NCBI GenBank assembly: GCA_963969365.1
Contig: OZ017748.1
Span: 1,240,001-1,304,000, forward strand
Length of the DNA stretch: 64,000 nt
Reading direction: 5' to 3'
Source: Asterochloris sp. CNOR1
Taxonomy: Eukaryota; Chlorophyta; Trebouxiophyceae; Trebouxiales; Trebouxiaceae
Shown: positions 1-64,000 of the stretch, piece after piece
How the letters are laid out: each line of letters starts with the position of its first letter
Numbering within the stretch: position 1 is the first letter of the stretch
Notes under the pieces: generated by a model
Databases searched by the model: none
Seen by the model: only the letters and a program-made list of their open reading frames with translations
What the model was told of the DNA's origin: nothing
Made by a program: the position numbers and the translations under genes

Positions 1-3000
1 GTGTAAATGTTTCTCTACGAGCCGCTTGTGCTGCGCCAGCAGGTCTGCCTGGCGCCCCAGCGCCTGCTGCAACTCCCGCTGTCGCCGCACCTGCTGCTCG
101 CGCTTGTGCACCTTGGTCAGGCCCTGCAGGCCAGGTCTCCAGGAGATGGTAGACCAAGCTGCTAGCAGCTCTACGCTTGCACAGGCTGGTGCTTGAACAT
201 GCTGTATGTGCTTTTGCACCTCAGCTAAGCCCTGGAAACCAGAGGGGCCGAGGAAGGCCCCAACGCTGCTGGCAGCTGAGGGCTTGCACAAGCTGCGTGT
301 GCTGATGCACGCCTGTGGCATCCTAAAGGGTGCTGACGGTTTGGGACAAGTTCAGGTTGGGAACTTCATGGTCAGCTATACAGTGATTGCTGCCTGGCAG
401 GCACAAATTGGCGAGGGGCGTGGACTGTTGTTGCAATCAAGATGTGGCCAGATGTTCTGGCAGGCATGCCTCTGGCTGGCAGCGCCAAACCTCTCCAGGC
501 TACACCGCAGCCTATTGCAGCTGCGCTTCCCTCAAGACACAGGCCCACCTTGCTGGGAGGCTCCATGATGGGCTTCCTGGCGCCGTCTGGCAGCTCCTGC
601 ACCACTCCTGGGGCACGCCACACATGCGCGGCCACCTCTGCAGGTGCACAGTGACAGCACGAGTCATTCAAGGGGACGTAGGGAGGCACTGTCAGTCTCA
701 ACCTGGGTCTGTCGGCAGCAGAAATGCACAACCAGGTGTGCAGAGTGGTGCACGCAAAGACCGCCCAGGACATGGCGCACCCTCCTGGCTGTTCTCCTTG
801 CCAGCCAACCTGGCAGCACCCTTCTTCTTGCGCTTGCCCTTGGCAAAGGCCCCATTGGCTGCCGCTGCCAGGATCTCCTCCAAAGCTGAGGGACTGCACA
901 GCAGCATTTAAAGTGACAGGGCCCAGCAGCCAGAAGCAGCCCTGCTTGCAGCAGCAGTGCACCAGCCCACGGAGTGCAGCACCCCACGGAGTTGCAGCCA
1001 TTGCCAGCAGCTTTATGTAGGTGAGGACAGCCTGACGGGCAGCTGCAGCATGCTTGATGTCCAGAAGACCACAAGTCTCCTGCGCCGGGCTGTGCAGCCT
1101 GCAAGGGACGCTTCCAACTCGGCCCAGTTACATTGACAACAATGATGATGTCTCTGCAGCCACCTATCACACACACATAGAGGGCCTCCCCAGTGGCTCT
1201 CACCTCCAGTCGGCCATGTGGGCAGCCATGGCCTGCAGGTCTGCACGCAGCTCGCCACGCTCAGCCTCCAGGGCAGCAATGTGAGCCTGCATCTCACCCC
1301 GCCCCTCAGCCCGCAGGCGCCCCTCCAGGGCCCTGCTGACCTCGGTCGCCCGCTGCAGGTGGTCCTGCAGGCCTCCATGCAGGCTGGGGGCAGCTGTAGA
1401 GTTTTGAAAATATGTTATTTGGAAAGTCAGAGACGCCCCTCCAGGGCGCCTGCCCTTGGCCAGCCACTGCTTCTGCAAGCAGCCCTTTGCCCCGGGGTTG
1501 AGCCAGCTGCCAAGGTGACCTCTGGCGCCTCCTGCAGGTGCTGCTGCAGACAGCCTGACATGAAACTGAGGCAGCTGGCAGGCTGGCAGGGTCAAATCAC
1601 TGCTCAGCCTGCAGCTGGCAAGCTCAAGGGATTGCTGGAGGGGTCTGTGCGTCCAGCCAACCATCATGAGCTGCAATAATGTGCATCTTGAGGAGCATGC
1701 TTTCGACATCATTGAACATGCAGCTATACTGTCTGCCTCAGGTACGCTGATGATGGGCTTCAAGCAAGTGCAGCAGGCAGGATAGCACTCATTTGTCAGC
1801 CGGCACTCGGCTGACCGAGGGCAGCCACAAACAGCAAGCAGGCTGGCATTAAAGACCAGCAGCCCTGCTGTGCTGGAAGCTGGTCTCTCATTGCGTCCAG
1901 CACGAGCAACCTCAATGGGCCAGCACACACAGCGCCAGTCGAGCAGGCCGCCCACCTGCAGCTCCATGATGCGCAGCTTCAGTGCCCTGCTCTGCTGGCG
2001 TTGTGTGTCCAGCTGTGCCTCCAGCTCCAGAGCCCTATCATCCGTCTGCTGACAGCTGTCCACCTGCATGTGCATGGCAGCTTGACAATACGCCATTGAG
2101 CCTGTGATTACTGCCAGCAAATTTTGGCGGTGTCAGCCTGGTCCCTGCCCTGACACACACCGTCCCAACACCAGTAAAAAGCACAAACAGCACGCCCTTC
2201 CTGCCAGCACTGAACTGCGCAGCAGCCACCAGACAGCCCTGGACCAGGCATGTGGATTGGCGTTGACAGCAGCAGGTCTGGCTGCCTTCTAACATCTAAA
2301 AGTCTCTGGCGCTGGACTGCCTGCAGTTGAACGGTTGGAAGTCTTGCTGATAGCACAAGCAACATGGTACCATCGGGTTGAGAACCTACAGGTGGTGGAT
2401 GACTTTTCAAGTTCTCCAGTGCCTTCTGAGACACCTCTGCCTGCGCCTGCGCGGCTGCCAGCTCCCCCTGGGCGGCAGCCAGCTGGTCCTCGATCTCTGC
2501 CTGGCGGGCCTGCTGCTCTGACACCTCGCGCTTGTAGGTATCTGTGACCTTCTGCAGCTGCTGCACGAAGGTTTCCTCCAGCTCAGCCATCTGCAACGCA
2601 GGCAGATCCTGCAGTCAGGTGGTGGTGCAGGCAGTGGAGTGGGTGCTTTCCAGTTTTCTGTGACCTTCTGCAGGTACTGCACAATGGCCTCCTCCAGCAC
2701 ATCCGTCTGTGACAGGGGCAGAGGTAGCAGTCAGGTTGTGGCGCAGGGTTGGTCATCTGCCATGATGACAACGTGCTTTTTCAGAGGTACCTGTGACGTC
2801 CGTGCCGCTATGCACCCAGATGATGTGATTTGCAAATGCTCTTGGTGGCCACCTGCCTTGGCCCAGACAGTCAATGCATGACTGGTCAGCCAGCAGCTGT
2901 GCACAGACAGGCTGGTGAGCTCAGGTCTCAAAGTTAGATCTGCATGCAAACCAATGAGAACCTTGCTGCACATGCAGCACATGCCAGCAGCATGTTGGAC

Positions 3001-6000
3001 AGAGCAAGACCGACCTGCGCTTTAGCTCTGTCGTCTGTCTGGGTCTGGTCAGCCAGCAAACGATCCAGCTGGGTGTGCAGGTCCTTGACTATGCGCTCAG
3101 CCTCTGCCTTGTACCTGCACACAGGCGTAGCAGGGGCGTCTCACGAGGCAGTCACAAAGGCATGCTGCTGCCCGCTCACAGGTCCAGCAACAGCCTGCTG
3201 CACATTTTTACTGCACTCTTCACATTTGCAGCATGCAGTAGTGCAGCAACAGCAAGTGGTCAACAGCAAGCCGTCCCAGTGGTTTGAAACAGCAGCCTGC
3301 ATCCCTAGAGAACCCTCCACCACCTTCTCAGCCTAGGTGCTTGGTGGTGGCAATGCACAAGGGCATGGCGGCCCAGCACCCTCACCGATCATGGGCTGCC
3401 TCATAGTCTTTTAAGGTTTGCCTTGAATCCGCCAGCTCCCTCTGCACCTGGCGCAGGCCAGCCATCTCCTCAGCGACATGCTGCTGCAGGGCCTGCTCCG
3501 ACTGCTGCAGCTCCTGCAGCTGCTTCTTGGCACGGTCAGCAGAGCCCTGCTGGGCTGCGCAGGCCGCCTCTGTCTCGCCCCGCCTGATCTGCAGGCAGCC
3601 ACTTTGTGTATGGGCACCACTGCATGCAAACATACACTACCTTTATAGACACACACAAATACTCATGCCTGGCATCTTTAGGCTGCGCTGCACTGCACAC
3701 CCTCACAGATGCACAGCCACGCGCTCTGTACCCGTGTGCCTGACAGTGTTCGCCACCCCAGCTTCCCACTTGCTCAGCAGCCCGCTGCTGCAACAGCGCC
3801 ATCTTCTTCTATTGGGAGGCATCTAGGTCTCTTGAGAAGGCCACCGGATTTGTCCACCGCTCTCACACGAGCCACCTGACTTCGCCTGCTCAGTGCCCAG
3901 CTGATGCTGCAGCCCCTGTTGCCTCAGCCGGGAGGCATTGGGACCCCTGGGAGGGCCATCATTGTCACTCAACTGCCTCAAAGGAGGCCCATGACCCCAC
4001 CTGCTCAGCCGCCAGCTGCTGCTGCAGTGCCCTCTGCTTCTGCTGGGAGGCATCCAAGTCTCCCGAGAGGGCCACCAGCTGGCTCTGCATGGCTCGGTAG
4101 TCCTCTATGGCATTCTGGCGCAGGGAGGATTCCGTGGCCAGTTGCTGCTGCAGCACGCGGGCGTCCTGCGGGCAGCAGTTGCCGCTAAGTAACATGACAG
4201 GAGAGTCGTTGACAGCTGCTGCTGCACTCGGGGAGCTCAGCATCTTGCTTGTTAATGAAGGCTGCAAGCATTGGTGACAGACTGCTGCATGAAGATGCCT
4301 GCAGCAGTGCTGGCACTGCAAACGGGCGTCAGGCAGCACTGTGGTGCTTCCATGACGCCCTCCAGCAACATCTGGTGCGCCATGGTGGATGCTGAGCATA
4401 CTAAGTGATGAGCACAGCATGGACATCAGAGGCACATCCGGTGTGCCTTGCTGGATGCTGAGCATACCAAGTGATGAGAAGAGCATGGACATCAGAGGCA
4501 CACCTGGTGTGCCTTGTTGCGCTGGATGGTCAGCTCTGCCAACTGCTGGCGCAGGGCCTGTGAGTCCTGCTCTGCCCTGCGCAGCATGCTGGCGCCGTCC
4601 ACCAGCTTCTGTTGCAGGGCACCAATCTCCGCCTGCAATGGGCAGCAGTGGTGTGGCTGCAGCGTTTGCGCAGACTTGTCTGGGGCGCAAAGGACACGGC
4701 TCCAGCTGCTGTTGCAGGGCAGGTATGTCTGCCTGCAGCAACAGGGCTTGCATGGCTTTGAGCTTGCTGCTGTAGAAGAGATTCGCAGCAGTGAATGGCT
4801 ATGCAAGCCGCCATGGAAGGGCAGAACTGTTGTACACAGGCATGGCTGGCATGGTTCAGGCACTGGGCCAGGTCATGACTGCAGCAGGCATGCAGCAGTG
4901 AAGGGTTCACCCGCAAGCTGCCCACAGGCCAGCCTTTACAAAGATGAGCACAGGACCTGCTTGAGCAAAGTGCCAATGCATCTGTTTTAGTGTTGAGGGA
5001 ATGATGGTGCGGGTGCTGTGCTGCGGGGCCATGCTGATCACCTTGAAGTCCTCATCGTCAAGAGTGGCTGTCTCCAGCTGGTCCTGGAGACGAAGTGTCT
5101 GCTCCTGCAACCCAGCAGCTCACAGGTCGCAGTGACTGCAAGCATGGCCCCTGCGCACTGCCGACAGGGCAACAGTGACAGCGAACTGGCTATCGTGCAC
5201 GGTCTGCAGCAGCAACAACGCATGCATGGGAATGTTGTAGAGTATAGAGGCTGGGCAGCATGCTTATGCTCAGACAGTGATCTGTCGCTGTCACTGTCAC
5301 TGCCATGCTGGCATGGCTCTCAAAGGTGCTTCAAATGGCACCTGATCAGCAGATGACACGAAAGGGGGTGCGCGAACACAGGAGACCTCACCTGCAGGTG
5401 CGCAACCTGCTGTTTCAGCCCCTCCTTCTCTGCCAGCGCGTCTGCCAGCTGCTGGCGCAGCTGCTGGCTCTGCTGCTTGGCAGCTGTGGCCCCTGCGCTC
5501 TGGGTCTGCAGCTGCTGCTGGAATGACTGGGCATCCTCCTGGCTGCTGGTCAGGGCACTGTTTACCTGCAGCAGACAGGCTTCGTGGTGAGACAAGCGTG
5601 TGCAGCCTGCGCTGAGCTGCGCAAGATGCCGCACTGCATGGCAAGAGAAGTCCTGCTGAGGCACTCACTATCAGGGCACACTGGCTGCACCCACATGCAG
5701 GCTCACTCATGCCAGGTGTCGCTTGAGCGCAGCAGCCCTCCCCTGCAGGACTGCTGCATCATAGACATGCCATGCTGCTTGACAGCAAGGACAGGCCGTG
5801 CTGGCATGCAGGCTGACCGATGCCAGCTGCTGCCTGAGCGCTGCAGCCTCCCCCTGGAAGTGCTGCCTCTGGTCGAGCTCCCGTGCCAGTTGCTGCTGGG
5901 CTGCCTTACACTCCTGCTGCCACCGGTCGCTGGAGGCCGTCTTGGCTGCCAGCTGCTGCCTCAGGTCCACGATCACCAGTTCCATGGCCTCACACCGCCC

Positions 6001-9000
6001 CTGCAGTGCACAAGACTCGGTAGGCAGCATGCCAGCAAAGTTCCTCAGCAGTCAGAATAGGCCACACTCTGCCAGCAGCACACCAGAAGAACATGCATGC
6101 TGTCACAGCAGCGATGCAGCGCATGAATAGTTTGCAGGACTCAATGGGTCTTGGACCACATCGATGGGGATGGCCAGGTGGTCAGGCAGATAGGTGTGCG
6201 GTTCGTGCCTGACACACATCTCTGCAGCAAGCCAGCAGGAAACCAGAGGAGTGGGGCTTGCACAAGCCCCTGCAATGCACCTGTAGGGGCGTGCATGCAA
6301 GCGCTTGCCTCTTGGGTGCACCCAATGAGAGCTTATTGCAGAGAAGTGGGTCAGGTATCAACCACAATCTAGCGGATGTCCAGCAGGAAAGCGCCTCGAT
6401 TGACACTTGCAAGAGGATTTGCAGGCAAGCAGCTTGCACTAGCCTTGCAGGACAGTATGTTGGTGGGCAGCTGCTGGGCTGCAGAGTTGATCAATATAGC
6501 TGGAGACGCATCCAGCTGCATGTAGCTGTACCCCCCTCCCCCTGCCATCCCCCCACCTGCCCCCATGCGACGGCCAACAGGCAGGTTTGCTGCATGCAGA
6601 GAGCCTTGTATGCTTGCACACAGTAATGCAAGAAGTGTGGGCGGAACGACCATGTGACTCTGCACCTGCGCCAGTGACTTGTGCAGCAGCTGCAGCTGTC
6701 TACCTGCACCTCCACCAGCTGCTTCTGCAGAGCGAGCAGCTGCTCGTGGTTGGCATCCCGCGCCCCTTTGGCAGCGTCCAGCTCCTGCTGCAGGGCCTTG
6801 GACTGCTTCTGCAGCAGGTTGACCTGCTCCTGGCTCTTCTCCAGCTGGCCGCCTGTGTCAGCAGCCTGCATCGCCCGAAAAACAAGAACCCAGTAAGTTG
6901 TACACTTAAGCGGCAGCTTCATGATTTGGCCTCTGCCTGCGTCAGCAGCCTGCATCCCTAGACAGGGAAAGAAAAGGACAGAAGGCAGGTCACAGCAAGA
7001 GTGAAGCTGCTCAGCTGCCCCTGTCAGCAGCATGCAACCCCCAACCTGACTGCTCATCACATTGGACATTCCTGGGCTAGCCATCTAAATGGCAGATGTT
7101 CAAATCAGACTGCAGTGCCTGTGACTGGTGCCTGGCACTGCCAGGCAGGCAATCTTTAGGGTTCAGAGTAGCCCACAGTGCTGCACTGGTTGAATAAGCA
7201 AGCACCTCCAACAGCTGGCTGCATCTCTGCCTGTAGGTGCAGAGCATCAGTGCTGGCTGTGACCGCAAAGCTGTATGTTTCTGTCAACGCCTGGAAGCAC
7301 TCAGCCGCCTCACCTGCAGACGCTGCCTACCTGCCAGAGCATCCCTGCTGCCACTGACCGCGAGGCAAGAAACAACATGACACAGGATAGGTGAGGGCGC
7401 CCCACCTGCAAGTGCTGCATCTGTGTCTGGTGGCAGTAGCTGCAAGGTGCATGATGTGGCAACACCTACTGCTCCCACCTGCAGACGCTGCTTCTCTGTT
7501 TGCTGCAGCAGGGCATCCCTGCTGGCAGTGGCAGCCGCCAGCTTCTGCTGCAAGTCCAGGTTAGCCTGCTCAGCCTGCTCCAGCGCTGCCGCGGTCTCCC
7601 CCACTTTCTGCCCAGTGGCTTCCAGCTGCTGCTTCAGCTTGTCCCGCACGCCGCAGGCAGAGGTCAGCTGGGTCTGCAGGGCCTGCTTCTCCTCCTGACA
7701 GCGCTGGTGGGCTGCTGCTGCCTCCCGCTTCTGCCTGCAGCCACACGAGGCGTCATGAGTGTTCATCAACAGTCAGCTGGCTCTGCAGAGTCTGGTCTTC
7801 CCTTGGGGGTGCTGGTGGGCTGCTGCAGCCTCCACCTTCTACCTGCAGCGCCCTGGCTTGCGGTGAGCGTGCTAGCCATTTGTTTTACCTTGCTTTGTCT
7901 GCTGCTGGCAGCAACAGGTGCAGGGCCTGAATGCAAGGATGCTGCAGGCCCCTCTTGCTGTGCATAGCTTTGCCGTACCCCAGACTGCCAGAGTGTCAAG
8001 GTGGTGGGCTTGCACACTGGCACTGCAGCACTGGAAGTGCAGACAGCTGATACACGAAGATGACTGCCTCAACAGAGGGCTGCCTTCATGTCTGGCGGCA
8101 CAAGTCAGGTTGACCGCACCTATCAAGCTGCGCCATGGCGTCTGCCAGCTGCCGCTGGTGCTCCTCTGCATCTTTCCTCATGCGATCCTCAGCCGCCAGG
8201 ACTGCTGCCTTCAGGGCCTCGAAACGCGAATTTGCGGACAGCAACTCCGCTCTGCATTGCATAGGCAGTGTGCAGCTTTGGTCATTGCCGGGCCAGGCAT
8301 AACATGTCAAATGGCCCGCCCCGCACTGGCTGCAGGCTGCATGTAGGTGCCACTGGTATCTTGAAGTGGGTCTTCCTGATTACAGCACGTTCTCTGCAAC
8401 AGCATGCGGTCAGCACATTGCACAAACGTCTCAGGCCAACCTCCAACAGGGGAGGGTGCACTACCCAGGGCGTGAACACTAGCTGGCGACCATGCCAGTC
8501 CAGCTTGTAGTGTCGAGGAACGACTCTGCCACCTGATGCAGACCTGGTGTAGCGCCTCGTGAGCCCACCTGAGCCTCTCAGCCTCAGCTGCCATGCGCTG
8601 GTTGTCCGCCTCCACCCCCTGCAGCCTCTCAATGATCTGGTTCAGCACTTTCACCTCCGCCCGCAGGTTCTCGTAGTCTGTCTCCGACTGCTTGGCGTCC
8701 GCCCTACGGGCAGACAGACAGTTCTGTGACGGCATGCAGACAAACCTCTGCAACTTGACAGCTGCTTGGCAGGCGCAGAGGTTGTCTGGGGAGCTCGTGC
8801 ATGTAGTGCACAGGGCCTTAAAGCATTGTGCATGAGCAGGTACTTTCGGCATCCCTATGCGCAGCAGTTGCCTTGCACCGTTCCGCAAGCCTGGACACCA
8901 TAGTCAAGACCGCCACTGTAGCAGATCTGAGCTGCAGATGCCTAACAGTAGGCCTTGCGGCTGTAAGCAGCTGCCCTCCCTGGAGCTTTGGGAGCAGTGC

Positions 9001-10762
9001 GTCAAGGTCGCCTCACATCCAGACATCCCGTGTGACCTCCATGCAGCGGCAGTCTTCAGATACACAGCAACGCCTTGGGACCCTTTGTGGACAGCCGCTC
9101 GTATGCTAAGCAGACCAGCAGTCACTGACCTCAGCTTCTCGAGCATACGTGTGAGATGCTGGGTGACCTTCCCTGTGGCCTACAACGTGAAGAGGCAATG
9201 CATCCACCACCTTGCCTCAGAGGCTCCGGCATGCACTTGAGCTGTACCCTCAGTCGTTTTCTGTGCCCTGTCTGCCAACAAAAGCGTCAATTCTCACGTC
9301 AGAGTCCCCAGCAAGCCTTTATGGCAAGTGGCCCCCGTACTGTGCGTTATGTATACACAAATGTTGAGGTGGTGCACCACCCACCCAACCCCGCCTCACC
9401 TCAGTGTCTCCAGCATGCGCTTGAGCTGTGCATTCTCAACATCTGCCCCCTGCAGCTTGACGATGAGGGACTGCAGCCGCGCCAGCTCTGACTTCATCAT
9501 GCTCAGCTCCTCCGGGTCCATCTTGATCATGCCATCCTCTGCAGCCTGGCGGTTGGCTGCTGCCAGCTCCATCTTCTCGCGCTGCTTTGCCATTGACGAG
9601 GCTGTGCCCTGGACGCAGCACACATCAGGCACCATCAGTGCAGCCAGAGCTGGGAGGCACCTGCAGCGCGGTGCATGTGGGCCAGCATCACGGCAGCTGG
9701 TTCCATTGGGCGCCTCTGAAGGGGCGATTGAAGGACCATGCAGCAAGTACACATGGTGTCACGACAGGTGGGCATGCAGCTTTCTTGGCCTATGGTGTCG
9801 GACAGGACTCAAGTTTGTGGGTGCCCTGAGCAGCACCGGGCATTGTCATCCCCCACAAGGATGCATGCGGCATTGTGCAGGAGCCCTCAACCTTGTGCAA
9901 ACAGTCATGGTCATGCCTCACCTGCGACAGCCTGGAAGCGACTTTGGCTGCTGCTGAAAAGCTTGCTTTCTTCTTTGCGCTGCCGCCAGCGTCCTTGGCC
10001 GCGTCTGAGCCTGCAGACGTCAAAGGCGCTCATTCCAGTGACTCACAACAATACCATTGGGCATCTACTGGTCGGTTCATGACGTGCCATGCAGCAGAGA
10101 CCGCTGCAAAACATCACTGTCCTGAGATATGTACCAGGGGTCCCCCACAAATTCATGTGCTGGCAGTACAGGGCAGCTGCACACCTCCTGAGGATGGGGG
10201 GACCAGCTTGTCTGCTGGAGCTGCAGCCGTGCCAGAGCTGCCACTGCCCAGCGTGTGCAGGGCCTGAGTAAGTTCCTGATTGAGCTTGTTCATGTGTGCC
10301 CCTGGGGTGGTGAGGCCCAGGGCAGCCAGCGCCTGCTGCTGCTGGGGTGTCAGCTGGGCGGGCATTGCCCCGTCTGCAACTCCTGTGCTGCCACCTGAGG
10401 CTGTGGGCGTGGTTGGACCGCCTGCAGCACACAGCTGGTGTGTGTCTTGAAACCTGCCTGCTTGTATAGGAGCTGAAAGCCCACCAGCAGCCTGCTGGCT
10501 GCTGCGAATGATGCATGCCTGAGAGCCCTTGATAATCGATGCGTCAGGGTGCATCATGGCTGCAGCTTCCATGATGATGCTACTTGGTTGGTCCAGGGTG
10601 GTGTGTGGGGTCTTGTGTGCAGCAAATGAGGCAGTGATAACCAGATGTGCACCCGGTGTGTGCAAAAGGTAGCTGATCCCAGCTTACTGCGTGGCTTTGC
10701 CATACACATGACAACATACCTTGCGCTCCCACAGCCTGCAACCTGCTGAGCAAGTCATCCAT
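1..10762 (-). CDS. Large coiled-coil protein, 3' part outside window (partial)
   Basis: I do not recognise the family. At least 21 exons join in phase from an ATG in a good context (ACCATGG, 10760-10762) leftward to the window edge. The product opens with MDDLLSRLQAVGAQ, then a Gly/Thr/Pro/Gln-rich stretch (exon near 10190-10430), an Ala/Lys-rich stretch (about 9930-10012), and then an almost unbroken Gln/Glu/Leu/Ala coiled coil. The coiled-coil exons lie near 9400-9610, 8570-8705, 8120-8255, 7480-7735, 6710-6870, 5830-6017, 5395-5570, 5045-5112, 4515-4630, 4000-4165, 3375-3590, 3030-3115, 2410-2590, 1960-2075, 1215-1360, 790-895, 560-640 and 1-127. A basic patch KGKRKKKGAARLAGKEN is encoded near 800-850. 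The last exon seen still encodes coiled coil, so the protein continues. Its start faces that of a TSNAXIP1-like axonemal gene. A scaffold, tether or axonemal role is possible but is inference only. Some exons may be missed. Confidence 0.7.
2541..2750 (-). repeat. Acceptor-side echo of a coiled-coil gene exon
   Basis: On the plus strand TCTGTGACCTTCTGCAG and the following CTGCAC..GG..TCCTCCAGC (true exon, 2541 on) recur at 2657, an offset of 116 bp. The copy still encodes a decayed LEEAIVQYLQKVTE version of LEETFVQQLQKVTD. Confidence 0.8.
3769..4081 (-). repeat. Three copies of a coiled-coil gene exon end
   Basis: The true exon end (about 4005-4081 on the plus strand: CCTGCTCAG..GCTGCTGCTGCAG..GGGAGGCATCCAAGTC) has copies at about 3769-3846 (GGGAGGCATCTAGGTC) and 3885-3965 (GGGAGGCATTGGGACC). 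Spacings are close to 117-118 bp. Confidence 0.8.
4388..4530 (-). repeat. 65-bp tandem repeat at a coiled-coil gene donor
   Basis: GATGCTGAGCATACTAAGTG (4388) and GATGCTGAGCATACCAAGTG (4453) begin two copies about 90% alike. Each ends with GTGTGCCTTG, and the exon edge follows with GTGTGCCTTG and CGCTGGATGG. The unit therefore carries the complement of the donor region (AAG|GCACACC) each time. Confidence 0.85.
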
Positions 10763-11413
10763 GGTGGCGGTCACTCTGGCTGGCTAGATATGGCAGCCGT
10801 CCATTCAGATGCCAATGGAACAGTCAGCCGTGCATGAGACTGACAGCTCTCGAGCTGTCCTGAGCGTTGACCAGATGCCGAAGACCTAGCAGCAGGCGAT
10901 GGCAGCAGCCAGCGGCTTTCCGAAGGGGCAGCACAGCAATCCTGGCTCACTGCGCTGCTTTGAACGTTGCTTGAACTGCATCTCCAGCCTGTCGTTGAGC
11001 ATTACATGACCCTCTGAGCCAGGGGCCTGGCACCATGTTCAAGCTGACTGCCCTGCAGCCTCACCTCACAGGGGTTGTCAGTCTGCAGGAGCAGCATGCG
11101 CTCGCAACAGGTGCCAGGTGAGGGCCGGCAGGCTGCTGGCAATGACTCTGTCCGCCCAAACTGTCTCTCCTCTGAGGTGTGCTCAGACGCAGGCCTTCAG
11201 AGACACGAGTGCTCCACCCTGGCAAGCATCTATCCACCGAAGGGTGGCAGGAGCAGGTGAAAGCCCCTGCTGAATGCACAGGAACTTCTTCGTCCCGCCT
11301 GCACCAGAGACCGGAGAGCTTTGCCCTGCAGTAGCAGCCTTTGTACCAGCTCAGAGTAAAATGGTGCATGGCCTGCACAGCGAACACCTGGCCCCCTGCA
11401 GGCACAGGAGGTT
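10763..11413. other. Divergent intergenic region between two coiled-coil genes
   Basis: About 650 bp separate the start codons of the minus-strand coiled-coil gene and the plus-strand TSNAXIP1-like gene. No convincing ORF or RNA gene is visible. It presumably holds both promoters and 5' UTRs, possibly with a non-coding first exon. I see no clear TATA box. Confidence 0.5.
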
Positions 11414-14400
11414 ATGGCCCCAGATGCGGATCGGCGGCATGCCTCTGCTTCCGTCCACATCCAGGTCAAGCTGACAGAAGCCTTGGATTACTGCGACTCG
11501 CTGTCCCCACCACGAGCCACAGAGGATGGGCAGCCGCAGCCAGACAGGCTGAGGACTGCTGTTTGCTGCAAGGTGGGCACCCCTGCAGGCACGCAGCCTA
11601 CCTTGCCGCTGCCGGCTGCAGCAGCGACAGCTAGTGCAGGGCGTGTGTCCAAGCTTGTCTTGAAAGCTGCAGTAACAGTGATGAAGTCCTGGCCCGCTTC
11701 TTGGGGGACTGAGCACCAGCAGCGCGAGATTGTTCATCACTGCAGGCAGACATGACCTCACCAAAGTGCTCAGCAGGCACCTGTGCACTGTGGCTGAGAC
11801 AGCATGGTTCCTGCCTCAGTCTGCAAGGCCTTGCCAGCCCTGCAATCCTTGGCACAGCTCTTCAGGCAGGCATGTGTCTCCACTTGCGAAAGTTCGCTCA
11901 CCTGCCTGGGCTGTGCAGGTCCTGACAGAGCTGTGCCAAGGTTTGCGAGACTGGCCAGGCTCTGCAAGCCGAGGCAGGAACCATGCCTGCGGCCATGCGG
12001 ATGCCTGCTGTGAGCTGTAAACGTATGCAGATCTTGGCATGACCGTTTCGCTGAATGCTCTCACCATGTGTGCATCATGTGTGCAGATCCTGGCAGAGCT
12101 GTGCAGCCTGGCCGGTGCCTTCCAGACCGTGCTGACCACCATCCACCAGGAGCTGGTACGCTCAGTGTACAGCACGTACTACTCAGCTGAGGCCGGCACC
12201 CTGCAGTTCAGCCAGGTGGAGGTCATGCTGGAGGCAGTACCTGGCACAGCGTCTGCTTCCAAGGCTGCATGTGCCAAACGCTGTAGCTTGGCCGGTGGCC
12301 GTACTGCAGGCTTGCATGTGAGCTAGCAGGGGGCCTTGCATGAGGCAGTGCCTGGCATGGAAATGGGCACTATGGCTGTAATGCGGAAGTTGTTGTTGCT
12401 GCCACTACTTGCTGGGCTCAGGGCTTGCTTTCACGCAGGGATCACATCCTCCATTCTTGCTGAGCAGGTGCCCTTGTTCATGTCAGCAAAGCATGCATTC
12501 ATGTCAGCAAATGATGGCCTGCAGGTGCCCTTCTTTGTGGCAGTGGAGCGCTTGGAGCAGGAAAAGCGCCATCTGCTGAAGGAGAGGGAGACCTTCAAGC
12601 GTGCTCTCATGCGGCGGCAGGTGAATTGAGTTAGTTTGGCATGATAATGTGGCATGCTTGATGCATGGCCTGCAGCCCAGATGGGTCCATGATGAGACAC
12701 AGGTTAGCAGGTGCTGGCATCCGACCAGTTGTGCGTGCGGCAGAGAAGCTGGACTTAAGCGGCACCAGTCCCAGGACAGCTGTGAAGCATCCTGCACTCA
12801 TTTATGCAGCGCTGTCTGGCATGCAGGCAGAGATGCGCCACGTGGAAGGCCAGGTGGCCGGCTTGCAGTCAGCCCAGTCCTTAGCTGAGCGCCAGAATCT
12901 GCAGCTGGCCGAGCGTGTGGCAGCCGCAGGGGAAGGCGAGGCAAGGGCGCGACTAGAGGCCGGTGCTGCCCGCGAGGAGCTCAGGCGTGTGCGCAAGGAC
13001 CTGCTGAAGCTACGGGATGAGTGGAACAACCTGCGCGCTCTGTATGAGGCCACCAAGGTAAGAGAGGGCTGGGGAGTTCACTGCACACTGGAATGAGCTC
13101 AAGAACAGGGCGCATGTGCGCCAGGACCTGCTGAAGCTGCAGCATGAATGGAAGAACCTGCACACGCTGTACAAGGTCACCAAAGCGAGGGGTGATCATC
13201 CACATACGTGGAGTGCAGCTGTACATTGAAAGGACCTGCTGAAGCTGGGGACAAGTGGAACAAATCACAGGCATCTTCGAGGCCACCACGATGGACTGCC
13301 AGTGCTTATATGGGCATGGAAGCTGGGAAATGTTGTCAGTGAGAGCTAGGTGGCTCAAGGGACGTTATGAGATGAGACTGCATGAGCTGTAAGCTGCCAG
13401 GATCTGTTGCGACCTGCTCAGTGGCTGCATCCTGTAGCTGCACCACCTGGGCATTGCAGGCTGCCTGGGACCAGCTCTGACTTGGCTTGCACTCAGAGCA
13501 AGGCAGCAAGGGTGTGGGCCCTAGCAATGGCAGGCAGGCAACAGGCATGGCCATAATGGGTCACAAAGTGGTCTGCTCCTTCTCTGTTTCAGACTGTTGT
13601 TGGGTGGGAACAGAATGATCCTGGCAGGGCAGCTGCTGCTCTGGGCTCTGCATGGAAACATTGTTCAATCTTGGTGGCCTTAAGAGCGCCCGCAAAGTTT
13701 TGTACTCATCCTGCAGACTGACCTGTTGTATCACTTGCCACATGCCGTAGTCATTCTCTGTCTGCCAACCACCTAGGTCCCAAACACCTCGCTGCCCTCC
13801 ACACAGGCCAAGCCTGAGCAGATACAGGCAGCCTGCGATGCCCACGTGGCGCAGGCCCAGGCGACGGCGCAGCAGGCGCGGCAGGAGCTGCAGGAGCTGC
13901 GCAGCAAGATGGCGCATGTGGTGTCCAAGGAGAAGCTGACTGCAGCTCTGCAGCGCATTCAGGTGCGGCAATGGTGAAGATGGCATATGTCGTGTCCAAG
14001 GAGAGGCTGAGTGCCGCTCTGCAGCGCATTCAGGTGCGGAAGTTGTGTGGTGTCACACCAGAACAGTGACATGTAAGGAGGCTGGCAACATCATGGAGCA
14101 GATGCCAAAAGAGGTTCCGACTGGCCTACCGTAGTCAGGAGAGAGCATGGGTAACCCTAGGAAGCGGCCCGGCGATGGCACATGGCCACATGGTTTGCCT
14201 GCTGGCGTCGGGGATTTGAAAGGCGAGGGTGGGGACATGCTTCAGACATGCATACAAGCGATGCTGATGCTCGCTTAGCCTGTCGTGCTGCGCAGAGCCT
14301 CCGTATCAGGAGCTGGAGTGTCTGCAGCAGAGTGGCCCATATGACCTGCACCAGGACGTGTGCACCTCCTGCTTTGCAGTCCTCACGCTGCAGTGGCAGG

Positions 14401-17400
14401 CGTCTGCTTTGCAGTTCTCACGCTGATCCTGTGTGCAGGACCTGGAACTCCTGCAGCAGCAGGCTGCGCGCGAGTCTGCCCAGCATGCAGAGCTGGCACG
14501 CAGCCTCACTCCCCGCCCCAACTGGCAGCGCATTGACGCCTTTGGCACCGGGGAGGTTCCAGGTGGGCGGCTCCTGAAGCAGCAGGTGGCACAGGGAGCA
14601 GCTGGCCCAATGCAAGCACTTGTCCTCGAAGATTCCGACCACGTGCTTGCTTTGTCAACTTCAGATATGCAATGCTTCTCAGGTTTGTGAGGTGTTGCAT
14701 GCTGTTGCAGTTGGGGGGCTGTAGGCAGAAGCAGCTTGAACGCCTTGGCTGCAGGGGTGACCGCCATCCACTGCTCTTCCTGCCATTGCGTCTACCTGCT
14801 GCCCAGGCAGAGCAGAGCTCACTATAGCTTGCTGTGCGTTGCCTGCCCAATGGCTGATGTGACTTGCAACTCTCGCAGAGCTAGGCCAGATCAGGCAAAC
14901 CTCTGCGCTGCCTGGCTATTGACTGATGGGACCTGCTGATGTTGCAAAGTGTAGCCACATCTGGCTTGTTGTGCACTGCCTGCCTGGCCACAAGGTGGGT
15001 GTGATGTTCATCCGGATTCGCAACACGCCCATGCACTGCCCGCCTGCCAACTGACGTGACCTGCTGACAATGCAAAGTGTAGTGAGATGTGCCGTTACGC
15101 ACTGCCTCTGCAGTCCCACTAACCAGCTGCCTCTTCAGAAATGGGCTAGTTGGCGCACAACCATGCCACAGCCAAGCAACATGGATCAGAGTGCCTGTTG
15201 CTGAGCCGTGGCTGAGGCGGGCCAGAGAGAGCTTGCCATGCTGTATCCCAAGCGTTACTGAGGTGACCTGCTGCTCATGCAGCGCGGGGCCAGACAGGCC
15301 AGACGGGCCACCGTCAGGCATGTTTACCAGAGCAATGAGCCTTGCCTGGGAAGGGCCAGAGAGTGCTTGTCATGCTTTGTCCAACCTGCCACTGAGCCGT
15401 CTTGGGCTCATGCAGAGCGGGGCCAGGCAGGGCAGACCCGTGCCACAGTGGAGCGCCTCGTTTCCGAGCGCCGCACGCTTGCTGAACAGGCACAGCAGCT
15501 GGCCCCGGCCCAGGCCCGACTGCAGCTGATGACCGCGCTGCTGCAGGCGGAGCCCCCTGCGGGGCGCTTGCCGCGCCTGCAGCGGGCACCTGGGCGCCAG
15601 GCCAGCGTGGCAGCTGCAGCTGAGGGACGGAGCCAGGCTGCAGAGGTGAAGCTGGCTGCCAATTCTCAGGGCAGTCAAATCAACTGTGTGGCACATGCTG
15701 GCAGGCACCTTGTACCCAGCTGCTGCTGGCTGCTGTCGGGGCGGAGCCAGGCTGCAGAGGTAAGGCTGTGAAGAGCAGCCATGTGGCAAGAATTTGCAAG
15801 GCTGCCACTGCAAGGTGTGAAGGTGTTGCACATGGTCATGTTTGCACGGGTCTCATCTATGGCATGCTGAGCCTGACTTACATCTGCCTGTTGCCATCAG
15901 CGTGTTGCGGGTCAACCCCGCAGGGCTGGACCTGGGTCACGCTGCATGCTGGGGGACTTGTGCAGTCCTGAGCCTGCCAGGAGAGCACCACATTGCTGCT
16001 GTGCTGCTCACCTCAGCCTTGCCGCAGCTTTGACGCAGCCGGCCTGACCTCGTCCTCAGTGTTGCCCCTGTGCCTGAACAAGGGCCCCGGGGCGCAATTG
16101 ATAGTGTCAGCTGCGCGGGGAGGGCACAAGATGCTGAGCCTGCTGGGGTAGAGGCAATCGCTGCTCTGCTCTGCAGCTGAGGCCCCGCCAGAGCTCGGCA
16201 ACGAATTGTCATGCCCAGCCCAACCTGTCCTTCGGTCCTGTGCAGGTGCAAGCTGTGGGACTTGGCCTCGGGCATGCCCTGCCGCGCTGCCTGCGCTGGG
16301 AGGGCCCTGTGACGCTGAGCCTGCTGGGACAACAGCAGTTGGAGCAGCAGCTGCACTCCCTGTGGCAGGCCAAGGCACAGCACGATGCCCGCCTGCAGCA
16401 CCCCTGCCCCCTGCACCACTTCCTATGGCTGCACTTCTGGGCAGAGACTGGCGGCGACCAGGCGGCCGTCGCAGAGAGCTGCTACACGCTGCTGTATGCC
16501 CTGCAGCAGTGCGAGCGGCGCTCGGCGGCTGCGGGGCTGTTCCTGCGCGTTCTGCAGGGCACCTGGGGGGAGGGGCCTGTGCGTGAGGGCGCGGTCATGC
16601 TGCAGGAGTTGGCAGAGCTGCTGCAGGCCCTAGGTGAGCCCCAGCATGGAGTCTCAAGAGTGCAGAAGTGCTGTGTTGGGTTCCCCAAGTGTGTATCAAG
16701 GCGGATGTGGCAGAAGCTTGCAGAGCTTCTGGAGGCCTGGATGAGACTCTGCTGGCAACATGCCTCTGGTATCTCCAAGCGCTGGCCTGACTGCTGGAGG
16801 GGCTGAGGTCTCCCTGAATGTGGGGCTTACAATGCTGTGTGAGATTGCTGTGTAGCAGCTATGGCGTGCTGTGGGGCAGCAGCCATGCTGCAGGAGGTGG
16901 CGAGCTGCGGGGTGTCTGCCCGAGCCTGAGCATGCGACATGCTGTGTGTGGTGCATTTTGAGGTATCTGAGTGGAAGCTGTGGCTTGCTCTAGGACAGGG
17001 TCATGCAGAACTGGTGACCCTGCAGCAGCAATGCAAGCTGCTTGAGTTCCTGAGCTCTTGAAGGTGGGCAGCAGCAGCATTGAGGGGACGCAGCCAGGCA
17101 GTGTGTATCCATGCCTCACAGCATCTGGCCAGTGCTGGCGGATGTGCTGCCCTTCATGATGCAACTCTGAGGCATGCTCAAGCATCAGCCCTTTTGCACT
17201 CTGCCATTGTGGCTGCTGCAGGCAGCTCTAAGCCAGAGGGCGCTGACGCTGAGGTGCCAGTGGACGACCTGGTGGACCTGCTGCAGCGCTTTTTCCCACG
17301 CAAGGCTGCCTCAGATGTGCGCGCTGCCATCAGCTCAGAGAACAGCACACAGGCGGTCCCAGTGGCGGCACTGCTGCAGGGGTGAGCGTAGCCCGTGCCA

Positions 17401-18054
17401 TCAGATCTTGGGGCGCCTGCCAGGGTCCAGCTCAATGACTGCCGGCAATCAAGCTACTTCTGCTGGCAACTTGGTGCCTCTGGCAGACTCAGGCCATAGC
17501 ACACAGCAAGGCTTCATGCCGTTGCTCGCACTCAGCTTGCAGCCAGGCAGCTTTGCTCAAGATGGTCGTGAGCGATGCCCTGCTGCACAGAGCAGCCATA
17601 AGTCAGCCATCAGCGCTTTTATCTTGGGACCCTTTGTCTGATGTGTCTAGATGCTGCCGTCAATGCCTGCAGGCTGCGCAAGGGCTTCACCTGGATGAAC
17701 AACTTTGCAGAGACCCTCCTGCAGCAGTTCTTGGAGGATGCAGATGCCCAAATGGACGACCTGCATGACCACCTGCAGCACTGCCCTCCCGACAGCCTCA
17801 CCCCAGCGACAGCCGTGCAGCAGCTGCAAGCCTGGGAGGGTGCTCTGCACCCCGCAGCTTCCCAGCAGGTGGCACAGCAGTTCGCGGTGCTCCTGCAGGA
17901 AACGGGGGACAGAGTGGCTGCCTTATATGCCCTGGCTCGGCCCCATGTCAGCATGCATGGCTACTGGAGCCTGCAGGCTGGCAAGCAGGCGCTGCATGCA
18001 GAGACCCAGGGGCCTGCTGGCTCTGCCTCGCTGGCTGCTGCCGACATTGCATAG
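11414..18054 (+). CDS. TSNAXIP1-like (translin-associated factor X-interacting protein 1) protein
   Basis: The assignment rests on recalled features of the TSNAXIP1 family, whose members are mostly associated with cilia. The N-terminal exon (11414-11571, MAPDADRRHASASV...) has a PQPDRLR element. It is followed by a helical exon (12087-12210, ...FQTVLTTIHQELV...) and by VPFFVAVERLEQEKRHLLKE (from about 12529). Next come coiled-coil exons (12826-13057, 13780-13962), an RPNWQRIDAFGTGEVPGG segment (about 14510-14570), another coiled coil (about 15420-15645) and a conserved C-terminal part: LRWEGPVTLSLLGQQQLEQQ with LHSLWQAKA (16240-16632), an acidic exon (17221-17390) and a helical final exon (about 17650-18054). 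The order N-terminal domain, coiled coil, RP[ND]W element, LRxEGpV domain fits the family. If right, it suggests a flagellar apparatus or retained flagellar genes. Exons near 14100-14450 and 15700-16200 are uncertain. The 3' end converges on the next gene. Confidence 0.6.
11812..12120 (+). repeat. Acceptor-side junction echoes before TSNAXIP1-like exon 2
   Basis: The true junction GTGCAG|ATCCTGGCAGAGCTG (from 12081) has decayed copies starting near 11840, 11913 (GTGCAGGTCCTGACAGAG) and 12025 (ATGCAGATCTTGGCATG). The offset from 11913 to 12081 is 168 bp. The copies are not open in the exon's frame. Confidence 0.65.
12985..13290 (+). repeat. Three tandem copies of a TSNAXIP1-like exon end
   Basis: The functional copy at 12985-13057 encodes the end of a coiled-coil exon and its donor AAG|GTAAGA. 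Two decayed copies follow inside the intron at 13110-13184 and 13228-13290. Both keep AGGACCTGCTGAAGCT and the GTGGAA/ATGGAA segment. Offsets are about 125 and 119 bp. The copies have lost the frame and a good donor. Confidence 0.8.
13906..14039 (+). repeat. Young tandem duplication carrying a 5' splice site
   Basis: Positions 13906-13968 and 13977-14039 are two 63-bp copies differing at about six positions, with a period of 71 bp. Each ends with the exon-donor sequence ATTCAG|GTGCGG, so the pre-mRNA has two near-identical donors. An in-frame TGA between the copies makes the first the likely one used. Confidence 0.85.
15200..15455 (+). repeat. Tandem duplication of an intron end plus exon start
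   Basis: The segment GGGCCAGAGAG...GCTTG...CTCATGCAG...GCGGGGCCAG is present twice. CTCATGCAG falls at 15274 and again at 15407, a period of 133 bp. The downstream copy is the real acceptor of the exon encoding TRATVERLVSERRTLAEQ in the TSNAXIP1-like gene. Confidence 0.7.
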
Positions 18055-18229
18055 TATGCCATTCAGCATGCTGGGTGGTTTCAACCAGTGCATGACAGGA
18101 TGTCCATTCAGTCTGGGCCCAGCAAAGACAACACCAGACATGAATCTGTTTGATTGTTTGCAAGATCACATGAGCCTTACCCATTGTAGGACAGCAGGTA
18201 TGCTGCAGATGTACAGGGCTTGGTGCCCA

Positions 18230-18854
18230 TTAAAACACCCTGAAGCCCGGACCTTTGTGCACCTGAAACAGCTCTTTTAAGAAGGTCTCTATCAGCACAG
18301 TGTTGTTGCTGCGTATGACTGCTGTGTGGATGGATCTGGCCTCCACCTTGGAGGCTGACGTGTTGGCTTTGCGATGGCTCTTGAGATCCCGAGCAATGTC
18401 AAGGGCAACACTCTCTGGAGTTTTGCCTGGTGTTCTGAGCGCCGTGTGCAGCTTTGCGATTGCAGCATCCAGCTGCGCAGGTGTCACCTGCAGGGGCCAG
18501 GTGCTGCATCACTCCAGACCAATTTCTGCCTGAGTTCTGACAGACTGCTGCAGCTCGAGGCATGGCAATGCAGCGGCCCAAGGCCGCAATGCAAAAATTC
18601 AGATACCTTGGCTACCCCTTCTTGGGCCTGCAACTCCGTTCTTGCGGCTGTGGCATTTGCTGTAGCATCTGCAGAACGCACACCTGCACTGGCAGGGAGA
18701 TGATGTCAGTGAGGGTAGCTGGATGCACATCTGTGACTGAAGTGTGTCGCCAACATGCTTGTCTAAAAGTGCAGCAAGCAGGCCCCAAACCTGTGCTGAT
18801 GAGCACAAGCACAACTGACAGCAGAAGAAGTTGCCTCAGCAGCCTGCTGCCCAT
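18230..18854 (-). CDS. Small protein with N-terminal signal peptide, unknown function
   Basis: Two exons join in phase to give about 127 residues. Exon 1 (about 18789-18854) encodes MGSRLLRQLLLLSVVLVLIS, a strong signal peptide or membrane anchor. Exon 2 begins after GTTCTGCAG (about 18675) with DATANATAARTELQAQEGVA and a donor near 18610. The last exon starts after CCCTGCAG (about 18490) and encodes VTPAQLDAAIAKLHTALRTP and then a basic helical region ending GPGFRVF. The mature part is alanine-rich and helical, with no cysteine pattern or known catalytic motif. A start 38 codons upstream (18968) is also open but would bury the hydrophobic segment. It lies tail to tail with the TSNAXIP1-like gene and head to head with DapB. 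I know no homologue. The case for a gene rests on the signal peptide, matching splice phases and its fit in the alternating layout. Confidence 0.55.
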
Positions 18855-19260
18855 GTGATGGGGCACCAGGGGCGGAGGCAGGTGGGATGGCAGGCCCTGC
18901 AGCACAGCAAGGAACAACCCTTGTCGCAGCACAGACAAGACAACACTGCCATTGCTGGAAAAGGGCATTTCAGGATGCAGCAGGTTACCTCAGCTGGAAT
19001 GCTGGAAGTTGGACTGCCCAAGAGCCTGCCAACCCCCGCAGAACTTCCCTGCGATCTGGCGTCAGGCGATTTTAAACTGCCGGACAGCCGAGATCTAGAC
19101 CTCTGGCGGAGCAGAGTTGTTCCCAGGACTTGTCAACTGTAAAACTGCGAACAACGCTAGGCAAGGCTCTGATGACTGCAAAGCCTTCCTCATCAGGCAG
19201 CTGTGCAGATGATGTCGACAAGTCAAGCACAAGCCTCAAAACACCCACATCGACCTATCT
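18855..19260. other. Divergent intergenic region, secreted protein / DapB
   Basis: About 400 bp lie between two start codons. An open stretch in frame with 19261 begins after a TAA at 19073 and contains an ATG at 19170, so DapB could start there with a longer, partly acidic presequence. Nothing else is recognised. Confidence 0.45.
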
Positions 19261-22150
19261 GATGGCGAGATCACTGAAATCGCCTGCCTGCTCGGCCCGA
19301 GTCTTCCCTGCCGATCAGAGAGGTCTTGTATGGCCGGCCGGCATTGCCTGCATCACAGCTCATGGCTCCCACCCCCTCGTGCTGCCTGCAGCACCTGCAG
19401 GCTCAGCAAACAGCGTAGCCTGAGGCTTACCTGCACAATGATGGCTGACCATACAGATAGCAGGCCTCCCATCATGGTCAATGCTTGCACGGGCAAGGTG
19501 GGCAGCGTTCATTGCCTATCTGGGCTTTGCTCTCATAAGTGTTCCACCTGCAACCTCTTGCCAACCTGACCTGCAGATGGGGCATGCAACAGCAGAGGCC
19601 GTGGTGAAGGCTGGCCTGCAGCTCATCCCATACAGTTTCACAGGGCGGAGCAATGCTGTGGTAAGGTACACACAGCACTGTCACCTGCATGCTGCCCTCG
19701 AGGCACACACAGTAGTGTGGCTGGTTTGCTGCACTCCAAGGTACACGTAGCAGAGTTTCAGCCATTCCTGCTCCATGACGTCCATAGCAAGGGTGCCCAA
19801 ACGAGCACAGTCTGGCCCAGCGGGCAGTTTGGAAGCAGAGTGTCTCAGGTGTGCCCATTCCACTCTGCCACTGCAGGTCCCAGCACGCATTCCAACCACA
19901 AGCACCTGTGGCGTGGCAGGGAGCCACACATTCTGCACAGCAGACCTTGTGCTGGGCATGTTGACAGCGTCACTGCCCCACCCACGCAGGCAGTGGGCAA
20001 TGTTGGTGTTGAGGGCATCCCAGTGGAGTTGGTGCTGAAAAGCGAGCGTCAGGAAGCCATGGAGCGGATCAAGGCAGAGTACCCCAACCTCATCATGATT
20101 GACTACACCCTGCCCCAGTCTGTAAACGGTGAGCTGTATGGCAGTCCCTCAACAGGGTGTTTTGGCATGCACCAGGCTGCTCAGATGTACCCTGCAGCAC
20201 ACCATGAATGGCGAGGCCCTTAGTGTGAGTGTTGTGGACCACATGCTCTGCTGCATTGCGTGGGTGGTGGCACGCTGCCGCAGTGACATGGTGTCCGGGC
20301 ATGCACTGGGCTGTTTAAAACATGCTCTGCTGTAGTCTGTGGATGATGAGATTTTGGCGTGTGCAGGGCTGCTCAAACTGTGTTGTGTCACAGTCTGCGA
20401 CTGGTGAGCTCGTCGTGGGTCTGATGCCCTGCTGATTCCCTGCTGTGCAGACAATGGCTCTTTCTATGCCCGCAATGGCATCCCCTTTGTCATGGGGACC
20501 ACAGGGGGCGACAGGCAGAAGCTGCTGGAGGAGACTAGGGCAGCTGGGGTGTATGCAGTCATCGCTCCTCAGATGGGCAAGCAGGCCAGTCACTCATAGT
20601 CATGTCTCACGTGCCTAGCCTGCTGGCCTTGACAGGCGCAACCTGGCCCAGCAGCAGCTTGTGGCCGCCACCAGCTTCTGCGCAGCCCATGCCCAGCAGC
20701 AGCTTGCCTCCGGATGGGCAAGAATTGAACCATCTGCTTGGCCTGCTTCACAGGAGGCAAGGGCTGCTTAGCTTGCATTGCACGGGGGCACTCAGGCTCT
20801 CTTGTTGCTGCCGCTCGACACTGAGCACACTGCCCTGTCTGCCTTGTTGCATGTGCCCAGCAGACCAGGTTACTGCTTGACATCAGTCGCATGCACAGCA
20901 GTGACTGCAGAGCGCATCTGCCCTTCCTGCACGGCGCTGGGCTTGTTTTTCCCACACCTGCAGCACACCACAGCAGGGTGCAGAGGAGCAATAGGGGCTG
21001 CTGTCAAAAGCCTGCAGCATCCCCCAGCTACACAGCAGCAGCAGCTGCTCTTGCTATGCTTCCATCTCTGGAGGCTACAAGCCAGCAGTGGCATTCACAG
21101 CTGTGTGGATGTACAACCGGTGGCCCGTCAGGCCACCTCTGCCCTTCTTAAGGCTCTGCAGGATGCAAACCATCCTCTGCCATACTCCCATTCAATTCAG
21201 ATACATGCCGAGTCACCTTGCTATGCCCTGCAGGTGGTTGCCTTCCAAGCCATGATGGAGATGATGGCTGACAAGTTCCCAGGGGCCTTCTCAGGCTACA
21301 GCCTGCAGGTGCAGGAGTCCCATCAGCGCACCAAGGCGGACACCTCAGGCACTGCCAAGGCAGTTGTGGCATCGTTCCAGAAGCTGGGCCTGGATTTCAC
21401 AGAGGTGTGCATGTTGGCATCAGCCTTTGGCAGGAACTTGGCCATGGGCACTTGGATGTTGCAAGATGTGCACAAAGAGGTCTGCTTGGTCCCTAGCAGG
21501 CATCCGGCACATGTGTTACAAAGCTGTGCACAACAGGAGTTTGCTTGGCCCCTGGCAGGATGCTGTCTGCTGCACACAGCGAGAAGCACAGCAGCTGGAA
21601 TTGACAGGGAGCAATCTGGTCAGCAAGCAGCCTGCCTGACAACACCTGAGCATGGCAGGTATTACATGTCATGAGGTGTATGGTCCTGCCAGGAGGCTTT
21701 GCGATGCACAGGGCAAAGAATCCATCAGCAAGCACCCTGCTGGTCCAGCACATGAGCATGGATTGTTTTTTTGAGGCATGCGGCGGGCACAGGGCGCCCA
21801 CATCATGTCAAGATGGCATTATGGTTTTGACTCATGACAGTGCTGAGCATCATGCCGCCCTTGTCTGCAACGTGCAGTCACAAATCATCAAAGTCCGCGA
21901 GAAAGGGGCACAACTTGATGACATGCATGTGCCAGAGCAGTATCTTGATGGACATGCCTTCCACACCTACACCCTGACATCCCAGGACCAGACAGTGGCG
22001 TTTCAGTTCCAGCACAACGTGTGTGGGCGGCAGATATATGCCGAAGGGACAGTAGATGCAGCAATCTTCCTAGCGCAACAAATCGCAGCTAAGGCAGAAC
22101 AGAAGGTTTTCAATATGATTGATGTGCTTGAGGCTGGAGCGATGCGGTAA
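19261..22150 (+). CDS. dapB: 4-hydroxy-tetrahydrodipicolinate reductase, plastid (plant-type DapB)
   Basis: Reduces 4-hydroxy-tetrahydrodipicolinate to tetrahydrodipicolinate with NAD(P)H in the plastid lysine (diaminopimelate) pathway. Exons give a short transit-peptide-like start (MARSLKSPACSARVFPADQ), then PPIMVNACTGK|MGHATAEAVVKAGL with the nucleotide-binding turn (about 19470-19660). These are followed by VGNVGVEGIPVELVLKS (19990-20129), DNGSFYARNGIPFVMGTTGG (20451-20584), VVAFQAMMEMMADKFPGAFS with the catalytic-domain element SHQRTKADTSGTAKA (21235-21402), and a C-terminal exon (21880-22150) ending VFNMIDVLEAGAMR. The SHQR..K.D.SGTAK motif matches the plant-type C-terminal domain. The length fits the plant family. 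The intron after MGKQ needs a GC donor (20585-20586). The start codon is uncertain: 19170 is possible. Confidence 0.95.
20585..20586 (+). other. GC 5' splice site (DapB)
   Basis: APQMGKQ must join directly to VVAFQAMM. The exon end reads AAGCAG|GCCAGT, and no GT within reach keeps the frame. Confidence 0.75.
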
Positions 22151-22210
22151 CAGGCCTCTGCCAGTCCCACCTTCTGTTTCACTCAGCAAATGCATGTAGT
22201 AGCACCTGCT

Positions 22211-22215
22211 TTACA
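22211..22215 (-). terminator. TGTAA polyadenylation signal for SPP
   Basis: TTACA on the plus strand (TGTAA on minus) lies about 147 nt downstream of the SPP stop. TGTAA is the standard poly(A) signal of chlorophyte algae. Confidence 0.5.
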
Positions 22216-22361
22216 AATACGGATACTGTGATGTGAATGAATTTGCCTGCCACCAGTAATTGAAGACATGAAATGCAGTCATAAGCTGATTGGTTCTGAG
22301 CACCACAACAAGAATACAAATCCAACATTGGCAGAGGCAAGAGGTGGGCATGCACTGATAT

Positions 22362-25300
22362 CTAATCTGTCCTTTGCTGCTGCGCCTGGACCCCACTGAC
22401 GTCCCCATTCCTCATGGCAGCAAGGAAGGCCGAGACAACAGCATTGGCAGTCTCCTTGGGGTCGAGATCAGAGCTCTGCTGCTGCTGCGCCCTGCCTGCA
22501 CCATTGCCCCCTGGGAGGGAGCGGGTGCTGCGCGTGCGCTGAGAGTGTTGCCGCATCTGCAGGCAGGCACATGCAGGCAGGTGCTGCGAAGGTCTGGGAG
22601 CCCCTCAGTCATTAAATGCCCGCCAGATGGGGTTTTTCTTGAACCACGGCGAAGCCTGCAAAGCAAAGCTGGCTCATCAGCCCGCACTGGAGGCACACTT
22701 CCTCTGCCTAATCCTGATTGCCAAACTCCGCACCAGCACAGCATATGATCCAGTAGTATTGGGCTACCTCTTTCCAGTGGCAATTTGCAGGACGATCCGT
22801 AACTGCAGCCGCCACTCCTCTGCCAGCCCACATGATGAAAGCTGCCCGCCCACATGGTTGATGCTGAGGCCAAGTGCAGGACGGCATGCAGCTGCCAATC
22901 TCTTCATTGCCAGCCCAAAACCTCTGAACCCAAACAGCGAAGCACAGATTCCGACGACCCACCTGGGCATTTAGCAGATTTCCTTTGTTCTGCTCCTGGA
23001 AGTCCTTCTGTGCTGGCGGGGTCTTGCCGCTGACCCCGATGCAGGTAAACACCGACTCGTCGTCAAGCGAAAAGCTTTCCAGGGCGTCATACAGGTCCTC
23101 CACCTTGGCTGCCTCGTACATGGCCACTAGGTCGCGCAGGGAAGCCAGATTTTTGAGGGGCACCTCGGGGCATTGCAGGTGGGTCAGCAGGCCCAGCCAG
23201 TACACATTCCCCTGCACACACCCCAGGGAGTCAGGTCAAGCAGCACAGGAAGCTTTCAGCAGGGTGCAATGCAAAGAGCAGCGACGCTACTGTGACCGTC
23301 CGCGAGCAGGAGAGCCGTTGCAATGGTGCAGCAGCACAGCAGGCTGCGGACAAGCTGTCTAGGGGCACAGCAGACAGGTCCACGGGTAGGCCCACCTTCA
23401 GGTCCGATTCATGCCGAGTGAGCACACTCCGCTTGGAACGCTCGAGCTCCCGCATGGTCACGCGAGAGGTGTGCAGGTTGCGCAAAGTTTGCAGCGCGGC
23501 ATCAGCTGCCTCCTGCATGGTGTCAGGCAGCAGATGGTGGGGCAGGCCTGCTGCAACTGCACTGCAGAGCAGCCTGGTGCTCACATGCCAGGTGTGCACA
23601 TCTTGCAGTGGCATCAGCCGCCTCCTGCATAGTGCCAGGCAGCATGAGGGGACACTACTGCTGTAATGTCCCGCAAGCAGCTTAGTGGGTGCACACAAGG
23701 TGCGAGATGTGTACACACTTCAGTGCAGCGTCTGCTGCGTCCTGCAGGATGTTGGCCCACACCAGTTTTGCGGCACAGTATCACACAGCAAATGTATGGC
23801 ATGGCTGCTGTGCAGCCGGGGCAGAGACGGTGCCACCTGCAGGGTGCCAGCAGGATGCCAGGCAGGCCTTCAACAGCCATGAAGCTGCCTCATGATCAAG
23901 CTGGGTGCACTGAGGCCTGATACAGTGCAGCTGCTTGGCTAACAAGCAGTTGGCCCAAGCAGATCAGAGCATGCCGAGGCAGACACATGCCATGCGTCTT
24001 TGGACCCTGATTGCATGTGCGCACTGCAGCCTGTGGGTGCAGCAAACAGGAGGCCATCCATTCAGGGGCAAAGCCAAAGCCAGGCCTTGGTCTGAAGCAG
24101 ACAGAGCTGAAGAAAGCCCCACCTGGATTTTGTCGGGGGTGGAGGTTGTGGAGATGACAAAGAGCCCCGGCCCCAGACGGTCATGCATGTGCATCTCAAA
24201 GGAGACATCGTAAGTCAGGCCCAGGGTGTCGCGTACTGTGCCGAAGAGACGTCCATTGACAACCTCCATCAGCAGGTTCAGTGTCACCAGCGCATAAACT
24301 GCAGATTCAAGAAGGGTGGATTGTGGGGCTGAGTTTTCTGATGCTTGAGGTCACGCAGATCTGCCTGGTGCACAATTGCAGCCATGACCAGCTCGGCCCT
24401 GCCTGACGGCAGGCCTGCCCCCAAACAACATAATTCAACTGGGTGCTCCCGTCCTCCCTGTTCACATTCTGCATGCCAGGTGCTACTACAACCAGACCAT
24501 CAAGGTCTTGTCAGGGTGTTACGCTGACCTGGGTGCCCCCTGCGGATGGCGTCCACCCTCTCCACCTCCTCCAGGGTCACATTGGCTGGCAGACGCGTGA
24601 CCGGAGGGCGCACCGGCTGGGTGGCCAGCTGCTGCAGCAGCTGCTTGCGCTCCTTTTGTCGCTGCCAGGCGTGCTGTACCGGGTCCTGCAAGAGCATGAT
24701 TCTTGTTCACCATGGCAATCCTCAAGACCAGCTGTGGCAGCTATGTGGTCACTGCAATAGCTGCAGCAGCCCCTCATGCTCCCGCTGCCAGGCCACTGCA
24801 GCACCGGTGGCGCAAGTATGAGGGAGCACACAGTGCGCTCAGTGGGCCTTGGAGTGTGGGCTGTGTGCAGGATGTGCTTTGCAATACGAGTGCCAGTCAG
24901 GTAAGCTGCAGCAGCGCCAGGGTCCCCTGTGGCCTCACTGCGGGTCTGGGCCTTGCAACATTCGGGGATTGCGGGATGGCTGCTGAGACATGTACTTGGG
25001 GCCATGGCTTATCTAAAGCAGCAGCAGAAACTTTCAGGTGTCCAACTGCCTGTGCCAGGCCTGCCCAGCAGACTGCAGGAGGCTAAGAGGTGCATAAATG
25101 CTGCTTCTCAGGTGCTGCAGGACACTTGCCAGATGTTTGTGACCAGTGCCCTCACTTCTAAAATAAGTAGCACCTGTGCATGTAGATGGATGGTGGCTCA
25201 CGCAATGTGCTCTACGGCACCCAGCAATCAGTGCCAACAGCCCTCTGTCACAGTACTTCAACAGCTGTTGATCGGCGCTTCAGGTCAGCCAGCTGACCCA

Positions 25301-28300
25301 CCTCGGGCACATGCTGTAGAGCCGGATGGGGCTCGAAAGGTCCCCACCGAGCGGGGGCGCGCCCAGCGATCAGTGCCATCGCCCTCTCGTCTGAGTCCTT
25401 CAAGTGCCACAACAGCCGAACGGGGCTGGCAGGCTGCTGCAGCACGATGGGGGCCTCCTCACGCTTGGGGGCCTCCCGCGCTGCCACCGTCCCTAGGTAT
25501 TTGAGAGCCAGATCATCCAGCTCAGCCTGGTCTATGTCACCCACAACGCTGATCTCAAGGTTGGCCGCATGCAAAATGGAGTCCATGACCTGTTGGCAGC
25601 CCTCCAGGGACAGGGCCTCAATGTCCTCTGGAGTGGGGTCCTGGAAGCGCCTGCAGGTGCGCAGCAGGCCTCAACATTGGGATCAGAGGATGCTGGTGGC
25701 AGGGCACCGAGGCAAATACCTCCCCCCCAGCAATGTTAGTCACCCTGGGCAACAACTCTGGCCACAAGCAGGCCATTGTCAACACGTCACAGGCTCCAGC
25801 GGTGCGTCATCTGCTGGCCCCCATAATCACCTGTCCTCTCCGTTCAAGGTCTGTGCCAGCCTGAAGGAGGTCGAGCGCTCCAGCGACTTGGGCAGGCTGC
25901 GGAAACTGCTGCTGTACAGTTGCTTGGCCCGGTCCAGCGCAGATGGGTCCCAGACAGGCTGCTCAAGCAGCATGTGCAGCATCTCAAGCACTGCCTTCAG
26001 CCCGCCATCCCCTGCAGGCAACATCAAGAAGCTTGGCTGGGCGCCTGAAAGCCAAAAAGTCTGGTGAACAGCAAGCCAGGCAGGGCATGTGTATGCCAGC
26101 ACACTGATGCCCTGTTTGCTTCCGAATCAAGCCGGGCTTGGCAGCTTTTGCATCGCAAGACAAACCTGAGTTAGGAAATCACGGAGTACAGGCCTGGTGA
26201 CCTCACCTGTGTTGAAGTGGAAGTCCATGCACAGCCACTCGTCATCTGGCTCCATCATGCAGGTGATCAGCTTGCTGATAGAGAAGAGCTCCACCTGGTC
26301 CCGCCGCCAGGGTCCAACTGCCCCGGACTCGCTCAGCGTGCGGGTGGCAACTGGGACAGCCCCCAGGCCGGCGGGGCCTCTCTCCAATCTGTCTGCTGCA
26401 CGACCGCCTGCAGGGTGGCAAGGTTCAAGGTCAGGCGTGCCTCATGCTGTAGTGGCCTCCATGCCAGAAAGCCCCACTCCAGCCTGTCTGCTGATGAGTC
26501 ACCTGCATGCCACATTCTTGACCTCAGCAGTGTACTAAGATCAGCTTTCCAAGGTCCTGTCCACCAGCAGGCGTACACATGCTCTTGGCCTCAACCTGTG
26601 CCCCAACCTGTCTGTTGCCCAGTCCTCAGCACGCATGTTGCTCAAGCTGAGGGCATGCAGCATAAGTGCTAGGCAACAGAGCCTCCAAGCAGAGCCCTGC
26701 CATGGCTGTACGAAGGAGCAGGGGCAGGAAATGGGCACAGGAAGGCATGGCAGTATGAGCCCAGGATGTGTCATTGTCAGTGCTCCCCACCAATTGCATA
26801 TGGAAAACAGGGGGTCCTGCAAATGGCCACCTGAGGCCACTATGCACCCATGTGCAGTTTGCTTGTCATCTCCATTCATGTGCGGGTAGACACTTGCGGG
26901 CCTTGACCAGAGGCCACCATGCGCAGCATGGCCCCATGCCGTTTTTTACTGTGCTCAGTCACCCATGCAGGCAGAGATGTGTGTTTCAGACCTCACAAGC
27001 GCAGCACAGCCCCGCCAAGCTATCGCGCCCTCTCAGTCGGTGCAGGCTCTAGAGCCAAGTTCGCATCTGCAGCTTACCTGCGGCTACCATGTGCAGCATG
27101 TGCCCCAGGGAGCTGACTCACAGCATCTCACAATCACAGTGCATGTGTTGAGCACGGCCCACACCTGCGGCCACCATGCGCAGCATGGCCCCATGTGGCT
27201 CGTTCATGGTGCGCCGCGAGTTGATGCGGATTCCGTTGGACAGGCGCCGCCGCTGAATGCCCTCGTGCAGCGCCAAGCCCTCGTGCACTGCGGGCCACCG
27301 TACCTGTGAGCGCCCCCCTGCAGCTACATGCAGGCAAGTAGGGTCTCAAGGCCTGCACGAGAAGGCTCAGACTGGGCTGTCATGTGCTGCAAGATACCAG
27401 CAAGCTTGCGCGCGGACAGAAGCGTTTTGAAGACAGTAGGCAGGAACAGAGTACCCCTATGCACTGCATGCCAGTGCACCTGGGGCCGCCCGCCTGCAGC
27501 ACAAGGGGGGTTACCATGACAGAGCCGCACCATGACAATTGCTGATGCTGCAGCGGCACACAGGAACCATAGTTGCTTCAGCAGCACACCAGATCACCTG
27601 TGCTGTCCACTGAGGGGTCCTCCACCGGCACAAAGTGCGGCCTGCGCTCTGCAAGGAGCGCCTCTAGCTGGTCTGCTGGGAGCAGGCTGCTCGGCACCTC
27701 TAGGTCAAGCAGGGGCTCCACCTGCAGCGCAGCATCAAGCAATCTCAGATTCTTGGAACCCCTCTGGTTTTGCACATTGCGTCTTCCAGCTGCAAGCTGT
27801 ACAGACCAACTGTCCATTGAGTGTAGTTCGTGGCACCTCAGGGTAGCGTGTTTGCGCTGGCAGCTGCAGCACGCCATCAGCTGCAAACAGAGGGCAGGCC
27901 AAAAGGCACTGCTCCAATGGCCTTGCATAGGCAAATGCAGGGCCTCGATACAAGGCCCAACTGCAGCTGCAGCAGATATGAGCTTGTCTGGTGTAAGGGC
28001 TTGGTCAGGCACCAGATGTGAAGTGCATGCAGCTTGCCTGCAATAGACAGCCCTTCATGATGGCAATCCGGCAATGTTTGAGGTGGCAGGACTTGCCTCA
28101 ATTGAATCCTCCATGAGGGCTGCCTGGATCTCATGCGCTTCCAGCTCGAATTTGACAGCGCCCTCAGGGATGTCTGCAGTGTCAGGGTCCTCTTCCATAG
28201 CAGCCACCTGGGCAGCCGCCACGGCTGGGTCGATGTGCTCGCTAGTGGTCATGCTGGCACCGCGCTGCAGGGGGACGGTACTGCCTGCAATCAGGGGCGC

Positions 28301-31300
28301 CAGATGCAAGCTTCTAGCTGAGACAACTGCCGATCACCACCTTTTGAGGGTATTGCAGCCCCTCGAGGATATCCGCAGTGCAACAGTGGCAGAACATCCT
28401 TACTACAATAAGCCTGCATGCAATCCCCACCTTACAAAGCTTTGCGTGCTCTTGCGAAGAGGTTAATCAGCGGTCCTATGCGCTTCCCGCCAACCCAAGC
28501 ATCGCATGCAACCCGAGCGCCCTGCACATCATGCAATCTTGCAGGCAGGCACCCAACACGCAACGCTGGCTCCCTGCAGGCATCTGCGGCGCGCTACGTG
28601 CGATCCACATGCCTGGCTGCAAGCGCCTACCTGTAGGGCCGGACTGGTAGGTGGGCCGCCAAACAGAGTCAGAGGATACCTGCCAGACACCCCAAGCTGC
28701 CTGCTGAGCTGCCAAGGTCTTGCTGGCCAACACGAGTAGCGCCCCTGGCATGGGCCAGCTCAACAGCTGTGCAGTCTTCCCTGCCCGGCTGCCCACACAC
28801 ATCACTTAGCCTTGCTGCCTACCTGTGCTACTTCCGCTGGCATCCATGAAGGCTGGCAGGCAGGCCACCACGCTGGTCGCCCAGGTCGGGCCGGGCCAGG
28901 CCCACCCGTTCTGCAGAGGGTCGGATCCGGCCTCCTCAAACAGCTCTGCCTCTCGTCCGTAGTGAGAAATGGCTGATAGAATGCTGCGTGCCAGGGCGTT
29001 GACCCCTTCCACAGTGATGGTGTCTGAGAGCTTCATGATGTAGTTATGTAGCTGCATAGCACATGATGAGAAATCAGTACTGTCAAGTATGTGAATGTGA
29101 TTACCACACCAAGGGTTTGCAGGATGCATCAGGTGCACAAGGAGCTGAACATTGCTGTGTTGCATTTAGTGGCGAAATTGAAGATGCAAGCATTCTGCAA
29201 ACTAAAAGGCCCAAATTGTGGAATACAGCAGCACCATCAAGGGCAGGCTGGGCCATCAAAGGCAAGGCTGAGCTAAGCTGTCAACGTGCAGGATGGCAGC
29301 ACTGGGTTCAGCAAATGCGGCATGTGGTCAAGCCAGGCGCACCTGCTGGTTGTCGGCGATGGTGTGTTTGTTGGCCATGGACTCCATGATGAAGTCCAGC
29401 TTGTCCCAGCTGGCTGTAGTGGCAGTCTGCAGGCAGAATGGCCAAGCTCTACGTCAAAGAACGCTATAAAAGTTGAACCCCTCGTCAACTTTGAATATTG
29501 AACTTGGCCAATGCCCACTGTCTTGCATGCCCAGGGGGTGCATATTCCATCTGCAGGCAGGCAGGCAGAAGCACATGAAATGAGCACCGTGGACTCCCGC
29601 AGTGCGGCCCCTGCCATTCCCTTCACAGTGCACTGACAGCTGGCTGTGGTGGCCGAGCGCAGGTAGGAAGCAGTCTCTGACAAGCCTGTGATATGACATG
29701 AAGTGTCAGGTGGCTCAAATGTCCAGGATATGGCAGAGCTTGTTGGCCTGACGAGCTCGATCCTCCCATGCAGCCTGCGGTGACCTCTCAGCCATGCTGC
29801 GTTGATTGCTGGCTCTCCCAGAATAAACAAGTGGCTCCAGCAGCATACAACTGGCTCCCTAGGTGAAGCAGCAGCAGCAGCAGATCTTGTGCTGACTGTT
29901 GCTTACCCCTTCTGCCATCTGCTGGCTGTCCCGCAGCAGGGCTGCCTTGTACACCTCCAGCTCATCTGCTGACACCCCAAATTTCTGCAGCCTGCGGACC
30001 TCCTGGATGGCAACCTGCAAGGCCAAGGCCCTATGTCATTGAGAGCCCTGTTCTAGCCTGGTGGCAGCTGCAGCTGAAGTTCACAGGCAGCAGGGAGCAC
30101 AGCAGAAAGATCTGCAGCAAGAGCAAGACACAGTCCGCTGAGCCGCTCAGCCCGAGCGCCACCCAGCTCTTCATGTCATGCCTTCACCTCAGGTGTGACC
30201 ATGCAGCAGAGCATGACAGCGGAGCCAGACAGCAGGATACAACTGCCAAGCAACTGGCTGCCCAGCAGTGGAAGGGGTGGTGAATCAGCACTACAGGCCA
30301 TTTGGGCTGATCTGTGCTGTTTGTGACTGATGCTGGGCTCACCCGCACAGCACTATCCCAGTCCTTGGGCTCTGCCTGCACTGTCAGCAGCGTCACAGCA
30401 CAGCCCTCCCGCCCGCTGTCTGCAGTTTCAGACTCGATGCTGAGGAAGGAGGCCCCATCGCTCACATAGCGCTGGTTGATGCGGAACTGAAGCACACTGA
30501 ACATCACGCGCAGCATGAAGCTGTGGCGCACGTCTCTCATGCGGTTGATGGGCCTGCAACCAGATAATTTTGTCAGGGGACCAAAGACTGGGCCTGAAGC
30601 TGAGACTTACCTTCATCAACTAATGCTACGGGCCTGCACTGCGCAGAGGACAGGGGAGTCAGGCAGCCCTTCACACATCAAGGGCCACAGACCAGGGCAT
30701 GCTTGCACTGCAGCAAGCCATTTTCCCAGGTGATTCGTGCAGGAGAAAGTCATGGATAGGCTGCTTGCTGCGTGGCAGCACAGGTCAGCAAACCTGCGGA
30801 GGCAGCGCACTTTCTGAGGGCTAGGGACAACATCTCAGGCTGGCAGTGGAGGAAATGCTGTGCGCACCTCCCCTGCAGCTCGCTGCGCCAGCAGGCAGCA
30901 TGAACAGGTTCAAGGACAATGCCGGCAGAACACATTGTACTTGGGTTCCAAGTGCATGTTTTGCGGGTGCCGCCCAGCTCACCTGACCTCAGAAGATAGC
31001 TTGCATCAAGTACCCAGCACAAAGAAGCACTGCAAGGGTCCAGCCACCAGGCTTGCGGAGAAAGCCTGGAGACTTGACCCGTTTGAGGGGCAAGCCACCC
31101 GGCTCACCTGACAGGCAGCTTGCAGAAAATGGTCAGCATGAATCGCTCCAGCAGGCGGTGGCGGAAGACCTCAACAGGGGCCGGCTTGAACCCTGGTGGT
31201 GGAGGGCCCAGGCCAAAGATATGCTCCACGGGGGGACGCTTCTGCAACGTGCAGCGCGAGGGGTTACTTGGATTGCTCAGTGCCCTGCCAGAGGCAGGAC

Positions 31301-34300
31301 TCGATCACAGACATGCATGATGCTGCTGCCATGCAGCGATGCTCATGTGTGTCATGCGCCTTTGCAGCAAAGCTGTCAAGGCCACATGGGCTGAAGCGCT
31401 GGCATCAGCCTCTTCATCGACACTGAAGACGACACAGCTGCACCCCGAGTGCAACCTGCAGCAGGCAGCATGAGCACAGGCTTGCAACAGCATAGGCCAG
31501 TGAGCCAGGCCCTACCTCATGCCTCTTCTTCAGCTCCCCATCTGAGGGCTGCCGCCCATTGTCGCTGCTGAGCTGCTTGTGCCGTCCCGCAGGGATGCGT
31601 CCAAAGGTGTTTTGAATGAGGCGCTCCACATCAGGCACCCTCATGCCAAAGTCGCCAGCCACATACAATGTGGCATTTGCAGGAAAGTACCATCGCTCCC
31701 AAAAGCTGTGCACCTGATCCCGTGTCCACTTCTGCACCTGCAGCAAGAGCCATTGTACGGGTTAGCCAAGAGCACTGCCGCCTTTTGAAATTGCTTCTGG
31801 CCTTTGTTCTGCAGGTTGCACATTGGGGCCTGCTGCTTCTTATGCTCCCATCAGGAGGTGTAGTCCACTGTTCCCACAGGGGTGGACATGGCAAGTTGCA
31901 TCCAGGGTGAGAGAGCAGGAGTGTGGCCAGGTGTCGCTGGCAGGCTGGCAACAGGGCTGAGTCACTGGTGGCAGCACATGTGGTAGTTCTCAAGCTGTCT
32001 GCTGTCTGTGGTCCTTTTGCTGCCAGTCTGTACCTGGTCCACCTTGCCAATGGGGAAGCGATGGCCCACAGCATTCTCTCCATGAAGGTAGCGCAGCAGC
32101 TGACAGTCCACCCTGCAGCCCAAGACAGCATGTCCTCTGTGATCAGCTTACGTGATTTGTGAGCATCAGCGCTTGGCAGTCCATCACTAGTCAGTGCGTA
32201 AGCTTGTCCATACTGCTAAGTAGTGGTGGACTGCCAAGCTTGTGCGCAGCAATGCGGCGCGAGCAGGCGGCTTGCACCTTGCAGCATATCATGTGAACAA
32301 GCATGTGTCTGCCACAAGCAGCCATCAGTCTCAAGGCTGCCTTGCTCGGCTGGCCTCACTCCTCAAAGCAGGGATCTGGAGTGTCCCCGCACGTGAAACT
32401 GTGAGAAGCTAGGCCCGGTTATCTCTAGACAGCTCAAGGCTGAAGTGACTGCCTACTCAGACCATCCAATGCTCAAGCCACAACATCCACTGGACACCAT
32501 CTGAGAGAGCCGCACGCTGACGAGGGAAAAGCACTTGTGGAAGGCGAAGAATCAACCTGCCTGAGCGACAGTGAGGGGATGACTGACCTGTACTCGATGG
32601 TGTTCATCATCTGCGCCTCTGCCAGCACAGCCTTGCGCTCTTTCTCCAGCCTGGCTGCCTCCATCTTCGGCTCAAAGGCAACCTCCACAAGGGCATCCAA
32701 CACCTGCAGCACAGCAGCTCCATTGTCAGTTTCACGCATAAGTAAGAGCCGCATGCCTTATGGGATGTCAATCGTTGGCCATACTCTGTCATGTCGTTCA
32801 TCCACAGGCTACAGAGAACAAGGCAACACCTTCAGTCAGCACGCACAGCCATGCTTGATGCTGCCATCCAGGCATTGCAGCACCTCACAGCATCAGGCTG
32901 ACCAAGCCTCTTTCAGTCCATCAGCAGCATGGCACCACAAGTCAGGGGCCTACCTGAGGCAGCATGGGCTGGCAAAAGGTGGGGTGGGTCAGCGGAGAGT
33001 GCACGTGGTACACTGTGTGGTGAAAATCTGTGTAAGCATTTGAGCGGGTGCCTATGCCCAGCAGGTTGTCGCGCTTCTCGCTGCCCAAGAAGGTGACATG
33101 CTCCACTATATGGGCCATGCCCTGCTCGTCCTCCCTCTCGTCAACGCTGCCTGCAGGGCCAAACCACAGGCCTTTGATCTAGCGACACAGGCTGCACGAG
33201 CCCACAGGCTGGTCTGCACCACAGGGGGCATGGTGAGCCATGCAGATCATGCTTCTCCAGTCAGTCAGAGAGGAGGAGTGCCGACTTGGATGTGTGGGTT
33301 CGCACACGCAGCTCAGCGGCCATGATTGTTGTGCTCCCCTGCTCAGCGACACTGCCTGCAGGGTCAGAGTGCAGGCTGAAGTTTGCAGCTTGCCTAGCAG
33401 CTCAAGGACCATCACATCCAGTCGCCTGCACAGTCACGCTGCCTGCAGAGCATACTCATACTTTGCACCACCATTTTGTGCAAAGACAGCATTTGCTGCC
33501 TGTGAGTGCCAGGTGTTTTCTGGCCAGGCAAGCAGGGCTGCGAGACTGGCTCTCAGGCTGTGCTTTGTCTGTACATCTGTGTCCGCTAGGGGCAAATTGA
33601 ACCCCCTCAAAGACAGCACCTCAGCTGCTCATCTTGGCCACCTCACAGAGAATGATGAGGCACACGTATGCCCACAGGGGGCGCCACGTCTAATGCAGCG
33701 CTGTGCTTAGCCATATGCACAGCCAGCCATGCCGCAAGTATTTGGTGCATTACTTTGCGCAGCAGATAGCTTGTTGCAGCCCCATGGTCTCCAGCACGGA
33801 CCCCTTGGTGACTTGTCATTGTGAGGCTGTAATTTGACGCCTGTTCCCATGCACACAACACAGAGTCAGCGCGCTGCTCACCGACGTGCACCTCCAGGTG
33901 TGCCTCAAAGCGCTCCCGTGGCACCTTGCCGGGGCAGATGACATACTTCAGCCCATTTTCCAAGTGGCCAACCACCAGATCCTTCATCTGCTCCAGCTCC
34001 TCATTGAGCAGCTCATTCACTGCTGCCACTGGCTGCTCCCCAACCTGCAGAAGAAGTGATTGTCAGCCAGACTTGGCATGGACATGCCACTGGTGCCACC
34101 TAATGCTTGCCATCTCTGACAGGGGTCAGCAGCAGCCTGTGACTGGCCGCTCCCCCACCTGCAGCAGTCAACGAGCTTCACCTAGGGCGGGCGCAAGAGC
34201 ATATGCATTCAAGCAATGCAGCTGCCTGACAGAGCTGCATCAAGCCCATGACAACCATGCGATGGGCAGGGCACATGCCATTTGGCATGTCAAGGTCTTC

Positions 34301-34756
34301 GAAGAGTCTGCCAAAAGCTGGCTAAGCCAAATGCTTGGCGCCATAGCCATCCTGTTGCTGCGAATGCTTGGTCAGCAGAGCTGCATTTTGAATCTGCGGC
34401 TTGATGAACAGCAAGTGCTGGCAGAGGTTGCCTTCAGCACAAGTATTTGTGCCAATGGAAGCTCACCAGCGTGGCTGACATGATGATTTGGCTGCCACGG
34501 CGCTGCCTGCTAATCAGCAGGTAGCGCTGCCCCACAACGTCCAAATCAGCGCGCAGCTGCTGTCCACGAAAAGAGCTGCGCCTTAGACGCCTGCAGCAGA
34601 ACAAGCACCTCTCAGACCTCCTGATGCTGGTGCTGCGCCCAAGCTGAGCGCAGCAGGGACAGCAATTGCTGCGCACACCCACCTGGTGTGTTGTCTTATC
34701 TGTGGACATGCACTGTGCTGCAAGGCAGCCGATCTGTGCATTTTGCTGGCTCCCAT
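22362..34756 (-). CDS. SPP: Chloroplast stromal processing peptidase (M16 metallopeptidase)
   Basis: Zinc endopeptidase that removes transit peptides from imported plastid precursors. I joined 23 exons giving about 1,260 residues, the same size as Arabidopsis SPP. The start (34754-34756, MGASKMHRSAALQHSA...) opens a basic Ser/Arg-rich transit peptide split over two exons. The peptidase domain follows with ENGLKYVICPGKVPRERFEAH (about 33900-33985), then the inverted zinc motif HxxEH in AHIVEHVTFLGSEKR (about 33080-33125) and the downstream glutamate in KERKAVLAEAQMMNTIEYR (about 32590-32660). Further exons match in order: RFPIGKVDQ, KWTRDQVHSFWERWYFPAN (31690-31740), SDSGREGC-like ETADSGREGCAVTLLTVQAE (30370-30430), RRRLSNGIRIN, VATRTLSESGAVGPWRRDQV, FRSLPKSLERSTSF, NGRLFGTVRDTLGLTYDVSF (24190-24260) and VYWLGLLTHLQ. 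The tail (MRQHSQRTRST...QQRTD) is lineage-specific. One intron uses a GC donor. No break was seen. Confidence 0.96.
23494..23870 (-). repeat. Acceptor-side junction echoes of SPP exon 21
   Basis: On the plus strand the true exon start near 23496 (GGCATCAGCTGCCTCCTGCATGG) recurs at 23609 (GGCATCAGCCGCCTCCTGCATAG) and 23725 (CGTCTGCTGCGTCCTGCAGGA). A weaker copy lies near 23830. Offsets are 113 and 116 bp. All copies keep the CTGCA-type acceptor core. Confidence 0.8.
25200..25410 (-). repeat. Echo of an SPP exon interior beyond its donor
   Basis: CAATCAGTGCCAACAGCCCT (from 25225) repeats the coding CGATCAGTGCCATCGCCCT (from 25367) at an offset of 142 bp. The copy is inside the intron 3' of SPP exon 18 and is not open in its frame. 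Confidence 0.65.
26891..27205 (-). repeat. Donor-side junction echoes of SPP exon 15
   Basis: The true exon end and donor appear on the plus strand as ACCTGCGGCCACCATGCGCA (27163 on). Copies lie at 27076 (ACCTGCGGCTACCATGTGCA) and near 26895-26940 (GGCCACCATGCGCAGCATGG). Offsets are 87 and 170 bp. Each copy retains the complement of a GT donor or a remnant of it. Confidence 0.8.
28095..28096 (-). other. GC 5' splice site (SPP intron 13)
   Basis: The minus strand reads ATTGAG|GCAAGT, a perfect GC-donor consensus. It joins MEDSIE to VEPLLDLEVP, matching the aligned segment of plant SPP. No GT donor keeps the frame. Confidence 0.85.
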
Positions 34757-35094
34757 AGCAGCTGTCCGTGCCGCACTGGCTACTCTGCGTGGGGGCGATC
34801 TGGGGTAGCATGATACAGCTGGCCTCCCCGGGAGTTGCAAGCCAGGCATGCCTCCTTTCCTTGACAAGGATAGGTGCAATGTGCCTGACTGACCTACACT
34901 TGCGGTCTCGGCATATTTGCCAGTGGAAGCCGCTCGAGCTATCTTCTGGCCATGCAGCATGTTCATTCTCAAGGAATGGGATCTCAGGTTAGCCAGAGAC
35001 TGACAAGCAGAGGCCAGGTGGGCATGGTGAATTTCAGGCAGCACATGTATTTCATTATGATCAGCAAGAGCTGGCTGGTGACATAGGTCTCCAT
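34757..35094. other. Divergent intergenic region, SPP / hydroquinone reductase
   Basis: About 340 bp between start codons; no further gene is seen. A long minus-strand open frame crosses it from 35614 but has no family signal upstream of the SPP transit peptide. Confidence 0.5.
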
Positions 35095-38000
35095 ATGTCT
35101 GCAATGCAGGGATCAGTTCAGCTTTCCAGGGGCATGCACCGCTCATGGAGCCATGTGCCACAGGCGCAGCAGAAGCCAGACAAGGGACTGGGCGTACTGG
35201 AGTGGACAGGGAAGCTTGTGCCTCAGGGACTGCTTGTAAAAGGTGCGCCTGCTGCCTGTCTAGATGGCGTGGCCTAGAATCGATGAACTCCTCAGACCCA
35301 TGCCTTCCTGACTTCCCTGCCGACAGGGCATAACCTGCGTGCTCTGCTCCCCAGGCATTGACCACAGTCGACACCACTTGGCCTTGTCTTCCTGTACCGA
35401 GCTGCACCCTGCCTGCTGCGTGACTGCATCTAGGCCTCAGCCGCCCCGTCCTGCCTGTGTGAAGAGCAGCTAAAGGGCAGCCTGCAAGACAGTGTGTATA
35501 TGCCGGTCTGTCATCACCATGACAAGCCTCATGAGAGCCCTGCCCTGCAGGCGTGAAGAACAGCTGGAGGGTGGCCTGGGAGACAATGATGAAGGAGTTG
35601 GCGCCCCAGGACAAAGACGGGTCCTACAGCAGGCCGTCCTACACATTCACCTCCAAGATCGGCAACGACACCTTTCCTGTGAGCCTGCCTGGCAGCGATG
35701 GGCTCTGCCGGAACACTTTCTTGAAGCATTGCAGCCTTCAGTCACATAGATGCGAGCAGCCAGTTCTGTGTGAGGTGACGCGAACACTGCTGCCGCATGG
35801 TAGGGAGACTGGCAGCATAGCAAGCCGTAGAGGACAGCGCCTGGTCCCCGCAGCTGTGCTGTATTGCAGCCCCAAGCACAGGGCGGCTTGCCATTCGTGC
35901 CTTGCAGTCATAGGGCTGGAGTGCCGGGCCCCTGGTAGTGCAGCCCCAAGCATAGCTGGCTTGCCATCTTCTCCTTGCACTCAACGAGATGAACCGTGCA
36001 AATGCCCATGCACAGCGCAGCATGAAATGGAGCTCCAGGCGTGAGGGCTGCTCTTTTGTGCATGGGTGTGCCTTCGCCCCTGCAGCTACCCCCGCATGCT
36101 GACCTCCATGGCGCCGTGCCCCTGCAGCTACGCTGCGCACTGCAGGGCAAGGCAGATGCCCAAGCCTGCCACTAAGTGCTTACCCTCACAGCTTCTTGAT
36201 GTACAGCTGCGCTGCAAAGCGCAGCCCTCGGCGTGGGTGCCTCGCTTCTACAGTGCATGCACACTAGGTGTGTGCTGCTCATGCCTGGACTGACACCTGC
36301 AGCGCAGCTGCAGGGCCAAGGCGATGTGAGGCAGGCTTGCAGAGAATCTGTTGGGAATCCTGGGCTGGTGCCTCACGCCGATTGCCATGCTGTCGATGAA
36401 TTTATCGATGAAGCCTTCCTGCCATCGGCATGGGTCCAGCAGCCAGGGCTGTTGCCTGTTCCTGCCTGCAGGTGGAGTCAGGCAGATATCATGTCTATGT
36501 GGGTAACGCCTGCCCCTGGTGCCACAGAGTGGTGCTGACGATCATCCTGCGTGGCCTGACCCAGCACATTGGCATCACAAACGCAGTCGACGATGCTGAG
36601 CGGGCCTCCCGTGGTGGCTGGGTGTTTGATACACCTGACCCAGTATTCGGGAAGAATGACCTCAGGCAGGTTTGCCTGTCGTTGCTAAATTGTTGGCTGG
36701 CATCTCTTGCCTTTTGCTGCATGATCTTTGGCATGTCTCAGGCTTCTGAAGAGAGCCGCATAGTTGAGGGTCTCCACTGGAAGTGGGCAGCACAAAGTCT
36801 CCCCTGGGCTCCTGCTCCATCCCCATAAGCAATGCCCCAACAGCTGCAATCAGGGAAGTCCAATTGGCTGATGGCATCACATGCTGCTGCACGGCTGTCT
36901 GCAGGCTCTGGGCAGTGTCAGCAGTGTGCAGAATGGCGGCGCCACAACTGCACACAAGCAAGCTCTCCCCTGCCTGCAGATGAGTGTCAACAAGCAAAGC
37001 TGCCTTGCCAGGCTACCCGAAGCGCTACGTGCCCCTCGGGATCATCGAAAGGCTGCCTTCTGCACAGTTGATGTTTGTTGGATTCAGGGTCTCAGGCCTG
37101 GAACCTCGGCTGGGAACAGGGCGGCTTCCCCAGCTGGTGCCGCACAGCCCCTCTGGTCACCGACAGGCTGCCCTGTGCAGAAGCCAAGCTTGCGTGCCTG
37201 CCAGCCACTGGTCAACACCCACCAAGCGTGAAGCTGGCGCTGGGCAGCAGGACTGTTCCTCCTGTAGGAGCTGCACCTGGCCACATGCATCCTGCTCCCC
37301 ACTGCCTGCAGGTTAACTGCCATGTGCGTGGGCCGATTCTTTGTTGCCTGCAGGGTTCCAGGGCTGGAGGGTCAAGTGGGCAGGAAGATTGCTCCCCTGC
37401 GCGTGCAGCACCTGCCCACCAGCCACTTATTGCGTGACTGCAGGGAAGTCTATGAGGCAGCCTCGCCAGGCTACCAGGGGCGCTGCACAGCACCTCTGGT
37501 CATTGACAAGCTGCAGCGGCGCCTTGTAAGCAATGAAAGCGCGGACATCCTGCGCATGCTGAACAGCATGCAGCTCCCGGGTACCAGCACCGTGGACCTC
37601 TACCCTGCAGAGCACAGGCCAGAGATTGATGCCGTGAATGATCTGGTGTACGACAAGGTCTGCTCAGGTGCTGGAGCTGCCTAGGCCTTGGAGACTTGGG
37701 AGCGCAGACATTCCTGCAGCAAATCTTCGCTGCAGCAATTGCTGTGCAAGAGTGCCAAAGTCATTGCTGCATACCTGTGCCTGGTAGCACAATGGCGATG
37801 ATTGTTGCCCTCGCTTGCTCTGATGCACAGTGCGTTCGTGTCCTATCAGATGTCTGCAATTTGACAGAATCGGCCGTATCCTGCAAACCTCGATGCTGCT
37901 GATGCAGATCAACAATGGGGTGTACAAATCTGGCTTTAGCACCAAGCAGGCTGCCTATGAGAGGGCGCAGGCAGAGCTGTATGCAGCGCTTGATCAGGTG

Positions 38001-39125
38001 GAGTCAAGACTCTCGCAACACCGCTTCCTTGTGGGAGACAGGTGAACACGGGACTGAAGGTGTGCACCCTGGGGCTGCCTCTGGGCTGCATGTTGCATGC
38101 AGGCAAAATTTCTGTTGGGTGCATACCCCAGCTGCCCCGCAATGCCAGGAACGCCTGCTAAGCAGGATGGTTCTGCAGCAAGCAGCAGCATGTCCTGGAG
38201 GGGCACACAGCTGCAGCAGCTTGCAGTGGGCCTGCAGATTTCACTGAGCCAGCACCCGGTCTGCTGGCCGCTCTGACAAGACCGAACATGTCATGCACTG
38301 CCGCCAGCAGCGATCAGTGCCTGCTGCCAGAGGTAAGACGCCTGCATCAATGTGCTGCCGCTCTTCCCAGCCATTGCCTGACCCTTGTTTGTACCCGCTA
38401 AAGTTTTGGTGTCTAGGGACTGAGGCTGATGCCTGGTGGCTACTGCAACTGCAGACCCTGACCAGCCCGTAGTTCATGGATCGCGCTGCCTGTGCCCACC
38501 TGCACACCCTCGTGCATTGCTGCAGGGTGACAGAGGCTGACGTGCGGCTGTACCCCACCATCATCCGCTATGACACTGCCTATGCCGTGCTGTTCAAGTG
38601 CAGCAGGAAGAGGATTGGGGACTACCCCAACCTGGCAGGCTGGCTTAGGGACATGTACCAGTTGAAAGTGGAGGAAAGTGACATGCAGGTACTGCAGTCT
38701 GGCAGCCTTGGCCACCTGTGTACACTATAGTATCCTTATGCGGTCCTGACAGCTTGGCGCTTTTATTGCCTCCTTAGCACTTGAGGGCAAGTCCAGCACT
38801 CTGCTCACACTGCGCAGGGGAAGCCCACGCTGCCCTTTTGGAGGGTTCAGCAAGTTGAACTTGTCGCTGAGAGTGTTGCTCTGAGATCATTGGCTGCCCT
38901 CATGTCAAACCAGCAGTGACTGATAGCGGAACCCTGCAGGTGTCAGACAGCGTCGACCTGAATGACGCCAGGCGAAGCTACTTCGGACAGCTGTTCCCTC
39001 TAAACCCAGGAGGCATCATCCCTGTGGGGCCAACACTGGCTGATCTTCAGCTTGATCAGCCTCATGGCCGCGGCAGCAAAGCCATGTTTCATGTGCAGCC
39101 TCAGCGTCAGTTGCAGGCTGTGTGA
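35095..39125 (+). CDS. Glutathionyl-hydroquinone reductase (Xi-class GST), plastid-type
   Basis: Uses glutathione to reduce glutathionyl-hydroquinones through a catalytic cysteine. Seven exons join in phase. Exon 1 (35095-35240) ends GLGVLEWTGKLVPQGLLVK. Exon 2 (35550-35672) encodes SWRVAWETMMKELAPQDKDG. Exon 3 (36472-36665) encodes ESGRYHVYVGNACPWCHRVV, whose CPWC motif carries the catalytic Cys. Exon 4 (37447-37658) encodes EVYEAASPGYQGRCTAPLVI and SNESADILRMLNS. Exon 5 (37906-38041) encodes INNGVYKSGFSTKQAAYERA, exon 6 (38527-38691) TEADVRLYPTIIRYD, and exon 7 (38941-39125) FGQLFPLNPGGIIP. The order of motifs matches the plant homologue I recall as At4g19880. The start could also be the later Met at 35134. 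Intron 3 has a GC donor and holds decayed copies of exon 4. The stop is 49 bp from the next gene's stop. Confidence 0.9.
35870..35985 (+). repeat. Tandem repeat inside hydroquinone reductase intron 2
   Basis: CAGCCCCAAGCACAGGGCGG with the following TTGCCATTCGTGCCTTGCA (from 35869) recurs as CAGCCCCAAGCATAGCTGGC (from 35941), an offset of about 72 bp. It is intronic and has no relation to an exon that I can see. Confidence 0.7.
36666..36667 (+). other. GC 5' splice site (hydroquinone reductase intron 3)
   Basis: GACCTCAG|GCAGGT joined to CTGCAG|GGAAGTCTAT gives NDLREVYEAA, the expected conserved segment. The GT three bases downstream breaks the frame. Confidence 0.75.
36971..37525 (+). repeat. 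Decayed copies of hydroquinone reductase exon 4 in the preceding intron
   Basis: Exon 4 (GCCAGGCTACC...GGCGCTGC..CCTCTGGTCATTGACAAGCTG, 37465-37515) has a copy at 36995-37058 (GCCAGGCTACCCGAAGCGCT) and another at 37110-37172 (CACAGCCCCTCTGGTCACCG). The two copies are 115 bp apart. The second lies 344 bp before the exon, close to three times that spacing. Confidence 0.75.
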
Positions 39126-39129
39126 TAAC

Positions 39130-39134
39130 TTACA
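39130..39134 (-). terminator. TGTAA polyadenylation signal for NIP30-like gene
   Basis: TGTAA on the minus strand, 41 nt after the stop at 39175 and 5 nt from the stop of the convergent hydroquinone reductase gene. The 3' UTRs must nearly or fully overlap. Confidence 0.45.
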
Positions 39135-39174
39135 ACTAGATGTGGAATAATAACCACATCTGGGGCAAGAGGGG

Positions 39175-40866
39175 TCACCCGTTCTCAGTCTGTCTGCTGT
39201 CTGTCTCTCTGCTGCCGACCGCAACTGCGTCTTCATCTGAATCACTGGCATAGCCACCTGCAAGCAAGATCTCAATGTTGGCAAGAAATGGTGCTGGCAG
39301 CACATCTGCACCATGTTCAGCAAAGCTCTCAGAACAGAAGGTCTAGCCAGGGGACATGCAGAACACAGCTATCCCACCAAGCAGGCCTGCCAAGCCGCCC
39401 TCCTCGCTACTGCCAGCATCATCTGCTGCAGCTGGCGACCGGGCTGCCGGTGCCTCTCTGGGCTCAGCAGCTGCCTGGGAACCAGCAGCCTGTGCTGAGG
39501 AGTCGTCCAGCTTCTGCTTCTTGGCAGGGGGCTGCTGTGCTCCAGGCAGGCCAGTGCTATCTGTGGCGTTGACTGCCTTTACCTTGACCACTCCCAGCAG
39601 GCCTTTCTGCGGTCTGCAGGGCAGGCACCTATGTCAGGACTTCCAAGTGTGATGACTGCCTGCTGATGCAGACGCGTGGTCTGGAGCCCAGACAGACATT
39701 TGACACAGGGTTTGGCTCCTGCTGTGCACGCTTTGCAGCTTGTCCAGGACCCACCTGCTTGCCCTCTCACGCCGCGCAGCCTCTGCCCGGCGCTGCACTG
39801 CTGCTGCCTGGTCTGCCTCAATCTTGGCCCTCGCTTTAAGGAACTGCAGTACCATGGTCGGAGCAGTGAACACCGAAACCCCGGGGCTGACGTAGCGGGG
39901 AGCTCATATGTGCAGCAGTGCATGCGGAAAGCGCCGCCAAGCAATGCATCCTGCCTCATACAGCAAGGGAAATGAACCATTGTTGAGAGGCTTGAAACCC
40001 AAGCTCTGCATCTGCCAAGCTGCATGCAGCCAGATGAGCAGCAAGGTCCGCGGCGCCTCCTTTACGTCAAGCCAGGCAAGGCACATTGCTGGCCAGGGGC
40101 AGGAAGCCAACAAGCATAGAGGAAGCCTGCCATCCCTCGCTCGTCTTGGGGATTGCAATGCTTGCCTGACTGCGCTCACTGTCTCGAAGCTCCACCTCCT
40201 GGAATCTCCTCTTCTCTTCCTCATCTCTAAGGTACAGTAGGTCACCTGCAGGCGGGGTGAACAACTTAGCACTTTAGTGTGCTCTCACATAAATCAGGAG
40301 GCAACAAGATGAGCACTTCCCATGGTCAAGCAGCCCAACGCATTGGCTGGATTGTTGCCTGATGCTGGCTGCCGCTGCAGGTAGTTTTGGCAGGTTTGCT
40401 TCTTGGGCAACTCACAAGGCAAGACTAGCTGGCTGCTATGGAGGGTAGCTTGAACATTTTATCAGGGCCCACGAGCTCACAGACCTTTGTCAAAGGCGCC
40501 TCTTGTGAATAGCCAGCCACTTTGGTTCTGCTGGGTGTCCTCAATCTGCATTTGCAGGAATGGGAATGCATCTTTTGTTGCTGTGAAACCAAGTGTGAGT
40601 TCCAGGCCTGCCCCCTTGAAGCCCCACAGCTCACATCATGGACCATCCGCATGTAGTCGGCATCCTGCTCTGCTCCAGCACTCATGAGGTCAAGGTCCTG
40701 CCTTCTATTGGGATCTGGGGGCCGAAGGCTGCCTGCTTTGGGAGGCCCCTGTAGTCGGTGAAGCATGCCTGACAATGGCAGGGCTGCTGGCAGTGCAGCA
40801 CTGGCAAAGCTTTCGCTCAGCCAAGCAAACATATCTTGCCTTTCCCAGCCTGTTGATGCCCGCCAT
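39175..40866 (-). CDS. Nuclear Lys/Asp-rich helical protein, tentatively NIP30/PSME3IP1-like
   Basis: Seven small exons join in phase to about 228 residues. Exon 1 (40840-40866) encodes MAGINRLGK. Exon 2 (about 40638-40751) encodes PPDPNRRQDLDLMSAGAEQD and DADYMRMVHD. Exon 3 (about 40490-40548) encodes IEDTQQNQSGWLFTRGAFDK. Exon 4 (about 40166-40247) encodes DLLYLRDEEEKRRFQEVE. Exon 5 (39755-39847) is a basic coiled coil, FLKARAKIEADQAAAVQRRA. Exon 6 (about 39386-39614) has VVKVKAV and PPAKKQKLDD, likely a nuclear localisation signal. Exon 7 (39175-39260) ends with an acidic GYASDSDEDA tail. The xxVVKVK..KKxKxDD...GYxSDSD layout recalls NIP30/FAM192A (PSME3IP1), but the N-terminal half differs, so the family is uncertain. 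The gene structure is well supported. Two introns need GC donors. Its start is 94 bp from that of RRP41. Confidence 0.65.
40164..40165 (-). other. GC 5' splice site (NIP30-like intron 4)
   Basis: The minus strand reads AGTCAG|GCAAGC; exon 5 starts after CTGCAG with FLKARAKIE in phase. No GT option fits nearby. Confidence 0.6.
40838..40839 (-). other. GC 5' splice site (NIP30-like intron 1)
   Basis: The minus strand reads GGAAAG|GCAAGA directly after MAGINRLGK. The next exon continues GPPKAGSLRPPDP in phase. Confidence 0.55.
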
Positions 40867-40960
40867 GGCCTTGTCGCCTGTGATGCAAGGAGCAAACTGA
40901 GTGTCTGGTCAAAGTCAAACTGCAGTGTGGGCGCCTGACAGCAGGAGACACAACATCTTC
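40867..40960. promoter_or_regulatory. 94-bp bidirectional promoter, NIP30-like / RRP41
   Basis: Only 94 bp separate the two start codons, so both 5' UTRs and both core promoters must share this space or overlap the coding regions. No TATA box is evident. Confidence 0.6.
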
Positions 40961-42849
40961 ATGGAGTTCATAAGCCCTGAGCAGCTGAGGCTGGACGGCA
41001 GGCGCCCAAAGGAGCTGAGACAGTTGCAGTGCGAGATCGGAGTGCTGGGTCAGCAGGCAGATGGATCAGCCACCTTTTCCATGGGCAACACAAAGGCAAG
41101 GCTTAAGCACAAGCATACTCGACATGCTCAAGCGCTGCTGGCAAAGGACTGCTGCATGTCCCTTGTTCATGCAGGTCCTGGCCTCTGTCTTTGGCCCCAA
41201 ACAGGCCAGCTCCAGGGCCACTGAGAAGCATGGCATGGCCACGGTGCGCTGCGAGTATGCCATGGCCCCTTTCAGCACAGGTGAGTCTGCAGCAGCACAC
41301 TGTCTGTCAGACTGCAAGGGCTGCACCTGTGGCCGTATGGCCTGCGTCTCCCTTCGCTCTGTTGCAAATCGCTGTTGACTTGTCCAGGCTGCCGCTGAAC
41401 CTGCACATACTTCATTCTCTGCAGCAGTGCTCTATCACATCATCTAGGCCCTTGGCAGTGAGCGCCGTGTGCAGCCTCTCCAGCCTCTCATTGCCTCAAT
41501 GGCTTGGCTATGATGTCTGTGGTGACCTACAGGCGAGCGGCGCAAGCAGGGCAGATCTGATCGCCGTGCAGCTGAGCTTTCTGCCGTCATTAGGAACACA
41601 CTGGAGCAGACCATCATCTTGGAACTCATGCCCCAGTCCCAGCTGGACGTGTATGTGCACGTCATCCAGGCAAGGCAGAATTGTCAAGTGAATTATGGCA
41701 AATTCATCGAACTTTGGCGTGTATCACAGCTGGGTGCATTGGCGTCACCCAGCCCCCTTGGTGTGGCCGCCTGCATGGTATGCAGCCGTCGTGGTGGTGC
41801 CCTGCCCATGACAAGGAGGCTGCCTGTTTGTGGCATGTGTTCCAGCCTCCACAATTGGGCAGTGTCTTATAGCGCTGCCCAACAGCATGCTGCTGCATCA
41901 CACTGGCAACCAGGCTGTTGTTGGAAGTCCTCCTGTGAGTTGCTGTTGCTGCAAACCCTGGAGGCAGGCGCAGGCACCTCGCAGCAGAGCCATCAAAGAC
42001 GCCTCGCTCGTGCCGTCAGCCAACCTGATCCCTCTTGTCGCTGAGGCACAGCCCCGAGTCTGGCTGTGTGTCCTGCAGGCATACTATGGCACCTGCTGCC
42101 TTTGTCTTGCTGGTGATGGCAGACGCAGGCACCTCATCCCTCCCGTAACTGAGGCGCACCTCAAGGGATCATGGCGTGTCCTGCAGGCAGACGGAGGAAC
42201 CCGCTGCGCAGCCATCAACGCTGCCCTGCTGGCGCTGGCAGATGCAGGCGTCCCACTGCGGGACATGGTGGCGGCCTGCGCAGCAGGCTACCTGGACAAG
42301 ACCCCCATTCTGGACATGAACTATCTGGAGGATGCTGGGGGTGGGCCAGACGTGGTGGTGGGGGCCCACATGAGCTCTGGGTCCATCGTGCTGCTTCAGG
42401 TGGGGCGTGAGGGCTGTTAGCTGCAACCACACCCTTGCGGCCTGGGCAAGGGACATATCCTGCGGCTTTGCTGGTGGCAACTCCCTTGCTGCTTTGGTGA
42501 TGCTGGCTGTAGACTTGTTGCCACAGAGTCAGGCCTGCTGCTTGTCCTGGTCCTGGATTGTGGGCTGCTGCTGGTTTGCACGGTGTTTTCAGCAGCTGGG
42601 CTTGCACAGTGCAGCAATCGGCACCTTCCACAGCTGTCATCGTCTTTGCAATGCTTACAGGTGCATGTCTGGTATTCAGCAGTTGTTCTCTGTGTGCAGA
42701 TGGACAAAAACATGTCGGTGGACACCTTCAGCGAGGTTTTCACGTTGGCAGAGCAGGGCAGCAAGGTGGTGGGCCAGTTCATGCGCCAGCAGCTGCTTGA
42801 GCACACCCAGTGCCAGGCAGCCGCCTGCATGCCTGCCATGCCCACCTGA
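40961..42849 (+). CDS. RRP41: Exosome complex component RRP41 (RNase PH family)
   Basis: Core-ring subunit of the nuclear and cytoplasmic RNA exosome. In plants this subunit keeps phosphorolytic activity. Five exons give about 246 residues against 241 in Arabidopsis. Exon 1 (40961-41095) encodes MEFISPEQLRLDGRRPKELR and ends SMGNTK. Exon 2 (41176-41280) encodes VLASVFGPKQASS and VRCEYAMAPFST. Exon 3 (41532-41669) encodes SDRRAAELSAVIRNTLEQ and LMPQSQLDVYVHVIQ. Exon 4 (42188-42399) encodes ADGGTRCAAINAALLALADA and LDMNYLEDAGGGPDVVVG. Exon 5 (42701-42849) encodes FSEVFTLAEQGSKVVGQFMR and ends AACMPAMPT. LDGRR, QADGGTR and the NYLEDAGG element are family landmarks. Two of the four introns need GC donors. 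The ATG at 40961 matches the family start. Confidence 0.96.
41096..41097 (+). other. GC 5' splice site (RRP41 intron 1)
   Basis: GGCAACACAAAG|GCAAGG joins GNTK to VLASVFGP after CATGCAG. The intron start has no GT that keeps the frame. Confidence 0.85.
41670..41671 (+). other. GC 5' splice site (RRP41 intron 3)
   Basis: GTCATCCAG|GCAAGG joins VHVIQ to ADGGTRCA exactly as in the family. The next GT (GTGAAT, about 41690) would insert six unconserved residues. Confidence 0.8.
42024..42255 (+). repeat. 108-bp tandem duplication across an RRP41 acceptor
   Basis: Copy 1 (42024-42131) and copy 2 (from 42132) share CTGAGGC, GTGTCCTGCAGGCA and GCAGACGCAGGC/GCAGATGCAGGC. Copy 2 contains the real acceptor and the first part of exon 4 (ADGGTR). 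Copy 1 is the decayed intronic version with an intact CTGCAG. A third, weaker copy may lie near 41965-42020. Confidence 0.8.
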
Positions 42850-43415
42850 GCTGTGGTCACTTCAGCTGCACTGCAGCGCCAGGTAACCACACCAATCAGT
42901 GCCCTGGACAGATGAGCTGCAACCCTATGGGTGCTGAACAGGCGGCGACGCCGCCTCCACCGTGCCTCCCCTGAGCTGCACGGACAGAGGGGGATCTGGA
43001 GATGGGCCCTGCAACCCATGGCGCAGCTGACTGCACATACCATGGCGCCGCTGGCATATCGGCGTGACAGCTTGACAGCCGTCTGGGTAAAAGGTTGCGG
43101 GCCACTGGAAGCAAGCCTTGATGACGGCTTCGCCATTGCAGCAGTTGGGGCTGAACAATGGTGCTCAATGCATTGCAAGCCTTGGTTCAAGCAGAGCCAG
43201 TTTTGGCAAGAGCATTTGTTTTGATTCACGATCGATGAACTCATCAAGATGCAATGCATTTCTGATGCCTCAACACAGAGCCCACCCAACTATCTTGGGG
43301 ACACCTCATGTTTACAGAAAAATGTGGCAGGACCCTCTACTTGAACGCATGCGCCTGACTTTCAGCGCGAAAATGAAACACAAAAAGGCAAACAGCAGAA
43401 CTGGTTTTGCATAGC
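42850..43415. other. Convergent intergenic region, RRP41 / Rieske
   Basis: 566 bp, the longest end-to-end gap in the window. It contains no supportable gene. A TGTAA for the Rieske gene lies at 43312-43316. The rest is presumed 3' UTR and spacer. Confidence 0.5.
43312..43316 (-). terminator. TGTAA polyadenylation signal for the Rieske gene
   Basis: The minus strand reads TCTGTAAACATG, 100 nt after the stop codon at 43416. Confidence 0.55.
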
Positions 43416-45271
43416 TCAGCCAACAACCAGAATATTGTCCTCCTGGAAGTGGTACTCTGGAACCTCAAGGTTGTAGGGAGCTGGCCCCTTGCGGACACGG
43501 CCGGCTACATCGTAGTGGCTCCCGTGGCAAGGGCAGAACCAGCCGCCATAGTCGCCAGCGTTGGGCAGGGGCACGCAGCCCAGGTGGGTGCACACGCCCA
43601 CCACCACCAACCACTGCAGCAGGGCGAGAGTCTTGGTCAGTGCAGGCAAGCCTCAACACTGGAGTTGGCAAGTGCACAGGCACGAGTCGTTCAAGCCCAG
43701 ACATGAGGTAGAACAGGACTGTATGAAGTTCCTGCCAATACAAGTCTCTGCCTGCTGCAGCATCTCCCTCTTCCTTCCCTAGGCCGGGCCCTGTGTGGCC
43801 ATTCCGTACAATCTGTGCCACCTATACCCCATTCCATAAATCTTCTGTTGGGTCTACCTCTGGCTTCTGTGCCCGCTGATCGTCCGTCTCAGGGTCACGC
43901 AGCTCGCTCATGGGCGTCTCATTGGCCTTGGCGATCTCGGCCTCTGTGCGCCTTCTAACAAAGACAGGCTTGCCACGCCACTTGACAGTGATCGTGTTGC
44001 CCGGCTCAATCTTGGAGAGGTCCACCTCCAGAGAAGCCATGGCCAGCACGTCCTTGGTGGCCTGCACGACAGATGACCAGGGTTGCAGGCACTGGAGCCG
44101 CTGATGATTGTCAGCCAAGCAGCATTAGCATCAGCAGAGTGCAGAGCCTTAGCATTGGCCAGCACGCCCTGGATGGGCATGCAAGACATGTGCCCAACTT
44201 TCTGAGCGCTGACACCGCTTGGTGGGCACCCGTCAGACAGCAACGGCATCAGCAGAGAGCGCGGGGCCTCAGTCATGCCAGCACACCCTGAGAGGCCAGC
44301 AAGACCAGTGGCCGACTTGGGTTAAAAGCGCAGGCACCAGATGCAGGCAGCAGCAGAGCTGAGTTGGCAACAGCAGAATGCACACAGCTCCAGCTGTGAC
44401 CGGCATATGGAAATGTCCAGCTGTTCTTGTAAGATTTGAGGGTCTAGCCATGCCAGACCCTCAACAGTAATGTTTTCATCAGCAGAAAGCACACGGCCCA
44501 GCCATAGCGATGTGGCCGCAGCAGCAGATTGAATGGGGAGAGGGTAGCGCCGCTCAGCAAGCCAACCAAAGTTCATGGCAGCAAAGCACTGTCTGCATCA
44601 GGCACAGGTGCTAAGGCCCAGCCAGCGTCCCAGGCCACTGGAAGCACTCTGTATGCCAACCTAAGCAGCCAGGACCAAAAACGTGATGAGAACACATGCA
44701 GGCTCACCGTCATGGACAGGACAAACTTCAGCACGGCCAGCCTGATAGCCGAGGCATAGATAAAGCGCCCGCCAGTGAGGACAAAGTAGGTGAAGGCCCG
44801 TTTGCTGGGGTCGCCTGGGGCAAAGCGCTCGTGCGAGTGCTCGTCGTACCTGCACAGCGCACACAGGTAAGAGGGGTGGCAAAGCAAGCGCTGACAGGCA
44901 GCAGGGGCAAGCAGGCAGGCAGCATGGACAGCTTACTCAATGTCCGGCGTTGGGGTCTTGGCTGCCTGAACAGTGGGAGGCAGGCCGCTTGTTGTGGGCG
45001 TTAGGGCCGCGAAGTGTGCAAAGCCTGCAGCGGCAGAATGGATTTGAGAAACGACAGCAAGCCATGACATGGTGGCATTTATCAGAGGGCAGGCACATAC
45101 AAGAGCCTCACCCCTGCTTGCTCCTGGGATGACCATGCTGGTGCTTGTGAATGGCCCATCAGTGAGTGCGGAGGCCGTAAGCCCGGTCTGACCGCCAGCA
45201 GAGCGTGGCCCAGCAGTCCTCAGGCAGCTGACCAGCTTGGTGGCCTCCCTCCTGCCGCACCTGAACGCCAT
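43416..45271 (-). CDS. UQCRFS1: Mitochondrial Rieske iron-sulfur protein of complex III
   Basis: Carries the 2Fe-2S cluster that takes electrons from ubiquinol in cytochrome bc1. Five exons join in phase. Exon 1 (45110-45271) opens [20 protein letters not shown], a basic mitochondrial presequence. Exon 2 (about 44936-45027) ends [11 protein letters not shown]. Exon 3 (about 44707-44850) encodes [19 protein letters not shown] followed by the transmembrane anchor [20 protein letters not shown]. Exon 4 (43869-44061) has the hinge [19 protein letters not shown] and the start of the soluble domain, [17 protein letters not shown]. The last exon (43416-43623) has both cluster-binding motifs, CTHLGC and CPCHGS, and ends EDNILVVG. 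All four ligands (two Cys, two His) and the disulfide cysteines are present. The PEYHF end and presequence point to the mitochondrial rather than the b6f protein. Its start lies only 57 bp from the next gene's start. Confidence 0.96.
44041..44300 (-). repeat. Acceptor-side junction echoes of Rieske exon 4
   Basis: The plus-strand view of the true exon start (GGCCAGCACGTCCTTGGTGG, 44041) recurs at 44157 (GGCCAGCACGCCCTGGATGG) and 44276 (TGCCAGCACACCCTGAGAGG). Offsets are 116 and 119 bp. Confidence 0.8.
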
Positions 45272-45328
45272 TGTGGATGTCTAGAGAGCTTAGAGCTGAG
45301 GTCTTTCGAAAACCCAACCAAAAAGGCA
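45272..45328. promoter_or_regulatory. 57-bp bidirectional promoter, Rieske / M14 carboxypeptidase
   Basis: 57 bp separate the two start codons. The stretch is AT-richer than its surroundings (GAAAACCCAACCAAAAAGGC at 45308-45327). At least one transcript must start inside or very near it unless a non-coding first exon lies elsewhere. Confidence 0.6.
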
Positions 45329-48300
45329 ATGCTGAGAAGCATGCTCAGGCCGACAGGGATACTGCAATGCACAGTGCTGCTAGCAGTGCAGTTGCAGGCG
45401 GTGCAATCATTTGAGATCCCTAGCTGCTATCATAAAACCAGTCAAGTGCTTGAGCAGTTCAAGAATGCTTCCAGCAGCTTGCCAGCTTATGCCAGGTGGG
45501 CTAGTGAATCCATCTGCAAAGTCTCAGCTGGTTCTGCACACCAAATGGTCATGGCATCCTAATCAGATACTGCTAGGCTTGCTGCCTTGGGGCGTGCTGT
45601 GCACTCATTGCTTATCAATTGTGTCTGCAGGTACCAGGATATTCCAGATCCAGGCGACAGCGAGCAGTCCCTGCCCCTGGTGACCATCACAGACTTTGCC
45701 ACGGGCGAGGCAGGCAAGGAGACAATCCTGCTGATCGGCGGGGAACATGCGCGGGAGCTGATCACGTCAGAGATCCTGCTCTGGCTGGGGCTTGTCCTCA
45801 CAGGGCAGGAAAACGGATTCTCAAAGTGGCCGGCTTCTGTGGAGGTTGCCACGCAGCGCAAGGCCATTGGTCTGGGCCGTAGCATCCTTGCAGACTGGGT
45901 GCAGAGTCTGCTGCTCAAGGTCGTGTTCAAGGTGGGTGCCTCTAGGGATGGCAACAGGCCTGCTGTGCTGCAGATGGTAACATCAGGAACTTCATGTGTT
46001 TTACCTGTGCATGAGACCCGTTGCTTTCAGGCATACCTGACCGGGTGTTGAGCCCAATGATGGGATGGGGGAGCAAACATTTGCATAGGCCTGGACACTG
46101 CATTGTGTATGCTGCCTCTGCTTGGTTGACACTCATGTGCATCGGCCTTGCCTGCTGCCTGGTGCACACAATCAGCCACAGCAGTGTGCTAGGTATATGA
46201 GGCACTTCAGCTTGTGTTCACCCTGGCGTACTGAAGAACGGCTTCCAGGCAGTGACATGCGGCACGTGCTGGCTGCAGATCGTGCCGGTGGAGAACATTC
46301 AGGGGCGCAAGGCAGTGGAGCAGGGCAACCTCTGCCTGCGCAAGACGTCAGGCGGCGTGGACCTCAACAGGAACTGGCCTGTGGCCTGGCGGCAGGAGGT
46401 GTGCTCTGTCGGGGCAGCGCTGGACACTTTGTGTGCACTTTGCCACAAGTTGCAGCCTTGAAGGAAGGCTGCAGCCCTTTGAGTGCTGCAGCTGCCCCGG
46501 TCAATTCCAGACTGAAAACCCTTAGCACATCTTCTGGAGCCTCTCTGCTAGCTGGGGGCCTGCAAACCCAGGTTGCATCTATGAATGGCCATGCAGGCTT
46601 CAAAAACTTGCAGCCGTCCTGTGTCTGCCATCCATGGAACACACAACCAAGCAGCATGCCAACCTTAATGATAGCTGCCTGCTGCAGACGACAGACAGTG
46701 ATGAGTATGGGGGGACAGCTCCCTTCAGCGAGGCAGAGGCCCGCATCGTCAAGCTGATTGCCGAGAACAGCCCCCTGCGCTCCTTTGTAAACCTGCACTC
46801 TGGGGAGTTTGCCCTGTACGCGCCCTGGGATAGCCAGCAGAAGCTCGCTGTTGGCCAGCCGGTGGGTCTGGCTGCTGCTGCTGCAAGGCAATGCTCACTT
46901 TGGGCCGGCCTGTGGGTCTGGGATCCCTTCTGGCCCCTGCTGCTGCCTGGAGAGGCTCACTGTGGGAGTTCATGCTGGCCCCTTCTGCTGCTACGTTTGC
47001 CAAGCAGCTGGCATATTGGCTACCTGCTGGGGTCTGCACATTGCTGTCTTCTGTTACCGAAGCCTGTTTACCGGTACAAAACGCCAGCGAGGGGCCTATG
47101 TGGGGCTGGTCTCGCTGTGGAAGCATTGCTGCTGGCCTCAAACACGTCAGCCTGCCAGGGGGCTCCAGCGTTTCTGACCACTATACCTGATACCTGACGT
47201 CTTGTCAGACACAGAGCTGAGTGGCTCAACTGTGCACGTAGCATACATGCTGGAAAGCATCAATCTGATGATGCCACTGGTGCTGTGCCTGCAGGCCGAC
47301 ATTGAGGGCGTCCTAGAGCAGCTCAACATGTGGTGCCAGTGCATGCACGGCGCTGCTGGCGCGGTGGCTGGGTGAGCTGCACAAAGGTTGCAACTGTTTG
47401 CACCAAAGGCCACCGGCAGCAGCACCACAGCTTGCACCAGGGCTACTGCAGCAGCTCAGCCGTGCTGCTGCTGGCAGGCGCTGTCTGAGCGCGCATGTTT
47501 ACCTGGTACTGATTGCCAGGCAGGCGCTGTCGGAGGCCTTACCTGCTGAGGCCTGACTTCCAGGCAGACACTGCCAACGGCCTTCTCTGCAAGAGCACGT
47601 CTGCGTGGCGCATAGCAGTCAGGACACAAGTCTTAGTGCCCAACATAGCTTTCGTGGTTCGACAACAGCAGCTCATGTTTGTTGGCTGCAGGTACTTGGC
47701 CTACGGCACCAGCATGGACTACATGCATGCTGAGATGCATGTGCCCTACTCACTAACCTGGGAGGTGGGTCTCTTTTGTCAGCAAACAGCAGCTTGCCAA
47801 ATGATCATGGCTGGACCGTTGCCCTGCGTGGATGCAATCAGCAGGAAGTGCATGTTGTAGCTTGCTAGGTGTATGCTGGCCTGACCTTTGCCGTGCATGA
47901 GTTGCATCCCGCAGCAACCGCTTGCATGCCTGCACCCAAACTGTCACCTCTGCACCTCTTGACCCAGCTGCCACACGGGGAGTCTGTGCTTTGCTGTGCT
48001 TGGGTGCATCAGCAGCACTGTCTGTGTTGCTGCTGAGAGCGGCTGGCAACCATGGTGCAGGTTTATGGGCCGGCAGGCCTGGGCAAGCTGGCCTCTGGAG
48101 GGCACCCACGGCGCCTGCTGCAGGCTGTGCAGCCCCGGGTGCGCTGATGCTCTGCACAGGCTGGCTCCCTGCATGCAGTGTGCCGCCATGCCCGCTGCCT
48201 GCGGCACCTGCCACGCACGCCTGCTGCGGGGTCCACACCACGTGCTGTCTCACCGGGACTGGTGGCCACCCACGGCGCCTGCTGAAAGCAGCCTCAGCAC

Positions 48301-49959
48301 TCCGCGTATGATGGAGGCCGGCCCTGCTGCCAAGTGGCTGCAGGCATGCTCGCTGTCTCCTGATGTTGATCTGCTCGCAGGCTGCTCTGCTGAAGCCTGG
48401 CAAACTCATGCCAGCTGCCTGTTGCGCCTGCTGCACATGCTTGCTGAGGCAGTGGACCTGCAGGCTGGTCCATGTCAGGCTGTCCTGCATGCAGGATCGC
48501 CTGCTCCAGACTGACGACACCCGGCCAGACCCTGTGGCAGCTGACGTGGAGGTGGCTGCAGACGTTGCTGGCAGCGGGGGCGCTGCTGTGGATGCCAGCA
48601 CTACTGGCATCGCAGCGACTGCTGGGGGCGGCCTTCAGCAGGCTGACGTGGCTGCCTCTCAGTCGCACATGGCAGGGCCGCAGTGCTTCCATGCATACAA
48701 CCCATCCACGCTGGAGGACTATCAGCAGGTGAGCATGCTGCACAGTCCCCATGCCAACATGCGCGGCGCTGCCTTCTGCAGGCCTGCAGGTCCACGCAGA
48801 TTCATGTCCTGCCGCCTGCAGCGTTTCAGTAACGGGTGGAGCGTCTGGCACCTTGTGATGTGAGATAGCTTCTGGAGGGGCTCGCTGTTGTGGCGCTGTC
48901 TCCATGATCACGGACCAGACCACACAGTGCACTGCTGCAGGTGGTGGCCACCTGGGTGGTGTCCGTGCTGACACTTGCAGACCACCTGGCATCACACCCT
49001 GTCGCCAGCACAGCCTCCCACACAGCTGAGCAGGACCAGCAGCCCCAGCCCCGGCGGCCGCAGGACAAGAAGGAGCTGGCTCAGTGAGCTGCAGCATTAG
49101 ATGCCTTCCATGTCTGCCCAGGGACAGCGGGCAGAGCCTGCTCATGTGCTGTCCCACGTCCATCGGCACAAGGAACAAGTCATGCATTGCCAAATGCTGC
49201 CTGGCCTAGCTGCTAGCTCTGCTGGACAGGGCAAGCCCTGCCCTGGCACCTAGCCATTCTCCTTTTTAGTCAGAGCCTCCACCTGCTGTCTGACGACGTG
49301 CAATGGCTGCGTCTGCGCTGGTATGCCCGCGCAGAGGCAGCGTGCCACCTGGGCTCTGGCAACTCTAGCTTCTGGCTGCTTGGGTTTCTTGCTTTTTGCT
49401 AGCAATCTGTGGGCCAGCATTGGGGATGACATGGTGCTGCTGCTGCAATGCAGAGAGTTGGGCACAGATGAGGAGCAGACCTTGCTGGACAGTGCACATA
49501 CCAGCATCATCAAGGCAGCCCGCAGAGGTGAGGCAACGCTGCGGCCTGCTGTGGTGCCTGGGCCTTCTGGCCTCTGAAGAGAATACTGATGCTGGACAGC
49601 ACACCAATGGCTTTCCGCCCTTGGCAGCATGCATGGGCTGCCCCTCATGGACTTTGAATCATGGACCTGCTCCTGGCTGTGTAGGGAAGGCAGACCCCCA
49701 GCACATGAGCAATGATTCGATAAGTGATGCCAGGGAAAGTTTCCAGAGTGGGCTGGAGCGGGTCACTGGCAGCCCTGTGGCAATGCGGGGGGCTGCAGCC
49801 GCCAGCACAGCATGGCAGCTCAGTAGTTGGCAGTCGTTGAAGGTTCTCTTGCCCATTGCTTGTTTTGGAATCGTCCTCCTTGCTGTCTGGCGTAAGGCTG
49901 GATCTCCCTCCTTGTTTGAGCGCAAGAGAAGACGAGCCAATGATCGATTTGTTGTTTGA
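45329..49959 (+). CDS. Membrane-anchored M14 zinc carboxypeptidase (At5g42320-like)
   Basis: Exons join in phase from a signal-peptide start (MLRSMLRPTGILQCTVLLAV, 45329). Zinc and substrate motifs follow in order: GGEHARELIT (HxxE zinc ligands, about 45740), IVPVENIQGRKAVEQGNLCL and GVDLNRNWPVAW (substrate-binding Asn/Arg, 46270-46400), GTAPFSEAEARI and VNLHSGEFALY (third zinc ligand His, 46685-46855), an exon at 47299-47371, GYLAYGTSMDYMHAEMHVPY ending SLTWE (47692-47763; catalytic Glu), VYGPAG (about 48058), then CFHAYNPSTLEDYQQ (48685-48728) and VVATWVVSVLTLADHLA (48940-49082). Two more exons (about 49394-49528, 49687-49959) add the transmembrane helix VLLPIACFGIVLLAVW and a basic cytoplasmic tail. 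A TGA at 49088 lies just past a GTGAGC donor and is skipped. The plan matches the Arabidopsis homologue I recall as At5g42320: secretory lumenal enzyme, C-terminal anchor. Exons near 48060-48500 are less certain. Confidence 0.88.
48091..48300 (+). repeat. Exon-end echo in the M14 carboxypeptidase gene
   Basis: CACCCACGGCGCCTGCTG at 48104 (end of the exon starting VYGPAG) recurs at 48268 followed by AAAGCAG, an offset of 164 bp. Confidence 0.7.
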
Positions 49960-49975
49960 CAACGTACTGGTTCCT

Positions 49976-49980
49976 TTACA
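49976..49980 (-). terminator. TGTAA polyadenylation signal for the nucleotide-sugar transporter
   Basis: The minus strand reads CTGTAAAGGAACC, 94 nt after the transporter stop and only 17 nt from the stop of the convergent M14 gene. Confidence 0.5.
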
Positions 49981-50073
49981 GTTCTGTCCCCCTTTGACTG
50001 TCAGCACTGAAGACAAATTGCAAGGTACGAGTGCATAAGAAGAGAATGAGTAACTAACCAACAGGCGTTGCTC

Positions 50074-52045
50074 TCACTTATTTGATCTCTGCTTGGCATT
50101 AACAAAGAGAATGCCTGCTACCAGACCTAAGAGCACACTGAGCATGTTCTGGATGGTGGCCGGCACATTGAATGCTATGAGGCCCAGGAAGGCAATGGGG
50201 ACCTTGTTCAGGGAGCCCACCAGACTGTAGGTGGTGGCAGTAGTGCAAGAGAGAAACCAGAGGGAGGCAAAGCTGATGCCAAATGAAATGAGGGCGCTTG
50301 CCACTGCTGCAAATATAAACCTGGGGTTGTGCAGGCCAGCGTCATTCTGCAGTTCCTTGAGCTCCCCCTGGTAAACTATGAGGACAGCCAGCACAGGGAG
50401 GGACAGAAAGTTGTTGTAGAACACCATGCTGAACTCATCCAATTTGGTCTTGTTCTGGGTCATGCCAACCACTTTGTCCATGACACCACGCAGATACAGC
50501 GAGTAGGCTGCTGTGAAGAAACAGTTGATCAGCTGCCAGACATAGCCGTACAGGTCGAAGGCCAGATCTGTGGCTGCCCCGCAGATGGCTGAAACCACCA
50601 TGAGGCCCATAGTGCTCCACACTCCGCAGCCATAGGTGCGCCCATAGAATGCGTAGTCTCCACTGATGGTGATGAGGTTGGTAAGGTTCTTGAGCACTGT
50701 GGCCATGGGCACTCCCAGATTCTTCAGGGCCAGGAAGCTGCTCCAGATCATGCCCACAAAGATGACATTGACTGGAAACCAGGCCTGCAGCGGATGAAAG
50801 GTGGCATGCTCAAGAGCCAGGCTGGCAAGGGTGGCATTGTTGGCCCAGGTGTGGGGTCCAGATGCCTGATCTGTAGCAGACAGGGGCGCATGGCTCGGCA
50901 CGATCAACATGAGTCCCCCTCCCTCAGTAGGCGGTGACCACAGCACAACACAAGCTCAGGTGTGGCGGTCTTGTGCACATCCAAGCACAGATGTCAAGTG
51001 CTGGGCTGCAAGATGCACGACGTCCTATGGAAGCTGCAAATCCCCCTCCAGTAGGGTGATATCCTGATCAACCATGGAAGTCATGTGCAGCCAGGGTAAA
51101 GGCACTCATGCCCACATTTCGGCTGCACTGCAAGATCAGTGCCTGGCTCGAAGCCCACTACATCATCAGATGGAGCTGCTCTGAACCAGCTGGCCCCATG
51201 GGCGACGCCGTTGCTACGCTTGGCGCCGCGTGCTCACCCAGTTGATTGCCGCTGACGCTTCAAGCAAGCCATCCAGCCTCCTCATGCGCAACCTTCCAGC
51301 TCCGCGGCTTCAGCATGACAGGGCAACCCAAACAGCGTGGCCAGTCGCACCAGCAGGGGGGCTCCCCCCAACCATAACAAACCAAGGCTGGGTGGTGCCC
51401 CCTCCCACCATCAATGCTGCCCCCCTCAAGTGGTTCATGCAGTGCATATGTTCACCCGGGCAATCTTCCAGCTCCATGGCTCCAGCTTGACCAGCCCAAA
51501 GAGCGATGCCAGGCGGACCAGCAGCACGCAGACAGCGCACTGGAAGAACAGGAGGCAGGTTGGGGCATCGAAGCTGAAGCTGCTGAGAGCTGCCTTGTTC
51601 AGAAGCACCATGCTGCCTGAGGCAAAGCAGTAGGCTGTGCCGCTGACAGCTGCTGCCGGGAGGCCCATCACTTTGCGGCCGTCCACCAGAGGGGTTGCTG
51701 CCTTGTGCTCATCCCCATGCTTGGGGTTTAGGGGGGCGGCCTGCACAGGGATGCCAGGCAACACTGTGAGCAGAGTGCTGTGACAGTTTGATGCGTGCCA
51801 CTTACGACCCCTGCTGTAGATTACATGGGAGTTTGGTGGTATGTCAAACCAGCCATCCACATCTGGCTGTCCTTGCTCACAGCCCAGGCAGCTAACGGCA
51901 AGCTCTGCTGCACTAGCCTTCGCACCTCAAGGTCTGGTTCAAGGTCTGGATCTGAGAAGCCAGGCTTGGAACTCAAAGGGAGCGAGCCATTCATCACCCC
52001 AAGCTTGATTTTCTCTCTGACTGGGCTGTCTCTCTGGACTCGCAT
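50074..52045 (-). CDS. Golgi GDP-mannose-type nucleotide-sugar transporter (GONST/VRG4-like)
   Basis: Membrane antiporter of the drug/metabolite transporter superfamily that imports a nucleotide sugar, probably GDP-mannose, into the Golgi. Three exons join in phase to about 370 residues. Exon 1 (about 51877-52045) encodes a hydrophilic cytosolic tail starting MRVQRDSPVREKIKLGVMNG. Exon 2 (about 51454-51749) has the first two membrane helices with ASGSMVLLNKAALSSF. Exon 3 (50074-50789) has the rest: WFPVNVIFVGMIWSSFLALK, VLKNLTNLITISGDYAFYG, an N-glycosylation-like NKT loop, and SLVGSLNKVPIAFLGLIAFN. The G[SA]LNK element is the nucleotide-binding signature of GDP-mannose transporters. About ten hydrophobic segments are visible. 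The C-terminal end KQRSNK is dibasic. Substrate choice cannot be read from sequence alone. Its start faces PRP39 at 206 bp. Confidence 0.9.
51250..51530 (-). repeat. Donor-side junction echo in the nucleotide-sugar transporter gene
   Basis: CTTCCAGCTCCGCGGCTTCA (51293) and the following GCGTGGCCAGTCGCACCAGC repeat the true exon end CTTCCAGCTCCATGGCTCCA (51465). The offset is about 172 bp. Confidence 0.75.
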
Positions 52046-52251
52046 CAAAGTTCGGCAAGTGCCCGGTAGACAAAGCGCATCAGCCCCTGCCGGGGTTCCA
52101 GATGGGATCCAGACACAGCCAGGCAAAACAGATTGGCTCAAAAAAGCCAAAACCACTGCAAGCAGCACCAATCGTTGACCCTGCAACAGATTTTTGACCA
52201 GCAGGCAGTGCGGCGATCTTGGGGCAGACTACTGCATAGCTGCAAGTCAGC
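52046..52251. promoter_or_regulatory. 206-bp bidirectional promoter, transporter / PRP39
   Basis: Shared upstream region of two divergent genes. No TATA box or obvious motif was seen. Confidence 0.5.
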
Positions 52252-55200
52252 ATGGCAGAGAACATGGAGGTGGAGCAGGTGCCAAGCGAAACTCCCAGCG
52301 CGGCAGCACTAGCATCAGACCCTGAGCAGCCTGAGGCACCGACCCCTGTGGCAGATGCTGCAACAACTGCAGGTGTTGCTGAAACAGGTGTCCCTGCTGC
52401 TGCAAATGCAGCAGACCAGCCTCCAGCTGAGGACGGGGCTGAGCTTGTGACAGGTAGGGCTTTCCTACTGCACGAAAGGTGACCCAGATCTTCAGATCTA
52501 AGCTGGAACATGGTTGTCAGTCCCCTCTGCCTAGGTAGCTGTGCTACATGCTGCTGGCTCATGCCTGCCCTTCTGAGCGCAATCATGTGTGCTGTAGCTG
52601 CGCCAGAGGTGGACCCTGCAGTGGCAGCCTGGCAAACAGAGTTTGACAGGGTCAAGGCCACGCCTGGCAGCTTTGATGCCTGGACAGCCCTCCTCAGTAG
52701 CACAGAAAAGCTGGTGGGCCTTGCCTGCACCCTGCAGCTCTCTCTGATGTTCTGCGCACTCTGTGGCATATTTCCCTTGCCATGCAATCTGGTCGGCCCT
52801 CCCTGTTGTCACTGAGGGCTGCCCTGTCTCCCTGACACTCCCACAGGGATGGAGGCCACTGTTCGGGCACCCTGACATCAGCCAGCCAGCACCGGCCAGC
52901 GGCTGCCTGGCTGCCCCACACTGTTGCCAGTTCTCACCAAGCGGTAGATGCCTCCTCTCTTTCCGCTGGTGTCATGCATCTGGAGCACTCAGCTGTCTGC
53001 TTCCTGCAGCATGCTGCCTCACCCAGCAGGGCGGCCTTGCCCAAGCAAGGTCCTGCCACCTGACTGTTCCACCTGTGCCCCGCATCTGCAGAACAACCTT
53101 GACTGCTCGAGGCAGGCCTACGACGTCTTCCTTGCCAACTACCCTCTCTGCTATGGCTACTGGAAGAAGTACGCGGATGCAGAGGCCAGGCTGGCCTCTC
53201 CAGAGGCTGCCACAGCAGTTTTTGAGCGGGGTGTGGTAGCTGTTCCGTACAGTGTTGACCTTTGGGGCCACTATGCCACCCACTTGGCCAGTAAGGGAGC
53301 TAGCGACGATGAGATGGCAGCGTGAGCACTGCCAGCTTGTGCTGAGATGGTGATGCCTTCACGCTATGACTTGGCAGCTGCCGATGCCGCCCCCTGGGCT
53401 GGCGCCGCCACAGCACTAACTTGTTCAGCACTAGAGCTAAGAGGCCTGTGGCGGCACAAGGCTGCATGTGCTGCAAGTCTTTCCAGCTGCATCCCTGTTG
53501 GCACGCAGCACTGCCATGCCGGTGGCCATGCCATTGACCCCGGCATGCTGCCTGTACAAATGCCTGTACTGCAATGCGACAGGATGGGACCCCCTCGCGG
53601 CTGCCTGATGTCTGTGCAGGCTCATTGAGATGGGCCGCATGCAGCATCGCAATACCAATGCAGCCAGGTGGGCCCGCTTAATCATGTGTTTCCCCTGTGC
53701 AGGCTGTTTGAGAGGGGCCTGGCCTATGTTGGTGTGGACTACCTGTCACATGTTTTGTGGGACAAGTACCTCAGCTTCAGGGCCAGTGGCGAGTCCCAGG
53801 TCCCCGTCGCAGATCTGTACAGCAGAATCCTGCGCATTCCTCTGAAGAAGCTGGATGATTATCACACCAGGTGGGTGGAAGAGCTGGGTGCACTGACCTG
53901 AGGTAGCTTTCCTGAACACACAAGCGGGGGCCTTGCTGCGCAGCAGTTCATAGACAGCACCGGTCAGACTCTGCCGATGGCGCCCTGACACCTGCTTTTG
54001 CAGGAACGGTGTAAGTCAAGGTGCCCTTTTGCGCGGGCACCACTCCTATCATTAGTATTAGTTTAGCAGTCTGCGTATCAGGCTGGCAGTCTGATGTGGT
54101 GCTGAGGTGCATGGTCCACGTGCTTGCAGTCCATGGTCTCCTTCATCAACTCAAGTCAGCATGCTGCTTATGCAGATTCCAGGCGTTTGTAGTGTCACAG
54201 GAGGTCAAGGCGCTGCTGCGGCCTGAGGACTTCAGCCGGCTGAGCGTGCAGGCAGCAGAGCACCAGAAGCTGGAGCAGGTGAAGCAGGAAGAGGCTTCTA
54301 AGGCGGCCCAGGCTGCAGCAGCATCGGCAGCAGCAGCAGCTGCTGGAGAGGGCGCAGCAGGTCAGTCATAGGCTGAGCAGGGTCAACATGGCTGATGCAT
54401 GCACCTTGATGGTCTGATCTGTTGCTCGGTACTGTCTGGATTAGTGCCTGCAACTGGCGTGCTCTCTGCTGGCAAGACGCTGAGCACAGTTGCACCTGCA
54501 GTCCTGCATTGCCCGGCAGACCCCCCCCAGCAGGGCAGCTGCTGATGCTGGTGTAGCCACACCCTCTGCAGGCGCAGCCACACCCTCTGCAGGTGCAGCC
54601 GACGCCAGCATGGCTGATGCAGCAGCAGCCCCTGCTGCCGCGCTCAAGGCGGAGCCTGAGGCTGCCGTCAAAGCAGAGCCTGACACTGACACCTCCATGT
54701 CAGACGCAGCTGCTGCTGTGCCCGAGGACACTGCGGCACTGCTAGCTGAGCCCAGCGAGGACAGCCTGCGTGCAGCATACCTGCGACAAATGGCTGAGGT
54801 GAGCCCTGAAAGTCCAAGTGCTTGATGTGGGAGTCTGTCTTAGCATGTCGGGCACCTGCAAGACATCAGCACCTGGCAGCATGAATGCTGATTCAGGGTG
54901 CTGCCAGTGGGAGCAAGCCGACTCACTTCAAAATTGCATCGTGCCTGCTGTTGTCGTCGTCAGCAGGCTGCCTTTCGGAGTGTGTTGCTGGCTAGCTCAG
55001 GTCAACATTGGCTGCTGGCATTGCACGCTGACTGTGCTTCCTGCTGTGATCAAGCAGACCTGGCCTGCTCCCTGCCAAGAGCTCTGCATAGCTCCCTGCC
55101 CCGAAGTTGTCCCCTGTCCACAGCTTTGTCTCTTCCTGCACCAGGTGTACAATGCCACAAAGGAGGAGTGGAACCGGCGGGAGCAGTTTGAGAGAGGCAT

Positions 55201-57192
55201 CAAGAGGCCATACTTCCACGTCAAGCCCATCGACAATGGCCAGCTCACAAACTGGAGCAGGTGTGAGCCGAGTGCAGGGTGGCACTCAGTGTTCCCATGC
55301 TGTGTGTGCAGCCTTTAGCGCCTGCTTGCCACTGTCAAGGCTTGTCGCTGCTGCAGCTGATCTGCTCAGGCTGCATGCGGGACGCCAGCACCTATCAGTG
55401 CGCTGCAGCTCCCCTGCAGGTGCTCAAACTGCTGCACACACAAGATTCACAGTGCCCTGTCTGCATATCTGAACTGCCCTGATTGGTGCAGGTATCTGGA
55501 CTATGTGGAGGCCAAGGGGGATGTGGGGATGACTGTGCGCATGTTTGAACGCTGCTTGGTGGCGTGTGCCAACTATCCAGGTGGGCTGCAGCTACCTTCA
55601 TTTTGCCTTGCTGGAGCCTGTGCCTGGTGCTGTGGCAGCTGCCAGCTTTCTTTGCTCCGTGCTGCTTCTCACCTGCATGTTTTTCAAACATGTGTACAAT
55701 TGATGTGCATCCTTCAGCCCAGGGTACACGCCCTGGGGAGCAGGCAACATGCCGTGCATCCTACAGCCACAACATGCTTTGCTGGTGCCACCCAGACCGC
55801 CTGTCGTCCAGGGCTACGAGGGCGCAGCCCGCAAAGAACATCTCACCTAAAGCTGCCTGCATGGCTGCCTGCAGACTTCTGGGCACGCTTTGTGCGGTAT
55901 CAGGAGGGCATTGACAATGTAGCTGCCAAGCTGGTCCTGGAGCGCGCAACTGCCCTGTTCTGCAAGCAGCGCCCTGAGATGCACATGTTTGCTGGCCAGT
56001 TTCATGAGCGCCATGGTGACGTGCTGGCGGCAAGGGCCAGCTTTGAGCTGGTCACTGACAGCCTGGCTCCCACTCTTTTAGAAGGTGAAAGCTGTTGAGC
56101 ATGTGTTGCCAACACTCTGTTGAGAATCGTGTGTACCTGGCGTGACATTGTTGTGACTGAGGGCAGCCCTGAGCTGGCTTGCGTGAGGTGCAGTCGCAAC
56201 CATGTTGATACATGGGCGAGGAGATGGGTTGCCTTGCTGCATCAATGTCACTCATGTCGAGCATTTGATGTCACCTGTCCTGAGGTTGTATCTCACAAGT
56301 ACAGGCAAGGGCCCTCAGCTGATCCTTTTGGTGCATGGCAGGTGTTAGCCAGCATGCTAACTTTGAGCGCCGGCAGAGCAACAGCGAGGCAGCCTGCAGC
56401 CTGTGGGAGAGCCTGCTCTCCCAGCCCACCCTGAAAGTAGCCCAGAAGGCGTTTGCTGTGGTGCTGTACGCTCACTTCCTCTGGCGAGTACTGAGGAATG
56501 TGGGCAAGGCTCGGGGAGTCTACACCAACCAGGCAGACAAGTGTGGGGACCAGATCCTCTTCTGGGAGGGCTGGGTGAACTTTGAGGAGGCTGTGGATGG
56601 GCCGGACATCGCAGAACGCGTGCTGGGGGTGTATGAAACAGCCACAGCCCCCCCAGCGGCAGAAGCCAAGCCCAACGCAGCTGCAGAGGAGGGCAAGGCT
56701 GGCAGTGGGCAGGTCAATGGGACAGCCCAGAAGCCTGCCGCCGCTCAGCCCAAGCCTGAGGCCTCCAGAGCCGCACTGCACCTCACAGATGCTGAGCGCC
56801 AGACGCTGAGCTTGCGGGCTGTGGTCTTTGCCGACCTGCATTGTGACACTGCGACGCTGCAACGTGTGTCCAAGCAGCACAGCAAGCACTTCACCCTGCC
56901 CAGCTCCCTGTACACAGCAGCCGGAGGTGCTGCCCCACGCAAACGGGCTGCAGAGGCGCCTGCTGATCCTGTCGCTGCCAAGATCGCCAAGCCCGTCATT
57001 GTGGCACCCCCTGCTCAGGCCCCAGTAGCAGCCATGACTGCACAATATGCCAGTCAGGCCCCGCCCACAGCTGCAGTCTCTCAGGCCTATGGTGCTTACC
57101 CTGCGTATGGAGCTTATCCTGCACATGCTGCATACGCTGCAACCCAGGCTGCATGGGGTGGGGCTGGCTACTACAGTGGCTATGGCTATTGA
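52252..57192 (+). CDS. PRP39: Pre-mRNA-processing factor 39 (HAT-repeat U1 snRNP factor)
   Basis: Nuclear splicing factor that helps the U1 snRNP bind 5' splice sites. Exon 1 (52252-52453) encodes an acidic Ala/Pro-rich start (MAENMEVEQVPSETPSAAAL). HAT (half-TPR) repeats follow: DPAVAAWQTEFDRVKATPGS; YPLCYGYWKKYADAEARLA (53091-53322); LFERGLAYVGVDYLSHVLWD (53701-53870); FQAFVVSQEVKALL (54176-54360). A low-complexity linker comes next (54572-54799), then WNRREQFERGIKRPYFHVKP (55145-55261), YLDYVEAKGDVGMTVRMFER (55492-55580), FWARFVRYQEGIDNVAAKLV (55875-56083) and a long last exon (56342-57192) with SEAACSLWESLLSQPTLKVA. The C-terminus is a repetitive YGAYPAYGAYPAHAAYAA tail ending GGAGYYSGYGY, perhaps a protein-binding low-complexity segment. 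The match to PRP39 is clear, above all WRR/RREQFE..I.RPYFHVKPL-like. A tandem acceptor is described separately. Confidence 0.94.
53612..53730 (+). repeat. Acceptor-side junction echo in PRP39
   Basis: GTGCAGGCTCATTGAGATGG (53614) copies the true acceptor and exon start GTGCAGGCTGTTTGAGAGGG (53697), 83 bp later. The copy keeps a usable-looking AG but its following sequence is decayed. Confidence 0.75.
54551..54600 (+). repeat. 21-bp tandem repeat giving two in-frame acceptors (PRP39)
   Basis: A GCCACACCCTCTGCAGG unit occurs twice in a row with a 21-bp period. The two CTCTGCAG acceptors leave exon starts at 54572 and 54593. Both join in phase to the upstream exon, so the products differ by exactly seven residues (AATPSAG). 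Confidence 0.75.
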
Positions 57193-57195
57193 GCA

Positions 57196-57200
57196 TTACA
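57196..57200 (-). terminator. TGTAA polyadenylation signal for SDHAF4
   Basis: The minus strand reads TGTGTAATGC, 83 nt after the SDHAF4 stop and 4 nt beyond the convergent PRP39 stop. Confidence 0.5.
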
Positions 57201-57282
57201 CAGATGCCAGCAACAGAGCGATCTATCAGCAAAAACATGATGATGAAATGAATCAGTGGGCAGCCAGCATATTTCTGCCTGC

Positions 57283-57864
57283 TCAGAAGTCTGAGCATCT
57301 TCCCCCTTTCTCCCAGTCCCCTGCATCCAGCAGGGAGATTGCCTTAGTGACACTTGAGGCAGGCTTTGTGTAACTGCTAGCAGCCAGGAATGGGACACTT
57401 ACCATATCGAGTGGGCTCAGCCCCCTGTGGCCCACCATGCTCGCCCCTTTCCCTCACACGAGCAGCCTGCATCATGTACAATCTGCTTCAGGGAACAGCC
57501 ACGGGCTGAGGCAGCTGGAAAGCCCAGGTACGCAAGCATCTACATGTCCAAGACAACATATCCCTCCTGCAGAGCTGACCTCAGCTGCCTCCTCATCTGC
57601 AAGCTCACGCTGGCCACGCTGCAGGATCAGCTCCATCAGCTCCTTCTCTGTTTTGCCACGCATGGCAGCCTCAAATGGATCCTGATAATCAGCCTGACTG
57701 TTGCTGCTCTGTGGCCTATCTGGGTGGGATTGTGCCTGGGAGTGGGCCCAGCGGCCTGAGTGCCAGGCTCCCTGCCACGACACCTGGGGCCAGAGTGATT
57801 GGGCACTGCACAGCTTCAGCAGCGTGGGAGCTTGTAAGGACATCAACGCTGTTCGCGGTGCCAT
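57283..57864 (-). CDS. SDHAF4: Succinate dehydrogenase assembly factor 4 (SDHAF4/Sdh8, DUF1674)
   Basis: Mitochondrial chaperone that binds the flavinylated SdhA subunit and aids complex II assembly. Three exons join in phase to about 125 residues. Exon 1 (about 57580-57864) starts MAPRTALMSLQAPTLLKLCS, a mitochondrial presequence, and continues with an acidic helix (EKELMELILQRGQRELADEE). Exon 2 (about 57404-57465) encodes AARVRERGEHGGPQGAEPTR and YG. Exon 3 (57283-57325) encodes DWEKGGRCSDF and the stop. Joined, GEHGGPQGAEPTRYG plus DWEKGGRCSDF is the C-terminal signature of the family (GGPkGpEPTRyGDWErkGRcsDF). The exons are too short to be noticed as ORFs, and the family call depends on the splice junctions GATATG|GTAAGT and GGATGCAG|GGGACTGG. 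The stop is 90 bp from that of PRP39. Confidence 0.88.
57369..57373 (+). terminator. TGTAA polyadenylation signal for PRP39
   Basis: TTTGTGTAACTGC, 177 nt after the PRP39 stop, inside SDHAF4 intron 2 on the opposite strand. If used, the PRP39 3' UTR covers the last SDHAF4 exon in antisense. Confidence 0.45.
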
Positions 57865-58573
57865 CAAGTTGAGCTGTGTGTTTTGTGTCAGGTTTAGCTA
57901 GAAGAAAAGTGAAAAAGTTGGGTGGTGCTGCATCAGGTACAGCTCTGTCCTGCTGGCACCTGCATCAGAAGCATCTTGCCTTCTCAGCGGAGACAGAGAG
58001 ATCAATACACAGGCCGCCTTGGGAAGCACCTGGACCACCCAACTCGACTCCAGGTGCTGTTTTGTTGGCTCCTGTTGCGATGTCTGCGATGTGTGGTGGG
58101 GATCCTCCCCTTCCAGACTTGCTGGAACATACTCAGAGGATGGGAGCATGGTGCCCCTGCGATCCAGCTCTGTCTGTGCAGCAGCTTGTTAGGGCCTGCA
58201 ATGTAATTGGGCCAGCCTCCTTGTGCATTGGCGCAGGGGAAAGCTGCCAGCCCCTCTGAGTGGCGGAAGCTGCATTGTTAACCTCAGCGACCAGCCGCCA
58301 TGTACATGACGCCTTGCCTGGCCCATGCTGCACTGAGCTATCGCTGATGTTTGGCCAGGCATATTGCAAGGGCCCCAGGCTCCCGCTTTGGGAGGGTACT
58401 CCCCACTGCACATTTTGGCGGCTGGGCATGGACCCAAGGGGATGGCTTGGTGCACGCACACTCATGGAGAGTCACCAATGCTTTGGGCTGAGTGCCGTCT
58501 GTATTGGCTGCAGGCAGCGTTTCAGACAGCCCCGCTAGCAGCGCAGGCAGTCAGCTCTTGAGCAGGGGCCAGC
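57865..58573. other. Divergent intergenic region, SDHAF4 / ABCF ATPase
   Basis: About 710 bp, the widest start-to-start gap. It contains one plus-strand open frame (57876-58259) with no family signal, which I take as non-coding. No RNA gene or clear promoter motif was recognised. Confidence 0.45.
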
Positions 58574-61500
58574 ATGGTCAGCGACAGCAAGAAGAAGAAG
58601 GCTGCCGCCAAAAAGGCCAGCATCAAGCAGACCAAGATTGCCAAGGATGCCTATACAGTCACCAACAATGTGGACACAGACACCAATGGGATGACACCCA
58701 CACAGGTGGGCTTTGATTTGGTGCAGCGCACGGTGCCGGTCAGCTCAGGCTGGTGCCCGACAACTTGCCCTGCCGGCTTGACCAGGGCTGTGCAAGGCTG
58801 CAGCAGCCTGCTTCATGCTGCATTCTGGGGCAACGCTGCCAGCCTGCCTCATCGCATGCACGGCAGGTGGGCACCACCTGTTGTGCTGCTTGTCCTTTTG
58901 TGCAGCCAGTCTTCTGTGCTGCCTGCATTCATGTTTTTCATGAGGTGTGGCCACTCCTGTGGCAATCCTGTTGACTACCTGCAGCCTCATTCGACTGAAC
59001 ACATCACTGACAGGCATGAAAGTACATGCTGATCTGTCCCTGCCTGTTTCAGGAGTTGGCAGAAATGGTGCTTTCAGAGCGGACGTGCACAGGGCAGCTG
59101 ACTTCACACCCGCAGTCGCGCGACATCCAATTTGAGAACTTCAGCTTGCTGTTCCATGGCCACGAGCTCATCCAGGACAGCACCCTGGAACTCAACTATG
59201 GCAGGTCAGGGCGGAAGCTGCCAGCATATTTCGGAACAGCACTAGGAGGCCACCTTCTTAGAATAATACTGTCATCACCAGCGGATGTCAGGTGTCAAGC
59301 AAGTGCTATGTCCCCACGCCCCTGCCTGACACCTGCATGCAGCATTAGCTGTCCAGCAGAACAGAACACAAGCAGGCTGACCTCGCAGCTGCACCCCCTC
59401 GCTTGGCACAAATTTGCAAACAGCTTCCGCCATCTGAGTCTGTGCTCAGCAGCTTTCTGGCATCCATCCTTTCACCCCCTCCCACTTCAGAGAAGCCAAC
59501 AGCGACCATGGATGCATGCTGCAGCTGTATTGGAAGCACGTCGGTGGCTCCTCGGGTTTTGACTGAAATTTGGTATGAAAGTGACCTCAAGCTGCTTTGC
59601 GCCATCACGCAGCCTTCGAAAATGTAGGGCAGCTGGACACTGAGCTGCCCCTGCCGATGATGCGGCCAGCACCTCCCCCTCACGCTGCTTCTGCAGGCGG
59701 TATGGCCTGATTGGCCCCAATGGGTGCGGCAAGTCCAGCCTGCTCAAAGCGCTGGGCAACAGGGAGGTGCCCATCCCTGACCATGTAGACACTTACCACC
59801 TGGATAGGGAGATGGAGGCCAGCGACCTGACTGCGCTGGAGGCAGTGATGAAGGTGAGTCCCAGGCGCGAGCACCGAGGCAGGCATCGGTGACGTCAATA
59901 TCCAAGATGGGCTGAGGCTTTTGTGCTACAGAGGGTATCTTCGTGCAGCTTTTCAGTGGAGATTATGCCCAGCTTGATGCCCATGTGGAGTGGCAAGCAT
60001 ACCTGGCACACTTGAGGGCTGGCTTGGAGGCAGCACTGGCTGTTCGTGGGCGGGGCCAAGCTTGCAACCCCTCCAGCTGCTTCAGCAGGGGCCTGGATCT
60101 GTAAACATGACCATGGGGGTTTCATCAGAACTGATCTGTGCTGCGCCAACTGCAGCCAGGTGAGAGACATCGTCATGTCTACAAGCTGCGTGTCTGAATG
60201 AACATGAGCTGTGTGGCCACCTGTACTGCGCTGGCTGCAGGTTGATGAGGAAAAGAACAGGCTGGAGAAGGAGGCTGAGAGGCTGGTGGAGCTGGGCGAT
60301 GACCCCTCAGCACAGGTCATGCTGGAGGATGTGTACGAAAGGTGGGGCTGCTGGCTGTATGTCCATCCAGCAACGATCACAGGCTGGCAGGAGGGGCAGT
60401 GCTCGCTCTCTCTCTAGGCAAGCTTCTCTATGGTGGATGATCATGTTGGGGGGTTTTCAGGAGATGGGCCCTTGTGGGGTGTCTTCTCATGTTCTGCCCC
60501 TTAGAGTGCAGGGTCGGGGCAGGCTGAGTGTCTGGGGCATGGGTCGGGCAGGCTGCACAAGACATGGGGGACTGTGCATGTGGGGTGCTGATGGAGTCAG
60601 AGGAAGGCCTTCAATCAGGTTGGACTATTGCATCTGGATGCAGCCAGGTATGCAGATTTGAGACAACTGGCAGGCTGTGCATGTCGAGGCCAGGCGCGGC
60701 AGTGCATTTGAAAGCACTGCCGTGCTGGGCGTCTAGGCTATGGGTGCGAGAGGGTGGCATGCTTATCAGATTGTCAGCTCGCAAGGGCAGTGCTTCTGGC
60801 GCTTTGGAACGGTGTGGCGACGCTGAGCACAATGGGCATCTGCACAGGGAAGGTCCAGAGGCTGCTGAATGTGTGTAGCAGGCCTCCTGTTCAGTATCAG
60901 ATGACAGGCCATGCATCGCCCTACAGGCTGGACAAGATGGACGCTTCCACAACTGAGGCGCGGGCAGCCAAGCTGCTGCACGGCCTGGGCTTCAACAACC
61001 GCATGCAGAAGCAGAAGACTCGTGACTTCTCAGGAGGTTGGCGCATGCGAATTGCCCTGGCCAGGTCAGTAGCAGCATGGAATGTCCTGCTTTGGCTTTA
61101 CCTGCTGGAGAGATATGTCGGGCTCTGCGAACGCCCTCTCGCTATGCCAGCTGCTTGGGCACATTCTTGACCGTACAGTGATATGGGCAGGGCCTTGAAG
61201 GGATTTGCGGTGGCCTCACCTGAAGCACTGCAAGCTGCGCTGTGCAGCGGGCCTGTGCTGGGCACACAAGCTGCAGAGCAATGAAGAATAGTGGCAGGGG
61301 TATGCTGGCACAAGCTGCACCGCCCGGAAGGGCGGCAGCTAATGTATAGAGGTCGAGGGCACAAGCTGGGGTGCGTCGTAGAAGAGAGCTACGCTGAGCA
61401 TGCTCAGCATTGCCGGCTGTCTTTAACGGTGTGTAGCTGTCACAGGCTGGTGTCACTGCAGAAAGTGGCTCATGTTGCCCCCTGTGACCTGCAGGGCGTT

Positions 61501-64000
61501 GTTTGTGGAGCCAACTCTTCTGATCCTGGACGAGGTGAGACAACACGACGCTCATAACATTGTTGCTGCAGGCTTGACCCCTTGGTTAAGCTCCTTCCAC
61601 AAGCAACCCTCGTTAGTGTTGCTTCGCGCACAACTCTCAAACTGCAAACTGCACGCTGACCTGCGCGCGAAGCATCATGTAGCACGGGTATGTAGCTCAG
61701 TGGCGGAGCATCAGGTGGGCCGCCACTACCTGCTGAGGGGACGTTGCTGCAGGCTCTCAGGCAGCAAGCTGCTGCAGCATCTGTCAGGGCATGTTGTGTT
61801 CACATCCTGGGTGTCCGAAATCTTTGGCTGCCTCAACATTGCCTGCATTGCTGCTGCACCTGCCACAGCTGCTGGCTGCATCTGCTGCACCGCATTTATG
61901 CTGTGCTGGCAGTGGCCGCTCTGCTGCGCTGCCCTCAGCTGTTGTGACAGTTGCAGCCCTGCTGCACCGCCTTCAGCTGTCCTGACAATGGCAGCCTGCT
62001 GCTGCAGCCCACCAACCATCTGGATCTGGAGGCCTGTGTGTGGCTGGAGGAGACGCTGAAGAACTTCAAGCGCATCCTGCTGCTGGTTTCTCACAGCCAA
62101 GACTTCATGGTGTGTGCTTATTGCTGGCTCATATTGTCAAGCAGGGAGGGACTAAGTGGCAGCAGGTTCTATTGGCATGATACGCAATCATGTTGTCCCG
62201 GGAGCCAAACCCTAACCTGAATTGCTAGGGCCACCCCGTATTGTCAGGCAGGGTGCAGCGGGCCACATTGTTGTGGCTTGCCAAGTGTTGCTAATTGGCT
62301 GCCGTCATTGGGCGGCAGCAACAGAAGTGCAGCATTGTTGGGTGGTGACCTTGCTGTTGCCAGAGACCACAATGAGCTAGTCCCCCAGCTTGGCAGCTTA
62401 AAGGGGACTAGCAGATGGGTTGCGCTTTCCTAAGATAACAATGGAAGCAATCGGGCCCCTTCAGAGGTATGTGCAACACGCTGCAGCTGCTGACGTGAAT
62501 GCCATTTCCTGTGCAGAATGGCGTGTGCACAAATGTCATTGCCATGCACCAACAGAAGTTGCATTATTATGGAGGTGAGGCTGCTGTGCTGCTCTGCTGC
62601 CTTTTCCCCATGTAGGCTGGCGCTCGGCGCTCTGAATGGGTGCAGCTGCAGACCTCCTGCCATGCATGGAGTGTCAAACTCCCTCAGGGAGTGCAGCTCA
62701 GAGCCCGTCAGACATGTTTATCCTTGTGCAGGCAACTATGACACATATATCAGGACTAGGCAGGAGCAGGAGGATGCTCAGATGAAGCAGTACAGATGGT
62801 GAGTGGCTGATTTCCCTTGAGGAGGTCGGAGTTTCGTTCAAGCACTGCTGCGCACATGCTTGTGCACCCTTTGTGTCAACACCTGATTCATCAGTGGTAC
62901 AGGTTCCGCATTGCAGGGTGGGCAAGTGCTATGGCTGGTAGTGCTTTCTGAGCTATATGCTTTCGCTGTGCAGCCTTACCAAGAGTCCCAGCACTGCAGG
63001 CTTTCTGTGTTGCCAATCCCAGTCTTTTTCTTGCTTGCCTGCAGGGAACAGGATCAGATCAGCAACATGAAGGTGTGTCCTTGAGCAAAGCTGCAGGCAG
63101 CCAGTGTGCCGCAGCATGCCTGCCAATCAGTGCCTGCGCTGGGGCTGACACCTGCATGTCGAGCAGACTGCTGAGCGTGCTGTAGCTGGCCGCACCGCAG
63201 GGAGCACTCAGCAAGAGCTGGACTGCCTGGACGCCTGGCAGTTCTCTTGCGGCTGCATGCACTACAAGCTGCAGTCAGCTGTGCGACTGTTCTAGAGGTG
63301 TCCCAGCACCTGTAGCTACAGGACCCTGGAATGTTGGCAAACCAGACCAGACCCTCTGTGCTGCAGGAATACATTGCGCGCTTTGGTCACGGCAGTGCCA
63401 AGCTGGCACGGCAGGCCCAGTCCAAGGAGAAGACCCTGGAGAAGATGGTGAGTCTGGGTGCCACATGCCTCAGGGATCTGCACCAGCGATACTCTGCCTA
63501 TGGAAGGTGTGTGTGCCAGCACCTGCGCGGCAGAGGCAGCTGTGCCAGCACCTGCGCGGCAGCTGTGCCGCACCTGCCTGCTGTTATGTCCAAAGAACTG
63601 CTGGTAAGCGCCTGCACACCACAGGGGCACCGGCGTGCTGCTTGCAAACGCAGGCAAGACGCTGGCACCATGAGCAGGAGAGAAGGATGCATGGGCTAGC
63701 AGCATCTGCGTGTGGCAGCAGCTGTCACACTGTCCACTGTGTTGTCAGAGTGGGCATCGTGCCTGCCTGTGCAATATGGCTGGGCCCGCTGAAACCTGGC
63801 TAGGCCTGCAGCATCACAGCCAGAGTGGGGTTGCATTCCTCTGCAGGTCCGCGGTGGTTTGACAGAAAAGGTCCAGAAGGACTCTGTGGTGCAGCTCTCC
63901 TTTACGGACGTCGGCAAGCTGCCCCCCCCTGTGCTCCAGTTTGCAGACGTCACGTTTGGCTACAGCCCAGACCGTGTGCTGTACAGAAATGTGAGTCTGT
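58574..64000 (+). CDS. ABCF1: ABCF-type ATPase (plant ABCF1 / animal ABCF2 / yeast ARB1), 3' partial
   Basis: Soluble ABC protein with two ATPase domains and no membrane part; relatives act in ribosome biogenesis and translation. The start at 58574 gives a Lys-rich tail ([20 protein letters not shown]). Exons then encode [16 protein letters not shown] (59053-59203), the first Walker A in [20 protein letters not shown] (59698-59852), [40 protein letters not shown], and the signature [13 protein letters not shown] (to 61065). Next is Walker B split by an intron, [12 protein letters not shown] (61492-61531) | [20 protein letters not shown] (62008-62109), then the switch [28 protein letters not shown], the linker [20 protein letters not shown] with [20 protein letters not shown], and [20 protein letters not shown]. 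The window ends in the intron after SPDRVLYRN, before the second Walker A. Every joined residue run matches the plant protein. Confidence 0.95.
63512..63570 (+). repeat. 29-bp direct repeat in the last ABCF intron
   Basis: TGTGCCAGCACCTGCGCGGC at 63512 is repeated exactly at 63541. A shorter third piece (TGTGCCGCACCTGC) follows at 63565. It is intronic. Confidence 0.8.

Follow-up and report, generated by a model that had tools for sequence, protein, structure and literature searches.

Tandem duplications of small size are already known, among them one that crosses an intron-exon boundary. According to PMC8355091, such duplications arise at breaks by CST-Pol alpha fill-in and end joining. In the potato RdRp gene, PMC4974935 describes a tandem duplication across an intron-exon boundary where a new intron arose. 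The Exonize survey (PMC12343006) found degenerate exon copies to be common in introns of the same gene across 20 eukaryote genomes. In the AGGT model of intron gain (Gao and Lynch 2009, as summarized in a citing paper), two copies of one AGGT become the donor and the acceptor of a new intron.

Here, a single stretch of 64,000 nt from Asterochloris sp. CNOR1 (contig OZ017748.1, positions 1,240,001-1,304,000), hereafter the window, was analysed for degraded copies of exon edges inside introns. Its head-to-tail local copies resemble the CST-Pol alpha duplications, whereas its units are mostly 59-184 nt long, old and decayed, and sequence alone cannot discriminate their repair route. As in the potato gene, the duplicated segment spans a border and carries a second copy of the splice site close to the original one; in the potato case a new intron resulted, while in the window the copy sits inside a longer intron with no sign of a new one. 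The degenerate intronic copies are also like the exon duplications with intronic, partial or inter-boundary matches in the Exonize survey, although Exonize takes annotated exons as its starting point and applies coverage cut-offs, and in the window one exon edge is copied together with its adjoining intron. Local tandem duplication involving splice signals is shared with the AGGT model as relayed by the citing paper, but none of 26 copies used a copied donor as acceptor or the reverse, and the geometry does not fit intron gain by this route. Among the literature matches listed, judged by title and the opening of the abstract and including few subscription papers, there was no description of a systematic growth of existing introns through exon-border duplication.

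Detection of exon-edge copies

Exon borders were predicted by an HMM gene finder and curated by hand, with homology support for several genes. The curated set comprised 97 introns (37046 intron bases) and 194 exon edges. Rfam (gathering threshold) and tRNA scans of the window gave no matches. No relatives were confirmed in two scans of viral contigs, and one scan of genome contigs yielded one weak bacterial match.

When the window was compared with itself by BLAST, direct repeats with a score of at least 40 numbered 28 at offsets below 300 nt, one at 300-600 nt and two at 2-4 kb. None was found beyond 4 kb within the window, as expected of unique local sequence and not of a dispersed element, and introner elements, near-identical sequence at many unrelated sites, are disfavoured for this window on the same grounds. 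Two order-4 Markov sequences searched in this way gave 0 and 1 repeats in total. A tiled search, in which a pair was defined by a score of at least 34 and a spacing below 600, recovered 43 local direct-repeat pairs (29 scoring at least 40), against 0, 1 and 0 pairs, none of at least 40, in three order-4 Markov controls.

The 60 nt of exon flanking each intron of at least 100 nt (87 of 92 kept, hence 174 tests) were also matched to that intron. At scores of at least 32, 28 and 24, respectively, 15, 18 and 30 of the 174 edges matched their own intron, versus 0.06, 0.58 and 4.2 expected from other introns and 1, 4 and 11 when that intron was reverse-complemented. The window also contains a small number of local inverted copies. 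The presence of worn copies of neighbouring exon edges inside many of its introns is confirmed as real. The initial annotation had named a lack of excess over controls as its refutation; within this window the excess is present and the proposal is not refuted by this test. Each of the 14 intervals that it cited contains at least one pair in full.

As shown in Table 1, 28 of the 194 edges have copies. Both sides are affected, as had been stated (16 acceptor and 12 donor edges), and the wide range of identities was likewise recovered, from 95% down to 67% by BLAST over 33 exon-versus-nonexon pairs. At two of the 28 edges the alignment starts only some way into the exon, 45 nt for exon 16246-16633 and 22 nt for exon 25302-25650. 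The description of introns as filled with copies was overstated: visible copies account for 3110 of the 37046 intron bases (8.4%), spread over 29 of the 97 introns, and anything more is extrapolation.

Table 1. Exon edges and their intron copies in the window (spacing in nt; identity over aligned length)
Feature	Positions	Strand	Spacing	Identity and remarks
Exon 1204-1364 acceptor edge (1337-1370), intron copy 1516-1549	1337-1549	-	179	82%/34 nt; AG aligned with AG
Exon 2435-2590 acceptor edge (2541-2631), intron copy 2657-2747	2541-2747	-	116	78%/91 nt
Exon 4001-4165 donor edge, two intron copies	3765-4076	-	115, 231	81%/81 nt, 74%/77 nt
Exon 4504-4632 donor edge, 66-nt tandem unit	4368-4534	-		about 2.3 copies
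Exon 4504-4632 acceptor edge, intron copy	4602-4737	-	100	83%/36 nt
Exon 5818-6000 donor edge, intron copy 5694-5760	5694-5869	-	111	78%/67 nt
Exon 6704-6865 acceptor edge, short intron copy	6851-6956	-	84	95%/22 nt
Exon 7479-7734 donor edge, intron copy	7311-7530	-	165	71%/55 nt
Exon 7479-7734 acceptor edge, intron copy 7772-7849	7663-7849	-	109	80%/79 nt
Exon 9400-9608 donor edge, intron copy	9207-9429	-	184	82%/39 nt
Exon 12087-12215 acceptor edge, intron copy	11912-12104	+	168	92%/25 nt
Exon 12827-13057 donor edge, intron copies 13112-13183 and 13230-13263	12985-13263	+		82%/72 nt, 89%/35 nt
Exon 13828-13962 donor edge, exact 71-nt head-to-tail unit, copy 2 intronic	13906-14047	+	71	87% over 71/71 nt
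Exon 15427-15645 acceptor edge, intron copy 15202-15314	15202-15449	+	134	76%/115 columns
Exon 15427-15645 donor edge, intron copy 15738-15768	15624-15768	+	114	90%/31 nt
Exon 16246-16633 inner part, upstream-intron copy	16111-16328	+	180	84%/38 nt; border itself uncovered
Exon 16246-16633 donor edge, intron copy	16579-16908	+	287	82%/44 nt
Exon 23396-23512 acceptor edge, intron array	23474-23746	-		72%/165 columns; period near 115
Exon 25302-25650 inner part, intron copy	25217-25403	-	142	83%/46 nt; border itself uncovered
Exon 27165-27303 donor edge, two intron copies (27076, 26906)	26906-27195	-		94%/33 nt, 91%/32 nt
Exon 27165-27303 acceptor edge, intron copy	27284-27500	-	176	78%/41 nt
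Exon 33882-34044 acceptor edge, intron copy	34028-34167	-	114	88%/26 nt
Exon 35551-35678 acceptor edge, intron copy	35443-35588	+	94	75%/52 nt
Exon 37444-37657 acceptor edge, two intron copies	36999-37514	+		75%/59 nt, 83%/36 nt
Exon 42187-42399 acceptor edge, intron copies	41957-42249	+	108, 223	67%/123 columns, 73%/63 nt
Exon 43858-44061 acceptor edge, intron array	44040-44318	-		69%/168 columns; period near 116
Exon 51456-51740 donor end, intron copy 51288-51356	51288-51524	-	172	78%/69 columns
Exon 53703-53870 acceptor edge, intron copy 53612-53636	53612-53719	+	83	88%/25 nt

Layout and decay of the copies

In the clearest cases the copies lie head to tail, and spacings are mostly 59-184 nt with a median of 115. 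As in small local tandem duplications, the nearby copies have the same orientation and the spacing is close to the unit length: both are 71 nt at 13906, and the alignments exceed one period at 4368, 23474, 42023 and 44040. In many older pairs the unit is now only partly visible. More than two copies are found at 12985-13263, 3765-4076, 26906-27195, 23474-23746 and 44040-44318, in agreement with the repeated duplication claimed for some borders. Spacings showed no frame-keeping bias (remainders 0, 1 and 2 in 11, 9 and 13 cases).

The pairs at 35443 and 53612 were excluded from the codon-position, splice-site/CAG and substitution counts, so that 31 of the 33 alignments were used. Mismatches at codon positions 1, 2 and 3 amounted to 93/539, 110/533 and 114/528, a pattern that argues against coding use of the copies, and 13 of 74 gaps were multiples of three. 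The copies drift without coding constraint. Together with the head-to-tail layout and short spacing, this supports the annotated origin by local tandem duplication across exon-intron borders followed by decay. RIP-like hypermutation of duplicates was considered and rejected, as no one type of exon-to-copy change predominates (153 transitions, 164 transversions).

In the copied donor dinucleotides 17 of 24 bases match, which is no better than their surroundings. Among the covered copies the acceptor AG persists in 13 of 14, compared with 70 of 122 other CAG (P 0.009). This figure becomes 14 of 17 once three uncovered cases, read by eye, are added, and the possibility of kept decoy acceptors was dropped in view of this weakening. 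None of the 26 mapped junction copies places its copied splice site within 8 nt of any other site in the curated set. Tandem exon duplication, which would copy a whole exon with both splice sites, was rejected, since no alignment among the 31 usable ones spans both edges of its exon.

Placement and age

Under rotation (random placement), 16.7 junction (exon-versus-nonexon) pairs were expected and 33 were seen, while 6.3 pairs inside exons were expected and none was seen (P 0.0005). Constant-rate age simulations gave junction shares of 38-52% with one set and 45-52% with another, against 33 of 41 observed (P below 0.001). With ages taken from local identity, 21.5 or 32.1 intron-only pairs were expected and 8 were seen; this result was discounted, since short stretches of high identity make old units appear young.

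Ages were then fitted to 26 junction events in five score bins, after setting aside seven junction pairs that were not adjacent, three intron pairs within arrays and two pairs left unassigned. The fit placed no event below 0.2 substitutions per site. The bins held 14, 5, 4, 3 and 0 events, against about 4, 4, 3, 4 and 11 under a constant rate. Near-intact young pairs, which would occupy the top bin, are absent. A steady rate continuing to the present therefore agrees poorly with the data and, under this model, the pattern looks like an old wave of duplications. The fitted ages of the three parameter sets predicted 2.1, 6.8 or 4.1 visible intron-only events, and 5 were seen. Junctions had been proposed as a special target, and such targeting is not needed with fitted ages because the exon side of a pair remains nearly constant, whereas the intron side decays in both copies.

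Origin of the copies

Taken together, these features suggest that the copies are probably relics of small local tandem duplications that hit genes more or less randomly, mostly long ago. A duplication wholly within coding sequence would alter the protein and be lost. When a duplication crosses an exon border, one complete border would stay in use, presumably with the first donor and the last acceptor being spliced, and the spare copy would enter the intron, lengthening it by the unit size each time. Duplications inside an intron would be equally harmless. All copies would drift afterwards. Exon-derived ones would stay recognisable longest, given the slow change of the exon side, and the visible survivors would therefore be mostly exon edges. 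This account takes the pairs to be truly old, rather than the young ones to be missing for another reason. The source mutation may have arisen when staggered or paired breaks were repaired by fill-in, or through template switching. Against simple tandem fill-in stand the inverted local copies and the reverse-complement control, which exceeds other introns at scores of at least 28 (4 vs 0.58). The under-predicted junction share at constant ages and the acceptor AG retention of 13/14 also speak against random placement.

These last two observations, with the doubling of exon-versus-nonexon pairs over rotation, would instead favour duplication aimed at exon-intron borders, through a breakage hotspot or selection keeping border copies. 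We consider this improbable: the fitted old ages give an agreeing intron-only count, donor dinucleotides are retained no more often than background, and AG retention falls when the uncovered cases are counted. A steady, continuing growth of introns through border tandem duplication appears more doubtful still. It would account for the wide identity range, the repeated rounds at several borders and the greater length of introns with visible copies (median 517 vs 298, though longer introns offer more room for finding copies). It is contradicted by the lack of near-intact pairs, the youngest of which could be hidden by assembly collapse of identical copies. The part of the annotated growth model that is supported is the lengthening of existing introns, with no copied splice site on another one, and the part that is not supported is a steady present process.

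A reading of the copies as alternative or degenerate exons, or as the outcome of intron gain through tandem duplication, is very unlikely. Splice dinucleotides are kept in some copies and the gene finder called a few of them exons, but mismatches are equal over the three codon positions, gaps are mostly not multiples of three, copied junctions do not coincide with other splice sites, and both edges of an exon never occur within one alignment. Chance similarity through the repetitive, CAG- and CTG-rich composition has a negligible probability. TGCAG-like motifs are abundant in the window and reverse-complement matches are slightly raised, but a chance or low-complexity origin is ruled out by the Markov controls and by the other introns.

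The reading as old, randomly placed tandem duplications bears on how introns lengthen where transposons are not the cause. The slow-changing exon edge provides a built-in reference for recognising and dating decayed intron copies, so that old tandem duplications can be counted and dated at borders. Should the genome as a whole show the same density of 28/194 edges, small tandem duplications would contribute measurably to the intron sequence of this lineage, and the lack of young copies would record a shift in mutation, repair or selection.

It is also possible, if rather unlikely, that much of the intron sequence was produced in a past burst whose favoured unit measured about 115 nt, so that the introns would consist for the most part of decayed copies of themselves and of exon edges. 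From the age fit, about 87, 179 or 612 junction events would have taken place in the window (three parameter sets), most of them too decayed to see, numbers that are very uncertain and likely overshoot. Among 35 measured adjacent spacings (eight non-adjacent pairs left out), 12 clustered in a single interval of 13 nt (lognormal null, P 0.04; uniform null, P 0.005), and with one spacing per locus 11 of 33 lay in the peak interval (P 0.07).

Gene content and exon borders

Exon borders were taken from a purpose-written small HMM gene finder followed by curation; the curated set has 97 introns, with 17813 bases in exons and 37046 in introns. The splice signals fitted by the gene finder were CAG|GTGAG on the donor side and TGCAG|G on the acceptor side, and 4 of the 97 introns start with GC instead of GT. 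According to structure and chain matches of the gene models, the genes in the window are of green-lineage nuclear type; the base composition and the density of introns would fit an alga, as a guess. The HTPA reductase model matched 5u5i (E 3e-103) as well as chains named chloroplastic, and the Rieske model matched 7jrg (E 2.9e-58). Homology also supports genes for a TPT-family transporter, a PRP39-type HAT protein, an M16 peptidase, a GST, an RNase PH family protein, an ABC protein and an M14 carboxypeptidase. Pfam searches returned no match for the gene at 39175-40685 and only a sub-threshold match for that at 11-18 kb; the latter and the gene at 1-11 kb look coiled-coil-like in their translations.

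Copies of exon edges in adjoining introns

Within the window, direct local repeats are far over chance at short spacing, with almost none beyond 300 nt. A tiled search recovered 43 pairs of such copies, while the same search of three Markov control sequences gave 0, 1 and 0. When exon edges were compared with their own introns (87 introns, 174 tests), 15 of 174 scored at least 32, where other introns predict 0.06. The initial annotation had proposed that introns hold decayed tandem copies of exon-intron junctions, on both donor and acceptor sides. All 14 intervals that it cited contain both members of a pair, and both sides are indeed affected (12 donor and 16 acceptor edges). These 28 edges concern 29 of the 97 introns, and visible copies cover 3110 intron bases; at 2 of the 28, the copied part is interior to the exon and does not reach the border.

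Between adjacent copies, the 35 measured spacings are 59-184 nt, with a median of 115; longer units would be at least equally detectable, and below about 50 nt sensitivity drops at high divergence. There is no more than a suggestion of a favoured unit length, with 12 of the 35 values within 13 nt (P 0.04). Several borders bear three or more copies. Across the 31 usable alignments of exon and copy, mismatches at codon positions 1, 2 and 3 were 93/539, 110/533 and 114/528, and 13 of 74 gaps were divisible by three. Since codon positions differ about equally and so few gaps are multiples of three, the copies do not look coding. Mismatches to the copies are scarcely more frequent at third positions of the exons than at first and second ones, as if exon synonymous sites here changed far slower than intron sequence.

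The events made existing introns longer. No usable alignment spans both edges of its exon, none of the 26 mapped copied junctions coincides with another splice site, and there is no sign of duplications as the origin of introns or of whole-exon copies. Acceptor-side copies retained the AG in 13 of 14 covered cases, versus 70 of 122 for other CAG (14 of 17 once uncovered cases, judged by eye, are included), which hints weakly that they are used or selected for.

Excess at exon-intron borders

When pairs were rotated 2000 times against the annotation, exon-versus-nonexon pairs were in excess (33 observed, 16.7 expected), while intron-intron (8 vs 15.2) and exon-exon pairs (0 vs 6.3) were depleted. 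Selection on proteins would be expected to remove exon-exon pairs. If ages are uniform, one-sided decay accounts for only part of the border excess: junction pairs should then make up 38-52% in one simulation and 45-52% in another, whereas 33 of 41 were observed.

Ages from local identity predicted 21.5 or 32.1 intron-only pairs against 8 observed, a result that was discounted because local identity makes old units appear young. Ages were then fitted by EM to 26 adjacent junction events, after their scores had been scaled to one unit. The score bins held 14, 5, 4, 3 and 0 events; at a constant rate, about 4, 4, 3, 4 and 11 would be expected. All fitted ages were at least 0.2 substitutions per site. 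With these ages, 2.1, 6.8 or 4.1 intron-only events (three parameter sets) are expected and 5 were observed. An old duplication wave with a slowly changing exon side would thus suffice to explain the excess, albeit on few data; targeting of duplication to borders is a less likely alternative.

PMC4974935 reports a duplication crossing an intron-exon boundary in potato, and in PMC12343006 Exonize was used to survey intronic, partial and inter-boundary exon copies in 20 genomes. What stands out here is the copy density in one window together with the missing young copies.

Mechanism and other repeats

Small tandem duplications are a common class of mutation. Those attributed in PMC8355091 to fill-in and end joining at breaks would agree in kind with those described here, although their size is stated there as <100 bp. 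The intron copy of the exon 12087 acceptor edge lies in one arm of the intronic palindrome (Table), so one exon edge is apparently also present in inverted orientation. The other inverted copy matches sequence surrounding the acceptor of exon 13828-13962. Judged from the sequence, these inverted local copies point to template switching as a possible contributor besides fill-in and end joining.

Table. Repeats and GC-start introns in the window
Position	Feature	Description
11802-11986	Imperfect palindrome	~185 nt, 70% identity, intronic
13438-13524 / 13773-13854	Inverted local copy	74%, same intron stretch
13906-14047	Direct repeat	71 nt, spacing 71
20585-21233	GC-start intron	Curated, predicted
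27722-28096	GC-start intron	Curated, predicted
41096-41174	GC-start intron	Curated, predicted
41670-42186	GC-start intron	Curated, predicted
49306-49341	Imperfect palindrome	36 nt, 83% identity
57085-57141	Tandem repeat	18 nt, end of long exon
61900-62010	Tandem array	Period 38 nt, 2.9 copies

The 38-nt array ends where the exon at 62008 has its acceptor. The 18-nt repeat, in the PRP39-like gene, is in frame by eye, with a YGAYPA-like unit.
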